A DNA stretch of 64,000 nt from contig CM065889.1 of assembly GCA_033439255.1 (NCBI GenBank), positions 1,612,001 through 1,676,000 on the forward strand, in the 5' to 3' direction. The DNA comes from Hericium rajendrae (Eukaryota; Basidiomycota; Agaricomycetes; Russulales; Hericiaceae). How positions within the stretch are numbered: position 1 is the stretch's first letter; each line of letters begins with the position of its first letter. The position numbers were made by a program, and so were the translations under genes. The notes beneath the pieces were generated by a model. It made no database searches. It saw nothing but the letters and a program-made list of their open reading frames with translations, and was not told where the DNA came from. Shown here one piece after another: positions 1-64,000 of the stretch.

Positions 1-399
1 GGCCTCATTACAAGACCAGTCTCCCCAGATCCCGACTTGTTGTTGGACATGAGCTAAGGTGCACCGGATTTCTGTCGAACTCATGTCTGTCACATTATCA
101 TGTATGTATGCCGTTTCGACTAGATAGTAAGCAGTTTTCTGACGCATGCTCTTTGTCTAGACGCCTCTAGGACTCCGGCTCACTCACTCGCGCCTCAACC
201 GCCTCATTCGCAGCGCCTGGAAGACTTAACTGCTGCATTGCGTCTGTTGCATGTTTCTAATCGAATCCATCTCGTCGATCTCCGGATATCCACTCTCATC
301 ACAACACTTCCAAGGCTACTCGCCATAAAGACGAATGCTTGCAGAAGTCAGGTAAGCTTCTCCCTCATCACCCCATTGTCCATAGCCTTTTCTCGAATA

Positions 400-2041
400 A
401 TGGAACACATTCTTACTCCTGACAACACTGTACTGACGATACTACCTCCTATATCAGAGTCTGCAGAGGAGAACACCTCTTCGATCGAAGCTTCTGTGAC
501 GCTAGTCTCGAACGCTGCGACGTTGGAGGTTGCGAACCCTGTCCAGGTATTCTTGTTTTGTTTCTTTCATACTATCACTTATGTTTCTCAGGTGTCTGAA
601 GGTGGAGACGCTCTCCAGGAAGCTGAAACTCCCTCCACGCCGGTCTCAAACATGGGCACTTTGGAGGTCGCGAACCCTGTCCAGGTAGTCTTGTTTTGTT
701 TCTTACATACTATTACTCACGCTTCTCAGGTGTCTGAAGATGGAGATGCTCTCCATGAAGGTGACATTCCCACCATGCCGACGTCGGAGGTCGGGAATCC
801 TGTCCAGGTATAGTTGTTTTGTTTGTTGTGTACTATTACTTACACTTCTCAGATGTCTGAAGGCGGACATGCTCTCCCCGAAGCTGAAACTCCCTTCACG
901 TCGGTCTCGAACACGGCCATGTCAGAGGTCACAGATCCTGCTCATGCTTCCCAGGTATCTGACAGACGAGACGCTCTCCGTGGAGATGGAGGGCCTGCAG
1001 AGGCGCGTCAGGAGACGGAGGCGCTAGCCAGTTCTGAGACGGCGCTGTCTGTGGCTCAGGCGATAGGATTTCGTTCCAGTTCTGATACTGCAGCGTCCTT
1101 GTCTGGTTCTCAGAATGCGGCGTCTTCATCTACCTCTCAGACTCTTTTCGCTTCGGTGAGTGATCTGGTTCTTATTTACTTCGACATCCAACTGGTTCAT
1201 CCAGGATCAGCGAACCTCCGGAACGCCATTTTCCTCAACTGCATCTGCTTTCAGCTTGTCAACAGAGAGCCAAGGTTCATCGATGGTCAGTCGCTTGCCT
1301 TCTCTGGCAACTTATCGTTATACTCATCCTTGCTGCACGGTGACCATCACAGGCTGTAGACGGGCAGGACCATCCCATGGATGTGGATTCAGAGCCTCTG
1401 CGATTTCTCGTTCCACATTTCGGGTCCTTGTCATTGTCCTCACCCGAGCCTGTTGGAACCACCACTGTAAGTATGCTTATGTTCTTACCCCGAGGCTTGT
1501 AATTGATGCATTTCATGATCAGGTTCTGTCAGCCTCGCAGCATGCGGAGATATTGGGCCTTCTTCGCACCATCACCGATGGTATCAATCGCGACAATGAT
1601 AACATCTCGCGCATCTCAAGCGCTGTGTCTGGCTCTGCAGTTAGGCTCGACATCGTGGAGCAAATTGTCCTGAGTAATCACGCCATGCTCGGTCAACTCC
1701 ATATCGTGAACAACATCCTCCATGCGAGGATCTCTGCTTTGCAGAGTCCCGTGCGAACCATGAACAACCAGGAGCAGGCCAACCAAGTCATCAACGAGGT
1801 GGGACAGATCGGGGATACAGGGTTAGGGGACCGCGGGGTGGTGCCGTCTGCATCGGACCGCGACGTATCACCTGGACAGATCAGCGACTCCCAAGAGTCC
1901 TTCCTGTTGCGGTGCGCTAACTGGTGGGCGCAGTATGACATGATCATCATACTCGTCGCCATCAATATAGCTGTCATCCTGTTTGTATTTGCTGTTGCTC
2001 TTGTGATGCTGAAGCACTCCCTGCGTGCTCTGCTCGTCTAG
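400..2041 (+). CDS. Uncharacterised protein with C-terminal membrane anchor, seven exons
   Basis: Splicing at 547-591, 685-729, 808-852, 1156-1204, 1286-1352 and 1467-1522 gives one open reading frame of about 444 residues; every intron is GT-AG and phase 0. The first residues are MEHILTPDN. The N-terminal third is acidic, Ser/Thr-rich and made of near-repeats such as VSEGGDALQEAETP. The last exon holds a helical, possibly coiled-coil stretch (QHAEILGLLRTITDG onward), a Ser/Asp-rich linker and one hydrophobic segment (IIILVAINIAVILFVFAV) about 20 residues from the end, suggesting a tail-anchored or single-pass protein with a short basic tail (LKHSLRALLV). I do not recognise the family. Basidiomycete genomes hold many such Ser-rich, single-pass proteins of unknown role. 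The start is uncertain; further 5' exons upstream of 400 are possible. The exon chain itself is well supported because all six junctions keep frame. Confidence 0.62.
454..852 (+). repeat. Tandem duplication of an exon plus its 45-bp intron
   Basis: Three consecutive units each end in an exon tail reading like EVANPVQ followed by a 45-bp intron beginning GTA and ending TTCTCAG. Exons are 454-546 (93 bp), 592-684 (93 bp) and 730-807 (78 bp). A fourth related exon starts at 853. Exon and intron are duplicated together, and both lengths are multiples of three, so gain or loss of a unit keeps the frame. Confidence 0.85.
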
Positions 2042-2245
2042 CACGCTAGAATACCTGGTTGTTGTCGTACAATATCCGTTCTTGGCTGTCTTTACTATGG
2101 TTCCATGAATATGCAAGACAATTTCGTTCCTCGCTCCTGATGTAAGAACATTGATCGTGATGCCTTGGGCCAGCCACCGCGGCGGTCTGTAAGCTGATAT
2201 GATCATGCAATCAGATCGAGCATTCTCTTCCCCTTACCCTTCAGA

Positions 2246-3422
2246 ATGCAACCACTGCGAACGATCGACCTTACTTGCAGCAATGCTCCGATAAAAGGCG
2301 ATGTAAGTATTCAATCTACTTTCGTTCATGACATGACAACGATAAGTATGTCATCTAGCCAATCGAAAGACGCCGTTTTCTTCAACGCCACTACAGCTTT
2401 GATGAGGACGGTCAACTCAGTTCTAGAGCTAGACCGACACAGATGTGAGCAGTTGCATATGTATTTATATATATCTCCACTCCGTTCCTAACTCTCTGCG
2501 TCAGCAACCGCAAAACTAGTGCTGCTCCCGCCCTGGTCGAGGCAAAGTGAGTGCGCGCTTCCCCCCGAGCAACCAAAAGCAAGCTGAAAAGATTAAATCA
2601 AGGGGCGCAAACGTGCGCTTTTCCGGCACAGATACGGTGTACGTGATTCCCAGAAATACTGACGAGGCTGAACGACAACGCCACCCGACTGCTGAGCGAC
2701 AAGGCTTGACGACCATCAACTTAATTACTTCAATCCTCGACAGATCAAGTGATCCGCAGACCGCAGAAGCCGTTGCCAAGACTCTCTATCAGCTATCGGT
2801 ACAGAAAGATTGGACTCTTCTCGATCGGGTTCTTCACACTCAGATGGAGATGCTGGGAATTGCCCAGGATTGGCAACCAGGGTTTGAAACATTGATCAAG
2901 AGCTGTTTGGGACATCCGTGTGCTGTATTTTCTCTCTCATGACTAATAGAATATACTGACGGATAGCCTGCCAGATACCAAACTCAGCCTCCATCTTCAC
3001 GCCCGAGCAGCGCTGCCGGTCCCAGCCACAGTGCCCTGCGAAGTCCGTCCCCCCAAGGACATACAAGTGAAAGCCCTGACAAGTTCAAGCGTCCCTTCAC
3101 ATCTAGGTCAGGCAGCGGAAGTACAAATTGGTACAAGACGAGCGGCCCTCAAAACATCACGGCGCCGCCCCATCTGACTGACGTGGAGACCTGTGATCTA
3201 TTCGTTCACAAGAACACCACCACAGGAGGGGTTCAAACTTGGTTATATACGAAGGAGCAGGAATGGAAAATGGTCACAGAGGAAGAACAGCACCCTTTCG
3301 TCAGGGATCGGGTTTTGTCGTTCCATAAGAATGCCGATCCTAGTTGGGTTACCCAAGCAACAGTGGGCACTACTGCCTCGAGGAAAAAAAAGGATACGAG
3401 GCGCGGTGGTTCTGTTCCCTAG
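2246..3422 (+). CDS. Uncharacterised multi-exon gene, model incomplete
   Basis: An ATG at 2246 opens a frame with a GTAAGT donor at 2303 and a further GTGAGC donor near 2440. The best supported part is 2550-2917 joined to 2975-3422 across a 57-bp intron (2918-2974). It encodes a basic, polar protein containing ADTVYVIPRNT-like text, an Ala/Leu-rich helix (SDPQTAEAVAKTLYQL), a Ser/Pro-rich linker (QPPSSRPSSAAGPSHS) and a C-terminal part beginning near DVETCDLFVHKN and ending KKKDTRRGGSVP. The junction near 2547 is unresolved because the apparent intron there would be too short. I do not recognise the family. It could be a nuclear protein given the basic, low-complexity make-up, but that is a guess. 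Confidence 0.4.
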
Positions 3423-3918
3423 GCTGAGAGAAGTTGTTGGGAGGCGTAATAGTTTCCGAGCGAATGATTTGGATTCACAGAGAGGTAGCACATGCATGTC
3501 AATTATGCCAGTCGGTACAGCGGGGCAGAAGTTGGACGGAGGTCTACGAAGCCACTTTGACTTCCAATGTCTCTCGACTTTCTGTAGGTTTTCTTCGTAG
3601 CAAAAAATGAATATCAGGGTGCACTTAAAACAGCGAAATCCCTTTTGGAATTCGGTAACTGCGACGTCCAGGCACAGGTGGACGCAAACAGCCGTTCCTT
3701 GCCGTATGTTCTGAGTTCAGATTGGATCGCTTGACCAGTCAATGCGGCACGACATGCATGAACCTGTCGACTCACCTTGAACGCGTGGATTTCGCCTGCA
3801 ACAGTATATATCATGCTTACCTCCCACCCCGCATGCGTAAGCCTTTGTTTCCTACCTATCCCCACCAACCCCATTTTCCGCCGTTCCTCTCCAGCCAGCC
3901 ATACCACTTACAGCTGCC
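3423..3918. other. Intergenic, no supported gene
   Basis: Short open frames on both strands lack splice support and resemblance to any family. The last 80 bases are pyrimidine-rich and lead into the ATG at 3919, as is common for fungal 5' leaders. Confidence 0.5.
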
Positions 3919-4552
3919 ATGGCTATTTACCAGAAGACGCCTCGCGGTCAGATAGTAAGAGTACTACTCGATTCATACAGGGCCTTGCTTATGCTGCTGG
4001 TTACAGACCCGAAAGCAGAATCACGTTCACGGTTACATATGGGCATGCGGAAGCATGGCCCGCCAGCAGACTCGATTCGACGCAATCTGTCCTGTTGTAC
4101 AGTCAATCACGAACCCTCCTGAAGTCAAGTTCATAGACGCCTTTCAGCCTGTTGGCACGAATCAGCCCCGCGTCATACATGAGATCCACATCACCGTTGG
4201 CAAGGAGGCTTACTTGGTGTCTGGATGGTGGAGCCCCAACACATTGCCACAGCCTGCTTTGTTGAGGAAGCACTCCTACTTTCCTTGGCAGGGTGAGATT
4301 GTGGTGACGTTCCTGGGGAAGAACAAGTCGTTCAGGCGTCGCGCGTCCGCTGAGTTGGCCGATCAAGCGGTTTTGACGTGCGTTTTTCCTGATTGATCAT
4401 ACTCCTCATCACAGTCGAATGACTAGATCACATTTTCCAGGTTCCTGTGCCGGGTTCGCCTGAGCCTCCAAACGGGCTGCCGAGTGCCTAAGAAGCTGGT
4501 ACAACCTGCTGCCCCTCGTTATCATCCAATCGTAGGAGCCTTCATCATGTAG
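3919..4552 (+). CDS. Small uncharacterised protein, three exons, 172 residues
   Basis: Exons 3919-3954, 4007-4377 and 4441-4552 join across introns of 52 and 63 bp with normal GT-AG ends into a 172-residue protein starting MAIYQKTPRGQI and ending PIVGAFIM. The start sits in a good context (GCCATGGC). There is no signal peptide or membrane segment. The middle part alternates short hydrophobic strands with charged turns (VIHEIHITVGKEAYLVSGWW; GEIVVTFLGKNKSF), suggesting a small beta-rich domain. The C-terminus is basic (CRVRLSLQTGCRVPKK). I recognise no catalytic motif and cannot assign a function. No break is visible, so this looks like a working gene. Confidence 0.62.
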
Positions 4553-5113
4553 CCGCTCATCCAGGCTGACTTGCGTTCACATCAGTTCACCGCCTATTGA
4601 TCAGCTCTTCAGTTCATTTGCAAGCCAATTGCTGCCCAAATTTCGTTTCCCCATTTTCATAATAATCCATATATTTGCATGTTTTCATGTAATGCCGTAC
4701 CGATTACGAACATCTCAAGCCCGTTCTGTCTACTGTTGTTCGAAGAAGTTTGGCTGTGGACCTACATGCACACACAACCTTAATCGTACTTCTAGATAGT
4801 TCGCCTATATACACTCAGCCATTTCGTCGCACATACTTCACTCAATTTTGCTTTCTTCTTCGTCTTTGCGACTGCGATCTTTCTACGTCTGTATGAATAG
4901 GACATATTCGCTCCATCTAGTGTCGTGCATGTCGAGACTGCCTTCCTTTTCGGGCAGACCTCGAGCCTGATGGACATGATCATCGGCACGGATAACGCCT
5001 CAGCCTCGCCTCTCATCCCACTGAAGTCGTCGGATTATCGATGGCCCCCATGGCATGAATCCACCCTCTGCCCATGCCTTTCCTTTGTGCTACCACCATC
5101 CCTAGGACTGGTC
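4553..5113. other. Intergenic, no supported gene
   Basis: AT-richer sequence (for example around 4640-4700) that could hold the terminator of the upstream gene and the promoter of the next. I see no repeat or conserved site. Confidence 0.5.
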
Positions 5114-7546
5114 ATGGCGAGGACGGACAAGGAGCCAACGCCAGATCATTACAACCTATTTCCCAGGCGTAAGTGGATGTCTTTAATGCTTAAGACCAGG
5201 TGATTGATGCTCTAACAGGTACTGAGCCTCCGCAAAGTGAGGGAAGGGGTGCATCCCTTAGTCATGGTGATCATAACCTGCGTTCTACACCATGCTGCGC
5301 TGACTTCATGAAGGATCGACAGGCTCGCCACAGCCCGACAACAACGGTATGAATGCTCACAATTTCTATTTTCTCGACCTTATGCATGACGTGAATAAAT
5401 CCAGCCTCCTCCAGGAAGAGCACGGCGCCAGACAGCAGAGAAGCAAATAAAAGCCGTGAGGTTCAACGGCCTGCATATCTTTTCGTGCTGACCTCCCTCC
5501 TCGCAGCTCCTACCGTGACGATCCGTCAACGTCAACCAGGACCCGGACCACCGAAACGATCTCGTGTTGAAGACGAAGAGGAGGAAAGCCAGGCTAGTTC
5601 AGCTGGTGGATCTAGGAGTGCTCGTCTGGTACGTCTATTATCCTTCCAGTAGGGTCTGGTGCTAAATACTGCCTTTGGCTGCTGCAGGACGATGTGACCC
5701 CGACCAGAGCCGAATTTAAGCAGAATCAGAACAAGGGCAAAGGAAAATACAATCGACCGCGCACTTCAATGTACAAGCCTGAGTGGTCCACTGAGCTGGG
5801 AGAGATGATGTATTACAATAAGTTGCGCAGATCCGGCTTAAGCGAATCCATGATGGATCAGATCACGAAACCACTGAACGAGCTCCTCATTGAGGGTGGG
5901 CCTCCAAATCTTGAACAGGTATGTAATGTTTCTAATCAACAGAGCTGCATTAAGAATACACTCAACAGATGCTCGTATTCGAGGGCGAGGGCGAAGAAAT
6001 GGACATCAATGCACCTCCTGTGAAATCCGAGCCTATGGACGATGATTGGGTTCCCGGTGCCTACAAATCAGGCCCTTCGTCTTCAAGCCACGGCTCTAAC
6101 CGCGCATTCTACTTTCGCGACCCGCGAGAGGGAGGTCACTCGACGAGTGTGACTACCTCACAGTTTTCTTATCGTGGGCCACAAGGTTCTGGAGAAGACG
6201 ACGAAGATACGGGTAACTATCATGATGCCCCAGAGGAGGGCCGCAGTGATGATGAACAAAACAACAATGAGGGTCGTGAGGGAGAGGTAGGTGTCTACCT
6301 TCCATGACGTTGATGGCCCATTGACTCATTTCAAACCGACAGACGGCAGGCTTGGCAGGCTTGGCAGGAATAATAGAAAGGGGTTTTGAAAGAGGTTTTG
6401 CCTCTATGGCAGGCGTACTCAAGGATATCGCGGGGAGTAGACCGCGCAATAGATCGCCTCCCCGTCCTTCGTCCGCGCCTCCTGCAGCGAAGAAGCGGCG
6501 GCGACGTAGCCGACAGCGACGCCTGCCAGAGCAGAATCTCCTCGCGGTAAGTTTTGCTGTTTAGACTCGGAGATATGCTCACTCACTCGCATACAGGACA
6601 TTGTCCGTATTCACATGTTGAAGCTCGTCAATGGAGCCAACTTACTCGAGCCCAAGGTGACCGAAGCAGAGGCGACTGCTTTTGCCAAGCTGTGGAAGGA
6701 CACAGACGGTGGTGAATCCTGCTGCAGTGTTGAAGATTGGCGCTTGGACATCTTAGGCACACCCCGCTCGGCATGGAATTATGCTGCTGGTCGTGTGTTC
6801 ACAGACTATGTGATCGAGAAGATGGGCTACGAGCAGACCCAGGGAGTCTACGATACGGTTTTGGCGGCCTACTTTTCTCGCGTGAAGGGGTTACGAAAGG
6901 ACTATGCCGCTCAGGACCTCCCCCAACAAGAACGAAAGATTGCCAAATCCGAGCACAACCGAACTGTGCGCAGGGATAATGTAAGCACCCCATGCTGAGG
7001 AAATTTCTTAACTCATCCTATTTAGTTATTCCAGCGTCGCCGTGAAGCCGCCAAGGAATTCGAGGAACTGCTAGTACATCTCGCCATGCTCGATCTTCTG
7101 GGTCCAGCTGGCATGTCCAGCGATGAATCCGACGTCGAAGTTGGTCGTGGGGTAAAGTACTTCAGGCAAACACCACCCTGGCGGTCTGCGTCTCTGAGGG
7201 CCTGGTTGTCCACTTTCGATGTGATGTATGTTCGCTATAAGATGACGAAGGGCAAGGAACAGGCGGAGGATCGTCGCGGTGGCCTGCCTCATACTCGACT
7301 TACTTCTGTGCCGATTAGGCCAGGACGTGATCGCCCTGTCAAGGGCCTTCCCATCAACGCATACAATCCAGTCTGGTTGGCAACAAAGTCGGATGTCTGG
7401 ATCAAAGGTGTCTTGAGGCCCCAACAGAAGGAGTACGACTTTGCCCACGACCCCAAGATAACAGAGTGAGCCGGTCATCACACACATAATTCGATTCTCT
7501 CCTAACCAAGCGCTCTAGGTATATAAATGGCCTCCAGTTCGAGTGA
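5114..7546 (+). CDS. Multi-exon gene of a multi-copy basidiomycete family of unknown function
   Basis: The reliable part is six exons: 5688-5918, 5969-6286, 6343-6546, 6597-6980, 7026-7465 and 7519-7546, separated by 45-56 bp GT-AG introns; all but the last junction are phase 0. The protein has an acidic segment (EGEGEEMDINAPP), a Gly/Ala-rich helix, a very basic stretch (AAKKRRRRSRQRRLPEQ) that could be a nuclear localisation signal, a helical domain (DIVRIHMLKLVNGANLLEP) and a C-terminal domain with LLGPAGMSSDESDVEVG, a W-R-S motif and VKGLPINAYNPVWL. I recall similar C-terminal text in many agaricomycete proteins, often near transposons; that is memory, not a search. Exons upstream of 5688, from an ATG at 5114 (MARTDKEPTPDHYN), are likely but one junction near 5455-5515 does not keep frame in my hands, so either the model is wrong there or the copy is damaged. 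Confidence 0.55.
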
Positions 7547-7706
7547 AGCCTTTAAAAAACACGACGGGAAGGGCGTAATTGTAATTGTACTTGATATGTA
7601 ACGACTGTCCATCGCCTCATGTATCTGGTGTCCGCATGTATACGTCGTGTCTCTTACTCGGCTGTATAAACAAAATATACCTCTTTGCTCCACACCACGA
7701 ACACAA

Positions 7707-9915
7707 ATGTCGAAGAAATATTTCGTCGACAATACCATTCCTGACCATCTAGATTCTGTGAACGTTCTCGCATTTTCTCAAGATGGAGACTTTCTTGCGA
7801 GTGGTGGCGACGATGGCTTGCTCCGCATCTTCTCCATGTCGAAGTCATATAGCGAGATTCGTCGTTACCACTCGATGGCCAGCATCACGGCCATAGTTTG
7901 GAACAATTGATACCGACGGACAATTCTAGTGGGAGACAGAGCTGGAGACGTGCATACTGTCAAGTTTTCTGAAAACGAGGTGCGTGGCCACACATTCTAT
8001 CATCAGCGCTCGCCTCATACTCTGAGTACCCCGGCTCACAATTAATTAGGACGACAGCCAAGATCTGCACTGGTTGGCACAGCTGGACGGACCCATCCTA
8101 TGCATGGCCATCAGCGGTACACTTTTGGCTGTCGGACATGCGAACTCCGTCACACTTGTCAAGCAAGGGACACCATGTAAGTATAGGAACCACGAATTCA
8201 GCTATATTTGACATCTACATGTCTATACAGCATCTTGGGATAACGAGAGGGACTTGCACAATCCTCCAGGATTTCCCGAGCTGAGCATAGAGCTTCCAAA
8301 GGCCGTCGCACGCTCATTGTACTTTCGCGAGGAGGGAGAGACACTGCTCGTTACATATCTTGATCATGGCATCGTGTGAGTACGAGCGCAGCATCTTTTT
8401 GGCTCGAGAGCGGTATTTATAGTCGGTGAATATCTTTGACAGGGCCTGGAAGACAGATAGTCTAGCACTGAGCTGGTATATCTGACCGCGTTCTTGCAAG
8501 ATGTACGTGTTTCTGCTCAATATCCGGGAGCATTGTGATACTGACTTTCATGTCAGAGGAGCTTCGGCCGTATCGTTAGACAAGAACATGATAGCCGTCA
8601 CCAACCTTTACGACGGCGTGGATTGGTACTCTACGGCCAAGCCTCCTTTTGTACAAAACCCGTACATGCGCACCTCGCCGATCATTGTCAAGGAAAATGT
8701 GGTCATCCCAATCTGCTTTGTCCATGATAGCAAAGCTATCTTGATAGGCGGAAGTGCTGGGTCCGCCCAACTAATTGATGTGGAGAGTGGTGAGGTTATT
8801 CAGTCCTTAGACCATGATCGTAAGTGTTCAGCGACCTTTTTACCTCTTTTCAAAGGACTTACGCCCCTATTCACTACGCAGCTCAAGACATTGTACAGGC
8901 TGTGGTACGAACCTCTCTATTTTCAACCTCCCCACTCCCTCACGCTACTTCAATAGGCCTATAGCGATGCTTCTGGACGAAGGCTGATTGCTACTGGAAT
9001 CTCTGAGAGGGCATCAAAAACGAAGATTAGGATTTGGGAAGAGAGGCAATCCAGTGTCAAGGACGGGTTCCTACAGTATCTGAGGTTTTTCCAACACCTG
9101 CATATTTCTGAATGGCAGGTTTTTCGAAGGCAGGCGGCATTGAAAAGCTGTCTCAAGGTGCGCCTTTTCAGATATCAAGGAGGATCATTCTCTCACTATC
9201 TGCCCTCTAGCGCTGTCGTTCCATTGCTACTAGTATCACATGGACCCTGACAGTGGCAGTCGTTGCTTTCATGGCGACGCGTATGGTATGGGACAGAAGG
9301 CTTCCTATCGTCACTTGGAACATTGAGCTGCCCCCACCTCCGCCGCCTCTTCTGTATCCGCGCGAATTTCCGTTCTACCAGAAGGTGGTTCCCTCTCCAT
9401 CTCCACCAGGATATCCTGAGGACCTTCGTTCCCCGCGTGACTTTCACGTCTCTCAGTATGAGAGGGAGCTGCCTGTTGACATCCCTCAACGCCAGCCATT
9501 CGAAATGCATATTCTGTCCCTTAAGCGCTCTGCTCCGCCCCTTGAACGCCCTGCTCCGTCTCTTGAACGCCTCGCTTTATCCTTCGAAAATACTGAACCA
9601 TCCACCAAACCCTTCGTCCCATCTCCTGAACCGTCTGTCCAGCCACACCAAGTGCGCGAAGCACCACAGGAGGTTCCGCCACTAGAGCAGTTCATCATGG
9701 TCACAGTTATACCCGAACCTATTGCCACCGCCATCTCCGATGTCTCAACCTCGATCGAACAAACGATAGCGACGACAACGACAACGAAGACCGAAGTCGT
9801 CACTCGCTATCATTTGCGTGCATGGACTAGTAATATGGATATACAGCAGGCTGAGAACTCGGAAGACGGCGTAGACGATGATTTATCTCTTATACACACA
9901 GCATCGCTAGTCTAA
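7707..9915 (+). pseudogene. WD40-repeat protein with transmembrane segment and proline-rich tail, in-frame stops
   Basis: The ATG at 7707 starts MSKKYFVDNTIP and leads into a WD40-like blade (VNVLAFSQDGDFLASGGDDGLLRIFS). Further blades follow across short introns: TILVGDRAGDVHTVKF, a central region VSLDKNMIAVTNLYDGVDWY, and AILIGGSAGSAQLIDVESGE. A hydrophobic segment (ITWTLTVAVVAFMATRMVWD, about 9225-9290) precedes a Pro-rich tail of about 200 residues ending HTASLV. Such WD40-TM proteins are a multi-copy family in basidiomycetes by my recollection; role unknown. Two in-frame TGA codons interrupt it, near 7909 and near 8484; the second sits where CGA (Arg) is a likely ancestral codon. The reading frame otherwise survives, so decay seems recent. 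A TATAAA-like motif lies near 7665, about 40 bases upstream of the ATG. Confidence 0.6.
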
Positions 9916-12900
9916 TATTCTTTGTTTCTTTCCTGTGTTTCGAACTACAGGGAGGGCTGTATTATGGAGTAGAAAATCTACCCCTGCCAACTTATCTGTC
10001 CACGCAGCGTGCAAATCGCTCAGGCCATCGAGCTGCAACCCGCGGCAAAAACCGCAACTCAAATTTACTGCGCGACGCTCGTCCATAGCACAGGGTATAT
10101 ACTGCTCTGCACTCAATGGGGGTATCGAAGGCCAGGACGCGGATGTTTGTTGGCAAAGATCCAGAACTTGCTGATGATGTGCAGGACGACAGACATGGGC
10201 GAGTTATTCGATGATGTGCGAAGGCACACGTACGGATCGAAGGCCCTGCAGACCAGTGGGGCACGCGCAGCCCTTCAGCCTGAGCATGAGAGAGTGCGAG
10301 CTCATGGGCTAGTTTGATGAGTCGGATGTCACGCGCCTGGCCGGACATGAGCCTAGTCATCATGGATGCCTCGAGGGTGGGTTGAAGTATCCATGCACAG
10401 GATCAGGCGCACTGCGTTCTTGATCAACGCCGTGCCCGACACTACATCAAGGACGAACACGGGACGATGAGGAGATGTACGCACCAGCGAGATGGACACA
10501 TACCGAAACACAGAACAAACAGGGGTCGAGGCTTTGAAGGCGGCGAGGACGGTGCGGGGATCTCGGTGGACGGTGGCAGTAGAAGGTAGCGAGCAAGCGG
10601 CTTGTGAGCAATGCTGAGACATTCATCACCTGCACCAACCCATTAACACTCGAACATATAGTACCCAAGAACGAAGCGCACCTGGAGCCCGTGCCGCATC
10701 ACAGCCTTGATCGGGCCCATAGCACGGCTTGCTGAGGGGGTACGCCTTCAGCATCATGGAGACGGGCGAAGTGCACAGGGCGGAAGATGGCGCGCGGGGT
10801 GCCCATGTGTCAAGAGGGATGGTGCAAGGCATGGTGGTCGCGGACTGTTGAGCACTAGCGGGATGAACAGAAACACAGAGGCGGCGGTGAATGCAGAGCC
10901 CTACGTCGTCGGGGCCTTGGCGAGACCCGTCAGACAAGTGCTGCAGATGTGCGTGAGGGATGCAAGGCGTGCTGTCGAGCAGACGCGAGAGACAGATGGG
11001 TGCGGCGTTGGTCAAAGACAAGGGCTACTGCCATGTCCTTATCGAGGACAAGGTGAGGGCGCCGTCAATACACGGACATGTACACATACCGAAACGGCCA
11101 AGCACCACGCCCAATGACACCATCTCGTCCCCTACAAGATGCCCGCTTGTCGCCCAGCCCGGCCAGAGGGCCAGCCTTCACCGTTTGCTGATGGCGCGCG
11201 GACGCAACTCGGGGACCGCAGCGGTGTTCGCCTGCTGCTACGTCAGAAGATCGGCACTAGCGTTGACAGATCCGTCGGCGTGGACGAAGTGAACGAGGGG
11301 CGCCGGCGACGACAAGCTCGGGTCCGTCGTCGCATGTACAGTAAACGACGTGGCGAAGGCGCTGGCGGATGACGGCGCACAGTTGCTGTGGCTGTCGTTG
11401 TCGACACGGCGGCAGCACAAACCATCGGGGCCTTGGCGAGACCCGTCAAGCTAGCCCACGGTGGCGCGCGAGCTGTCGACCACCAGACCGATAGGACAGG
11501 AGTTATTCAGCGCGCCGGGGAGGGAGAATCGAGTGGGGTGGTGGTCAACGACATCACTACAAAGAGATGGTGTGTTAGCTGTACCCCCGCCCGTTGACGA
11601 GTTCTGAACGTGAGCACGACTGAGCGACGATGATTCGTGATCGGCGTCACTCGGAGCTCGTCGCTGGCCTTTGGCTGCATCCATCGGCCGTAAAGATGGC
11701 AGGAGGGGGTGCCAGAGTCTGGAACCGGGACTTACAGATTGGAAGTAATATGCAGGGGCCATGTCAAAGGCGGAGGGCGGGTCTTGCAGCGGTGGAGGTC
11801 TGGGGATGTAGACCATCCCGCTCGGCATCACGCCTTGGCGGGTACGGTCGATGCCCCCATTCCCCCAGAGGTCGCTCAGCGAGGGCGCGCTTCTGGCGAC
11901 CTCGGGGGAGGGGGGGGGGTGGTGCAGATACAGCAGACCTTGCCGGTTCTTATAAAGTCGAAGTCGCATCGCACTGTCCGTCAACACGTCTATTTACATC
12001 TCTTTGGCTCACCCTCCACGACTGCTGACATCCTACACGTACTATTAGCCAAGTCGTGCTCTGTCGCAGCGTCCTTCACGTTAGTAAAGACTGCAGTATA
12101 CCGCACGCCTTATAATACGCATCAATGTCTATTAGGTCTATTGTTATGTTTTAATCACGAGCTTCTGGGCTCCGAGCACAACCATCCACGTTGTTTTGCG
12201 CTATTTATGCTTCGCAAACCTGGCAAACCCAATACAGCGAGCTGCGCCACTCGTCCATCTTGCCAACTAATAGAATAGAAGATGTATTTTCCAGAGAATA
12301 CAAACGTCTACAGAGGACGTCGTCTTCTAACAAAGACAGAGCGTACTGTAATGTAGCTCAAAATGTCATGTGCTGATGTCATGGTTCTTGTCCAAATCGA
12401 GACATGTCGTCCACACGAGGCCCTCAGATGTCAAACGCAAGTAAGTAGAGCACCATGAGCGATCTTCTTCGTTCCCCTCGCAAGAATTATCATCAGAGCT
12501 CTCATGGCCTGATTTTAGGTCAGTCATGAGCCGTCAACTTTGGCTTGCTTTGACTGCCGTACCAGTCGTTACAGCCGAAGAAGCGTTTCTTCCTTCTTGC
12601 GTCAACTCAAAGGCTGTTTTGCATCTCGAACCAACCTACACACATGAATCGTGGATTCCGCAGTGCTGTTGTTCCTGGTCGCATGACCGATTGTGGCCGT
12701 TCTGGAGTCATGAAATTCTGGCCTATGGCCGTGGCTTTACTAGCGGCCGGACGTTCTCACATGCCAGCCCAGAAAGGATCCCTCAGCCAATGATGTACAA
12801 GGCCTGGATACACACTTTTTGCTTTAGTTCGTAATTTTCACAGCCTTTTTCTCTTTCGCCATCTGATTCCTCTGCCCGCCTAGGCTGAAATATACCAAGA

Positions 12901-13080
12901 TCATACAGTGGAACGTTGGGATTCTGATCATGCGCAATCCGCCGCTGAGCAATTCCAGATAGCCATCAGATCAGAGCTTCGTGAGGGAACTATCTTGGAT
13001 CTCAATATCGTGAGAGTCGTATCAAGCCATCTTTTTCCCTTCGTTATACGGCCAGTCGCCAGTGCACCAACATCCCACCA
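9916..13080. other. GC-rich stretch without a supportable gene
   Basis: Sequence from about 10.0 to 12.0 kb is clearly more GC-rich than its surroundings and has many short open frames on both strands, none with convincing splice chains. A 22-base segment beginning ggggccttggcgagacccgt occurs at about 10913 and again at about 11429, so part of it is an old internal duplication. It may be a decayed gene on the minus strand. From 12.0 to 13.08 kb I see only short frames, including one at 12526-12834 that resembles nothing I know. Confidence 0.45.
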
Positions 13081-16000
13081 ATGTCTCTGGATCCTGGACA
13101 CGCACCGAAACGCAAGAAACTGTGCCGATGTCGAGCGCATTGCCTTCATTACAATCCTGAGACTCAGGAATACGAAGGCGACAGATATCTCATCTCTCGG
13201 ACACTCCACTACAATCATGCCCTCGACGATCGGTACGCGTCGCGCGTACAGTCAATCGAGACGCAAGTTACAAACCAGGTCTCGCTTTTCGATTACGGCT
13301 TCTACTCGCTGGGCTTACTTGTTTTGTTAGGTTCTTTGGGCTCTCCGTCCATAGCCCCATCGCCTCCGCCTCGCCAACCATCGCCAGCGCCTCCTGCTGC
13401 TCTAGACAGATTGGAAGAGCTGATCGACGCTTTGGAGAGAGAAGTTGCATTGCGATCCACATGGCTTGTCGCACCTGAGCCACTGGATTTCGTCAACGAC
13501 CCTCTACTACACGGGCCATTCCAGCAGCCTGACATAGAGGAGCTACGTGCACCAAACTTGGGGAAATATGCACTGCAAGAGAAGACACGCACTAACTACC
13601 GTTTCTTGGAAAACGAGAATCGACTCTGCGAGGTTCTTGAAATCCTCAGCACCATGTCTAATCATACCAGGCGAGAAGCATTGGAGGATCGAGTGATGGG
13701 TGAACTTCAGGCTGTGAACATGCTCAAGGAGGTTGAATGGTCTCGCCAGAGAGGTCGTCTTGAGGGCGGTGTATTTATCAATACCGGTGCGTCCTATTCC
13801 TGACCTCTTGTGGTTGAGTATGGACTCTTACGGTTTCATCCGTTCGTCAGAGAGGTACTTTGTTTCCTCAGGGCCCAGGGATCCCACGCGTATCGCGGTA
13901 TTCATAACAGTCCTCACCATGTTCATTCTCTTCCGACTCCCTCAGCGCGTGACCAAAATCCTTCTGGCTGGAATGCGCTGTGTCTTGCGCTCCTCAAGTA
14001 CCACCAGTGATGCAGCGGATTCCATCCCAGAAGAACCTCGCAGCATTCTGAATCAATATCATCTTGACCCGGTCACGCATACCTATCTGTGTTGTCCAGG
14101 TTGCTTCTGCCTATACGATTATCAGCCTGGCTCAAACTCCATGCCCGACAAATGCACCAACAAGCCAACAGAGAAGTCTCTCGTGTGCGGTATCCCGCTT
14201 TGGCGAGACGCCATAATCGGTCCGCGCACCTACAAGATTCCGAGGTGCAAATACGTTTGCCAGGACATGAAGCATTGGTTGGGTCGCTTGCTTTCTCGCC
14301 CTGGATTCGAGGACATGATAGACAACCTGCGTCGCAATCCTGGCAGGCCTATGCAGGATATCTAGGATGGGATCATCTATCGTGGTGTCTTGGCCCCTGA
14401 TCGTAGACCCTTTTTTCCAGGACCTCGAGGAGAAGGCAGGCTTATGTTCAACCTTGCAGTCGACAGCTTCAACCCTTACCATATGAAAGAAGCCAAGCAG
14501 ACCGTGTCATCAACCGGGATCTGGATGGTTCTCATGAATCTCCCGCCCCATCTTCGTTACTTACCCGAAAACATGTTCCTCGTGGGCGTCATCCCAGGTC
14601 CCAACAAGCCGTCGATTGATCAGATCAATCACACTTTGGATTTGGTCGTCGATGAGCTCCTGGAATTCTGGAATCCCGGTATCCAGTTCTCTCATACAGC
14701 GAAGTACAAGAAAGGTCGATTGGTCCGGGTCATGGTTGTCCCATTGGTCTCCGACATGCTCGCTGTGCGACAGGCGGCCGGTTACGGCTCCGCAATGTCA
14801 AAATACTTCTGCACCTGCTGCCGCTTGGAGATCAAAGATATTGAGAACATCGAGAAGCATACGTGGCCCCAGCGCAACCCTGGAGACGACCGGCGTTTTG
14901 CCTATATGTGGAAGGATGCAACGACTGAGAAGGCTCGTAAAAAGCTCTTCGAAGCGCATGGGGTCCGCTGGTCCCCGCTTTGGCGGCTGCCGTATTGGAA
15001 TCCGGTTCGCTATATCACAGTCGATTCCATGCACGCACTCGACCTCGGTTTGTTTCAAACGCACTGCAGACAAGTATGGGGCATCAACGTCAAACTCGAA
15101 GGTGGTGACGGCCTGGCCATCGGTTCCAAGGTCATCGTGAAAAGACCGGACAACAAGAATCTCGAAACATGTATGAAGATCATCTTGAATAATCCCCCAA
15201 CCCTCAAAGACCTGCTCTCGGGGCCTCGATTTACCAGAGACGTCCTTTGGTACATATGCTATTACAACAGTCTGCGTCATGTCGGGACTAAGTGGCAACT
15301 CGCGGAGGCTATTGTAACATGGGTAAGTTCACATTGTATCGCTTATTTTCATGGTCGATGCTTACTTTTCTTCGAAGAGAGCATCTAAGACAGAAGATGA
15401 GATCGACATCTTCTTACCACAGGACGAAGCACAGGTCGGCGCTCAAGTCGGCGCACAGGTCGGCGCGGCCGATATGGAGGTCACCATGTCTCAGGCGTCG
15501 ACCATATCGACTGTCTCTGAAATGTCGACAGCTTCCTTGTCATCGATTGATGCGACTAGCATACCAAGCAGCTCGGGTGATCGAGATAACCTCTCACCCG
15601 AAACACGAACTGACCTAGAGAATGCAACGGTTGCACATGGATCGGACATGCTGGCTCGGCGTCTCAAAGCTGGCACCGTGATCGGTGCAGTGAATCATCT
15701 ATGCCTGAAATACATGTGCTTCGATAGAGGCCTTCCTACGCATGGGTATAAAAGTGATCTTTATGATCGCCTTCAAGCATGGGTAGGTGGTTATCATTCG
15801 AGACTGAGATATATCTGACAAGAATTTCTAGACCGAAGAGAATGTCCTGCTCCCAGAGAAGCCGCCAGAAAAGCAACGCGAGAGGAACATCCTTGGAATG
15901 GAGATCATGGAAGCCGTACATCATGACATGAGCCGCACCATCACGCCGTCCTGGGTCAGTCCTGCGCCTCGTGATTGGGGAACCTCGGAGCGCGGAAAGC

Positions 16001-17217
16001 TAAGTGCGAATCATTGGCGAGTGATCTGCACCATACATCTACCCATCACTCTCATCCGCCTATAGAACCATGCTGGCGCAACAGAGCGGGAGAGCGCAAT
16101 GCTTCATAATTTTATGGATCTGGTTCGTGCCGTTCAGATCGCCAACATGCGGACCATCTCGGAAAATCACATCTCCGCGTACCGCACCTACATCCACCGT
16201 TACCTTCAACAATTCAAGACGCTCTACAAGGATACGAAGATCAAACCAATACATCATGTTTCTCTTCATATCGATGACGTTCTGGAGTCTTTTGGGCCTG
16301 TCCATGCGCATAGCGCGCCATTCTTTGAGCACTATATCAATTTCCTACAACGTCAAAACACCAACATGAAATTTGGTATATCTTACTTATTTCTCAGTCA
16401 CTCGGGACATTGACAAGCTATTTTCACAGGCGAGCTTGAGTCCACATACATGTATACGTCTGCACGAGCTGCAAATCTTCGTGCTCTTCTTCTCCATGAT
16501 ACACGAGTCGGAAGCTGCGTTGGAGAGCTTGTGGAAGCGTACAAGTCAATCACGTCAGAAGACGTTCGTGGGACACGTCTGGCCAACATGCTCGATGCAT
16601 CACAGAGCGGAAATTCTGCTATCAAGTCGATTGAAGGTCGCACATATCTACTTGGCGATCATATGTACGCCATGCTTCTCAAGTTCTTGGACGCAAAATA
16701 CATCACCACCACGTTTTCACTTTTTTTAACCAAGGTTCTGCGAACTGTCCGACGCATCGATCGGCTCTCAATTCGTGGTGTACGATATGCAAGCCGAGGC
16801 TCTTTTCTCAGAGACAGCCATGTTATGTTTAGCCGTGAAGCTAAGTACGGTAAAGTGGAGCCTTTCGCCGGCGACATATACGAATTGTTCTGTGTCGAAT
16901 TCACTCCCCCCAAATCCTCACAACCTACCAAGGTGATATATGCCCTGGTTCAGGAGTATCCATATCTCTCCGATGACCATCCCCTTCAGAACATGTACAA
17001 GGATTTCTCGTTCGCCGGAGGCGTCGTTTGTGCCGGCGGCGGCACACAAGCTCGAATCATCGAAGTCACCGACATCGTATGCCATTTTGCGAGAACACCA
17101 ATGACCTTCGAAGATGAGGAATACATTCATATATTACCACTCGATCGCGTGCGTGGACTGGTTAAATCTTCCGAGCTATGTCTTGACTTATGCGCCTTTG
17201 CCACGGCGTATCTATAG
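13081..17217 (+). pseudogene. Tnp2-type (CACTA superfamily) transposase, two in-frame stops
   Basis: The reading frame runs across introns at 13787-13850, 15323-15377, 15783-15831 and 16376-16429 and would encode about 1,280 residues. The N-terminus has the Cys/His segment (CRCRAHCLHYNPETQ) usual in basidiomycete Tnp2 proteins, then a Pro-rich linker, a hydrophobic region and a second Cys cluster (YLCCPGCFCLYDY). The catalytic core shows NLAVDSFNPYHMK, LNLPPHLRYLPENMFLVGVI and VDSMHALDLGLFQTH; the aspartates in VDSFNP and VDSMHALDLG are in the positions expected of the RNase-H-like DDE core. A 12-bp tandem repeat near 15435 encodes GAQV three times. TAG codons at 14363 and 16063 replace what are usually tryptophans (TGG), so both are G-to-A changes. 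I could not find convincing CACTA ends or target duplications. The element that carried it cannot be delimited. Confidence 0.82.
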
Positions 17218-17730
17218 CTGATGGAGATTTCCACCTTCATGTTGCCTGACGACGACAGGGAAGATGGTGAAGGAGAAACATAGGTGGACTGACTGGGTTG
17301 ACATATGCATGGCGAGATTATCTTGTGAGTTAGTTGCATTATATATGTTCGTCACCTACTGACTGCAGCTCAAGTAGATATATGGGGAAGCAGAGTTCGA
17401 ATAAGATCCTTGGGATTGTTTCATATTGAATTAACAGTGTGAATCCAGACATAGTGTTATGTGTATAGAAGAACAAAGGAAGGTAAGCAGACTTGCCGGC
17501 GATTACAAGCACTTATAAGCAATGAATGGCCCTCGTGAACACAAGCCACGGTCTCCTAGCTCACGTTGCGAAGGTCCTTAGTGCACTCTCCCATTTCAAT
17601 CTGTACGAAAGCGCAAGCCGTGCGCTCGTACCTCTGAGGACCGCGAGAGTTTACAGCATCACGAGAACTCTATCCTCCTGCTAGCCAACTGCTCATACCT
17701 CACTCTTCTCAACACATCTTCAACTTCATC
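17218..17730. other. Intergenic and promoter region of the 17731 gene
   Basis: The last 100 bases are C/T-rich with CTCTTCTCAACAC-like runs directly before the ATG, a common leader type in fungi. I see no transposon terminus that would close the Tnp2 element on this side. Confidence 0.4.
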
Positions 17731-18255
17731 ATGGCGGATACACTCTTTGTCAAGAAGAAGCACTACTGGGTAAATTTAGCTCGACTCTCCTGCCGCAAAG
17801 TATTTATAATGATTGCAGCTGTTTCAAGCAATATTCGGTAAAGGGAAGCAATGCAAGGGGTCATTTACTTGGGACAATTTCCTCCATGTAAGTCGCTGCT
17901 TTCTTTCGTGAATGTGAACTCACTTAAATACGTTTTAGGCCATGCTCAGCCTTGGATTCACCCGCAAGCCAAAAGGCGGCTCTTTAGTGATGTTCACGCC
18001 GCCCGCTAACATCGCCGGACATCGAGTTACATTGCATCGAGTGAGTACAGTGACGGTTACTTTTATTTTCTGTCATGCTGAGACCGCAACTTTCAGATAC
18101 ACGGGGAGAAGGATGCTCCCGCTCACAGAGTTCTAGAGTAAGTAGTATTTTTTTCGATACATGCACGAAACTAACTGAGACCTTACAGGTACGAGACTAA
18201 ATTGAACAAGGCATATAACTGGGGTCCCGACACTTTCGACATGGTTGACAATTGA
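17731..18255 (+). CDS. Small five-exon protein distantly like HicA, intact
   Basis: Exons 17731-17769, 17819-17887, 17939-18040, 18097-18137 and 18189-18255 join across four introns of 49-56 bp, all GT-AG, into an unbroken 105-residue protein from MADTLFVKKKHYW to GPDTFDMVDN. The central part reads FTWDNFLHAMLSLGFTRKPK, then GGSLVMFTPP and VTLHRIHG. This order (helix, LGF turn, Gly-Ser strand ending in F, His-containing strand) resembles the HicA double-stranded-RNA-binding-like fold, and I recall a basidiomycete family of about 100-150 residues with the same layout. That link is inference; RNA binding or cleavage is not shown. There is no signal or membrane segment. Each exon is under 105 bp, so the gene is easily missed. 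It is the cleanest host gene in the window. Confidence 0.62.
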
Positions 18256-21250
18256 ACTAATAGCATACGTTCATGGCGAAGTATGTATGCTTACTCGAGT
18301 CAAGCGAGGGAGGCGTGAAATGTAATAAATATATTGTTTCTTGCTACTACTCTACTGCAAAACTCATCATCCGTCGAAATTTCCCTCTGCCGGTCGCCTC
18401 TCACTCGGATCGCATGCAGCACCCTCATTACGTGTGAAACTGTCGCAGCGCGGATATTCTAACGAAGGTCAGTGTGAATTCTTGCTCTTTCGCCCATTCA
18501 GCCATTTCTAATGTGCTAGCTCAGGCCTACGATTCCGAGCCTAATCCATCTCTGCTACGCCATTCTTTACCGCATTCGTCTCCACCTTGATCTTGAATCT
18601 CAAGCCTTAGGTGGTCAAGTCGTGCGGTAAGTGCAGGACTGCATGCGCTAGTGCTAACAATGCTGACATTGCTTATTCTAAAGGTTTCGACCTACACTGA
18701 GGCCTCCTGCCGAATCATAGAACTCCTCCACCCACTTTCTCTCCACCTCCATTTCGGCAACACCACAATGGCGGTCAAGCACTCATCCTTCACCTCCAGT
18801 TCATCCGGATCCTGGGCCGCGCTTCCTTCGCCCGCGCCGTGCCTCCTTCGCCCGCGCATCGCCTCCTTCTCCTGGGCTGCGCAACACACGTCCCGCAGTA
18901 TCATGTTCTTCGGGAGATTCAACAGCTACACCCCGCACGTCATTGCAGACACGACAAGGTTGCCGTCGACGTATGCGCCCGGCAAGTCCCACTCGGGCTC
19001 GGGTGCCACGGGTAGGAACACCGCATGCAAGATCGCATGCTCCGAGTAGAATAAGAAGACGAGCATCAGCGTGCACTGCGACGGGTCGGACTGCAGTACG
19101 TACGGGTTCGCTCTTGGGGTTCGCGGCCTCAATCAGTTGGGGCTCCTACGATAGTCAGCTCACGTGCAGCAGGTAGGAGGGAATAGCGTACAGCGTATGC
19201 GGCTCTTAGTGCCTGCGCTTCTGCTTTCCCTTTGCATGTCCACTCCGAGCCTTCATGCTCCTTCGCTGCTCTCGCCTCTTTCCGCACAGCCAGCACCGCC
19301 CCGAAGTTCTCTGGTCAGGTTGCAGTTGGTTGAAGCGGAGCGACTCGAATAGCGTGGGGTAGGTCAGCTGCATGTAACCCTGCACCGGCCGTGGCCCTTG
19401 AAGTAGTCATTGACCTGCTTCTTGAAGTTCTGCGCGATCTCTGGTCGCAGCCTCGCTCAATCTGGTGCTGTGCCCGAGTCCGCAGATGGGCCTACCGTCG
19501 GGCATGCTATCGTACGCGACGGTATGCAGCGCAGCAAAGCGAGTGTGTTATTGTCGGTTTCGTCGGTCTAGAAAGACTGTATCAAGAGCTGGGTCGAGTT
19601 GAGGGCAGTGTCGAGCTCGGTGTCATCGACATCGTTGGGATGCGGCAGCAGCTGGACGGCCATCACTCGCGGCTTATCGCATTTTGAAGGGATGTGATGC
19701 TTTTTGTGTTGAGTAACACTCTGTAGCAATGAGCTGGTTGCTGAAAATCAGCATCAATGGGTTCTCGTCGACATGTCTACATAAGATGTCGGTTAGATTG
19801 AAGGGACATGCAGAAACGCGTGCCCATATTGCAATAGCCCTTATCTGTATGCGCGTAACGTCGACCATGACCTTCTGCGTGCTCCTCAACTCGCGACGGC
19901 GACCCATGTTTACTCTGCTCCCTAACCTTGAGAATAATCCGAAGCAGACCGTCAGTCTTTGATCGGACGTTTGCTCTGATTTGAAGACAGAGCTTCCGTG
20001 ACATGCAGCGACTGCGCGGCCTTACAATCGGATTATGCAGCTTGAAGTTCAAGGTGCGCATGCTTCGATACGCGCCGCAACTGCTAGATCCTTAAACACG
20101 TACCTAGCCACTAGAATCTGTCTTAGATAACATGGTATAGACAGAGATAAGCACCGCGCAAGCACTCCACCATCTCATGCTTATCATATTTCTCATCGAG
20201 CGGCACACGCGGGCAGGGGAAGAAGTAGGTACGCCCTATTTGGCACATGTATTCGCTTCGCACCGTTCATCGAAGGATGTACCCACTTCCTTCCTCAACT
20301 CCGGAGTCGTACGCGCAGGCCAGTCCTACTTTCGGACTCGCTCGAGACCCAGCTCTGTGTCCACAGGTGCGAGCTCCTCTCCTTGCGCTGCGCAGCACTC
20401 AACCCTCATCGCACGCGCAGAGCAGATGCCTCACCATCACGAACTCGCACATCCAGCCCAGATTGAATGAACAACAGTATCAGCGTTATCACGATCTCCA
20501 GCTCCCCATTTCTTCAGCAGTAGCATGCTTCTGCGATGCGTCTCACCTGCGAGATTCGTTCTTGGATGGGCATCGTGATTTGTGGGGTGTGCGACAGAGC
20601 ATCCAGGAGCACGGAAGTCCCCACGCGAGAGTTCAAACAGTCGACGGCAGCTGGAGCACTGCATACGCAGAAGTCGGCTGACGAAAGGATCCATGTAAGT
20701 TACATCCGATAACAACAACAGAGGGCACAACCTACCACACAGCGCAGCTCGAATAAATGCCAAAGCCGTCGTCATCCACATGTCAACCCCTGGTCATGAC
20801 TTCGCACAGACGACATTCGGGCTGGGTAGGCGTCGTGATGGCGCCGATGTCGAGTAGAGCAGATGGCGTCGATAGGACAGAGGAGGACGTCGATAGGATG
20901 AAGGAGAATAGCCGTTAGGCGAAGCAAGGACAGTGATTCTGCGTAAGTCTCACCTCTGCCGGAAATTGCTTATGGTGTACTCACCAATTTCTAGCTACAG
21001 CTTCCCACCATTCACGTACTATGCAGGTACAGGACTGTACCCTGCCTGCCCGTGCAGAATAGTCTGGCTGTACGGCTCTCATCGCCGCTCGCCACGGGGT
21101 GTTGAACGCCAGAATTTTGTGAAAAAAAGTCTGTTTTCCGCGAGTCTAGTTAAGTGCCGATCAATCTCAGCTAACATGAAGATAAGCTGATCTGTTGTAA
21201 TGCTGAAACTGCATCGCATATGCGCGCTTCATCCGAGTACCTGCCGCGGG
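18256..21250. other. Region with coding-like fragments but no intact gene
   Basis: Short frames on the minus strand (for example DPSQCTLMLVFLFYSEHAIL near 19050-19100, and GYMQLTYPTLFESLRFNQLQ near 19320-19380) look protein-like but change frame repeatedly, and plus-strand frames at 18651-19049 and 20247-20681 have no recognisable domain. A decayed host gene on the minus strand is the best reading. I do not recognise its family. Confidence 0.35.
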
Positions 21251-22390
21251 AGGTAAGCATCGACAGGGAACTATCGTTCCTCACTTCGAAAGCTTGCTCT
21301 ATGGCGCACTCGCGGCTCACCCCTGGATCTTGGAATATCGGCCATAAGACTCACATTTCCTGCATGTCCAAGTGAGTTTCGTTTGAACTCGGCTGATTGT
21401 AATATAAACTGAGGTTTAAGCCACACAGAAACATGCCCCTGGCCTCACATTGGGATCTAGATGCTACAATTAGATCCACAGGAATATCGTCTAGATGCGC
21501 CGAGTGTCATGATGTCGGTAAGTCACGAAGTCATAGATCTGATGACTTAGCGACGTCACGATGTCTGGACACAATGCGTCAAGATGTCGAGACATCAAGA
21601 CATAAGTCGAATGCACGTCGGATTGCGCCTGGCGGCCACATGGCGGCCACATGGGCGATATGTGCTGACTTTCCCTCTATCTTGGAGTGCGGCTCATTTT
21701 GGCTTTATGCCTCACGGCGCTATGGTGAGTACATATCCATTCTAACTGACTATGGACTCACCATTCTCGTCATTGGCCACTTTCCAGGCACTTACCTGTG
21801 ATCATGCTTTTTGGGATCGCTATATTGGCCCCCTCACCATCTCAGAGTGAACTGTGCTCAAATTGGCGAAGGGGCCATACGTGAGACTATGAGGCATATC
21901 CCGATCTTAAAGACCCCTCGAGAACATCTGCTATGTCCTTGATAAGTGGGTGTGAGCACCACACCGCTTGCATTGTTTGAGAATCTGCAGGTCCAAGGCC
22001 GAGCACAACCTGTCATTAATATATTATGTTACCTATGCTAGTACATCTTGCTCTAAAATCGGAGTGCATGAGCCATGGTAACGCAGCCCACACATCTATT
22101 TCTTGACGGAGCAGTTGTTCACTGTACTGCTATGATCTCGTCATGTGACCCATGAGTACATGGGATTTTCCCCACAGTGCATGGTGAACGACACGTGACC
22201 ACCTTCACCATGGTATGGCCATACCATAGTGAAGCACTGCTGCATTGGAGCTCATACTAAGACTGAATCTTTCAACAGTCATTAAATGATTTGATCACAT
22301 AGTATATTGCTATATCATATATATACTTATTGAGTATGCTCAATGTATACTAAAAATGATTGAGCAACATAGATTACAAAACTAAGTTTT
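21251..22390. other. Transition from gene region to repeat region
   Basis: No gene supported. At 21510-21610 there are short inverted segments (AAGTCAT...ATGACTT; GATGTCGAGACATC), a doubled GGCGGCCACAT near 21630-21650, and at 22210-22227 the 18-bp palindrome ATGGTATGGCCATACCAT. Base composition drops to AT-rich from about 22250. Confidence 0.5.
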
Positions 22391-22394
22391 TGTG

Positions 22395-22975
22395 TGAGTT
22401 CTACATGGATCATAACACATAAAATATGACTAGAAAGCGATGAATGAGTAGCATCTGATCTACTTGAGAACAAGTGACTCGGTGGAGAATTGACTGAGAT
22501 AGCTAAGGATCAAGCATATTAGCAGGAAAAATACAGAAGTGCTTCGTGTTCTACAAGTTCTGCATGGATCAAAATTTACAAAATATGGTTCAAAAGCTAT
22601 GAATGAGTAGCATCTGATCCACATAACAACAAGTGAATCAGTGAAGAATGAACTGAGATAACCAAGGATCAAGCATACTAGGAGGAGAAATACAGAAGTG
22701 CTTTGCATTCTACAAGTTCTGTATGGATAAACACACATAAAATACAGATAAAAAGTGATAAATGAGTAGATTCTAATGCACTTGAGAACGAGTGAATTGG
22801 TCAAGAATTGACTGAGCTAGCTGGGAATCAAGCATCCTAGGAAAAAAATACAGGAATGCTTTACATTCTGCAAGTTCTGCATGGATCAAGATGCATAAAA
22901 TATGACTAGAAAGTGATAAATGATCAGATTTTGATGCATTTAAGAATGAGTGAATTGGTCTGACCAAGTTACAGT
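22395..22975. repeat. Tandem repeat of about 158 bp, roughly four units
   Basis: Matching landmarks (a GGATCA-like box followed by AAAATATG and AATGAGTAG) recur at about 22405, 22563, 22722 and 22880, a spacing of 158-159 bp. Units differ by many transitions. Each has the same order: GTTCTGCATGGATCA box, ATGAGTAGATT, CACTTGAGAACGAGTGAAT, GAACTGACTGAG, and AATACAGAAGTGCTT. Confidence 0.85.
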
Positions 22976-23000
22976 AAATAAAGTGTAAAAAAAAAAGTTC

Positions 23001-23070
23001 GGCCAGAGCTGGAATTGAACCTGCAAACTTGTCAGATTGAAGATGTGTGATTATATAAGCCAACTGCCTA
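23001..23070 (-). repeat. tRNA-like segment capping the 158-bp array
   Basis: On the minus strand this reads as a tRNA-like body: AGTTGGCTTATATAA (A-box-like) followed at tRNA spacing by GGTTCAATTCC, an exact fit to the B-box consensus GGTTCRANTCC. It probably is the head of a tRNA-derived short interspersed element rather than a working tRNA, since the stems pair poorly. Confidence 0.6.
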
Positions 23071-23719
23071 ATGGACATAGTCATCGTTTGCATGTCATTT
23101 TCACTATGAAAAGGTGGTATAGAGTAAATGATTCTAAGAAATTGTAATTAGTCTGCTAGCTCAGCAAGTGAGATACATGCAAGATGACTAAGATGAGCCA
23201 CCAGGTTGAGTACCTCCTGGTTTTAAACCGTCAACCACTCAGCAGAAGACTTGGAGATACCCGTCGAGCCTTGCAGCCAACATGACAAGCATGCAGGATG
23301 TAAAGCTCATGAGGAAGCAAGACTTTACTGCTCTCACACTTCAGCACTGAGTTTTGATTATGTAATCAGTCTTCAAAACCATAGATTTATAGGCATTCTT
23401 GTACTTATAGTATACTATAAGAGTAGACATTGTACTAATACTAATTGCTCATTGATTATATCATTTTTAGTAATAGCAATAATAATTAAAATCAAAAATC
23501 AAAAAAATCTGGCATAAACTGAAATTGAACTTGCAAACTTAGGAGAACTTGCACTTCATCACTGAGTTTTGATTATGTAATCAATTCTCATGACCTCTCA
23601 ATGGTCGTTGAGAGGTAAGATCACATGACTGAACTGAGACTTCAAGCGAACTCTATCGATTATTGTGTTGTCTTGTTGTCTCCTTGTGATATAACAAGTC
23701 TGTTCAGTATATCTTATAT
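23071..23719. other. Repeat debris
   Basis: No gene. A second, decayed tRNA-like B-box (TTGAACTTGC type) lies near 23525-23540 and a hairpin CCTCTCAATGGTCGTTGAGAGG-like structure near 23592-23613. A stretch near 23160-23200 matches, inverted, sequence found at about 28860-28890. Confidence 0.45.
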
Positions 23720-24425
23720 CAAAGAATGCTATAAATCAGTAGATTTCAATACATGTGAGAACAAGTAAATCCATCAAGAACTGACTAAGATAGCTAGAGA
23801 TCAAGCATACTAGAGAGAACAATACAGGAGTGCTTCGCATTCTGCAAGTTTTGCACTGATCAAGACACATAAAATATAACTCTAAAGCTATGATTAAGTA
23901 GATTTTGATTCACTTGAGAACGAGTGAATTGGCTAAGAACTGATTGAGATAGCTATAGATTAAGCAAACTAGGGGAGAAAATACAGAAGTGCTTGATGTT
24001 CTACAAGTTCTGTACAAACCAAAATGCATAAAATATGACTAGAAAGTGATAAATAAGTTCCGATGTACTTGAGAATGAGTGAATTGGTCAAGAACTGACT
24101 GAGGTAGCTGAGAATAAAGTATACTAGGGGGAAAATACAGAAATGGTTTGCATTCTGTGAGTTCTACATGGATCATAACACATAAAATATGGCTAGAGAG
24201 CAATGAATAAGTAGATTCAGATGCACTTGAGAATGAGTCAATCGGTCAAGAACTGACTGGGCTGGCCAGAGATAAAGCATACAAGGGGAAAAATACAGGA
24301 GTGCTTTGTATTCTCCAAGTTTGGCACAGATCAAGATTCAAAAAATATGACTAGAACATTATAAATGAGTAGATTCTGGTGCATTTTAGAATGAGTGAAT
24401 CAGTCAAGAACTGATCAAGTTACAG
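23720..24425. repeat. Second 158-bp tandem array
   Basis: Landmarks recur at about 23854, 24012, 24168 and 24325, again 156-158 bp apart, with the same internal order as the array at 22.4 kb. Confidence 0.85.
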
Positions 24426-24440
24426 TCAAAGAAAAAGTTA

Positions 24441-24510
24441 GGCCAGAGCTGGAATTGAACCTGCAAACTCATCAGATTGATGATCTTGCAATTATATAAG
24501 CCAACTGCCA
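24441..24510 (-). repeat. tRNA-like segment capping the second array
   Basis: Near copy of the segment at 23001-23070, with the same minus-strand A-box-like and GGTTCAATTCC motifs. It is followed by a conserved tail (about 24505-24565, CCAAATGGGGGTAGTGGTCG) that reappears at 30.67 and 51.35 kb. Confidence 0.6.
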
Positions 24511-24729
24511 AATGGGGGTAGTGGTCGTTTTGGTGTCGTTTTTGATAGGAAAACTCGGTATAGAGTAAACTTGGGAAAAGTGGGCCGATGCTTCACATGG
24601 CAAGACGATTCCTTTTTTTTATTAGTTACATTTAACTTGGAAGAAGAGGGGTGATGCTTCACATAACAAGATGATTTCTTTCAATTGTTAGTTATATTTA
24701 GAATAGTGTATAAATGAGTAAAGTCTTAC

Positions 24730-24888
24730 TGGTCAGATTGATTATAAATTGTGGCTCAATTACATAGCAGCTATAGCACTATAAAACTAGGCATAGCCTT
24801 GGCTAGCAGCTATGTAGATTTTACATTTTTGAGATGGCTGCACATCTATGCTCATATATGCTGCTACACTGTTAAGTTATATATACTA
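24730..24888. repeat. TATAGC-rich low-complexity sequence, left of short element
   Basis: Degenerate runs of AGCTATAG/TAGCTATG. The same type resumes at about 25480-25770 on the other side of the short element, so the element probably inserted into one such tract. Confidence 0.55.
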
Positions 24889-25298
24889 CATCAGGAACCT
24901 TGACAATTTTCTGATAGGTCTGACAGTGTCTGACAGTACTCGTGCAAGTCAAATCAGATGCATCAGACAGTATCAGATAACTGTTAGTTAAATCAGACAG
25001 CATTAGACTCTATCAGACACTATCAGCTAAATGGACATGCAGACGCTGTAGAGATTGCTCAGAATGTTCTCAGATTTGTGAAAATATCAAATATTAGAAA
25101 TTTTATTATGATATATAATTAGAGATAGATAACTTCTATAGTGAACAATAGGTGTCTACTCTTAAATGTACAAGCTAAATCAGATGTGATCATTTGAAAA
25201 GTGGCTGCAGACAGATCAGACTCTATGAGCTCTATCAGATACTGTCAGACACTGTTAGACACTGCAGGTCAATCAGAAAATTGTCAAGGTTCCTGATG
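24889..25298. mobile_element. Short non-autonomous DNA element, CATCAGGAACC ends
   Basis: A 410-bp element with inverted ends of about 25 bp beginning CATCAGGAACCTTGACAATT and ending in its complement, flanked by TA on both sides (2-bp target duplication). The interior is rich in TCTGACAG/CAGACT motifs near both ends, as in the subterminal zones of the Plavaka element at 46.2-46.76 kb. It carries no coding sequence. Confidence 0.8.
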
Positions 25299-26736
25299 TA
25301 TATAACACTATCATCAGAGTCATAGCATCATTGGTTGAAAGTTTAGTACAAAGAAAACTCATTTTTTGGACATACAAAATTGACTTTTTTAAACATTTAA
25401 TTCAATGTTTTTGAGTGTAAAAGTTGATTATACATGTAATATATCCATCTGAGAAATTTAACAGTGGTATATAGCACTATGTAGCCTATATAGCTCTGAT
25501 AGGGCCATAGCAGTCTCCTTTTCTACATAGCACTCTATAGCAGCAAGACAATCTATATAGAGCTATCATAGCACTCTATAGCAGTAAGACAATCTATACA
25601 GGGCTATCATAGCTATCATGGGGTAAGGTAGTAACTATCATAGTCATCATAGTTATCTGTTATAAGATGATAACTATTATAACTGCCATAACATATGATG
25701 ATTATTATAGCTATATTAGCTATGTGGTATATCCTTAGTATCATATTATATGCAGCTAGTTAGACTATTATTGACTCTATATCATCTTTACCAACAATGT
25801 TACTCAAAAGATGCTAATTATAAGACATCTCAGATATTCAAAACATCGAAAATTTAAAAGCATTGTATTTCAAGTAATATTTGATTATAATACATCTACA
25901 AATATTACTAGCAAATCTATGATACACTTTAAGATATGGTAAGACTGTAAGATAAAGACAAGATAAGATAAAAGATAAGATAAAGATAAAACTTACTGTC
26001 AAGATAAGAAAAAGCGAAAATGATCTACAAAAGAAGTCAACAAATCAGTATCACAAAATAAAATAAAAACATAAGGCTTACCTAAGGAAATAAAAGCGAA
26101 AATGAAGTCTATGAAGAACATTAGGGTTAAAAACAATCAAACAAAATAACAACATACCAAAGAAAATAAAAAAGTGAAAATGCAAAGGCTATAGAAAAAA
26201 ACATAAGGTTAGATACAATAAAACAAGAATACAAAATATCAAACATAAGAAGATTAAAGCAAAAGGGAAGAGAGTGACAAGAGATGAGAGATGGTGGTGG
26301 TAGGGAAGAGAGAGAGTAAGCGCGTCGCGCACACCTTATATAGATGTGGCGAGCGCCAAATGTGAGTGATGCAACTCGGCCCGGGTGCTGCCAGAACGCT
26401 GCATCAGAGGCTAAGGCAGCAGACATCATTAAGTTCGTGTTGCTGCCCAGTAGTCTGTAGTACAGTAGCTAGGTAGTTAGCTCATGCAATCAAATTATAT
26501 TGGTAAATTGTACACAATGTCTTTTTCTTGAATTTGTGGCTATTTTATTTTATTTGCTAAGCTCAAGACATTCAAACTCACATGTGTTCAGTGGCTGAAT
26601 GTGTGTCGAAGTTCAAATGTTCAACTCGAGCTTCGACCACCACTACTTACCTCTCTCTCTTCTCCTCCCTTCTGTCTGTCCTCTCCCATCAAACCGAACA
26701 CCGAAGGAGGGTAGCAGGATGCTGAGGGCCCCGCAG
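25299..26736. other. AT-rich sequence, no gene
   Basis: TATAGC-type tracts to about 25780, then purine/AT-rich sequence with AGATAAGATAAAGATA-like runs near 25950. From 26270 to 26350 there is a G/A-rich stretch ending in a CGCGTCGCGC cluster, and 26640-26735 is C/T-rich, like a fungal promoter and leader, directly upstream of the intron-like module. Confidence 0.5.
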
Positions 26737-26809
26737 GTGAGTAAAAAAAACCTCTACACATTTTTTTTGTACTAACTCAGAGAGTATCGCTCATTTGAGC
26801 GATACTCTC
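26737..26809 (+). other. Intron-like segment plus hairpin module (copy 1)
   Basis: 26737-26780 reads as an ideal short fungal intron: GTGAGTA donor, a T-run, TACTAAC branch motif and TCAG acceptor. It is followed at once by a perfect hairpin, GAGAGTATCGCTCA (26780-26793) with loop TT and the complementary arm at 26796-26809. The module has the same layout as eight others in this window. Confidence 0.75.
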
Positions 26810-26939
26810 GCCACCTTTCACCCTTGCAGGCCTCCCTCGCCACCATTCCTCGCTGCCACCCCTCTCTTGTCGACTCCTTGTCTCCTGACATCACCTTCAC
26901 AAACCACCAGATGATGCATGCCCCTTCGTGCACGGGCCA

Positions 26940-27231
26940 CATCAGCAAACCTTTCCATTTACTTGTTGATCTGGTTTGCCTTTTTTTGATCTGGTTGATC
27001 TGGTTTTCATCTGGTTGATCTGGTTTTCATCTGGAAATTTTTTATATATGCAATTTGAGCTTTCTAATATCTGTAATTATAATATTGCATCTATTTTATC
27101 TATGATGTACATATTAAAAATCACTCAAACTGCTTTTAAAAATTTTCAGAAAAAAACCAGATCAAAACCAGATCAACCAGATCAAAAAAAGACAAACCAG
27201 ATCAACAAGTAAATGGAAAGGTTTGCTGATG
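26940..27231. mobile_element. Short non-autonomous DNA element, CATCAGCAAACC ends (copy 1)
   Basis: A 292-bp element with long inverted ends starting CATCAGCAAACCTTTCC and containing GATCTGGTT repeats. CA flanks both sides as a 2-bp target duplication. A second copy of exactly 292 bp lies at 47343-47634 with a different target duplication (AT), which proves mobility. Confidence 0.88.
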
Positions 27232-27239
27232 CAGGCATG

Positions 27240-28190
27240 CTAGTGCATGCATGGCCGGCGGATGGCCACGGCCATGTGCGGGCACATCAGTCAGCACATA
27301 CATGCATGCATGTCATGCGTGGCCATGCAAGGCATGCTCGCACGCAGGCCCTGGGGCCTCTGCGCAGGCCTCTGCGTCGTGCACGAGCCCAATGCCTCGC
27401 ACATGCCTGCCACGCCCTGCCACACCCACTGCACCCTGCATACAAGCCAGCACTCAGAGGATGCCTGCCGTACCTCACGTACGGGCCTGCAGCAGTCCAG
27501 CACCCCGCGCATACTCCTCGCACCTCGTCCATGCTCCCGCGCCTTGCCCACACCCTCTACACTCTTGCTTATGCCCCCTGTGCCTCGCTCATGCCCCCCG
27601 TGCCTTGCTCACATCCCCTGCGCCTCGCTCACATCCCCCACGTCTCACTCACGTCCTCCACACCTCACTCATGCCTCCCATGGCATCTCCGGGGCCCGTG
27701 ATGCCTGTCGTATCCTGCGGATGCCCACATATCCCGCTGATGCCCGCTGCACCTCACGGACAATGCCACACCACGTACAATGCTGCTGCACCTGCAATAT
27801 CTTGCGCACGAGCCAGCAGGAGCCCAGCGCCCCGTGCAATGTCTGGCGTGCCTTGTGCATGGCCGCCGGACCCCAACACATCGCCCATGCCTGCCGTGCT
27901 TCACGCACGAGCCTACCACACCCTGGCAACTCGAGCATGCCTGCTGCTGTGCCCTGCCGCACCTTGTGCATACCCTGCGTCTTGCATATGAGCCCGCCGC
28001 AGTCCGACACCGGTGCGCATGGCCTCGGCGCTTCCCATGCCTCGCGCACGGACCTAGTGCCTCGCAGATAGGCCAACGCCTCGTGCATGGGCCCAGCGCC
28101 TCGCGGATAGGCCTGCTGTGCTGCACGCATGACTCCTGTGTCCCGCATGCCTGCCGCGCCCCATGCGTTTGAGCACGCTTGTCCGTGTGG
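27240..28190. repeat. GC-rich degenerate minisatellite
   Basis: Short units of about 20 bp around GCCTCGCTCATGCCCCC and CACGCATGAGCC repeat irregularly for nearly 1 kb. Open frames span it on both strands in several phases, which is what a repeat free of stop codons gives; I do not treat any as a gene. The composition contrasts sharply with AT-rich flanks. Confidence 0.7.
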
Positions 28191-28552
28191 TATGCATTGT
28201 TCATATTAGTAGTGTAATTGATTGTACTACTAGCCACATTAAATATAATTGATTTTTTTTGTACTTAATTGACTTTTAAGGTAGTAATAATAGTATTCAT
28301 ATCTCACTTACTGTAAGGATCATAAGGACCATAGGGACCATAGCAAGCCAGTGAATTTATATAGCAGCTATAGCTGCCCCTTAGAAATATATAGTACTAT
28401 ATAGTGTCTAACTACTGCTATATAAGCTATGATAGGCCTCATAGCCTTATATAGTTGAGAAAGATAGCTACGTAAATGATAACAGACCTAATAGCATTAT
28501 GATAGGACATATAAATGAACACTAGACTATATAAAATTTTAATTTCTCAGAT
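28191..28552. repeat. TATAGC-rich tract
   Basis: Degenerate ATAGCTAT / TATATAG motifs at about 28340-28520, related to tracts at 24.7, 25.5 and 46.76-46.91 kb. No coding signal. Confidence 0.5.
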
Positions 28553-28627
28553 GTCAATACACATAAGTTTTACTTGTCAAGCATTAAACACATTTATTAT
28601 AAATTAAAACACAAGAAAAAACAAAAT

Positions 28628-28700
28628 GGTCAGAGGTGGAATTGAACCTGAGCAAACACCTTAACGGCCGTTAAGGCATTGCTTACATAAGCAAAACTCG
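28628..28700 (-). repeat. tRNA-like segment with perfect palindrome
   Basis: Minus strand: GCTTATGTAAGC region, then CCTTAACGGCCGTTAAGG (28659-28676, perfect 18-bp palindrome) where an anticodon arm would lie, then the B-box GGTTCAATTCC. The same arrangement is at 50099-50170. Confidence 0.6.
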
Positions 28701-29865
28701 GTTTTGAAGTGCAACATCTCCCTGCTAGCCTTTTCTTCAGACAGTTGTTGAAGCCAGTGGTCCCTCTACCAGTGGCTGTAACACTTTCAGACTACTTCTC
28801 CTCTCCTCGATGTGGGTGGGTGGAGAGGATGTCTACCCGATGGCTGTAGTGGTCATCCTGTATGTATCTCACTTGCTGATGTGGCAGACTAATTTCATTT
28901 TAGCTCTATCAATACTGCACCAATGAAGGTGAATAAGGGCTCATTGAAAGCAGATTTGTAGCTGCTTTTAGATAATATCTTGTGAGTCATAATAGCATCA
29001 CTGGTAACCAAGATATAGGGGTATGACTGATTGATGATGTGGCAGATATACTAGATCATATCTTCACTTCCTGTGATCTGATTTTTGCATTCTAAATTGT
29101 TTTGCAAAGCTGCTATATAGTATGTTCCAACCCAAATTACTGCTTGTTGATTGATTGATTTGTTGCAGAGCTATGAGACAGTCATTGTTTACAGTAGACT
29201 AACTCTTGGATGCATGTTTTGCTTATGTAAGCAGATGCTAATACTTCATTCAGCTACATAAGATCCTGTGGGATCACATCACTGAGAGTCTCAGAACCCA
29301 GTGCTACTGATAAACTGCATTTTTGGCTCATTTAAGTAATAAACAGTATCTAACTTTGTTTGCTGTATATCTCTTTACTGGCTTTGTCTTTCCATAAGCA
29401 GTAAACTGTATTGGAGACAGGTTTTCTGATAGATCCAGACAAACTTGAGAACAAGTGAATCGGCAGAGAACTGACCAGTTTAGCTAGAATTCAAACATTT
29501 TAGGGGGGGAAACAAAGAAATGCTTCACATTCTGTGAGTTCTTATCCAATCCAGATGCATGAAATATGGCTGGAAAGCTATAAATAAGTGGATCTATACG
29601 CACTTGAGAAAGAGTAAATCGGAGGAGAATTGACTAAGTTAGCTCAAGTTCAAATATTGTAGGGGGAAAATGTAGAAATTCATTTCACTCTGTGAGTTCT
29701 GCATGGATCAGGATGCAAAAAATACAATCAGAAAGCAATAAATGAGGAGATCCAGATACATTTGAGAACATGTGAATTGGTTGAGAACTGATCAAGTTAC
29801 ATTAAATCAAGTGTAAATAAAAGTCCGGCCAGACCTGGAGTTGAACCTGCAACCTCTAATGAGTG

Positions 29866-29935
29866 TTAAGAGATAGGTCACATGGTGTGTGCCTTAACAG
29901 CCATTAAGGCACACACCATGTGACCTACCTCTTAA
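29866..29935. repeat. Long hairpin inside a tRNA-like segment
   Basis: A 24-bp perfect stem (29874-29897 and 29904-29927, loop CAGCCA) extends outward by seven more pairs after one mismatch, about 32 bp in all. It interrupts a tRNA-like segment starting at 29827. Copy 2 of the block lacks it. Confidence 0.85.
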
Positions 29936-30599
29936 TGGCTGTTAACAGGTAGATCACATAACTATCTAACTTTGTTTGCTATATATCTTTTTACTGGCTC
30001 TATCATTTTGTAAATAGTAAATTGATTTGAAGACAGGCTTCCTAATAGATCCAGATGCACTTGAGAACGAGTAAATCGGTGGAGAATTGACCAAGTTAGC
30101 TAGGATTCAAACATTTTAGGGGGGAAAACAAAGAAATGCTTCGCATTCTGCGAGTTCTTGACCACTCTAGATGCATTAGGTATGGCTAGAAAACTATAAA
30201 TAAGTAGATTTAGATGCATTTGAGAACGAGTAAATTGGTGAAGAATTGGCCAAGTTAGCTAAGATTCAAACATTTTAGAGGGGAAACCAAAGAAATGCTT
30301 CGCATTCTGCGAGTTCTTAACCGATCCAGACGCACAAAGAATGGCTGGAAAGCTATAAATGAGTAGACTTAGATGCATTTGAGAACGAGTAAATCGGTTG
30401 AGAATTGACCAAGGTAGCTTAAGTTCAAATATTGCAGGGGGAAATGTAGGAACTCATTGCACTCTGTGAGTTCTGCACAGATCAGGATGCAAAAAATACT
30501 ACCAGAAAGCAATAAATGAGTAGATCCAGATGCATTTGAGAACAGGTGAATTGGTTGAGAACTGATTAAGTTACATTAAATCAAATGTAATTAAAAGTC

Positions 30600-30670
30600 C
30601 AGCCAGACCTGGAGTTGAACCTGCAAGCTCATCAGATCAGTGATCTTGCAATTAGATAAGCTGACTGCCA
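30600..30670 (-). repeat. tRNA-like segment with conserved tail
   Basis: Minus-strand B-box GGTTCAACTCC and A-box-like CAGCTTATCTAATTGC at tRNA spacing. The tail to about 30740 (GGTAGTGGTCGTTTGGGTG) matches 24.5 and 51.36 kb. Confidence 0.6.
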
Positions 30671-31169
30671 AATGGGGGTAGTGGTCGTTTGGGTGTCATT
30701 TTCGATAGGAAAACCCGGTATAGAGTAAACGATTCTAAGGAATCGTAATGATTCTAAGAAATTATAATTTCAACACAGGATATATTGCAGCACAGCAGGA
30801 CACAAGAATTATTTGTGCTCAGACACAGGATATCAAGCAAGATCTTCAAATCAATAGACTTATTCAGAAGCACAGTTGAAGAAAACAGAGCATCACAAGA
30901 TCAAAACAAGCAAATGTTAAGTCTCCAGCCTAAGGGCAGTCCCAAGTCAAGATCAAGATATATCTGATGCAAGACAAGCAAGTATGTTGGAATAGGCCTA
31001 AAACTAGCAAGACCACAGTGCCTTTGCACTGATCAAGGCAGAACTGTTGGCAGCAAGTCGAAACACCCAAGAATGTGTCAGAATGTGTTCACACACCCAA
31101 AATTGTGGTACTGCAAGTCAAAATAAGTGAGTTCGAAGTTTTAAAGTCAAGAAGAAGAGCAATGAATGA

Positions 31170-31535
31170 GAATGGAAAAGCATGGAGCACACAGGACATG
31201 CCCCACAGCATCTGAACAGTCAGCAATACAAGAGAGAAGACTGTAGGACACAAATATTCTGCCCCTTGGTCTGCGTGTAGTCAGAAATACGAGAAACAAT
31301 GCTGTGAGGCATGATATACATTCCCCACAGCATCTGTGCAATCAGCAGTACAAGAAGAGACTGTGAGGCATGATATATGTGCTCCATGGTGTGTGTGCTG
31401 TTAGAGATATAACAGAACAGTCCATGAGGCACGGATATTGTACCCCATGGTCTGCACGCAGTCAATAACATGAGAAATGATGCTGTGAGGCACGATATAT
31501 GTGTCTCACAGTATCTACATGATCAGCAGTATGAG
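31170..31535. repeat. Tandem array of about 60 bp, six units
   Basis: Landmarks of the type CCCCACAGCATCTG or CCCATGGTCTGC recur near 31197, 31258, 31318, 31378, 31438 and 31498. Many units can fold with GCTGTGAGG pairing to CCCCACAGC. The array abuts the copia LTR at 31540. Confidence 0.75.
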
Positions 31536-31539
31536 AAGA

Positions 31540-32157
31540 TGTTGAAGTCTTTTGACTCAGCATCCTGGTGCAAAATCACAGCACAGTCAAGACTCGATCC
31601 TAGGTCCTTCTGCAAGCATGCGGACACCTGGAGTCGAGCCTAGGACTTGTGACTAGCTTGTAGTCTCTGAGATTCGATCTTAGAGACACTTGCTTAGTGC
31701 GCACTACTCGGGAGTTGAACCTATGACCTTATACTTTTATGCACTAGTCAGGATTCGAACCCGGGACCCTTACAGGTCAGTCTAGCACACTTTACCACTT
31801 AGCCAACTGGTTGTTGTTACAGCTCTATTTTTCTCGCTCACATTGCCTTGTCTATTGCTCTGCTTACTCTATGGCTTACTTCACTTTTGCTCTTTCGGGC
31901 CTTGCCCTTGTTGGTTGTGTCTACTGTACAGTTTTGAAGCCACTGCCCGGCAACTTCCGTAGAGCATCGTACACCTGCGGTCCCATCGACTGTGAGCTCC
32001 TTAGTTGCTCACATTGGACTGCAGGTGCGCTATAGTGTTTCTTTCTCATGTCCTTAGTTGCTCACATTGGACTGCAGTCTCTAATCGATCCCTGTGTCTT
32101 CCTTTCGCTTCCTGCGCTCCTGAGTCGCTCCTTATCGCTCAGATTCGCACTTTCACA
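31540..32157 (+). repeat. LTR of copia-1, left copy, inverted relative to the coding part
   Basis: About 618 bp from TGTTGAAGTC to CACTTTCACA, oriented on the plus strand although the coding part reads on the minus strand. The 5' third holds five B-box-like motifs about 40 bp apart. Boundaries are inferred from shared ends of three copies (here, 35890-43515 interrupted, and 60771-61392). Confidence 0.7.
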
Positions 32158-34436
32158 GTATCGCTCGATAGAGCCATCTGGGTTCCGCTTGATCTTGAAG
32201 ACCCACCGAGACCCAATCGCAGTGCGACCAGGTGGAAGCGGACCTACAGACCAAGTGCCATTGCGCTTGTGGGCCTCCATCTCCTCTTGACATGCGAGAA
32301 GCCAGTCCTGTGCATCAGGGCGCTGCATTGCCTCGTGAAAGGACATGGGCTCGGAATCAGCAGAAGAGAGCATTGCACCTTCAGAGAGAAGATCAAGCTC
32401 ATCAGGGCTGTCTCTCTCCTGTTCCTCAGGCTCTGAAGCATCAGCTGAAGTCTGCTCGACGTCCTCAACGTCCGAGCCAGATCCAGATGATGACACTGCA
32501 GGTGTAGGCTCCCGAGCTTCATGAATGGAGGGCGGAGGAGCTTGGACCTTGGTAGAAGACTTGGCCGCGGAGTTGATCTTGGACCCAGAGGGCTTGGGAT
32601 CTGTCTTGGGAGTCTTCCACCACTCGCCAGGTTGCTTGCGCTCTCGAGTTCCTCGACGCTCTGGCAAGGCAGGCACGGTCCTTCAAGTCACAGAGCGACC
32701 CCGACGAGCAGCAGACTGGACAGCAGGGGCTGCAGCAGGTGGCAGAGCAGCAGGGGCTGCAGGCGGAGGAGAGTGTGCCGGTTCAATGTCGTGCTCCTGT
32801 TCTTCAGCAGCAGGCTGTCTTCTGACTGACGGCTGAGAAGAGGGTGCGTCACCATCCCCCTTCAGAACCGGTACAATCATCGGAGCAGAATCCTGAGCAT
32901 CAGGTGAGGAAGCAAGCAAATGCGAAGAAGAAGAGGGTGTAGACATCGATGGGGAGTTCCTAGAATGACTAGGAAAGTCATGCTCATCGAAAGTGGCACA
33001 CTCACTGATTACAGACTTGCGAGTCTGTGGATTATAAAACTTCCAACCCTTGTACCCCTCCGGATACCCGATAAAGATGCACTTCTCCATATGGGGATTC
33101 AGGGACCTCCTCTTGTCCTTCTGCACATGCACATAGGCCGCACATCCCCACACTCGCAGACGCGAGACATCAGGCTTCGCGCCATGCCAGAGCTGATAGG
33201 GAGTGGCATTCTCGATGGCAGAAGTACCCACACGGTTCCAAACATGCACATAAGCTGCCAGACACTCACCCCAGAATGTCTTCGGCAGCCCAGACTCTGC
33301 CAGCATCGTGGTAACCCCCTCATCCATCGTACGGTTCGCACGCTCAGCTACTCCATTTTGCTGAGGCCTGTTCCGCACGGTATGTTGACGAGTGATGCCT
33401 GCAGCAGTGGTAAAAGCGATGAACTCATTCGACATGTACTCACCCCCCTTATCATCTCGCAAGCCCTTGATCTGCGAGTCAAAGTGATTCTCAGCATAAG
33501 CTTTGAATGCCTTGAAAGCAGCAAAGGCCCCATCCTTTGTGCGAAGCAGATAGATGGTGCGGAAGCGGGAGTAGTCATCAATGAAGCTGATCCAGTACTT
33601 GTAACCTCCGATGGACTGAACAACAAGAGGGCCATGAAGATCTGTGTGAATAAGCTGCAAAGGCGAGTCCGCGTGAGATAAGGAGCTCGGAAAGGGATCT
33701 GCATGCATCTTGCCTGCGAGACAAGCGACACAGATCGGATCCGGTGTTGCAGATGACTGGAGATCGAGGCCAGTAACGAGGTCTTCACAAATGAGGCATT
33801 GGACACCAGCAATGTGATGGTGACAGAGTCGACGATGCCAGAGAGACATATTGAGAGGAAGAGTCAATGCAAGACGTGCAAAGGCGATCGAGTGGACAGT
33901 GTGACCCTCGAGGAAGGCAGAGTTCGAGCCGTTGACTCGAGCAGTGAAGAACAGCTCACCAGTGTGCTCGAATCGCATACAGTCGCCTTTGATCACAACA
34001 GTGAAGCCCTTGGCTCGAGTGAGGAAGAGAACTGAGAGGAGATTATTGCGGAGATCAGGGACATGAAGGACTCGAGTAAAGATGACTGGCTGCTGCTCCT
34101 TTCCTCCGACCACTGGCACAAACTGAACTGAGCCTACTCTTGCAGCATAAACGACCTTGTTGTCTGCAAGACGAACGGGAACGACGTGCGGAGTGTAGTC
34201 GATGAACCAATGGCGATGAGAGGTCATAGGAGACGTGGCCCCAGTGTCTGCATTCCAGGAATCATCAGCAATGAAGGAGGGTGAGGCAGAGGCTGCGAGA
34301 GAGAGTGAGAGTGAAGGACTTGCACTTCCAGCAAACTCTTGAACGACGGAGGCAGAATGAGCGACCGCGGGAGCTGCAAAGGTAGATCCTGATGCCATTG
34401 CCTTCTGCTTCTTGTTCCAGGCCTTCTGATAACACT

Positions 34437-34837
34437 CATCAGGAACCTTCAAAACTTTCTGTTTGACCTGCGAGGCATCTGACAGTGTCTGCATGATCTG
34501 CAGCAGTTGCATCAGACACATCAGACACTCTCAGACTGCATCAGCTACTCTCAGCTAGCTGCAGAATATTTGACCTCAAGATTCAAAAAAGTATCAATGC
34601 AGAATGCTTGCAGACTGATCAGAACTGATCAGATTCATATAAATTTTAGATATTGAAAACTTTGTTGCATCTAATGATTAGAGTTAGATGACTATTATAT
34701 CTGCCAATAGTTATTGACTTCAAAATATAAAATCTCTGATCAGAAATTGTCCTCTAATTAGAGCCTGCAGCTGAATCAGGTCTTGCAGTTGATCAGACTC
34801 TGCAGGATCCATCAGAAAGTTTTGAAGGTTCCTGATG
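34437..34837. mobile_element. Short CATCAGGAACC element inside copia-1
   Basis: 401 bp with inverted ends CATCAGGAACCTTCAAAACT and its complement, flanked by CT on each side as a 2-bp duplication. Interior motifs are CAGACT/TCTGAC-rich near the ends. Same family as 24889-25298. Confidence 0.88.
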
Positions 34838-35877
34838 CTGTTCCTCGCTATGACCACCTCTCTTGCAGTATGTGCATGTCACACGCAGGCCAGAGGGCAT
34901 ACCAGAGGGCTTGCCACTGGTCTGCGGAGGCTTGGAGAAAGTCCGAAGTGCAGAGGCACCATCCTTGCCTGAAACGTCGCCAGATCGATGCATCCGATTG
35001 ATCTCCTCATTGCGGAACACTGCCTGAAGCAACGAACGATCCATCTTCTCGAGTAGGAGCAAGGAAGAGGAGAAGGAGGAGTATTCAGAGGGCAGAGAAC
35101 GAATCATGGTCATGCAAACGAGCTCCTCGTCGAGCTTGGTGATGTCGAAGGACTCCGGATGCAGGTTCTGAATGCGAAGAATGGCCTCATCGATGCGGTT
35201 CATCAGGGATGCGAGAGACTCCTCCTCACCCTTGCGGATGGAGAAGAGATCGTCATAGGCATTGAATCGAGCACCGGGACGCTGCAAGAGGTGAACAGAG
35301 CGAAGGGTGGTCCAGATAAGCTTCGCATTGGACTTGCAAGCCTGGATATGGATGTGCTGGTCCGGGACAATAGCAAGAAACAGTGCACCAAGAGCCTTAT
35401 CGTGCTTCTTCAACCAATCGGCAACCTTATCTGTCTCCTTCACATCCAGCTTGGGCTCAGTACCACTCACAATACCCCATAGACCCCTCAACCTCAAGAC
35501 CGTGGTGATCTCCTCACTCCACTGGACATAGTTCGAGGACGAAAGCCTCAAAATTTGCATGAGGTGCAAAAATGGGTTCGACATATCTGAGTTGGACCGG
35601 GGAAGACCAGCAAGGCACTATAGTGTAGCGGGCTTGATCGTCGAAGGTAGAAGTTGATAAAATGAAGGGTCGACACTTTTTGGGAGTGGAGAGGATAGAG
35701 ATATAAAGGATAGATGCAGAGTAACTCAATGATGTTAAGACCCGATGGCTCAGCGGATCGGCGCGAAAACTTGTGGGCAACGAAGGTATGCAGAGGCGAC
35801 GTCGTTGGCGAAAGATCGGCGAGATCGGACGAGTGGATGGGCAGATATCGATGATGTGAAAACTTCGCTAGAGCGCA

Positions 35878-35889
35878 GGGCCCATAACC
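35878..35889 (-). other. Primer-binding site of copia-1, half-tRNA type
   Basis: Directly inside the right LTR, the minus strand reads GGTTATGGGCCC, complementary to GGGCCCATAACC, which fits the anticodon stem-loop of initiator methionine tRNA (anticodon CAU). Drosophila copia and yeast Ty5 are known to prime from this internal half of the tRNA. Confidence 0.7.
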
Positions 35890-36147
35890 TGTCAAAGTGC
35901 GAATCTGAGCGATAGGGAGCGACTCAGGAGCGCAGGAAGCGAAAGGAAGACACAGGGATCGATTAGAGACTGCAGTCCAATGTGAGCAACTAAGGACATG
36001 AGAAAGAAACACTATAGCGCACCTGCAGTCCAATGTGAGCAACTAAGGAGCTCACAGTCGATGGGACCGCAGGTGTACGATGCTCTACGGAAGTTGCCGG
36101 GCAGTGGCTTCAAAACTGTACAGTAGACACAACCAACAAGGGCAAGG
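35890..36147 (-). repeat. LTR of copia-1, right copy, inner part
   Basis: Begins (minus strand end) with TTTGACA next to the primer site. The rest of this LTR continues at 43252-43515, on the far side of the gypsy insertion, and is shorter at its outer end than the other copies. Confidence 0.75.
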
Positions 36148-36570
36148 TGTCAAGACTCGGTCGTAGACAGCAGAGAACCACCCAAGTCACCAGCGATGAT
36201 GGGAGCGAGAGAGCAGAGAGCGACTAGCAGCGCAGTGACCTGTATTGGAGGTACAGTACGGTACAGACGAAATGGACAATCTAGGGAAATAGGCGAGCGA
36301 CAGGGAGCCTATAAGTACTGGGACGACAATGGGAAAAGAACAATGGACACCATAACGGGTCGAACAATAGAGTGAGAACAATGGTGGCCAAAAGGAGAAC
36401 AATGGGAGGGAGAACAATAGGATGTCCCAAAGGGGAACAAGGGCATGGGTGAAGGATAGCCCCAGGTCATGTGAGGAAGTGAACATGTGATGGGGCTGCT
36501 GGAGCACATGACCGACGCGATGCCTTGATGGCAGAGAAGAAGGCGGAGAGAAATGGAGCGATCCGTGACA
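36148..36570 (-). repeat. Gypsy 3' LTR
   Basis: 423 bp, TGTCAAGACTCGG to ATCCGTGACA on the plus strand. The adjacent internal bases (36571-36585) read on the minus strand as a purine-rich tract, AGAGAGGGGG, the expected polypurine primer. Confidence 0.92.
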
Positions 36571-39500
36571 TCACCCCCTCTCTAAGACGCCTTTCGCCTG
36601 GAGTGCGTGATGAGCATGGACGGGATCGAGGTAGATGAGTCCACGAAGATTGGGAGCCTTGAGTGCATGCGGATGGCGGGTGTAGAAGTCGGTGATTGCA
36701 CCATGGGCATTGGAAAGGGAGGTACGTGAAAGCCACTGATTTTCTGAATCAGGGTAGCCTGCCCATTTGACGAGATATTCAATGCCGCGTTTGTTCCGAG
36801 TGAGACGAGCATCGAGGACAGACTCAACTTCGTACTCTTCCTCGCCCTCCACAAGGTCAGGTGGTGGTGCAGGGAAGTTGGGACCATGAGCATCGGTTTC
36901 CTTGTAAGGGGACAACAGGGACGTGTGGAACACCGGGTGGATACGCCAGGTGGGTGGTAGCTTCAGTCGATAAGAGACTGGGCCCAGGACGTCAGTGATT
37001 TCGAAAGGTCCCAGGCGTCGATCAGCAAGCTTAGCTTTGGGTCGTGTGGTTTTGATGTTCTTGCCATCGAGCCAGACCTTGTCGCCAACCTGGAAGTGGA
37101 TGGTGTCATGCATATGGTCCTGGTTGTTGCGCTTCATGAGATCAGCAGCTGTTTGAAGGCTGGCCTGGACCTCAGTGCGAAGTTGTTCGAGGTGACGGAA
37201 ACGATCCTCGACGGCGGGTGTAGACGATGTGGGGTTGACAGTGGGGATGGCAGTGGGAATATAGCCGAAGAGCATTTCAAATGGAGCTCGGTTAGTGGCA
37301 CTGTGGATACGGTGGTTGTGCGAGAACTCAGCGTAAGGGAGCCATTGGACCCAATCGTCCTGACGGTAGTTGCAGAAGGTACGAAGGAATTGCTCGAGTT
37401 CTTGATTGACGCGTTCTGACTCGCCATCGGTCTGTGGATGATAGGCGGTGCTGAGGGAGGACTTGATACCAAGTTTGTCAAAGACGCCACGCATGACTTT
37501 GCCTGCGTACTGTGGGCCACGATCAGAGATGAGGCGTTCCCAGAGGCCGTAGTTCCGATAAATCCTGTCAAAAAGGATGTCGACTGTGCCATCACTGGTA
37601 ATGGTCTCGTTACAAGGAGTGAAGGAGACGTGCTTTGTAAAACGGTCGACGACCACATTGATGGAGTCATAGCCTTGGCATTCTGGGAGTTTGATGATGA
37701 AGTCCGAGGTAATGTCTTGGAAGGGATGGGTAGGGATGGCATTGGGGATTGTTTCAACATGGGGGCGGTGATTTTGAACCTTGGTGGCCTGGCAGGTAGC
37801 ACAGCCATCAACATAATCACGAACGAAGACAGACATACCGGGCCACCAGTAGTTGCGACTGAGGAGCTCATAGGTCTTGTAGCGTCCGGGGTGACCAGCC
37901 ATGGGAGTGTTGTGATGCAGCTTGACGATATCTCGCCGAAGGTCCTTGTCAGCAGGGATGTAGACTTTGCCACGAAAGAGGATGAGGCCATCCTCGTAGT
38001 TCCATTCTTGGAGGTTCTTGACGAGGGAGCGAGGACCGTTGTTCAGGATCACGTCAAGGGCTTGAACGACCTCAATATCCTTGGTCTTGGCATTGCGAAT
38101 GCGTTGGCGAAGATCAGCATTGCCAATGGACTTGACAGCGGCTGGACGTGTAGCACGAATCTGGAAGTACTTGGGGTCGAGGAGGACACGATCTGAGTTG
38201 TCGTCGTCCACCCCCTCTCTATGGTCAGGTCGTCTCGACATGGCATCTGGCCGGTGATGAATACCGGGTTTGTGGATCAAGGTGAAGTCGAAACGAGTGA
38301 GGAAGAGAGCCCAGCGAGCCTGACGACAACTCAGCTTTTGGGCAGACTTGAAGTATTCCAGGTTCTTATGGTCAGTCCAGATCTCCACAGTATGGGGAGA
38401 GCCTTCCAGGTAGTGCCGCCAGGCTTCGAGGGCACGGATGATGGCCAGGAGTTCCTTGTCATAAATGTCGTAGTTGCGTTCAGGGGCAGTGAAGGCCTTG
38501 GAGATGTAAGCAACAGGGTGCCATTGCTCGTCCTCCCCACGCTGGGATAGGATACCTCCTGTGGCATAGTCTGAGGCATCGACCTCAACCAAGTAGGGTT
38601 TGGACGGGTCAGGCATGATAAGGACTGGGGACGAGGTGAACGCAGCTTTAAGAGCCTCAAAGGCATGTTGACATTCAGCAGACCAGGCCCAAGGATGGTC
38701 TTTCTTGGTAAGGTCAAACATGGGACGGGCGACTTTGGAGAAGTCCTGGATGAAGCGTCGATAGAAGTTGCCAAAGCCAACAAAGGACTGGACATCCTTG
38801 ACGTTACGGGGGGCAGGCCATTCAGCGATGCCTGCAACCTTGACGGGGTCCATGGCAAGCGTGTTATGGGAGACGATGAGACCGAGGAACTCAACGGAGG
38901 GCTGCTCGAAAGAGCACTTCTCTGGTTTGAGGAAGAGGTCATTGTCCTGGAGGCGTTGGAGGACCTTGCGCACGAGGTCGCGATGTTCTTCGAGGGTTTC
39001 GGTGAAAATGAGGATATCGTCCATGTAGATGACGACTTTGCCCGTGTCGATGAGATCCTTGAAAAGTTCATTCATCATTCCTTGGAACGTGGCAGGGGAG
39101 TTTGTAAGACCAAAAAACATCACCAGGGGTTCAAAGAGACCGCGGTTGGTTTTGAAGGCGGCTTTCCATTCGTCGCCCTCCTTGATGCGAACGTTGTTGT
39201 AACCCCAACGAACATCCATCTTGGAGAAGACTTTGGCACCCTTGAGCTTGTCAACGAGTTCAGAGATGAGGGGCAGGGGATATTCATTCTTGATGGTGCC
39301 CTTGTTGAGGGTGCGATAGTCCTGGACAGGGCGTAGTTTTCCATCTTTTTTCTTGATAAAGAAGAAGGGACTCGCCATAGGGGATTTGGAAGGACGGATG
39401 TAGCCTTTTTTGACCTGGTCATCAAGGAACGAATCGAGGTCCTCCTGCTCAGTGGGAGCCATGGGATAGACCTTGCATGAATGGGGTTCAAAACCATCTT

Positions 39501-39948
39501 TCAGGTCGATGGCGTGATCCCAAGGGCGACGTTCAGGAAGGCGATGGGAGGATTCCTCATCGAAGACGGGTTGGAAATCCTGGTACTGAGGAGGAACCAT
39601 CTCAGCAAAGGACTTCTCCGCAACATGGGCGGCCACACGCTCAGCCAGTTTCTGAGCATTGGTGAAAGAGCGACGGATACGGATGGTATGTTGGTAGTCT
39701 GGGTCGTCATCTGGAGGGGGTGGTGTGTCCCAGTCAGGGAGAACACCAGCTAGGCGAAGACCCTCTTCAACCCAGTCATCATCGACGTTAGGTCGCGGGT
39801 CATCATCCTCGGTGAACAGACGTGCAGGAACTTTGGACAGGTGGATGCGGCGAAGACGGACACCTTGGACTCGGCGAGCAGGGATCACGTATTTGGGAAG
39901 TGGGGCAGGAACAAATGGCGGGGGCAGTGGGAGCAATGGAGGGGGCAA
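36571..39948 (-). CDS. Gypsy pol: reverse transcriptase, RNase H, integrase, chromodomain
   Basis: One frame of about 1,125 residues. In order: reverse transcriptase (PLPLISELVDKLKGAKVFSK; YMDDILIF active site), RNase H (VEVDASDYATGGILSQ), integrase with HHNTPMAGHPGRYKT and C-T-C zinc-binding residues and the DDE core (DRFTKHVSF; SDRGPQYAG; YHPQTDGESERVN), and a C-terminal chromodomain (YEVESVLDARL; YLVKWAGYP; NQWLSRTSL). The chromodomain is thought to steer insertion to heterochromatin in related elements. Confidence 0.92.
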   Translation of the reverse strand: MPPPLLPLPPPFVPAPLPKYVIPARRVQGVRLRRIHLSKVPARLFTEDDDPRPNVDDDWVEEGLRLAGVLPDWDTPPPPDDDPDYQHTIRIRRSFTNAQKLAERVAAHVAEKSFAEMVPPQYQDFQPVFDEESSHRLPERRPWDHAIDLKDGFEPHSCKVYPMAPTEQEDLDSFLDDQVKKGYIRPSKSPMASPFFFIKKKDGKLRPVQDYRTLNKGTIKNEYPLPLISELVDKLKGAKVFSKMDVRWGYNNVRIKEGDEWKAAFKTNRGLFEPLVMFFGLTNSPATFQGMMNELFKDLIDTGKVVIYMDDILIFTETLEEHRDLVRKVLQRLQDNDLFLKPEKCSFEQPSVEFLGLIVSHNTLAMDPVKVAGIAEWPAPRNVKDVQSFVGFGNFYRRFIQDFSKVARPMFDLTKKDHPWAWSAECQHAFEALKAAFTSSPVLIMPDPSKPYLVEVDASDYATGGILSQRGEDEQWHPVAYISKAFTAPERNYDIYDKELLAIIRALEAWRHYLEGSPHTVEIWTDHKNLEYFKSAQKLSCRQARWALFLTRFDFTLIHKPGIHHRPDAMSRRPDHREGVDDDNSDRVLLDPKYFQIRATRPAAVKSIGNADLRQRIRNAKTKDIEVVQALDVILNNGPRSLVKNLQEWNYEDGLILFRGKVYIPADKDLRRDIVKLHHNTPMAGHPGRYKTYELLSRNYWWPGMSVFVRDYVDGCATCQATKVQNHRPHVETIPNAIPTHPFQDITSDFIIKLPECQGYDSINVVVDRFTKHVSFTPCNETITSDGTVDILFDRIYRNYGLWERLISDRGPQYAGKVMRGVFDKLGIKSSLSTAYHPQTDGESERVNQELEQFLRTFCNYRQDDWVQWLPYAEFSHNHRIHSATNRAPFEMLFGYIPTAIPTVNPTSSTPAVEDRFRHLEQLRTEVQASLQTAADLMKRNNQDHMHDTIHFQVGDKVWLDGKNIKTTRPKAKLADRRLGPFEITDVLGPVSYRLKLPPTWRIHPVFHTSLLSPYKETDAHGPNFPAPPPDLVEGEEEYEVESVLDARLTRNKRGIEYLVKWAGYPDSENQWLSRTSLSNAHGAITDFYTRHPHALKAPNLRGLIYLDPVHAHHALQAKGVLERG

Positions 39949-40571
39949 GGTGGGGGGAGCAGTACAGCAGCGGTACTGAGGACTGGTGGACGAGGGGCTG
40001 ATTGGCGGCGTTCTGAGCGAGTGGACAGGTTTTTGACCGGGGGCTTATTCAGGGTGCAAGAGGGAGGGCAGCGAGTCATGTCAACACGACGAGAGACCCA
40101 ATCAATTTCAGGGTTGTGTTCCTGTAACCAATCGGTCCCAAGGATAATGTCATAGTCGCCAATATCAACGAGATAGAACTCAGCTGTCTCCTCATGGAAG
40201 GACGTCGAGTCCTTGGCGTAAATGCGGATGTTCTGGTTGACGGAATAGCGGACCCAGCCCATGATGTTTTCGGAGTTGTCCACGTTGCGAACGGGAAAGG
40301 GTTTAGGGAGTTTCTTGAGGGGGAACTGGTGTTTCTTGGCAAACTCGGGGTGCATAATAATGCCTTCTGCACCACTATCGAGAAGTGCCTCAGCGTCGAT
40401 TTGTTTCTTGATCGGGGCAGTGATAATCTTGGCCTGGAGCGTAATGGATGGTGTCTGACGGTTGGGTGTGATAGCGGACATGCGCAAAGACGATGGATAC
40501 GATTGCTCACAGGGGTCGGATAGTACAGAGAAGCGATTCGACGGATCAAAGAAATGTTTCTTGCCACCCAC
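39885..40571 (-). CDS. Gypsy aspartic protease region
   Basis: About 228 residues with the retroviral-type protease signature ALLDSGAEGIIMHPEFAKKH and the later IILGTDWLQEHNP motif, typical of Ty3/gypsy proteases. It overlaps the start of the pol frame by about 60 bases, consistent with frameshifting between them as known in the family. Confidence 0.8.
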   Translation of the reverse strand: MGGKKHFFDPSNRFSVLSDPCEQSYPSSLRMSAITPNRQTPSITLQAKIITAPIKKQIDAEALLDSGAEGIIMHPEFAKKHQFPLKKLPKPFPVRNVDNSENIMGWVRYSVNQNIRIYAKDSTSFHEETAEFYLVDIGDYDIILGTDWLQEHNPEIDWVSRRVDMTRCPPSCTLNKPPVKNLSTRSERRQSAPRPPVLSTAAVLLPPPCPLHCSHCPRHLFLPHFPNT

Positions 40572-40594
40572 GGACGACGTGACCGGGGGGTGCT

Positions 40595-41584
40595 TTAAAA
40601 ACCCTCAACCATATCCTTTAATGCAGCCTTTGCCTCTTCCCTCTCTTCCTCGCTCAAGTCCTTCAACTGCGACGATAAGTCGGCGATGGACCTGTTGATG
40701 GCGGGGACAGCAAGGGCGGCGGCTGCATCTTCTGGAGCTACTCCCGGGGCAGAGCCGGTTTCTAGCGCTCGGACACGAGGGGTTGGGGCACGGGGGTTGG
40801 AGTCGGCATTGAGGGGGCAGTCGCGGAAGCCATGGCCCTTCTGGCGGCAGCGGAAGCAACCGCCCTCACGCCTGAGGCGCTCACGGTCAGGCTCCGAGAG
40901 TTTGGACAGTGGGGCACCTGTAGCAGCGACTGTGCGGGATCGGCCAGTAGATGTGGACTGAGGGGAGCGAGTGCTCACCGGGGTGCGCCCAGTTGTAGGG
41001 CGGGGACTCTGGAACCGGGTGCGCATGAGGTAGGCAGCATTCCTGTCACGGGCCCTCGCCTTCCACTCAGCCAGGGTGGTGGGCGTGGGGTAGCTGCGCT
41101 GGCAATCATCGCGCAGGGCGCTGTTGAGGCCATGCAGGAACCAGTCGATCAGGGCCACGTCATTGTAGCCGGTGCGAGGGGCGAAGGACTCAAACTCGGT
41201 GATGTAGTCGACTACCGGGCGCGTACCCATCTGGAGGGTCTGGATAGCATGGGAGGCATCCTTGGAGTCGTCAAGGGGAGAGAAGTCCAAGTTGAAGCGA
41301 GTTCGAAGGGCGGTGAGGTTGGCGTAGCGGGGAACATGAGCTGGAGATGTTTTTGCAGCCACGAGATCGTCATCCTCAAGGATCTCCTCGACGCGCTGGG
41401 TGGCCCACTGGCCGGCGATAGGGCCCTGGCAGAGGTCGAGGAAGAGGGAGATCTGGGCGGTATCATCTTTATACTGGGTGGAGTTGGCGCGAAGGAATAA
41501 GCGAATACGCAGCTGGAATTCCTTGGACTTGGAACGATCTCCCTCAAAGGGAGCAGGTTTGACGCTGATCTCAGGGTTGGACAT
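40595..41584 (-). CDS. Gypsy Gag with zinc knuckle
   Basis: About 329 residues. A capsid-like helical part (SKEFQLRIRLFLRANS; FNLDFSPLDDSKDASHAI) is followed by a basic Ser/Thr-rich linker and a CCHC zinc knuckle, CFRCRQKGHGFRDC, as in Ty3/gypsy nucleocapsids. It would form the particle shell in an active copy. Confidence 0.85.
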   Translation of the reverse strand: MSNPEISVKPAPFEGDRSKSKEFQLRIRLFLRANSTQYKDDTAQISLFLDLCQGPIAGQWATQRVEEILEDDDLVAAKTSPAHVPRYANLTALRTRFNLDFSPLDDSKDASHAIQTLQMGTRPVVDYITEFESFAPRTGYNDVALIDWFLHGLNSALRDDCQRSYPTPTTLAEWKARARDRNAAYLMRTRFQSPRPTTGRTPVSTRSPQSTSTGRSRTVAATGAPLSKLSEPDRERLRREGGCFRCRQKGHGFRDCPLNADSNPRAPTPRVRALETGSAPGVAPEDAAAALAVPAINRSIADLSSQLKDLSEEEREEAKAALKDMVEGF

Positions 41585-42823
41585 GTCGATGGATGGCTGA
41601 ACAGGGGGGGCTGTGGCAATGGTTGGTTTGACGTTGACGGTGGATGTCGATGCAACAGCGGCAACGGGTGGAGCAGGTGAGGGGACTGGTACTGGGGTAG
41701 GCGTCGAAACAGGTGGTGGTGGTGGGGCCCGAAGGGTATCGAGGCGGGTAGCTTGTTGCTGAGCGAGATTCTCTATAACTGCTTGAGAGAGTGCGAGTTC
41801 TGCAGTGGTTAAGAAGAGGGTACTGGCCTGCCAAAACCACAGGTCACTTTCTTCTACGAGGCTGGGTCTCCAACTGACTACAAGCCGATTGGTGTCGGAG
41901 CGGTATGCGTAGTAGTTGTTGGTTACCGGGTTGAAGGTAATACCTGGAGGAACAACAAGTGGGGTGGTGCGAGCAGGGGGAGAATCTGCACTAGGAAGGG
42001 CAACGGTGGGAAGCGGCGGGGTAGCGGGGTGTTGGCGACGGTGTTCTGTAGCTGCGACGTCGAAGTCGTTAAGCTCGAGGTCTGCCTGGTCGTCACGATC
42101 GGCGAAGTACCACTGTGCGGGACCGTCGTCGTCCTCGTCCGGAGTGACGAAGTCTATTCGAACGATGCCGGAAAGGGTGTAGATGAAGTATTCGTCGAGC
42201 GAGGCGAAGACGCCGAGTGGGTATGGTTCTGTGGTCTGGAAACGGGGGTCGGTGGGATCAATGGTGAGGTCTAGAAGAAGTCAGCCGCAACTGGGCGACG
42301 ACCAAGAGCACGAGGGTACAGGGGGTCCGAGTACGGGTTTCTGAGGAATCGGTGGCCGAGGCGTTCTCTGGCCCACACAGGCTCAGGTGAGGGTTCGGGG
42401 GTGAAGAGACCTAGTGTGCAAAAGGGGAACGAGGTCGATGGTAGGATACTTGCAGGGGATCCTCGGTTGGGTTGGCGACAGTGGTAAGCGATATCCGAGG
42501 CACCGAACGTGAATTCTTGCAAGTCGACGTCAAAGGAAACTCGAATTCGAACGTATAAGGCAATGGAGATAGCACCTGCACGTGGTTTCCACGACCTCAA
42601 TCGAAACCAAACTCCTTCGGCTTCCCAACGCTTCACAGCACAATAGCGGAGGAGGGGGATGAGTGCACTACCCTCGATGGTGTTGGCGATGGGAAAGGGG
42701 AGATGAGGTTGATGGAATGGATGTCGGGATTCGGTGAAGATGTCGGTGGTGAAGGGTTCAAAGAAGAAAGGTATGATGGGCGATAGTAGGGAGGTGAGGC
42801 GGGTGTATGAGAGATTGTCCAGG
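41585..42823 (-). other. Gypsy leader between 5' LTR and Gag
   Basis: About 1.2 kb. A minus-strand frame of about 120 residues (near 42271-42636) contains GAISIALYVRIRVSF but matches no domain I know. Three bases inside the LTR the minus strand reads TGGACAATCTC, a candidate primer-binding site by its TGG start; I do not assign the tRNA. Confidence 0.5.
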
Positions 42824-43246
42824 TGTCAAGACTCGGTCGTAGACAGCAGAGAACCACCCAAGTCACCAGCGATGATGGGAGCGAGAGAGCAGAGAGCGAC
42901 TAGCAGCGCAGTGACCTGTATTGGAGGTACAGTACGGTACAGACGAAATGGACAATCTAGGGAAATAGGCGAGCGACAGGGAGCCTATAAGTACTGGGAC
43001 AACAATGGGAAAAGAACAATGGACACCATAACGGGTCGAACAATAGAGTGAGAACAATGGTGGCCAAAAGGAGAACAATGGGAGGGAGAACAATAGGATG
43101 TCCCAAAGGGGAACAAGGGCATGGGTGAAGGATAGCCCCAGGTCATGTGAGGAAGTGAACATGTGATGGGGCTGCTGGAGCACATGACCGACGTGATGCC
43201 TTGATGGCAGAGAAGAAGGCGGAGAGAAATGGAGCGATCCGTGACA
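42824..43246 (-). repeat. Gypsy 5' LTR
   Basis: 423 bp, nearly identical to the LTR at 36148-36570. Confidence 0.92.
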
Positions 43247-43251
43247 CAAGG

Positions 43252-43515
43252 CCCGAAAGAGCAAAAGTGAAGTAAGCCATAGAGTAAGCAGAGCAATAGA
43301 CAAGGCAATGCGAGCGAGAAAAATAGAGCTGTAACAACAACCAGTTGGCTAAGTGGTAAAGTGTGCTAGACTGACCTGTAAGGGTCCCGGGTTCGAATCC
43401 TGACTAGTGCATAAAAGTATAAGGTCATAGGTTCAACTCCCGAGTAGTGCGCACTAAGCAAGTGTCTCTAAGATCGAATCTCAGAGACTACAAGCTAGTC
43501 ACAAGTCCTAGGTTA
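43252..43515 (-). repeat. LTR of copia-1, right copy, outer part with tRNA-like sequence
   Basis: Continuation of 35890-36147. It contains, read on the plus strand, TGGCTAAGTGG (A-box-like) and GGTTCGAATCC (exact B-box), then further B-box-like motifs. It stops matching the other copies near 43515. Confidence 0.7.
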
Positions 43516-43548
43516 AAATCTGGAAAAACTGGTAGCAACATTCAAATT

Positions 43549-43688
43549 CATCAGGTAGTCAGACACCTAAGACGGGTGTCATCTGTCAGAAATAATCAGA
43601 AATAACTTATAAGATTTCAGATTTATAAGAACAATCAGATACAATCAGATACATCAGACACAGCAAAAAGTTTGTAGGGTTCCTGATG
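43549..43688. mobile_element. Plavaka-type terminal fragment
   Basis: Ends in TTTGTAGGGTTCCTGATG, the same kind of terminus as at 46755 and in the same orientation, preceded by CAGATACAATCAGATACA-type repeats. A CATCAGG lies at 43549, but the ends match poorly beyond it. It may be a small decayed element or the relic of an earlier element end. Confidence 0.5.
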
Positions 43689-43699
43689 CGATGCATGGG

Positions 43700-46144
43700 C
43701 TGCAGATCATAACAATAATGCTCCACCTTTTGCCAATGAAAAGGAAATGTTAAAGATTATAGATGCTATTCAGCTTGGTGATGCACCCTGGCTGCATTTT
43801 ACTATAACATATGTTGGCGTTATACCTGAAGAAAATCCACCTGCATGGATGCTTGCAGAGTATGATGTGTGGTATTGAAATCCACGACTTGTGATTCAAA
43901 ACCAATTGTCCAATCCTGATTTTAAAGATGAAATAGATTATGCTCCTCGAAAGGAATATAATGCTAAAGGCAAAAGAGAATGGTCAGATTTTATGACTGG
44001 AAATTGGACATGGCGTTAGGCAGATACAATAGCTGAAGATCCTGAAACACATGGATCTATGTTTGTACCTGTTGTTTTGGACAGTGATAAAACTGTTGTC
44101 TCTGTTGCTACAGGTCATACAGAGTACTATCCACTTTATGCATCTATTGAAAATGTGCATAATAATGTTCGACGTGCACGTCGAGATGCTGTTAGTATTC
44201 TTGGATTTTTAGCAATTGGCACAACAGATAAGCAATTTCAAAATAACAGTGATTTTTGCAAATTTCAAAGACATTTAATGCATGAGTCACTTAAAATTAT
44301 CTTAGAACATCTGCGACCAGGAATGACTACACCAGAAATAGTTCGCTGTCCTGATGGACATTTTCGTCATGCAGTTTATGGAATTGGACCTTATATTGCA
44401 GATTATCCTGAGCAAGTATTACTATGTGGAATTGTTTCAACCTGGTGTCCTCATTGTACATGTCCACCTAAAGATTTAGATAGTGATTGCTTTTCACGTT
44501 CACATGAATATACCACCTTATTGATAAAAGAACTAACTGCAAAAGAATTATGGGATGAATATAGTATTGTTAGCAATTTTATGGTATGTGACTATTATTG
44601 TTTTAAATGAAGATTGAGTTAAATCTTACTTTGTTTTCTTTTAGCCATTTACACATTCCTTTCCTCGTGCAGATATTCATGAGCTCATTTTCATTGACTT
44701 GCTTCATCAACTTATCAAAGGAACATTTAAAGATCATCTTGTGACTTGGATTTTTGATTATCTTGAACTTAAATATGGACCAACTAGAGCAACTGTGATT
44801 ATGGCAGATATTGATAGGAGAATTGCTGCAACACCTGCATTTCTAGGAATTTGTTGATTTCCTGATGGTTGTAACTTTCAACAATGGACAGGAGATGATT
44901 CTAAAGCTCTAATGAAAGTGTTTTTGCCTGCAATTGAAGGTTATGTTTCTCCACAAATGCTTCGAGCAATTCATGCATTTTTAGATTTTTGCTATCTTGC
45001 TCAAAGATCTATTATTGATGAGGATACTTTGGATGTTATGGATGATGCACTTGAAATTTTTCATAAGGAACGTGTTATTTTTGAGGAAGAAGGTGTACGC
45101 CTTAAAGGAATATCTCTTCCAAGGCAACACTCCTTGAAACATTTTCGTGAATTAATTGAAGAATTTGCAGTTCCAAATGGACTTTGCACTTCTATCACTG
45201 AATCTAAACATATAAAGGCAGTCAAAGAGCCTTGGAGAAGATCTAGTGGTTATAATGCTCTGGGACAAATGTTGCTCACAAACCAAAGGCTTGATAAGCT
45301 TAAAGCATGCACTGAGAATTTTATACAACGAGGCATGTTAGATAAACCTCTAGGTCAGACAGCCCAAAATGATAGTAATTCAGATATAGAAGTGCATTTT
45401 CCAATAGAAATCAATAAAATCTTACTGACTGATAACTTTGATCATAATATTGAATTTGATGTTAGCCTTGCAAAAACACGTGCATGTGGATATCCTCGAA
45501 CACTTGATCAAATTGCATCATTTATTGGAAGGCCAGATTTATCTAGTCATATTCATCGATTTTTATTTGATCAAACAAATGTTACTCCTGGATGTACATC
45601 ACTAGATGTTGATATTTCAGACTGTCCAATGGCTCCAGAAAAATTAAACATGTATAACTCTGCAATAGCCACATATTATGCACCTAGTGATCCATCTGAT
45701 ATAAAGAGAATTCATCGACATTATATTTGATCATCACGAGAATGGTATGAACAATATCCTCATCAAGACTGTGTCTTTATCAAAAATGATCCAACTTTAC
45801 CTGGAATGAAAGGACTTTATATTGGCCGAGTACTGCTGTTTTTTTCATTTGAAGATGAAGAAATTACTTATCCATGTGCATTGATCCAATGGTTTGTTAC
45901 TATTGGTGATACACCTGATCCCAACATAGGAATGTGGATGGTAGAGAGAGAAGTGGATGAGAATGGACAATTTGTATGTTCAGTGATACATACTGACTAT
46001 ATTTTGAGGGGTGCTCATTTGATTGGTATTTCTGGTGAAGAATCTCTTCCTTTTAACTTTAATCATATATACTCTCTTGATGCTTTTGATTGTTTTTATG
46101 TTAACAAATATTTTGACTATCATGCCTTTGAGATTGCTTTCTAG
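43700..46144 (+). pseudogene. Plavaka transposase, four in-frame stops
   Basis: The frame starts, without its N-terminus, at NNAPPFANEKEMLKIIDAIQ and ends FDYHAFEIAF, with one conserved intron (about 44583-44644, GTATGT to TTTTAG). Readable hallmarks: MFVPVVLDSDKTVVSVATGH, EYYPLYASIENVHNNVRRA, GHFRHAVYGIGPYIADYPEQ, FPRADIHELIFIDLLHQLIK and FQQWTGDDSKALMKVFLPAI, all of which I recall from agaricomycete Plavaka proteins. Stops lie near 43876, 44018, 44856 and 45729. Three replace a likely arginine (CGA to TGA) and one a likely glutamine (CAG to TAG), so all are C-to-T on the coding strand. The last exon region (45.75-46.14 kb) is a C-terminal domain with GLYIGRVLLFFSFED. Not functional. Confidence 0.85.
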
Positions 46145-46199
46145 TCTTTTGTATCTACTCAGTAGTAGTGATAGAATACAACTTATTTATATTGTATGA

Positions 46200-46755
46200 T
46201 TCTTTTCACATAAAAAGCCTATAAATAAACTAACTTATGAAGTCTGATTGATCTGATAGTGTTCAAATAAGATCTGATTGTAAGTAAAAATCTGACGAGT
46301 ATATGTACTTTTAACTAATCTGAAGAAATTACACTTGTCTGATTTATCTGACTGGGCTGACAAGAGACAATCTGAAAAAGATCTAAAATCTGACTGTATC
46401 TGCAAAATTATATCTTATCTGACTAATCTGATAATAGAAAATCTGATAAAGACTCAAAATCTGATTGTGTCTGAAAAGATTACACCTGTCTTACTTATCT
46501 GACAATAAAAAATCTGATGACTATTCAAAATCTGATGAAATCTGAGAAGATTACACCTGTCTGATCTGTCTGATAGCAAAAAATCTGAAAGATATCTAAA
46601 ATCTGAGTGTAAATGTATATCTGATGCAATCTGATTCTCTCTGACTTATCTGACTGTGTTTATAGTCAGAAATGATTAAATTTTCAGATTTATAAGGTGA
46701 TCAGACAGAGTAAGATAGGATAAAATGCAGCAGAAAGTTTGTAAGACTCCTGATG
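46200..46755. repeat. Subterminal TCTGA repeat zone of the Plavaka element
   Basis: More than 30 copies of TCTGA/TCTGAT/TCTGAC at irregular 10-25 bp spacing, running to the right terminus. Dense subterminal motifs are typical transposase-binding zones in CACTA-type elements. Confidence 0.75.
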
Positions 46756-46756
46756 A

Positions 46757-46915
46757 TATAGCTTAGACTCTATGCTATGGTAGCTATGGCAAGCTATGAT
46801 AGCTATGCATAGATTACTTGACTGCTATAAGATTGCTATGTAGAAAAGAGGACAGCTATAGACCTAGGAAAGCTATATAGCCTACATAGCCTTATATACC
46901 AGTAGTAAATTTCTC
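46757..46915. repeat. TATAGC-rich tract
   Basis: AGCTATGATAGCTATG-type runs up to 46912, then AAATTTCTCAGATG, a junction text that also occurs near 25450 and 28535. Confidence 0.5.
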
Positions 46916-46919
46916 AGAT

Positions 46920-47340
46920 GAAGTGGACACAAATCTGTACAGACAGAGTGGAGCTCAGCATGGGCATACAGGTGAAATCAAGGTGATGCACATGCATGAG
47001 AGGCCGCATGGGTGTAGGCGAGTTGGCACAGTGTGAGTGACTTGGTGCAGGTGCATGGGAGTTGGTGTGGGTGCGAGTGAGGCCACGTGGGTGTAACAAA
47101 GTCAGTCGGGGTACAAGCGACTTGGCAGGGGGGTGAGCAAGGCAGTGGAGGTGCAAGCAAGGTGGCACGGTCATGCAGAAGGCCGTGTAGGCGCATGGAG
47201 TCAGTGGAGGCATGCAGGAGTCATATGGAAGAGGCTGTGTGAGCATGCGACTGAATCGGCACAGGCGTGTATGATGGAGGTGGGCACAAGTGATAGTAGA
47301 CCAGGGTGCAACTGGCCTGAAGATGAGAGCATTGCTCAAC
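46920..47340. repeat. GC-rich degenerate minisatellite
   Basis: Units of about 20 bp of the type GTGGGTGTAGGCGAGTTGGC and GGTGCAAGCAAGG. Composition resembles, on the opposite strand, the arrays at 27.2 and 48.2 kb. Open frames across it are repeat artefacts. Confidence 0.55.
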
Positions 47341-47342
47341 AT

Positions 47343-47634
47343 CATCAGCAAACCTTTCCATTTACTTGTTGATCTGGTTTGTCTTTTTTTGATCTGGTTG
47401 ATCTGGTTTTGATCTGGTTTTTTTTTGAAATTTTTTAAAAGCAGTTTGAGTGATTTTTAATATGTACATCATAGATAAAAAAGATGCTATATCATAACAA
47501 CAAATATTAGAAAGCTCAAATTGCATATTTAAAAAATTTTCAGATGAAAACCAGATCAACCAGATAAAAACCAGATCAACCAGATCAAAAAAAGACAAAC
47601 CAGATCAACAAGTAAATGGAAAGGTTTGCTGATG
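47343..47634. mobile_element. Short non-autonomous DNA element, CATCAGCAAACC ends (copy 2)
   Basis: 292 bp, same ends and length as 26940-27231, flanked by AT on both sides. Inverted GATCTGGTT repeats extend far inward, so the whole element can fold into a long hairpin. Confidence 0.88.
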
Positions 47635-48116
47635 ATCGTGAGCGATGCTCTTTTGATCAGCATGAGAAAGACATAAAATGTGTGTTTACTTACCATAAAG
47701 TCCCAGATGATCCATCCAACAAGATAACACTAAAACGGAATGCATCAGCAGGAAAAAATAGAGAGGAAGGAGTGAGGATGGTGGATAGACAAGATGATGT
47801 GGCATCCAAGTCAAAATCATGCATGTCGAGTGCACAGGGCTGTGTGGCCTGATTCATTTGAATGCTCATATATGTGCATTCAAATGAATCAGTGCATGGT
47901 AGACCATGTAGCCACAAACACACCTCTTGACACTCAACTTGAACAAAAAAAACTGCAGGGGATGTGTGGAAAACATTTGGCTACAGCCAAATGCTTCACA
48001 TGCCTGGCTTTTCAAACCTCTCAGGTATGTTTCCTTTATTCGAAGGATTAACTCACACATCTTTGTCAGGTATTTAGGCAATTATACACCAGAAAAGAGC
48101 TGTATAGGGCTACAAG
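47635..48116. other. Short frame and two palindromes
   Basis: A plus-strand frame to 47852 (DQHEKDIKCVFTYHKVPDDP) looks protein-like but resembles nothing I know. A 17-bp perfect hairpin, CTGATTCATTTGAATGC (47849-47865) with its complement at 47876-47892, and a second one, CATTTGGC with loop TACA (47974-47993), follow. Confidence 0.5.
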
Positions 48117-48191
48117 GTGAGTATAACAGTTTTATTAGCCTTTTTTTGCACTAATATAGAGAGTATTGCCTACTAATATGGGTGATACTCT
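48117..48191 (+). other. Intron-like segment plus hairpin module (copy 2)
   Basis: 48117-48159: GTGAGTATAAC donor, T-run, CACTAAT branch motif, ATAG acceptor. Hairpin arms AGAGTATTGCC (48160-48170) and GGTGATACTCT (48181-48191) pair fully if two G-T wobbles are allowed. It leads into the array starting at 48.2 kb. Confidence 0.7.
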
Positions 48192-48199
48192 CATTTTGA

Positions 48200-49620
48200 C
48201 TCTGTATATGCCCCTGCTAAGTCGTGTGTGCTGCTGTCTACTCGCATACACCTCTGCCAACTCACACACACTCACGCCGCTGACTGCATGCCTCCATAGA
48301 CACACCTGTCCTCCAATCACATCATCTGTGCTCGTGCAGCCTCCTGGGTGCTCACACCAATTTCTGCACACTCTCATTGTCTCACACATGCCATTGTTGC
48401 CTTCTGTGTGCCTTTGCCACCTCTCGCACACTCCCACCAGCTCGCCTGTCCTCCCACTGCCTCCCTTGTACTCTTGTCACCTCGCACACACCCGCGCTGG
48501 CTCTCTTCCACCTGTGCTGACTCTCTTCCACTTGTGCTGGCTCTCTCACACCTGCACTGAGTCACTCGCACTCGTGCCAACTCCCTCACATCCATGCCAC
48601 CTCCCTCACATCTGCATCTTCTCGTGCACCTGCATGCCATTATCTGCATGCTCCTGCTGTCTCTCATGCCTCAGTGCCATCTCCTGCACTTTGGGCACCA
48701 TCTTCTGCACTCCAGTGCTGTCTCCTGGGCATCTGACAACATCTCGTGCATGTCAGTGTCACCTTGCGTGCTTCCGCAAGATGGTGTGATCTCCTGCACA
48801 CTGGCGTCACCTCCTGTGCATCTGCGTCATTCCTCACATGCCTGTGCCATCCCCCACACATCTGCACTGCCTCACGTGCATCTGCACCATCTTTCTCACA
48901 TGTACACTATCTCTGCCATATGCATGTTGCCTCCTCCAAGCTCCTGCCATGTCCCATCTCCTCTCGGTGCTGGCACTGTCTCGTGCATGTTGGTGCCATC
49001 TTGTGCACACTGGCACTGTCTACCTCATGCCTGCACCATTTCCTGAGCATTCACATTGTCTCCTGCACATTTGTGCTATCTCATGCATGCTGTTGCTGCC
49101 TCTTTCATGCCCACATTGTCTCCCACATGCCTGCGTCATCTCCCATGCATCAGCACTCTCTCGTGCTTGCTGGCTCTGTCTTTCCTGTGCCTGCACCACC
49201 TCCCGTGCATCCACACCATCTCTCCCACACTGGTGCCATCTCTCCCATGTCGTTGTCATCTCTCCTGCACAGCATGCCATTATCATCTCTCCTGCACTGC
49301 ATGTCATTGTTATCTCTCCTGCACTGCATGCCTGTGCTGCCTTACACATGCTGGCACCACCTTCTGCACATCTGTGCTGCCTCATGCCCTTCTGCACTGT
49401 CCCCTATGTCTGGCCATCTCCTCCATGCCTGTACCTTTCTCCCCTCATATGCCCGTGCCACCTCACGCACTTTCGCGCTGCCTCTGCCATGCCCACACCA
49501 CTTTGTCTGCATCCCTGCTGCTTGCTCGCATCCATGCTCAGCTGTGCATGCCCACACCCAATCCTTCCTGCCTATGCACAACTAGCTGTGCACACTCCCA
49601 CTAACTCCCACATTTTGCAT
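48200..49620. repeat. Long degenerate minisatellite
   Basis: About 1.4 kb of units around CACCTCCTGCACATCTGTGC and TCTCGTGCATG, roughly 20-24 bp. A 30-bp unit CTCTCCTGCACTGCATGCC-like is repeated near 49260-49330. Frames through it give Leu/Cys/His/Ser strings in all phases and are not genes. Confidence 0.7.
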
Positions 49621-49624
49621 CCAT

Positions 49625-49660
49625 GTGAGAACTGTTTTGCTGCAGCAAAACAGTTCTCAC
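49625..49660. repeat. Perfect 36-bp palindrome
   Basis: GTGAGAACTGTTTTGC with loop TGCA and a perfect 16-bp complementary arm, placed exactly at the end of the minisatellite. Confidence 0.9.
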
Positions 49661-49699
49661 GCTCAGAAGTAGATGTATTCTTACCTTGTAAAGTAGAGT

Positions 49700-49940
49700 T
49701 ATAATATATATAATGAAGTATATTCTACATTGGCTGAACCTTCTAATCCCTTGGCCTATGTGGAGTGGTATATGCCATTCGAACCAACAGCAAACAACTG
49801 ATATATGTATATTAGACCATTTGGAAGCTTTATTATGAATATACGACTTGATTTCTCCTCTCAGAATATGACTGCTACAGATACTACTGTAGCTGAGTTG
49901 TGTATTACATACCAAGATGCTTCCATCAATATCTAATCAT
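49700..49940 (+). pseudogene. Coding remnant, possibly transposase C-terminus
   Basis: A short frame reads LAEPSNPLAYVEWYMPFEP, a stop, then IRPFGSFIMNIRLDFSS. PLAYVEWF-like text occurs, as I recall, near the C-termini of agaricomycete transposon proteins. Fragmentary and uncertain. Confidence 0.35.
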
Positions 49941-50036
49941 TGGCAATCATAGTTCAGAAGTCTTCTATTTATATCTAGCAGCAGTTACTATGGCATGACC
50001 CCAGCTATCAATCAAAAAACCATTTTTCCAGATGAA

Positions 50037-51432
50037 GTTTTACCTGTCAAGCATTAAACACATTTATTATAAATTAAAACACAAGAAAAAACAAAATGGC
50101 CAGAGGTGGAATTGAACCTGAGCAAACACCTTAACGGCCGTTAAGGCATTGCTTACATAAGCAAAACTCGGTTTTGAAGTGCAACATCTCCCTGCTAGCC
50201 TTTTCTTCAAACAGTTGTTAAAGCCAGTGGTCCCTCTATCAGTGGCTGTAACACTTTCAGACTACTTCTCCTCTCCTCGATATGGGTGGGTGGAGAGGAT
50301 GTCTACCCGATGGCTGTAGTGGTCGTTCTGTATGTATCTCACTTGCTGATGTGGTAGACTAATTTCATTTTAGCTCTATCAATACTGCACCAATGAAGAT
50401 GAATGAGGGCTCATTGAAAGCAGATTTGTAGCTGCTTTTAGATGATATCTTGTGAGTCATAATAGCATCACTGGTTACCAAGATATAGGGGTATGACTGA
50501 TTGATGATGTGGCAGATATACTGGATCATATCTTCACTTTCTGTGATCTGATTTTTGCATTTTAAATTGCTTTGCAAAGCTGCTATATAGTATGTTCCAA
50601 CCCAGATTACTGCTTGTTGATTGATTGATTTGTTGCAAAGCTATCAGACAGTCATTGTTTACAGTAAGCTAACTCTTGGATGCATGTTTTGCTTATGTAA
50701 GCAGGTACTAATACTTCATTCAGCTGCATAAGGTCCTGTGGGATCAGAGAGTCTCAGAACCCAGTGCTACTAATAAATTGCATTTTTGGCTCATTTAAGT
50801 AATAAACAGTATCTAACTTCGTTTGCTGTATATCTTTTTACTGGCTTTGTCTTTCCATAAGCAGTAAATTGTATTGGAGACTGGTTTTCTGATAGATCCA
50901 AACAAACTTGAAAACAAGTGAATCAGCAGAGAACTGACCAGTTTAGCTAGAATTCAAACATTTTAGGGAGGGAAACAAAGAAATGCTTCGCATTCTGCGA
51001 GTTTTTAGCCAATCCAGACGTATAAAATATGGCTGAAAAGAATGAGTATATTTAGACGCACTTGAGAATGAGTAAATCGGTTGAGAATTGACTATGATAG
51101 CTTAAGTTCAAGTGTTGCAGGGGGAAATGTAGGAACTCATTGCACTCTGTGAGTTTTGCACAGATCAGGATGCCAAAATACTACCAGAAAGTGATAAATG
51201 AGTAGATCCAGATGCATTTGAGAACAAGTGAATTGGTTGAGAACTGATCAAGTTACATTAAATCAAGTGTAAATAAAAGTCTGGTCAGACCTGGAGTTGA
51301 ACCTGCAAACTCATCAGATCAGTGATCTTACAATTAGAAAAGCTGACTGCCAAATGGGGGTAGTGGTCATTTTGGTGTCATTTTTGATAGGAAAATCTGG
51401 TATAGAGTAAACAATTCTAAGAAATCGTAAAT
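50037..51432. repeat. Composite repeat block, copy 2
   Basis: Aligns with 28553-30775 at high identity from TCAAGCATTAAACAC through the tRNA-like segment (50099-50170, palindrome at 50129-50146), the TTGATTGATTGATTTG region, fewer 158-bp units (50.89-51.26 kb), a second tRNA-like segment (51282-51352) and the GGGGGTAGTGGTCA tail. About 0.8 kb shorter than copy 1. Confidence 0.75.
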
Positions 51433-51951
51433 AGAAGTCAGATTATCACTACTTTTCAGATGAAGTCAGGTAGGTCTCTATTGTCCAGATGTTCTCAGAC
51501 ATATCAGATTCTTACATATCTGTTAGATGAAGATCATCTTGTCAGACATTCAACAAATGTCAGATTATTTCTACTTTTCAGACAAGGTCAGGTAGGTCTC
51601 TATCATTCAGAATTTTTCAGACATGTCAAAATCTTAAAAACCTGTCAGATGAAGATCATTCTGTTAGACATTTCATAAATGTCAGACAATTGTTACTTTT
51701 CAGATAGAGTCAGATAGGTCTCTATTATTCAGATACTTTTAGATATGCCAGACCTTTAAACTTTGGTCAGACATTACTAAGTCTTTCAGAGATTAAATTC
51801 AAGTCAAATAGCTGCTACTTTTCAAATAAGGTCCTTTTAAACACATAAGACTTATAAACTTGTTTCAGACATAATTGATCCTGTCAGACATTAAATGAGA
51901 GTCAGACAGTAGCTATTTATCAGACAAAGTCAGATAGGCCTTCAAATACAT
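51433..51951. repeat. CAGA-rich tandem repeat of about 120 bp
   Basis: Units begin near 51442, 51561 and 51681 with the order CAGATTATTTCTACTTTTCAG, GTCAGGTAGGTCTCTAT, GAAGATCATC. CAGA/CAGAC is very dense. It looks like the left subterminal zone of a Plavaka-like element, interrupted at 51956 by copia-2 and resuming at 57483. Confidence 0.65.
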
Positions 51952-51956
51952 CAGAC

Positions 51957-52316
51957 TGTTTAGATTACAGACATCGAGCAAGGTCCTGTATGAGACAGAC
52001 AATTAGAAACTCAGTGATGGGAATAAATCACTTCATTTGTCTATACCTGTATGAGACGAACAATCAGAAACTAGGTACAAGAAGTAAGTACAACATCGTT
52101 AATAAAAGAAGCACAATGGCTCACCTCAGTAATAGGAATAAATCACTGAGGTTAGCCGCATTGGTATGTGCGCCGTTAGTACCGAGCATGCAAGTGGCTG
52201 AATAGGTACTGTATAGTAGTTTATGTAATTGATCTGAGCTCCAGGCCCAGTAATCTAATCTTACGCGATAACGAGAAAAACAGACTTGCAGCACGGGCAT
52301 TTGTCTGATCTCAACA
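51957..52316 (-). repeat. Copia-2 3' LTR
   Basis: On the plus strand TGTTTAGATTAC to GATCTCAACA; read on the minus strand TGTTGAGATC to TAAACA. No tRNA-like array is present, unlike the copia-1 LTR. Confidence 0.88.
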
Positions 52317-52680
52317 CACCTCCTCAAACCTCGTGCCATTCCAGTCCAACTAATCCCCTCATCTTCTCCATCTTCAGACAGGTGAGGGCCTTTGTAAGGA
52401 CATCAGCTGCCATCTCAGCAGTGGAACAATAGACGAGATCAATCTCATCATGCTCGATGATATTGCGTATGAAGTGGTAGTGTATGGCAATGTGCTTCAT
52501 TCGTGAATGGAAGATGTTGTCCTTGATGAGCATCATAGCTGATTGGTTGTCACAGTGGAGTAGCGTTGATGTGTCAAATGAGGTAAGCATTTCTCCGAGG
52601 AAGGCTCACATCCAGACAGCTTCCTTGGTGGCATGAGTCATCGCGACGTACTCTGCCTCAATACTCAATAAGGCAACAAT

Positions 52681-53103
52681 TGTCAAGACTCGGTCGTAGA
52701 CAGCAGAGAACCACCCAAGTCACCAGCGATGATGGGAGCGAGAGAGCAGAGAGCGACTAGCAGCGCAGTGACCTGTATTGGAGGTACAGTACGGTACAGA
52801 CGAAATGGACAATCTAGGGAAATAGGCGAGCGACAGGGAGCCTATAAGTACTGGGACGACAATGGGAAAAGAACAATGGACACCATAACGGGTCGAACAA
52901 TAGAGTGAGAACAATGGTGGCCAAAAGGAGAACAATGGGAGGGAGAACAATAGGATGTCCCAAAGGAGAACAAGGGCATGGGTGAAGGATAGCCCCAGGT
53001 CATGTGAGGAAGTGAACATGTGATGGGGCTGCTGGAGCACATGACTGACGCGATGCCTTGATGGCAGAGAAGAAGGCGGAGAGAAATGGAGCGATCCGTG
53101 ACA
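52681..53103 (-). repeat. Solo LTR of the gypsy family inside copia-2
   Basis: 423 bp, differing from the gypsy LTRs at only about two or three positions, flanked by ACAAT on both sides (52676-52680 and 53104-53108). A solo LTR with intact duplication indicates recombination between the LTRs of a full element. Confidence 0.93.
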
Positions 53104-56100
53104 ACAATGGACTGCTTCTTGGAGGACCAAGAGACAGCTCTGCCATCAACGAGGAAGACATATCCAGAGATGGAGTGTCAGTGATCGCTAGATTCCCAGT
53201 CAGCATCTGAGTATCCCATGATGCCTGTTTCAGCATCACCCCTGTAAGTCAACCATTCCTCCTTCGTTGCCTTAAGGTAGTGCAAGACATGTTTTGCACC
53301 CTCCCAGTGTGTACGGCCTGGATTCTGCATGAATTGTGAGAGGGTTGTGACCGTGTATGCAATATCAGGGTGCATGCCTAGTGCCGCATACATAAGCGAG
53401 CCAATGGCTTTGTGGTACAATACATTGCGCATCTTCTTGTATTGCTGTGGCGTCGAGGGACTTTGAGCAGTTGTGAGCTGGAATGACGGGTCGAGGGCAG
53501 TGTCCAATGGCTTCAAATTTTCGAGATTGAAGCGGGCCAGAATAGTGTCGATGTACACATGCTGTGACATCGAGATCATCCGCCCTCTCCGGTCGCACTT
53601 CATCTTGATTCCGAGAAGCCAATGAATCTCACCTAAGTCAGTCATCTCGAAGCGTGCATTGAGCGCATCTTTGACGTCCATCATGGCACTGATCGAGGTA
53701 GTTGCTATCGCTAAATCATCGACCGAGACAGCAATGAGTATGATTTCACCACCAGCACCGTGCCAGAAGAACACAGAGTGGTCGACAGACGATCGGGTAA
53801 ATCTCATGTCCAGGAAAGCAGCACAGAGTTTTTGGTACCACCGGCGGCCAGCCTGCTTTAACCTATAAATGGGTTTAAATAAGGCACATACTTTATATTC
53901 CTCACCAGGAACAGGAAAGCCCAGGGGCTGTTTTATGTAAATCTCCTTGTCGAGATCCCCATTGAGGTATGCATTTTTCACGTCCATTTGGTGCAGCTCT
54001 CAGTTGAAGCGAGCAGCGAGCACCGTGAGAATACGAATTGACGAAAGTTTTGCGACAGGCACGAAAGTGTCAGTAAAATCAATACCTGGGATCTGTGAGA
54101 ATCCTTGAGCCACGAGGTGTGCCTTATATTTGATGATCATGCTGGCAGCGTTGCATTTGATCTTGAAGACCCACTTGCTGCTGACAATGTCCACGTGGTC
54201 TGGCTTCTCAACGAGCTTCCAAGTACCCATTTTCTCCATTCTCGCCAACTCATCTTTAATTGCCTCCTCTCACTTCGGCCACTCAGCTCCAGCCCTCGCC
54301 TCATTCACTGTTCGCGGCTCGTCCGTGCTCATGCTCACCATTGCCCATTTCACCTCGTTTTCTGACAAGCAGACGAAGACGTTGTCCAAGTTGTCCGTCC
54401 CATCCGATATCGCCTCGCTGAACAGCGCAGCATCATCGCTGTCACTCTCGCTGCCCGGCGCATTGAAGTCAAGCAGGCGGTGCTGGTGTTGCAAACCCAA
54501 GGGCACGGGAGGGGTGCAAGGGAGGCTGGTGGTGAAGCCAGCTCCTGTTTGGAGTAGGCGTACATACCGGAAAGGGAGGATGGTGCATCTGGCGTGAGGC
54601 ACGTCAGGCAGTTCGACAGGTGTGTGGTTCGCTCGGGGCAGTGTCGCAGGCACGACAGTAGTAGCACTGACTGTGTGCGGCAGTTCGCGTGCTTGAGCGT
54701 TGGGCACCGGGTTCAAGGCATCAGACTGCGTGGCTGTGTCGGTTGCACTCTGCAGTGTGGGCCGGTGGGCGGGTCAGAATCGGAGGCATTAGCAGCAGGC
54801 ATCAAGCCGTTGCTCGGTGCTGTGCCATCTCCATCCAGTACGATCCACTCCTCGTCACTGGTGCCAGAGAACATGTCGACAAGCCATGCTTCAGGCGGCT
54901 CATCTGTAATGGGCAGGAGTGCGCTGTCATCCCATATAACGTTGCATTCAATGGTCGTCATGTGGCGCTTTGGCCAGTACATGATGATCTCCTTGCTGTC
55001 TGTGGTGTAGCCCACGAAACAGCCTTCATCGGTGTGTGGGTCCAATTTGCGCCAATTTTCCATGCGTATCCACACTTTACAGCCCCACTCATGCAGGCTC
55101 GACAGGTCAGGTTTCTCCCTGGTAATGCACTCGTATGGCATCATATCACCGGTTACCTGTCCACCGGTGCGATTCCACAGCCAAACTGCATGCTGCATGG
55201 TCAGACTCCAGAGAAATTTCGGGAGTCCCGCTGCAATGAGCATGGCCAAGGCACACATGATGCTCGTTCGGAAGAAGCGCTCGGCGGTGCCATTCTGTGC
55301 AGACGAGTCGTGGACTGTGAGTTCGTGGTGTGTACCTTGCGACGCGAGATATTCTGTAAAGGCAGTGCTGGTGTATTCGCCTCCACGGTCTGACCAAAAA
55401 GTCTTCACGGCTTTGGCTTTGCGTTGCATCTCGATGAACTTGCAATAGTTCTTGTACTTCTCGAGGGCTTCAGACTTAGCTTTGAGCGCATACTTCTCGC
55501 CCTTGATCGAGTCAGTTTGTGCGGGGCTCCACAAATCAGATGAGACCAATTCGCCATAGATTGTTGATCGAGGCCAGGTACATTCCTTGAAGAAAGGCCC
55601 ACGGGTGATCTTTGCTTGTATGCAGGCTGTGCAGGTCTCTGCCTCGGCTGCGAGTTGGTCGAGGTCAATTTCAATGATGGCGCCATGTTGGATCAAGCGT
55701 TTCGCCACGTCGAGAGACATGTGGCTGAGCCGGCAAGGTAAGGAGTGCTGACTCCGGCGGTGCGATCGATATGAGCGCAAGTGCAGCTCGAGCATCTGCA
55801 GGGCATTCAAATTTGTAAAGGTTGTCAATGCGTGGAATGCATGCGATGACGAAAGATTGTCGAAAAACCAGAATGGTCAATTCGACTAATCAAAATTAGT
55901 ATGAATGCAATGGTTGGTGTGTAAAGTACATCCGTGATCTTGACGCGGCTTGTGCAACAGTCATTCGGGAAGTTGACTATGACATTGCCTCGTCCTGTTG
56001 CATAGAAGATGTGTTTATCTGCAGCGATGATCGGCTTCAGCTCGATCTCATGGAAGTTGATGAATTCTGCCTGGAACGGTGAGTAATGATGACTCGCGCC

Positions 56101-57109
56101 AGTGTCAAGGCAGTGTGTCATGCCATCATCCTTCGGGCCATCGGAGATCACTGCAAAAGCGACATTGGTGCTCAAGGCAGCTGCCAAATGGGCGCTGCTC
56201 CCGCTGTCCTTATCTCTGTCCTGCCTGTCATTGGGTCCCTGCCCCTTCGGCCATTGCCCTTCCTTGCCACCACCTTGGTGCCAGCAATTATCGACTATGT
56301 GACCAGTGCGACTGCAATTTGTGCACATCTTGCACTGCTTCCAAGCTCCACGGGCATTCTTCTGTGCCGTGAGGAGTGCCATCCCGTCAAACAACTTTGA
56401 TAGACGTGCTTGGATTTGCCGACGATCATATTCTTCAGTGATATAGGCGATGATCGTAAGTGGGTCCAACATTTTTCCCGAGATCTGAGCTGCAGATAGC
56501 ATCGAAGATAAGACAGTGTCATAGGTGTTTGGCAGCGATGACAAAGTGATCGCGGAGAAGTCTGTGTCATTGAGGGTAGTTCCCATACCGGCAAGTTCTT
56601 CCCACATGCAGAGGAGAGTATCGAAGTGCAGCCAGTGGTGCAGATCAATCTGCACCATCATGGTCTTCGCTTCAAATTCTTGGCATACCGTAGTTCAAAC
56701 GGCATATGTAAAGTCGAGAGCTTGCACTCGGAGCAGCAATGAGTCATATATCATGGAAAATATCTGCTGCTTGATGGTGAATTGCTTTTGCAGCCACTCG
56801 TCCTGCTTCATGAGCACTTTTTCGAGCACATCAAGTTCCTGCTCAGATGCTTTGACGTCCTTGTCCTTGCCTTTCTCGGACTTGCTCATGCTTTCAGCTG
56901 CGGTGCTAGTGTCGGGTGCCCATGGGGCTAGCAGGGATGAGATCCAAGGTTTTGGTGCAGTGCCATTCAGATGCCACATCAAGCCTTTCGCGCCGACGAT
57001 GATCATAAGATAGGTTTTATATGTAACCCAGTTCGATCCATCATTCTGCAGTTTCGGAACTGTATAGAAATTTATAGCATTGTTGGTGAGCGAGATGTTG
57101 GCAACTGCA

Positions 57110-57121
57110 GGGCCCATAACC
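57110..57121 (-). other. Primer-binding site of copia-2, half-tRNA type
   Basis: Minus strand GGTTATGGGCCC abuts the LTR. The ATG within it (57115-57117) is also the first codon of the Gag frame (MGPAVANIS), so primer site and start codon overlap, a layout also known from yeast Ty5 as I recall. Confidence 0.75.
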
Positions 57122-57482
57122 TGTTTAGATTACAAACGTCGAGCAAGGTCCTGTACGAGACAGACAATCAGAAACTCAGTGATAGGAATAAATCACCTTT
57201 ATTTGTCTGTACCTGTACGAGATGGACAATCAGAAACTAGGTACAAGAAGTAAGTATGACATCATTAATAAAAGAAGCACGATGGCTCACCTCAGTGATG
57301 GGAATAAATCACTGAGGTTAGCCGCATTGGTATGTGCGCCGTTAGTACTGAGTATGCGAGTGGCTGAATAGGTACTGTATAGTAGTTTATGTAATTGATC
57401 TGAGCTCCAGGCTCGGTAATCTAATCTTACGCGATAACGAGAAAAACAGACTTGCAGCACGGGCGTTTGCCCGATCTCAACA
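57122..57482 (-). repeat. Copia-2 5' LTR
   Basis: 361 bp, TGTTTAGATTAC to GATCTCAACA on the plus strand. Confidence 0.88.
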
Positions 57483-57680
57483 CAGACATCTAAAATTTCA
57501 TCAGATATTTACAGTTGTCTCAGACTTAAAGATCAGAAAGTGAATCTGAGCACCACAGAAATCAAATCCAAGCTCAAATCTGGATCTGAATGGCTGCTAT
57601 AAAATCAGAACTGGCAAATCTGAACTCAGGCTGAGCACTCACAACAGCTTTGCAGAGTCTAGATTTAACATTCATAAATT
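57483..57680. repeat. CAGA-rich sequence, continuation of the 51.4-51.95 kb zone
   Basis: ATCAGATATTTACAG, CTCAGACTTAAAGATCAG and similar motifs continue the zone split by copia-2. Confidence 0.55.
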
Positions 57681-57689
57681 GACAACTTG

Positions 57690-58255
57690 ACATGATAACC
57701 GAAGGCCCATGCACTGTAGGACCCAAAACATTCTTGTTTCGAACCCCACAGCATGTGCGGGCAGGTAACTATGAAAACCAAAGGTTCGCGCATCTGTAGA
57801 ACCTGAACGTTCTCGTTTCAAGCTCCACAGCCTGTACGGACAGGTACATACAAAAACAGAAGGCTCACACATCTGTAGGGCCTGAAACAATGACGTTTCA
57901 GGCTCCACAGCCTGCACAGACAAGTACATACGAAAACAGAAGGCTCACACATCTGTAAGGCATGAAACGATGACATTTCGGGCCCCACAGCTTGCACGAG
58001 CAGGTAAATATAAAGATCAGAGGCTCTCAGACCTGTAGGGCCCCAAAACAAAAATGTTTTGGACCCCATGATCTGCACGGGCATGAAAACAAAAAACTCA
58101 AAGGCTCGCACAACTGTAGAGCCCAAAATGCACTGGTTTCAATCTCACAGCCTATGCAGACACGCGGACATGACAGCAAAAAGCTCGTGCACCTGTAGGG
58201 CCTGAAATGCATGCATTTCGACTCTGCAACCTGCACGGGCTGCAGACAAATGGAA
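57690..58255 (-). repeat. Tandem array of 80-bp hairpin units, seven copies
   Basis: The landmark ATCTGTAGGGCC (or variant) recurs at about 57710, 57790, 57870, 57950, 58030, 58110 and 58190, exactly 80 bp apart. Each unit has a hairpin such as GGGCCTGAAAC...GTTTCAGGC or CCAAAACA...TGTTTTGG: arms differ between units but stay paired. 80 is not a multiple of three, so the open frames across it are not proteins. The unit resembles, in reverse orientation, those at 61.4 and 62.5-63.05 kb. Confidence 0.85.
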
Positions 58256-58465
58256 AGGTGTAGAAAAGGGTACTTACCGGAGATGCAAGGTGCAGAGTTC
58301 TGCAGGTCCTGCGAGGTTGTGTGTGAGGAGATGGAGGTGTGTGGGAATCAAGGCAGTGGCAGAGCATGCATGGGGTGCGAGGCATGGGAGAGGCAGCTTT
58401 CGGGGCATGAGGGCATGAGACATGCAACGGACAGGGTGAGGGGTTGATGCAAATGAGAAAATGGA

Positions 58466-58539
58466 GAGTACTGCTCGTTATCGAGCAGTACTCCTGAGAT
58501 TAGCATGAAAGACAATGACATAATAAGTTTCATACTCAC
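58466..58539 (-). other. Intron-like segment plus hairpin module (copy 3)
   Basis: Minus strand: GTGAGTATG donor (58539), TGCTAAT branch motif, CTCAG acceptor (58494), then a perfect 12-bp hairpin GAGTACTGCTCG with a 4-nt loop (58466-58493). Confidence 0.75.
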
Positions 58540-58630
58540 CTTAGAGCCATATAACCTCCAATAAGCCCATCTGGCCTTCTAACACGTCCTTCTGGCCTTC
58601 AAATTGATGTCAGAGAGTGCAAAAACAGGG

Positions 58631-58704
58631 AGTACTGCTTGAAAACGAGCAGCACTTTCCGAGTTAGTATAATGAACAATACATTAACAAAATTTATGAC
58701 TTAC
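58631..58704 (-). other. Intron-like segment plus hairpin module (copy 4)
   Basis: Minus strand: GTAAGTC donor (58704), TACTAAC branch motif, then CTCGG where the acceptor would be, and a near-perfect hairpin CGAGCAG type (58631-58656) with a 4-nt loop. The acceptor appears altered. Confidence 0.6.
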
Positions 58705-59027
58705 TTAAGCTTTAGCAAAGCCCTCCAGCTTTCAGAACATCAGAAAATGAAGAACGGAGGGGAGAAGAGGTGAGAAAGCACTAAGTACTACTTACAACAA
58801 CGGACAAGTATGACTTGATGTTTGTGCTTCTGGCAAACCAACAGCCCAGTCAGCAATCCCCGACCGGCAATCCCCGACAACACATGTCAACCCAATGACT
58901 GATATGTCATCTTCAACTTTAACTCCCCCACCTCACTTGCTGTAGTCCCTAGCCTCCTGATCTTCTGATCTTCCATTTTTTTGTCATATTGAGGGATCAG
59001 GCAAGTATTAGATTCAGTAGGCCCAAA
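58705..59027. other. Spacer between minus-strand and plus-strand modules
   Basis: No gene. The modules at 58.47-58.70 kb point left and those from 59.03 kb point right, so this spacer could hold a bidirectional start; CT/GA-rich patches occur but no clear promoter motif. A direct repeat GGCAATCCCCGAC near 58855-58880 is visible. Confidence 0.35.
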
Positions 59028-59105
59028 GTGAGCAGTAAAAAGTCTTTATTTTGCGTGATACCATACTGACAAAGAGAGTAACACTCATTTTCGAGTGTTG
59101 CTCTC
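59028..59105 (+). other. Intron-like segment plus hairpin module (copy 5)
   Basis: GTGAGCAG donor (59028), T-run, CATACTGAC branch motif, AAAG acceptor (59074). Hairpin AGAGTAACACTC / GAGTGTTGCTCT (59075-59104) with one G-T wobble. Confidence 0.7.
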
Positions 59106-59192
59106 AATGTCCTCATTCTCTCATCATCACTGCCGCTTCTTGCATCCTGTGGCACTCTCTCTTATCGAAGTGAAGCTTTCAGAGTTTGGAAG

Positions 59193-59267
59193 GTGAGTAT
59201 AAGTCTTCATTCATGATGTTGTCATGTACTAATGAAGAGAGTATTGCTCATTATCGAGCGATACTCT
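59193..59267 (+). other. Intron-like segment plus hairpin module (copy 6)
   Basis: GTGAGTATAAG donor (59193), TACTAAT branch motif, GAAG acceptor (59237). Hairpin AGAGTATTGCTC / GAGCGATACTCT (59238-59267) with one wobble; arms almost equal those of copy 1. Confidence 0.75.
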
Positions 59268-59800
59268 TTCATTCCTTCATTCCTTGTTCCTGATGAAGTA
59301 TCCAATCCCTCTCCACTGCTACCACTCCTCTGCATCCTTGCCATCCCTCCCACATCGTGACCATGTCACTTGGATCCCAACATTGTATGTGCAGCCTCAA
59401 CATCAGCTCTGCTCCACCACATGTCCTGCACCTCATATGGAAATGCCACATCATACATACATGCACGGGAGCATGTATTCCAGTGTTTCATCCATGTGTA
59501 TTCATTGAAGGTGAGCAAGAGCTATTTATCTGCATTGTTCTCATATTAACAGGTTCTTTTATGTTCATTCTCTGCCCCATCCCCACGTCGATGATGCTTG
59601 TCACTCCTCATCCCTACTGGATGGCATGGAAAGTGAAGATTGGTGAGGTATGAATGAGGTTCGTAGTGTATTTTTTAGCTGCTTGTGGCTTCTAATATGT
59701 TGGTAGATTAGGTGCATCAGGTGTACATATGCTTGCAGACATTGATTATGATGTATTTGTATTTTAGCCTGTATAGTTATAATTATAGTACTTTGAATGG
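59268..59800. other. Possible exon-like stretch, no gene supported
   Basis: A plus-strand frame from 59357 to 59653 (MTMSLGSQHCMCSLN) has no known domain. A GTGAGCAAG donor-like site lies near 59511 and an AACAG acceptor near 59552. Could be part of a spliced non-coding transcript with the upstream module. Confidence 0.35.
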
Positions 59801-60196
59801 TATAATATTTATGTCTGATTTGACATACATCATCTGTGTCCAATTCTGAGGTTCATCTGATCTGAAGTCATAATCTGATTTATATCTAAAATTATGATAT
59901 GTCTGATTGCTAGACTAAACTCTGACTTCAGATAAAATCTGACATTCAAGATGAAGTCTGACTTCAGACATCTATCTGAGGCTCAGACATATACCTAACT
60001 CTTAGACATCTGTCTGACATCCAGATAAGATCTGACTCTCAGATGACTGTCTGACATCAGATAGCTATCTAAAATTAGACATTTCTGTCTGAAAGACACT
60101 GGACAATAGGGACCTACCTGACTAGTCTGACTGTCTGATTGTCTGAATTAGATTAAATCAGATATAATCAGATACCAATCAGAAATTTCCAGGTTT
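59801..60196. repeat. TCTGA-rich subterminal zone ending in a Plavaka-like terminus
   Basis: TCTGAC/TCTGAT motifs at high density, ending CAGAAATTTCCAGGTTTAC followed by TGATTG, similar to the ends at 46755 and 34837 but diverged. It could be the right end of a large element whose left zone is at 51.4-51.95 kb. Confidence 0.55.
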
Positions 60197-60770
60197 ACTG
60201 ATTGGCAGATGCTATGCAGACGAGTCAAAAACCACTCTCATCACCAAGATGGAGTAGTCTCAGAGGGAGAAACCCTGACTTGGTATATGATGTAGTGAGA
60301 TGATGTCTGCTATACATGCTGAAAGCAAATATCTATCTATGCTGACTAATCACTCTCTGAAGCAATGTAATCGCCTCTATCTCACTCTCTCTGACCCTTC
60401 TATCCTTACTCCAGCGGGCAGCACGTTGAGCACATGGGTGCAGTGTCGAGCTTGCATCCAGCATGTCAAGCTCACATGTGGCTTGTCATGCATGCAGGAG
60501 GGTTGTCAGACACACATATGGAGTGTCGAGCAGGCGGAGGCAGTGTCGAGCTCATGTGGAATCAGCTGGGGTGGTCCCTATAATGATTATAGTACTGTTA
60601 TACTAGTGGAGGATAGTGTAATTATCAGTTGGATAGTATGTGCTGCTGTTATAGTAGCGTAGTAGTAGTTGGCTGGTATATCAGTATGTAGTAGTATTCC
60701 ATTGCTAGAATCCAGCAGTTTAGTAGTATTCTCAGTAGGGGCACCACCAGGCTGTCACTTTGCTGGTATT
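60197..60770. other. Low-complexity spacer
   Basis: CAGTGTCGAGCTTGCAT-like units near 60440-60560, then AT-rich TAGTAGTAT-type runs to 60740. No gene. Confidence 0.45.
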
Positions 60771-61392
60771 TGTCAAAGTGTGAATCTGAGCAATAGGGAG
60801 TGACTCAGGAGTGCAGGAAGTGAAAGGAAGACACAGGGATCGATTAGAGACTGCAGTCCAATGTGAGCAACTGGATATATGAGAAAGAAACACTATAGCG
60901 CACCTGCAGTCCAATGTGAGCAACTAAGGAGCTCACAGTCGATGGGACCGCAGGTGTACGATGCTCTACGGAAGTTGCCGGACAGTGGCTTCAAAACTGT
61001 ACAGTAGACACAATCAACAAGGGCAAGGCCTGAAAGAGTCAAAGTGAAGTAAGCCATAGAGTAAGCAGTGCAATAGACAAGGCAATGCGAGCGAGAAAAA
61101 TAGTCCTGTAACAACAACCAGTTGGCTAAGTGATAAAGGGTGCTAGACTCACCTGTAAGGGTCCCAGGTTCGAATCCTGACTAGTGCATTAAAGCATAAG
61201 GTCATAGGTTCAACTCCCGAGTAGTGCACACTAAGCAAGTGTCTCTAAGATCGAATCTCAGAGACTACAAGCTAGTCACAAGTCCTAGGTTCGACTCTAG
61301 GTGTCCGCTCCGCATGCTTGCAGAAGGACCTAGGATCGAGCCTTGACTGTGCTGTGATTTTGCACTAGGATGCTGAGTCAAAGACTTCAACA
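60771..61392 (-). repeat. Solo LTR of the copia-1 family
   Basis: 622 bp, minus orientation, from TTTGACA end at 60771 to TGTTGAAGTC start at 61392. No coding sequence and no clear target duplication adjoin it. On the plus strand five B-box-like motifs lie at 61167, 61207, 61249, 61288 and 61333, the first an exact GGTTCGAATCC preceded by TTGGCTAAGTG. Confidence 0.75.
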
Positions 61393-61560
61393 TGTGGGTA
61401 GCACCCACACGTCGTGCAGGCCCGAAATCACGAGCATTTGGATGCAATTTCAGGTCTGTATGTTTCGGTCTTATTACTTACTGTGGGTACCACCCCCACA
61501 TCTTAAAGATACATTGTATTGTACTTTCATAAAATGTAGTAGTTACTCTGAATAAAATTT
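61393..61560 (+). repeat. Single hairpin unit and spacer, duplicated at 62.99-63.16 kb
   Basis: Begins GTGGGTAGCACCCACAC, then a hairpin of the GAAATC...GATGCAATTTC type, TCTTATTACTTACT, and TGTAGTAGTTACTCTGAAT. The same order recurs at about 62990-63160. Confidence 0.65.
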
Positions 61561-61589
61561 GTCTTTTTTTCTTCTCGCAATCCTGAGGG

Positions 61590-61635
61590 ATCACGTGCGA
61601 CAGCGAGATGGGTCGAGCTCGCTGTCGCACGTGAT
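61590..61635. repeat. 18-bp perfect hairpin
   Basis: ATCACGTGCGACAGCGAG (61590-61607), a 10-nt loop and the exact complement (61618-61635). A decayed version sits at about 63186-63231 with mostly C-to-T and G-to-A differences. Confidence 0.88.
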
Positions 61636-61776
61636 TGGTTCTGTCATCTCGATCACGTATGTTTTGATCGCTACTCGCAGTCACAACTCAGTCCTCTCTC
61701 TCTTTCAGGTGAATACTCGTCTTTCTAGGGTTCCAGAGCAGTAGAGAAAGATCGGGAGCACTATTCAGACAATCAA

Positions 61777-61855
61777 GTAAGTCCTTATGGCTTTCATTTC
61801 ATTCCATTCACTGACCGGAAGCACCACTCGCTCGATTTGAGTAGGTTGGTGCTCA
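61777..61855 (+). other. Intron-like segment plus hairpin module (copy 7)
   Basis: GTAAGTCC donor (61777), T-run, CACTGAC branch motif, GGAAG acceptor (61821), then arms GCACCA and TTGGTGC enclosing partly paired CTCGCTCG / GAGTAGG. Confidence 0.6.
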
Positions 61856-62027
61856 TTTGAAGCCCACCCCTCCCATCTTCCCTCTCCCTCGGACCTCGGA
61901 CCTTGTCCATCGCCTCAAGAGGCTCACGCGCAGGGCCCAATGGCCTCACTTCCGGCCCAATGGCCTCACATCCAGCCCAACAGCCTCACTTCCAGCCCAA
62001 CGGCTTCGAGCACTGCCCAGGGCAGTT

Positions 62028-62050
62028 GCAGCTGGCGTTTCGCCAGCTGC
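62028..62050. repeat. 10-bp perfect hairpin before a donor-like site
   Basis: GCAGCTGGCG, loop TTT, CGCCAGCTGC, followed five bases later by the donor-like GTGCGT at 62056. Confidence 0.8.
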
Positions 62051-62055
62051 TTAAG

Positions 62056-62128
62056 GTGCGTAGAACCTTTTTTTTTCATTCTATCCACTAATGATGAGCA
62101 CCTTCGCTCGAAACGAGCGAGTTGGTGC
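62056..62128 (+). other. Intron-like segment plus hairpin module (copy 8)
   Basis: GTGCGTAG donor (62056), T-run, CACTAAT branch motif, GATGAG acceptor (62098), then GCACC..CGCTCG paired with CGAGCG..GGTGC around loop AAA. Confidence 0.68.
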
Positions 62129-62180
62129 TCATTTGAAGTTGGGCCTTGCTGGAACTGGGGAGGATTAGAGGACCAAGTAG

Positions 62181-62260
62181 GTGAGTAATTAACTTTCTTA
62201 TTTCATTCTATCAACTAATGAAGAGCACTGGTCGCTCGTTTCGAGCAAGTTGGTGCTCGT
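62181..62260 (+). other. Intron-like segment plus hairpin module (copy 9)
   Basis: GTGAGTAAT donor (62181), T-rich run, AACTAAT branch motif, GAAGAG acceptor (62225), then GCAC..GCTCG paired with CGAGC..GGTGC around loop TTT. It is followed by three tandem 18-bp units GGAAGCCCACACCCATT (62260-62310). Confidence 0.68.
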
Positions 62261-62475
62261 TGGAAGCCCACACCCATTGGAAGCCCACACCCATTGGAAG
62301 CCCACACCCTGCAACATCCTGTCTCTCCACTCCCTCCGACCTCCTTCATTGCCCACCAAGACTCGCGAGCCAGGTCCAACGGCCTCATATCCCACCTCAC
62401 GCCCTCGAGCACAGCCCGCGGCACGTCCCGCCAGCATTTTGCAAGCTGCATAAGGTGCGTACCAACCAGACGTGT

Positions 62476-63060
62476 ACAGGCCCAAAATTGCGACCGTTTG
62501 ATCGCAATTTTGGGTCAGTATGCCTTGTTCTTGCTGTATATAGTGTGGGTAGCACCCACAGGCCGTGCAGAGCCAGAAATGTCACCGTTTGGTGACATTT
62601 CTGGTTCTACATAACATGGTCCGTTGTGGGTAGCACTCACACTCGTACAGGCCCAAAATCACGACTGTTTGGTCGCAATTTTGGGTCTGTATGACCTGAT
62701 CTCATTCTGCACCGTGCGGGTAGCTCCCGCGTGTCGTTTAGAACCAGAAATGTCACCGTTTGGTGATGTTTCTGGTTCTACATGAAATGTTTCATGTCCA
62801 TCCTGTGTGGGTAGCACCCACACTCATATAGGCTCAAAATTGCGACCGTTTGGTCACGATTTTGGGTCTGTATGCCTAGTTCTTGCTGTGCATGATGTGG
62901 GTAGCACCCACAGGCCGTGCAGGGGCAGAAATATCACCAGTCGGCGACGTTTCTGGTTCTACACGAGACGTTTCATGTCCATGGCATGTGGGTAGCACTC
63001 ACACATCGTACAAGCCCAAAATCATGACCAAATGGTCGCAATTTTGAGTCTGTATGATAG
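62476..63060 (+). repeat. Alternating two-hairpin tandem array, about 175-bp dimer
   Basis: Hairpin type A (CCCAAAATTGCGACC paired with its complement) at about 62481, 62651, 62831 and 63015; type B (AGAACCAGAAATGTCACC paired with GGTGACATTTCTGG) at about 62573, 62740 and 62927. Each is preceded by a small hairpin, TGTGGGT-AGC-ACCCACA. Type B at 62740 has two adjacent arm changes that both keep pairing as G-T wobbles. No coding potential. Confidence 0.85.
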
Positions 63061-63185
63061 ATCTTATTACTTACTTTGTGTAGTACTGCAGCTGCTTAAA
63101 AATATATACAGTCTATTGTACTTTGATCAGATGTAGTAGTGAATCATAATGATATATTCATTGTTTTGCTCTCGGAATTGAGAGA

Positions 63186-63231
63186 TCACGTGCATCAATG
63201 AGGACGGTCGAGCTTGCTGTTGCACATGATC
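63186..63231. repeat. Decayed copy of the 61.59 kb hairpin
   Basis: ATCACGTGCATCAATGAG and CTTGCTGTTGCACATGAT arms, with mismatches mainly explained by C-to-T or G-to-A change. Confidence 0.65.
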
Positions 63232-63325
63232 AAAAAAGTCATGTGATCATGTTGGCTTTCAGCCACCCAGCCTTATTGCTGCCACACCTCTCTTGCTCTC
63301 TGCTGTCATCTCTGCTACAGACAAG

Positions 63326-63999
63326 GTAAGCTTCCACTCTCTCTTGTCCTATGTTAATGGTGCATCTAACCTTCTGTAGACCTCATCTGATCTTCACAAT
63401 CATGGCTTCCAAGTTAGCACAGCCAGATTTCAGGTATGACCCCTAAATGCATTCTTGATCTGCTATCTGATTTTACTGATGCTTTGTCAGCTGAATACCA
63501 GCCAAAGAGTTTGCTAAAACCAAACCTCCACTAGTCTTAGAGACTGTAAATAAGACACAAGCTCAGAATATGGATTTCAGACAAGAAGCAAAGTTGCTCC
63601 AAGCATTGCCTTGATTCAATGGTGATATCTTGACCATCTTCACACTCAAGACTCTCTTGCAGCGGAGGCATGTCAATCCTCCAACCAAAGAGGACTTGAA
63701 GGCTTTAGTTCTGGCAGATCAGGTTGTCGAAGACAAGTTGTCGGACGTGTATGAGGTAATGTTGTACTCTTTATTCGAGTTCTGATGTTGTGTATTAAAT
63801 ATATTCTAGAAATTTCTGACTCATATGGATGACTGGGGAAAGGAACAGTTCTATGATTTGCCTCCTCCTCAGAAAGGAAACCTGTGGAAGCTCCTAGTCG
63901 AAGGCGGTCAAAATCTAAACAATGAGCAGGACTGCCAAGCTATTTTTCATGCCGTTTTTAATATTGGTTCCAATCATCTTTCTCTGATTACCAACATCA
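63326..63999 (+). CDS. Partial multi-exon gene running off the window
   Basis: A GTAAGC donor at 63326 and TGTAG acceptor near 63379 give a leader intron before an ATG at 63402 (MASKLAQPDF). Coding-like text follows: AKTKPPLVLETVNKTQAQNM, then THMDDWGKEQFYDLPPPQKG after an intron at about 63757-63809. An in-frame TGA near 63612 (LLQALP before FNGDILTIF) probably derives from CGA. The first junction does not keep frame in my hands. I do not recognise the family; it could belong to a transposon given the setting. The 3' end lies beyond the window. Confidence 0.4.
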
Positions 64000-64000
64000 T

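Follow-up and report, generated by a model that had tools for sequence, protein, structure and literature searches.

A short intron-like segment whose end folds into a conserved hairpin recurs in the window (the whole 64,000-nt stretch of DNA that was analysed) and across the genome of the mushroom-type fungus from which it comes. With a probability of about one in three, we interpret this module as a 3' splice site gated by a hairpin; the RNA concerned would be a non-coding transcript of PlavakaB-like DNA transposons that look non-autonomous. The conserved hairpin, by folding up the end of a short intron, suggests a built-in switch on splicing of the element RNA. In unspliced RNA the closed stem would hide the AG, leaving the intron retained or stalled; opening of the stem by a helicase, a bound protein or temperature, or splicing that precedes synthesis of the 3' arm, would render the AG usable, and an exon produced by use of the AG inside the arm would begin with a shorter stem. 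The fate of the element RNA would thereby depend on whether the stem is open or closed, and the benefit to a transposon with no recognised protein might, at a guess, be expression balanced against silencing.

If this is true, the modules represent a naturally occurring collection of splice sites, present in many copies, that RNA structure keeps locked and that are maintained through compensatory change among families of jumping genes that share little else. The module is a ready test of how a branch-adjacent stem affects the two steps of splicing. It also raises the puzzle of why structured, intron-bearing RNAs are kept without recognised protein genes, be it for control of expression, escape from silencing, or as trans-acting RNA.

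Modules in the window and across the genome

All nine loci at which the first-pass annotation had placed a donor, a branch motif and a hairpin were verified in the 64,000-nt window, coordinates and strands included, and a tenth, truncated module extends the set. Donors among the nine are GTGAGT, GTAAGT, GTGAGC or GTGCGT, and the branch motif is CTAAY or CTGAC, with the hairpin directly 3' of it. The modules, designated by the type (A-D) of element that carries them, are as follows:

26737-26784, plus strand: intron-like segment of the type A module, from GTGAGT to the AG at arm positions 4-5 (ended at 26780 in the first-pass version)
26780-26809, plus strand: hairpin GAGAGTATCGCTC-ATTT-GAGCGATACTCTC of the type A module, 13 bp (fold z -6.7)
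47636-47693, minus strand: tenth module, outward partner of 48117, hairpin truncated (score 24.3 bits)
48117-48192, plus strand: type B module, donor 48117, hairpin 48159-48192 (14 bp, three G-U pairs; from the fold)
58464-58539, minus strand: type D module, donor 58539, hairpin 58464-58495 (from the fold; related arms elsewhere in the genome)
58628-58704, minus strand: type D module, donor 58704, hairpin 58628-58659, arms decayed (from the fold)
59028-59105, plus strand: type D module, donor 59028, hairpin 59074-59105 (from the fold)
59193-59268, plus strand: type D module, donor 59193, hairpin 59237-59268 (from the fold)
61777-61853, plus strand: type C module, donor 61777, weak hairpin from 61820 (fold z -1.6)
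62056-62133, plus strand: type C module, donor 62056, hairpin 62093-62133 (fold z -6.1)
62181-62258, plus strand: type C module, donor 62181, hairpin 62223-62258, decayed (fold z -1.4)

Folded with the intron, seven of the nine loci score better than nearly all of their 200 dinucleotide shuffles (z -2.5 to -6.7; no more than three shuffles as good), and the loci at 61777 (19 of 200 shuffles as good) and 62181 (22 of 200) are unremarkable taken alone; in type C relatives elsewhere (L096, L099) the stem reaches 19 bp, of which one or two pairs are G-U. When the window was scanned strictly for donor, branch and AG, 34 candidates emerged, six of them with a following hairpin scoring at least 10, as against 12 of 600 random 60-mers. 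Five of these six were already among the nine loci, and the scan pattern missed the other four.

Genome-wide, the layout occurs far above chance: the exact pattern of branch motif plus hairpin arm has 233 matches (reversed control, 0), a sister arm pattern 48 (control, 0), and perfect canonical hairpins number 144 (control, 0). The branch motif precedes 46 of 50 perfect hairpins among the matches listed (of 144), and a donor-like motif lies upstream in 110 of 123 modules. The arm sequence GAGAGTATCGCTC/GAGCGATACTCTC is itself conserved genome-wide, with compensatory variants, so conservation is not of form alone, as the earlier description had it. Because most of the 5' arm was fixed in the initial genome search, constancy of that arm in 86 of 113 modules is by construction; likewise, a CTRAY branch motif was required by the module search. 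A separate subset comprises 27 modules (hereafter unpicked) that were not chosen via arm sequence and were filtered on donor, offset and arm similarity.

Searches for a known counterpart support the view that no described family matches: Rfam gave no match at gathering score in the window, and in L002, L013, L030 and L048 only matches below gathering score, all in L048, and a known RNA family was rejected on that basis. The exact canonical hairpin has no match in prokaryote genomes or in viral contigs, the arm sequences have none in papers, and no description of the module was found in the literature searched. Protein coding was also rejected: an ATG in exon 1 is occasional and not kept, loop lengths do not vary in threes, and the C-rich right half in the window, open in several frames, gave no Pfam match.

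The hairpin and the candidate splice sites

The hairpin starts 3 nt past the branch motif in 106 of 123 modules (20 of the 27 unpicked), and the stem-loop, of about 13 bp or more, mostly contains the only nearby AGs. An AG just before the hairpin, taken in the first-pass annotation as a rule of the layout, is missing from some copies; an AG within the 5' arm (positions 4-5) is commoner (20/27 unpicked modules), which is why the 58704 copy had looked altered in its AG. Since the hairpin usually begins so close to the branch and usually holds the candidate 3' splice AG, the former suggestion of an exon that simply begins with the stem-loop is not quite right. Constancy of the arm AG across modules is mostly ascertainment. 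Among the unpicked modules, G occupies arm position 3 in 26/27 and position 5 in 26/27, and in 24/27 an AG occurs in the interval from the branch to arm position 6. The donor is GTRAGT in 93 of 113 modules and lies 44-54 nt from the arm AG. In the folds of 55 representatives (L037:5644 and L033 left out), the probability of being unpaired is 0.03 for the AG at arm positions 4-5 vs 0.63 for the branch motif.

Past the hairpin, AG is scarce, with 11 observed vs 36 expected within 0-20 nt and 17 vs 29.5 at 20-40 nt (89 modules), and with 18 vs 27.7 in the 40 nt past the stem among the 27 unpicked modules. GA serves poorly as a control immediately past the stem, because many copies share GACTTC there. 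The first 40 nt past the stem lack AG in 77% of 113 modules (17/27 unpicked), and the first AG follows at a median of 96 nt (copies without AG in 120 nt being set to 120). An acceptor beyond the hairpin was considered for 26737 and L014, which have a CAG about 20 nt past the stem, yet the AG-free majority makes this a special case only. Other short intron candidates have a YAG 10-25 nt from the branch in 31 of 43; a YAG at 3-9 nt is present in 11 of 43, no commoner than in the two controls (12 and 8). The module AG lies closer to the branch than theirs. Further points count against gating: the donor is often paired in the fold (mean probability unpaired 0.25); the available AGs make poor acceptors (GAG, or an NAG at just 5 nt from the branch A); and U2 binding may simply be blocked by a stem so close to the branch, at 3 nt. 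One pattern for spliced genomic copies gave no match in the genome; a DNA transposon need not leave a spliced copy in the genome.

The scarcity of AG beside the hairpin, and a strong donor and CTRAY without an accessible AG, would also suit spliceosomal cleavage that stops after the first step, a reading that is possible if on the doubtful side. The stem would hide the AGs, and the upstream exon would be released as a finished non-coding RNA, like the telomerase RNA of fission yeast; Schizosaccharomyces pombe TER1 is described as doing so via a strong branch site and a long branch-to-AG distance (PMC4299874). Consistent with this, AGs at so short a distance from a branch do not exceed background elsewhere in the sequence examined. 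However, a pure AG-hiding device has no need of the arm AG that most unpicked modules keep, and D elements have two modules in series, of which the first cut would waste the second. It is rather unlikely that the module is a portable RNA device, common to otherwise unlike transposon families, that would use only the first step of the host spliceosome, giving a non-coding RNA with a defined end, along with a stalled lariat, in place of a spliced transcript.

Pairing, sequence and sense-strand bias of the stem

The earlier claim that the arms mostly remain paired, partly through G-U wobble, is borne out. Across 43 distinct arm pairs, 96.6% of cells are paired and both sides have changed in 10 of 13 pairs, and none of the covariation measures was reached by 500 shuffles. 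Imperfect pairs in the 27 unpicked modules comprise 35 G-U, 11 A-C (p = 5e-4) and 10 other mismatches, a count that includes L037:5644, probably a chance hit; as the copies are related, the events behind these covariation and bias counts are not independent. The corresponding G-U to A-C ratio is 13:7 (p = 0.26) for 3' arms of the 75 picked copies, and 71:57 (p = 0.25) in a loose count without the donor filter, in which chance palindromes abound. Mutation in about 800 bp around the modules is nearly equal on the two strands (C>T/G>A per base: 0.0432/0.0434, 0.0398/0.0342 and 0.0905/0.0815); within the module, C>T vs G>A is 12:3, 7:6 and 3:5 (raw counts, not normalised). The G-U excess, set against strand-symmetric mutation in the surroundings, speaks for selection acting on RNA in the sense of the intron, and the compensatory and G-U changes by which the stem is kept indicate that it acts as such RNA.

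Over 57 clusters, entropy is 0-1.0 bits in the stem vs about 1-1.9 in the flanks, and 0.13-1.03 in the 3' arm, which the genome search patterns did not fix. Loop length varies from 3 to 10 (123 modules), and the arms are thus not a pair of DNA half-sites at fixed spacing. A very conserved stem sequence with a variable loop could instead mark a place where a protein or enzyme binds the transposon RNA, serving stability, export or small-RNA production, and which an ordinary 5' intron adjoins by inheritance; modules can be shared by descent. We consider this unlikely, given that the spacing from the branch is held at 3 nt in most modules and that the AG-poor zone ties the stem to splicing.

Carrier elements and known systems

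The link of the recurring unit to mobile DNA was confirmed: the module resides within DNA transposons that, from their sequence, look non-autonomous. Elements of families A and B terminate in a PlavakaB-like way (CATCWG...CWGATG) and lie between target duplications of 2 bp, and for these the mobile unit is a DNA transposon of about 2.6-3.7 kb carrying the module; the suggested mobile unit with its own intron is retained to that extent, and is not intron plus hairpin alone. The module is also carried by elements C and D. In types B and D, modules point outward in both directions. The elements in the window are:

25446-28553, plus strand: type A DNA transposon, ends CATCTGAGAAAT...ATTTCTCAGATG, TC flanking both sides as a 2-bp target site duplication (ends and flanks read; homologous to type A copies genome-wide)
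47636-50034, minus strand: truncated type B element, left end CATCTGGAAAAATGG at 50034 (homology)
57483-60202, no single strand: type D element, two outward modules per strand (span from homology to L048, in pieces)

A second right-end motif lies 610 bp upstream (24836) of the type A copy, and because the same spacing recurs at two other places, this copy may be part of a composite. The right part of the type B element was apparently cut by a small repeat at about 47540-47635. Type A1 copies start with CATCA and end with TGATG, as PlavakaB termini do; in type B and the other type A subfamilies, CATCTG or AGATG stands at one end or at both, a one-base variant. Matching 2-bp flanks were found in 9 of 11 type A copies inspected (L002 differs, and L011 is without a left end) and in the type B copies L091 (AA) and L034 (CA).

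No Pfam match at E 0.1, to Plavaka transposase or otherwise, was obtained for five long A/B frames and one insert frame (629 aa, in the L092 insert). A search by size for an autonomous partner turned up three long paired-end elements, one of about 10 kb; the other two, read in sequence, proved to be nested insertions. The genome has 132 matches to pieces of Plavaka transposase, and the module was not found in the three transposase-bearing Plavaka loci examined.

In 18 of the 25 type A elements with paired ends, the distance from the left end to the module is 1231-1419 bp. Such a steady place might point to a palindrome acting as DNA, as a transposase, replication or cruciform site with no RNA structure. 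This is improbable: the module is central in the element rather than terminal, its loop length is variable, branch and donor motifs precede the hairpin, and G-U is favoured over A-C despite symmetric mutation in the surroundings. Many element copies are decaying, mostly via C>T and G>A, and none of the six frames tested, of which five belong to A or B elements, gave a recognised protein, as expected if the module were a relic without present function, kept by recent bursts of transposition. That, too, has little likelihood, since the stem is kept with compensatory changes across families that have little else in common.

The carrier elements are a known kind of transposon. PlavakaB DNA transposons, of the CMCT group in fungi, are described with termini CATCA..TGATG and 2- or 3-bp target site duplications (PMC12730594); the elements in this genome resemble them in having CATCA or CATCT .. 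TGATG or AGATG with 2-bp duplications, but have no recognised protein in the long frames tested and carry the intron-hairpin module. Many introners are reported to be non-autonomous DNA transposons carrying splice signals (PMC9860276), and here too mobile DNA carries such signals. Whereas an inserted introner, on that account, is itself the intron, the intron-like piece here, of about 44-54 nt, lies in the middle of a much larger element (1.2-1.4 kb from the left end in type A), and identity with introners was rejected. S. pombe TER1, as presented in PMC4299874, shares a strong branch site and a hindered second step, the hindrance being predicted for the module; there, a distant AG or unusual splice sites hinder step two instead of a stem, and no transposon is involved. 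For yeast, stems located between the branch and the 3' splice site have been suggested to act by reducing the distance to a genuine AG downstream of them (PMC12350175); like the putative hairpin gate, such a stem past the branch is able to hide an AG, but the first AG past the stem of the module lies at the median of 96 nt given above.

Occurrence of the module in the window and genome

The assembly comprises 46.8 Mb in 19 contigs, and the window (G000:C12:1612001-1676000) contains tnp2-type and Plavaka transposases, together with a chromodomain-bearing Ty3-like element and a Copia-like one (the latter two names being our reading of Pfam domains), as expected for a mushroom-forming basidiomycete. 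All nine loci at which the first-pass annotation described a module, namely an intron-like 45-mer followed directly by a hairpin, are present, and when aligned they share donor, branch motif, and stem. The hairpins, described there as strong, outfold nearly all shuffles at seven of the nine loci, whereas those at 61777 and 62181 are unremarkable singly. A strict scan of the window gave 34 donor-branch-AG candidates; a hairpin scoring at least 10 followed six of these (vs. 12 of 600 random 60-mers), five of the six being loci already annotated. Scanning with a covariance model built from the nine copies added a tenth site, truncated, at 47636-47693 on the minus strand (24.3 bits).

The layout exceeds chance genome-wide: the branch and arm pattern CTRAYN{2,5}GAGAGTAYYGCTC has 233 exact matches, and the same pattern read backwards has 0. 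Control searches likewise gave few or no matches for the sister arm GRGAGTACTGCTC (48 vs. 0), the 13-mer GAGAGTATCGCTC alone (414 vs. 2), and the perfect 13-bp hairpin (144 vs. 0), with the branch motif present for 46 of 50 perfect hairpins among the matches listed. The hairpin core of type C (one of the module-carrying element classes, A to D), at 61-62 kb, is rarer, with 18 strand-wise matches, some of which are both strands of a single palindrome. Neither prokaryote genomes nor viral contigs contain a match to the exact hairpin. In the papers listed, mostly from outside subscription journals, no description of the module appeared under its arm sequences, Plavaka (terminal repeats, non-autonomous elements, mushrooms, introns or ncRNA), splice-site stems, or introners with hairpins.

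Several other repeats were observed. At 62455-63057, the window has arrayed units that include GTGGGTAGCACCCAC and extended, nearly perfect palindromes (for example, CCCAAAATTGCGA...TCGCAATTTTGGG), and the module loci L096, L098, and L099 contain comparable sequence. Near position 1490 of L098, a sequence starting CATCAGGAAAAGG, perhaps another insertion, directly follows a C-type hairpin arm. A 95-bp repeat lies at 26939-27033 and 47540-47635, one copy adjoining the truncated module at 47636, and forms inverted pairs in L095 (3561-3775 and 4517-4731).

Carrier transposons

The proposal of a mobile unit carrying its own intron stands insofar as the module rides on transposons; the transposon (about 2.7 kb for type A) is much larger than intron plus hairpin. 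Type A copies (including L002, L004, L007, L009, L010, L012, and L018) share sharp ends, CATCAGATAAAT... at the left and ...ATTTTTCTGATG at the right, with matching 2-bp flanks in 9 of 11 copies inspected. Placed elements include:

Window 25446-28553: type A element, TC flank on both sides
L091:155-3835: type B element inserted in a type A copy, AA duplication
L034:1228-4975: type B element, complete copy, CA duplication
Window about 57.5-60.2 kb, also in L048: type D element, two outward modules per strand

On contigs C1-C6, which the listed matches cover, 25 of the 39 type A left ends have a partner right end within 4.5 kb. Eighteen of these 25 elements hold a canonical module, always in the element's orientation (18/18) and 1231-1419 bp from the left end; one of the other seven has a 13-mer match fitting the 3' arm near the expected place (C1:554584), and no such match was seen in the remaining six. 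Type B has two outward-reading modules, with donors approximately 400-450 bp apart in most copies, and a blast comparison of L002 (type A) with L013 (type B) aligned only 42 bp, at the hairpin. The available text of PMC12730594 gives PlavakaB families termini of CATCA..TGATG and duplications of 2 or 3 bp, and the elements here fit both as stated there. Because ends and duplications fit, six long frames tested (five from A and B elements, one from an insert) have no Pfam match, and the three Plavaka-transposase loci examined lack the module, types A and B are apparently non-autonomous and PlavakaB-like.

A type A end fragment (46756-46920) lies next to a decayed Plavaka transposase copy (window about 43690-46755). 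At three sites (window 24836/25446, C1:4312073/4312683, and C7:2476193/2476803), a type A right-end motif precedes a left end by exactly 610 bp, a spacing that suggests a composite element amplified whole. On the minus strand, the left half of type A (window about 25900-26300; L002:700-1000) reads as a series of short intron-like units separated by short exons, as though from a second, outward transcript. C-rich degenerate arrays, stop-free in several frames, lie right of modules at 27200-28070 and 48160-49700.

Conservation and pairing of the stem

Among 43 distinct aligned arm pairs, 96.6% of cells hold standard pairs, and the stems covary: 10 of 13 pairs (all except pairs 3-5) have changed on both sides, none of 500 shuffles reaches any of the measures, and sliding the partner destroys the signal. 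The genome search had fixed the 5' arm in most copies, so pairing bias was tested separately. In the 27 unpicked modules, which match no search pattern, imperfect pairs comprise 35 G-U, 11 A-C, and 10 others (p 5e-4); the 3' arms of 75 picked copies (76 minus one with a poor arm) give G-U to A-C of 13:7 (p 0.26), and the pooled sets 48:18 (p 3e-4), all these p values being optimistic since related copies are not independent. The arms are kept paired partly through G-U wobble, as annotated. Across approximately 800 bp around modules, mutation is nearly strand-symmetric (C>T/G>A per base 0.0432/0.0434, 0.0398/0.0342, and 0.0905/0.0815); raw counts within the module are 12:3, 7:6, and 3:5. The G-U bias, with near-symmetric surrounding mutation, therefore points to a stem that would pair as RNA of the intron's sense. 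The loop varies from 3 to 10 nt across 123 modules, unlike a fixed-spacing DNA site.

A candidate gated acceptor and known systems

From sequence, our favored reading, tentative at a probability of about 0.35, is that the module is a putative hairpin-gated splice acceptor. A closed stem would leave no usable AG nearby; an open stem would permit splicing to an AG in the 5' arm, removing five arm bases and halving computed stem stability (median -22.2 to -11.1 kcal/mol). The arm begins exactly 3 nt past CTRAY in 106 of 123 modules, and AG occupies arm positions 4-5 in 106 of 113 filtered modules, 86 of them picked by a pattern that already holds AG. In the 27 unpicked modules, this AG occurs in 20, position 3 is G in 26, position 4 is A in 21, position 5 is G in 26, and in 24 an AG falls somewhere between the branch motif and position 6 of the arm. 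Intron length to the arm AG is 44-54 nt. Among 55 representatives, the predicted probability of being unpaired is 0.03 for the arm AG, as against 0.63 at the branch motif; the donor is also often paired (0.25).

Downstream of the stem in 89 modules, AG is observed 11 times vs. 36 expected at 0-20 nt, 17 vs. 29.5 at 20-40 nt, and 23 vs. 34 at 40-60 nt, reaching parity with GA from 200 nt. Cluster representatives have 24 AG vs. 59 GA after the stem (the GA count being inflated by a shared GACTTC) and 210 vs. 233 in the upstream exon; unpicked modules have 18 AG vs. 27.7 expected. The first AG past the stem lies at a median of 96 nt (38 in shuffles).

Against a gated acceptor, GAG is a weak acceptor, and the arm AG is lost in some diverged copies. 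Among 43 other short intron candidates, YAG lies 10-25 nt from the branch in 31 and 3-9 nt from it in 11; the latter matches controls (12 and 8) and also counts against gating.

In Cryptococcus, stalled spliceosomes feed RNAi. The boldest rival, a less probable one, draws its analogy from Schizosaccharomyces pombe TER1, for which the available text of PMC4299874 describes a strong branch site and far AG releasing the first-step product; the module would then be cleaved by the spliceosome. Yeast stems past the branch, in the part of PMC12350175 available, can conceal cryptic AGs or make the route to a true AG shorter. The path-shortening stems, as described there, differ from the modules here, whose first AG beyond the stem is so distant.
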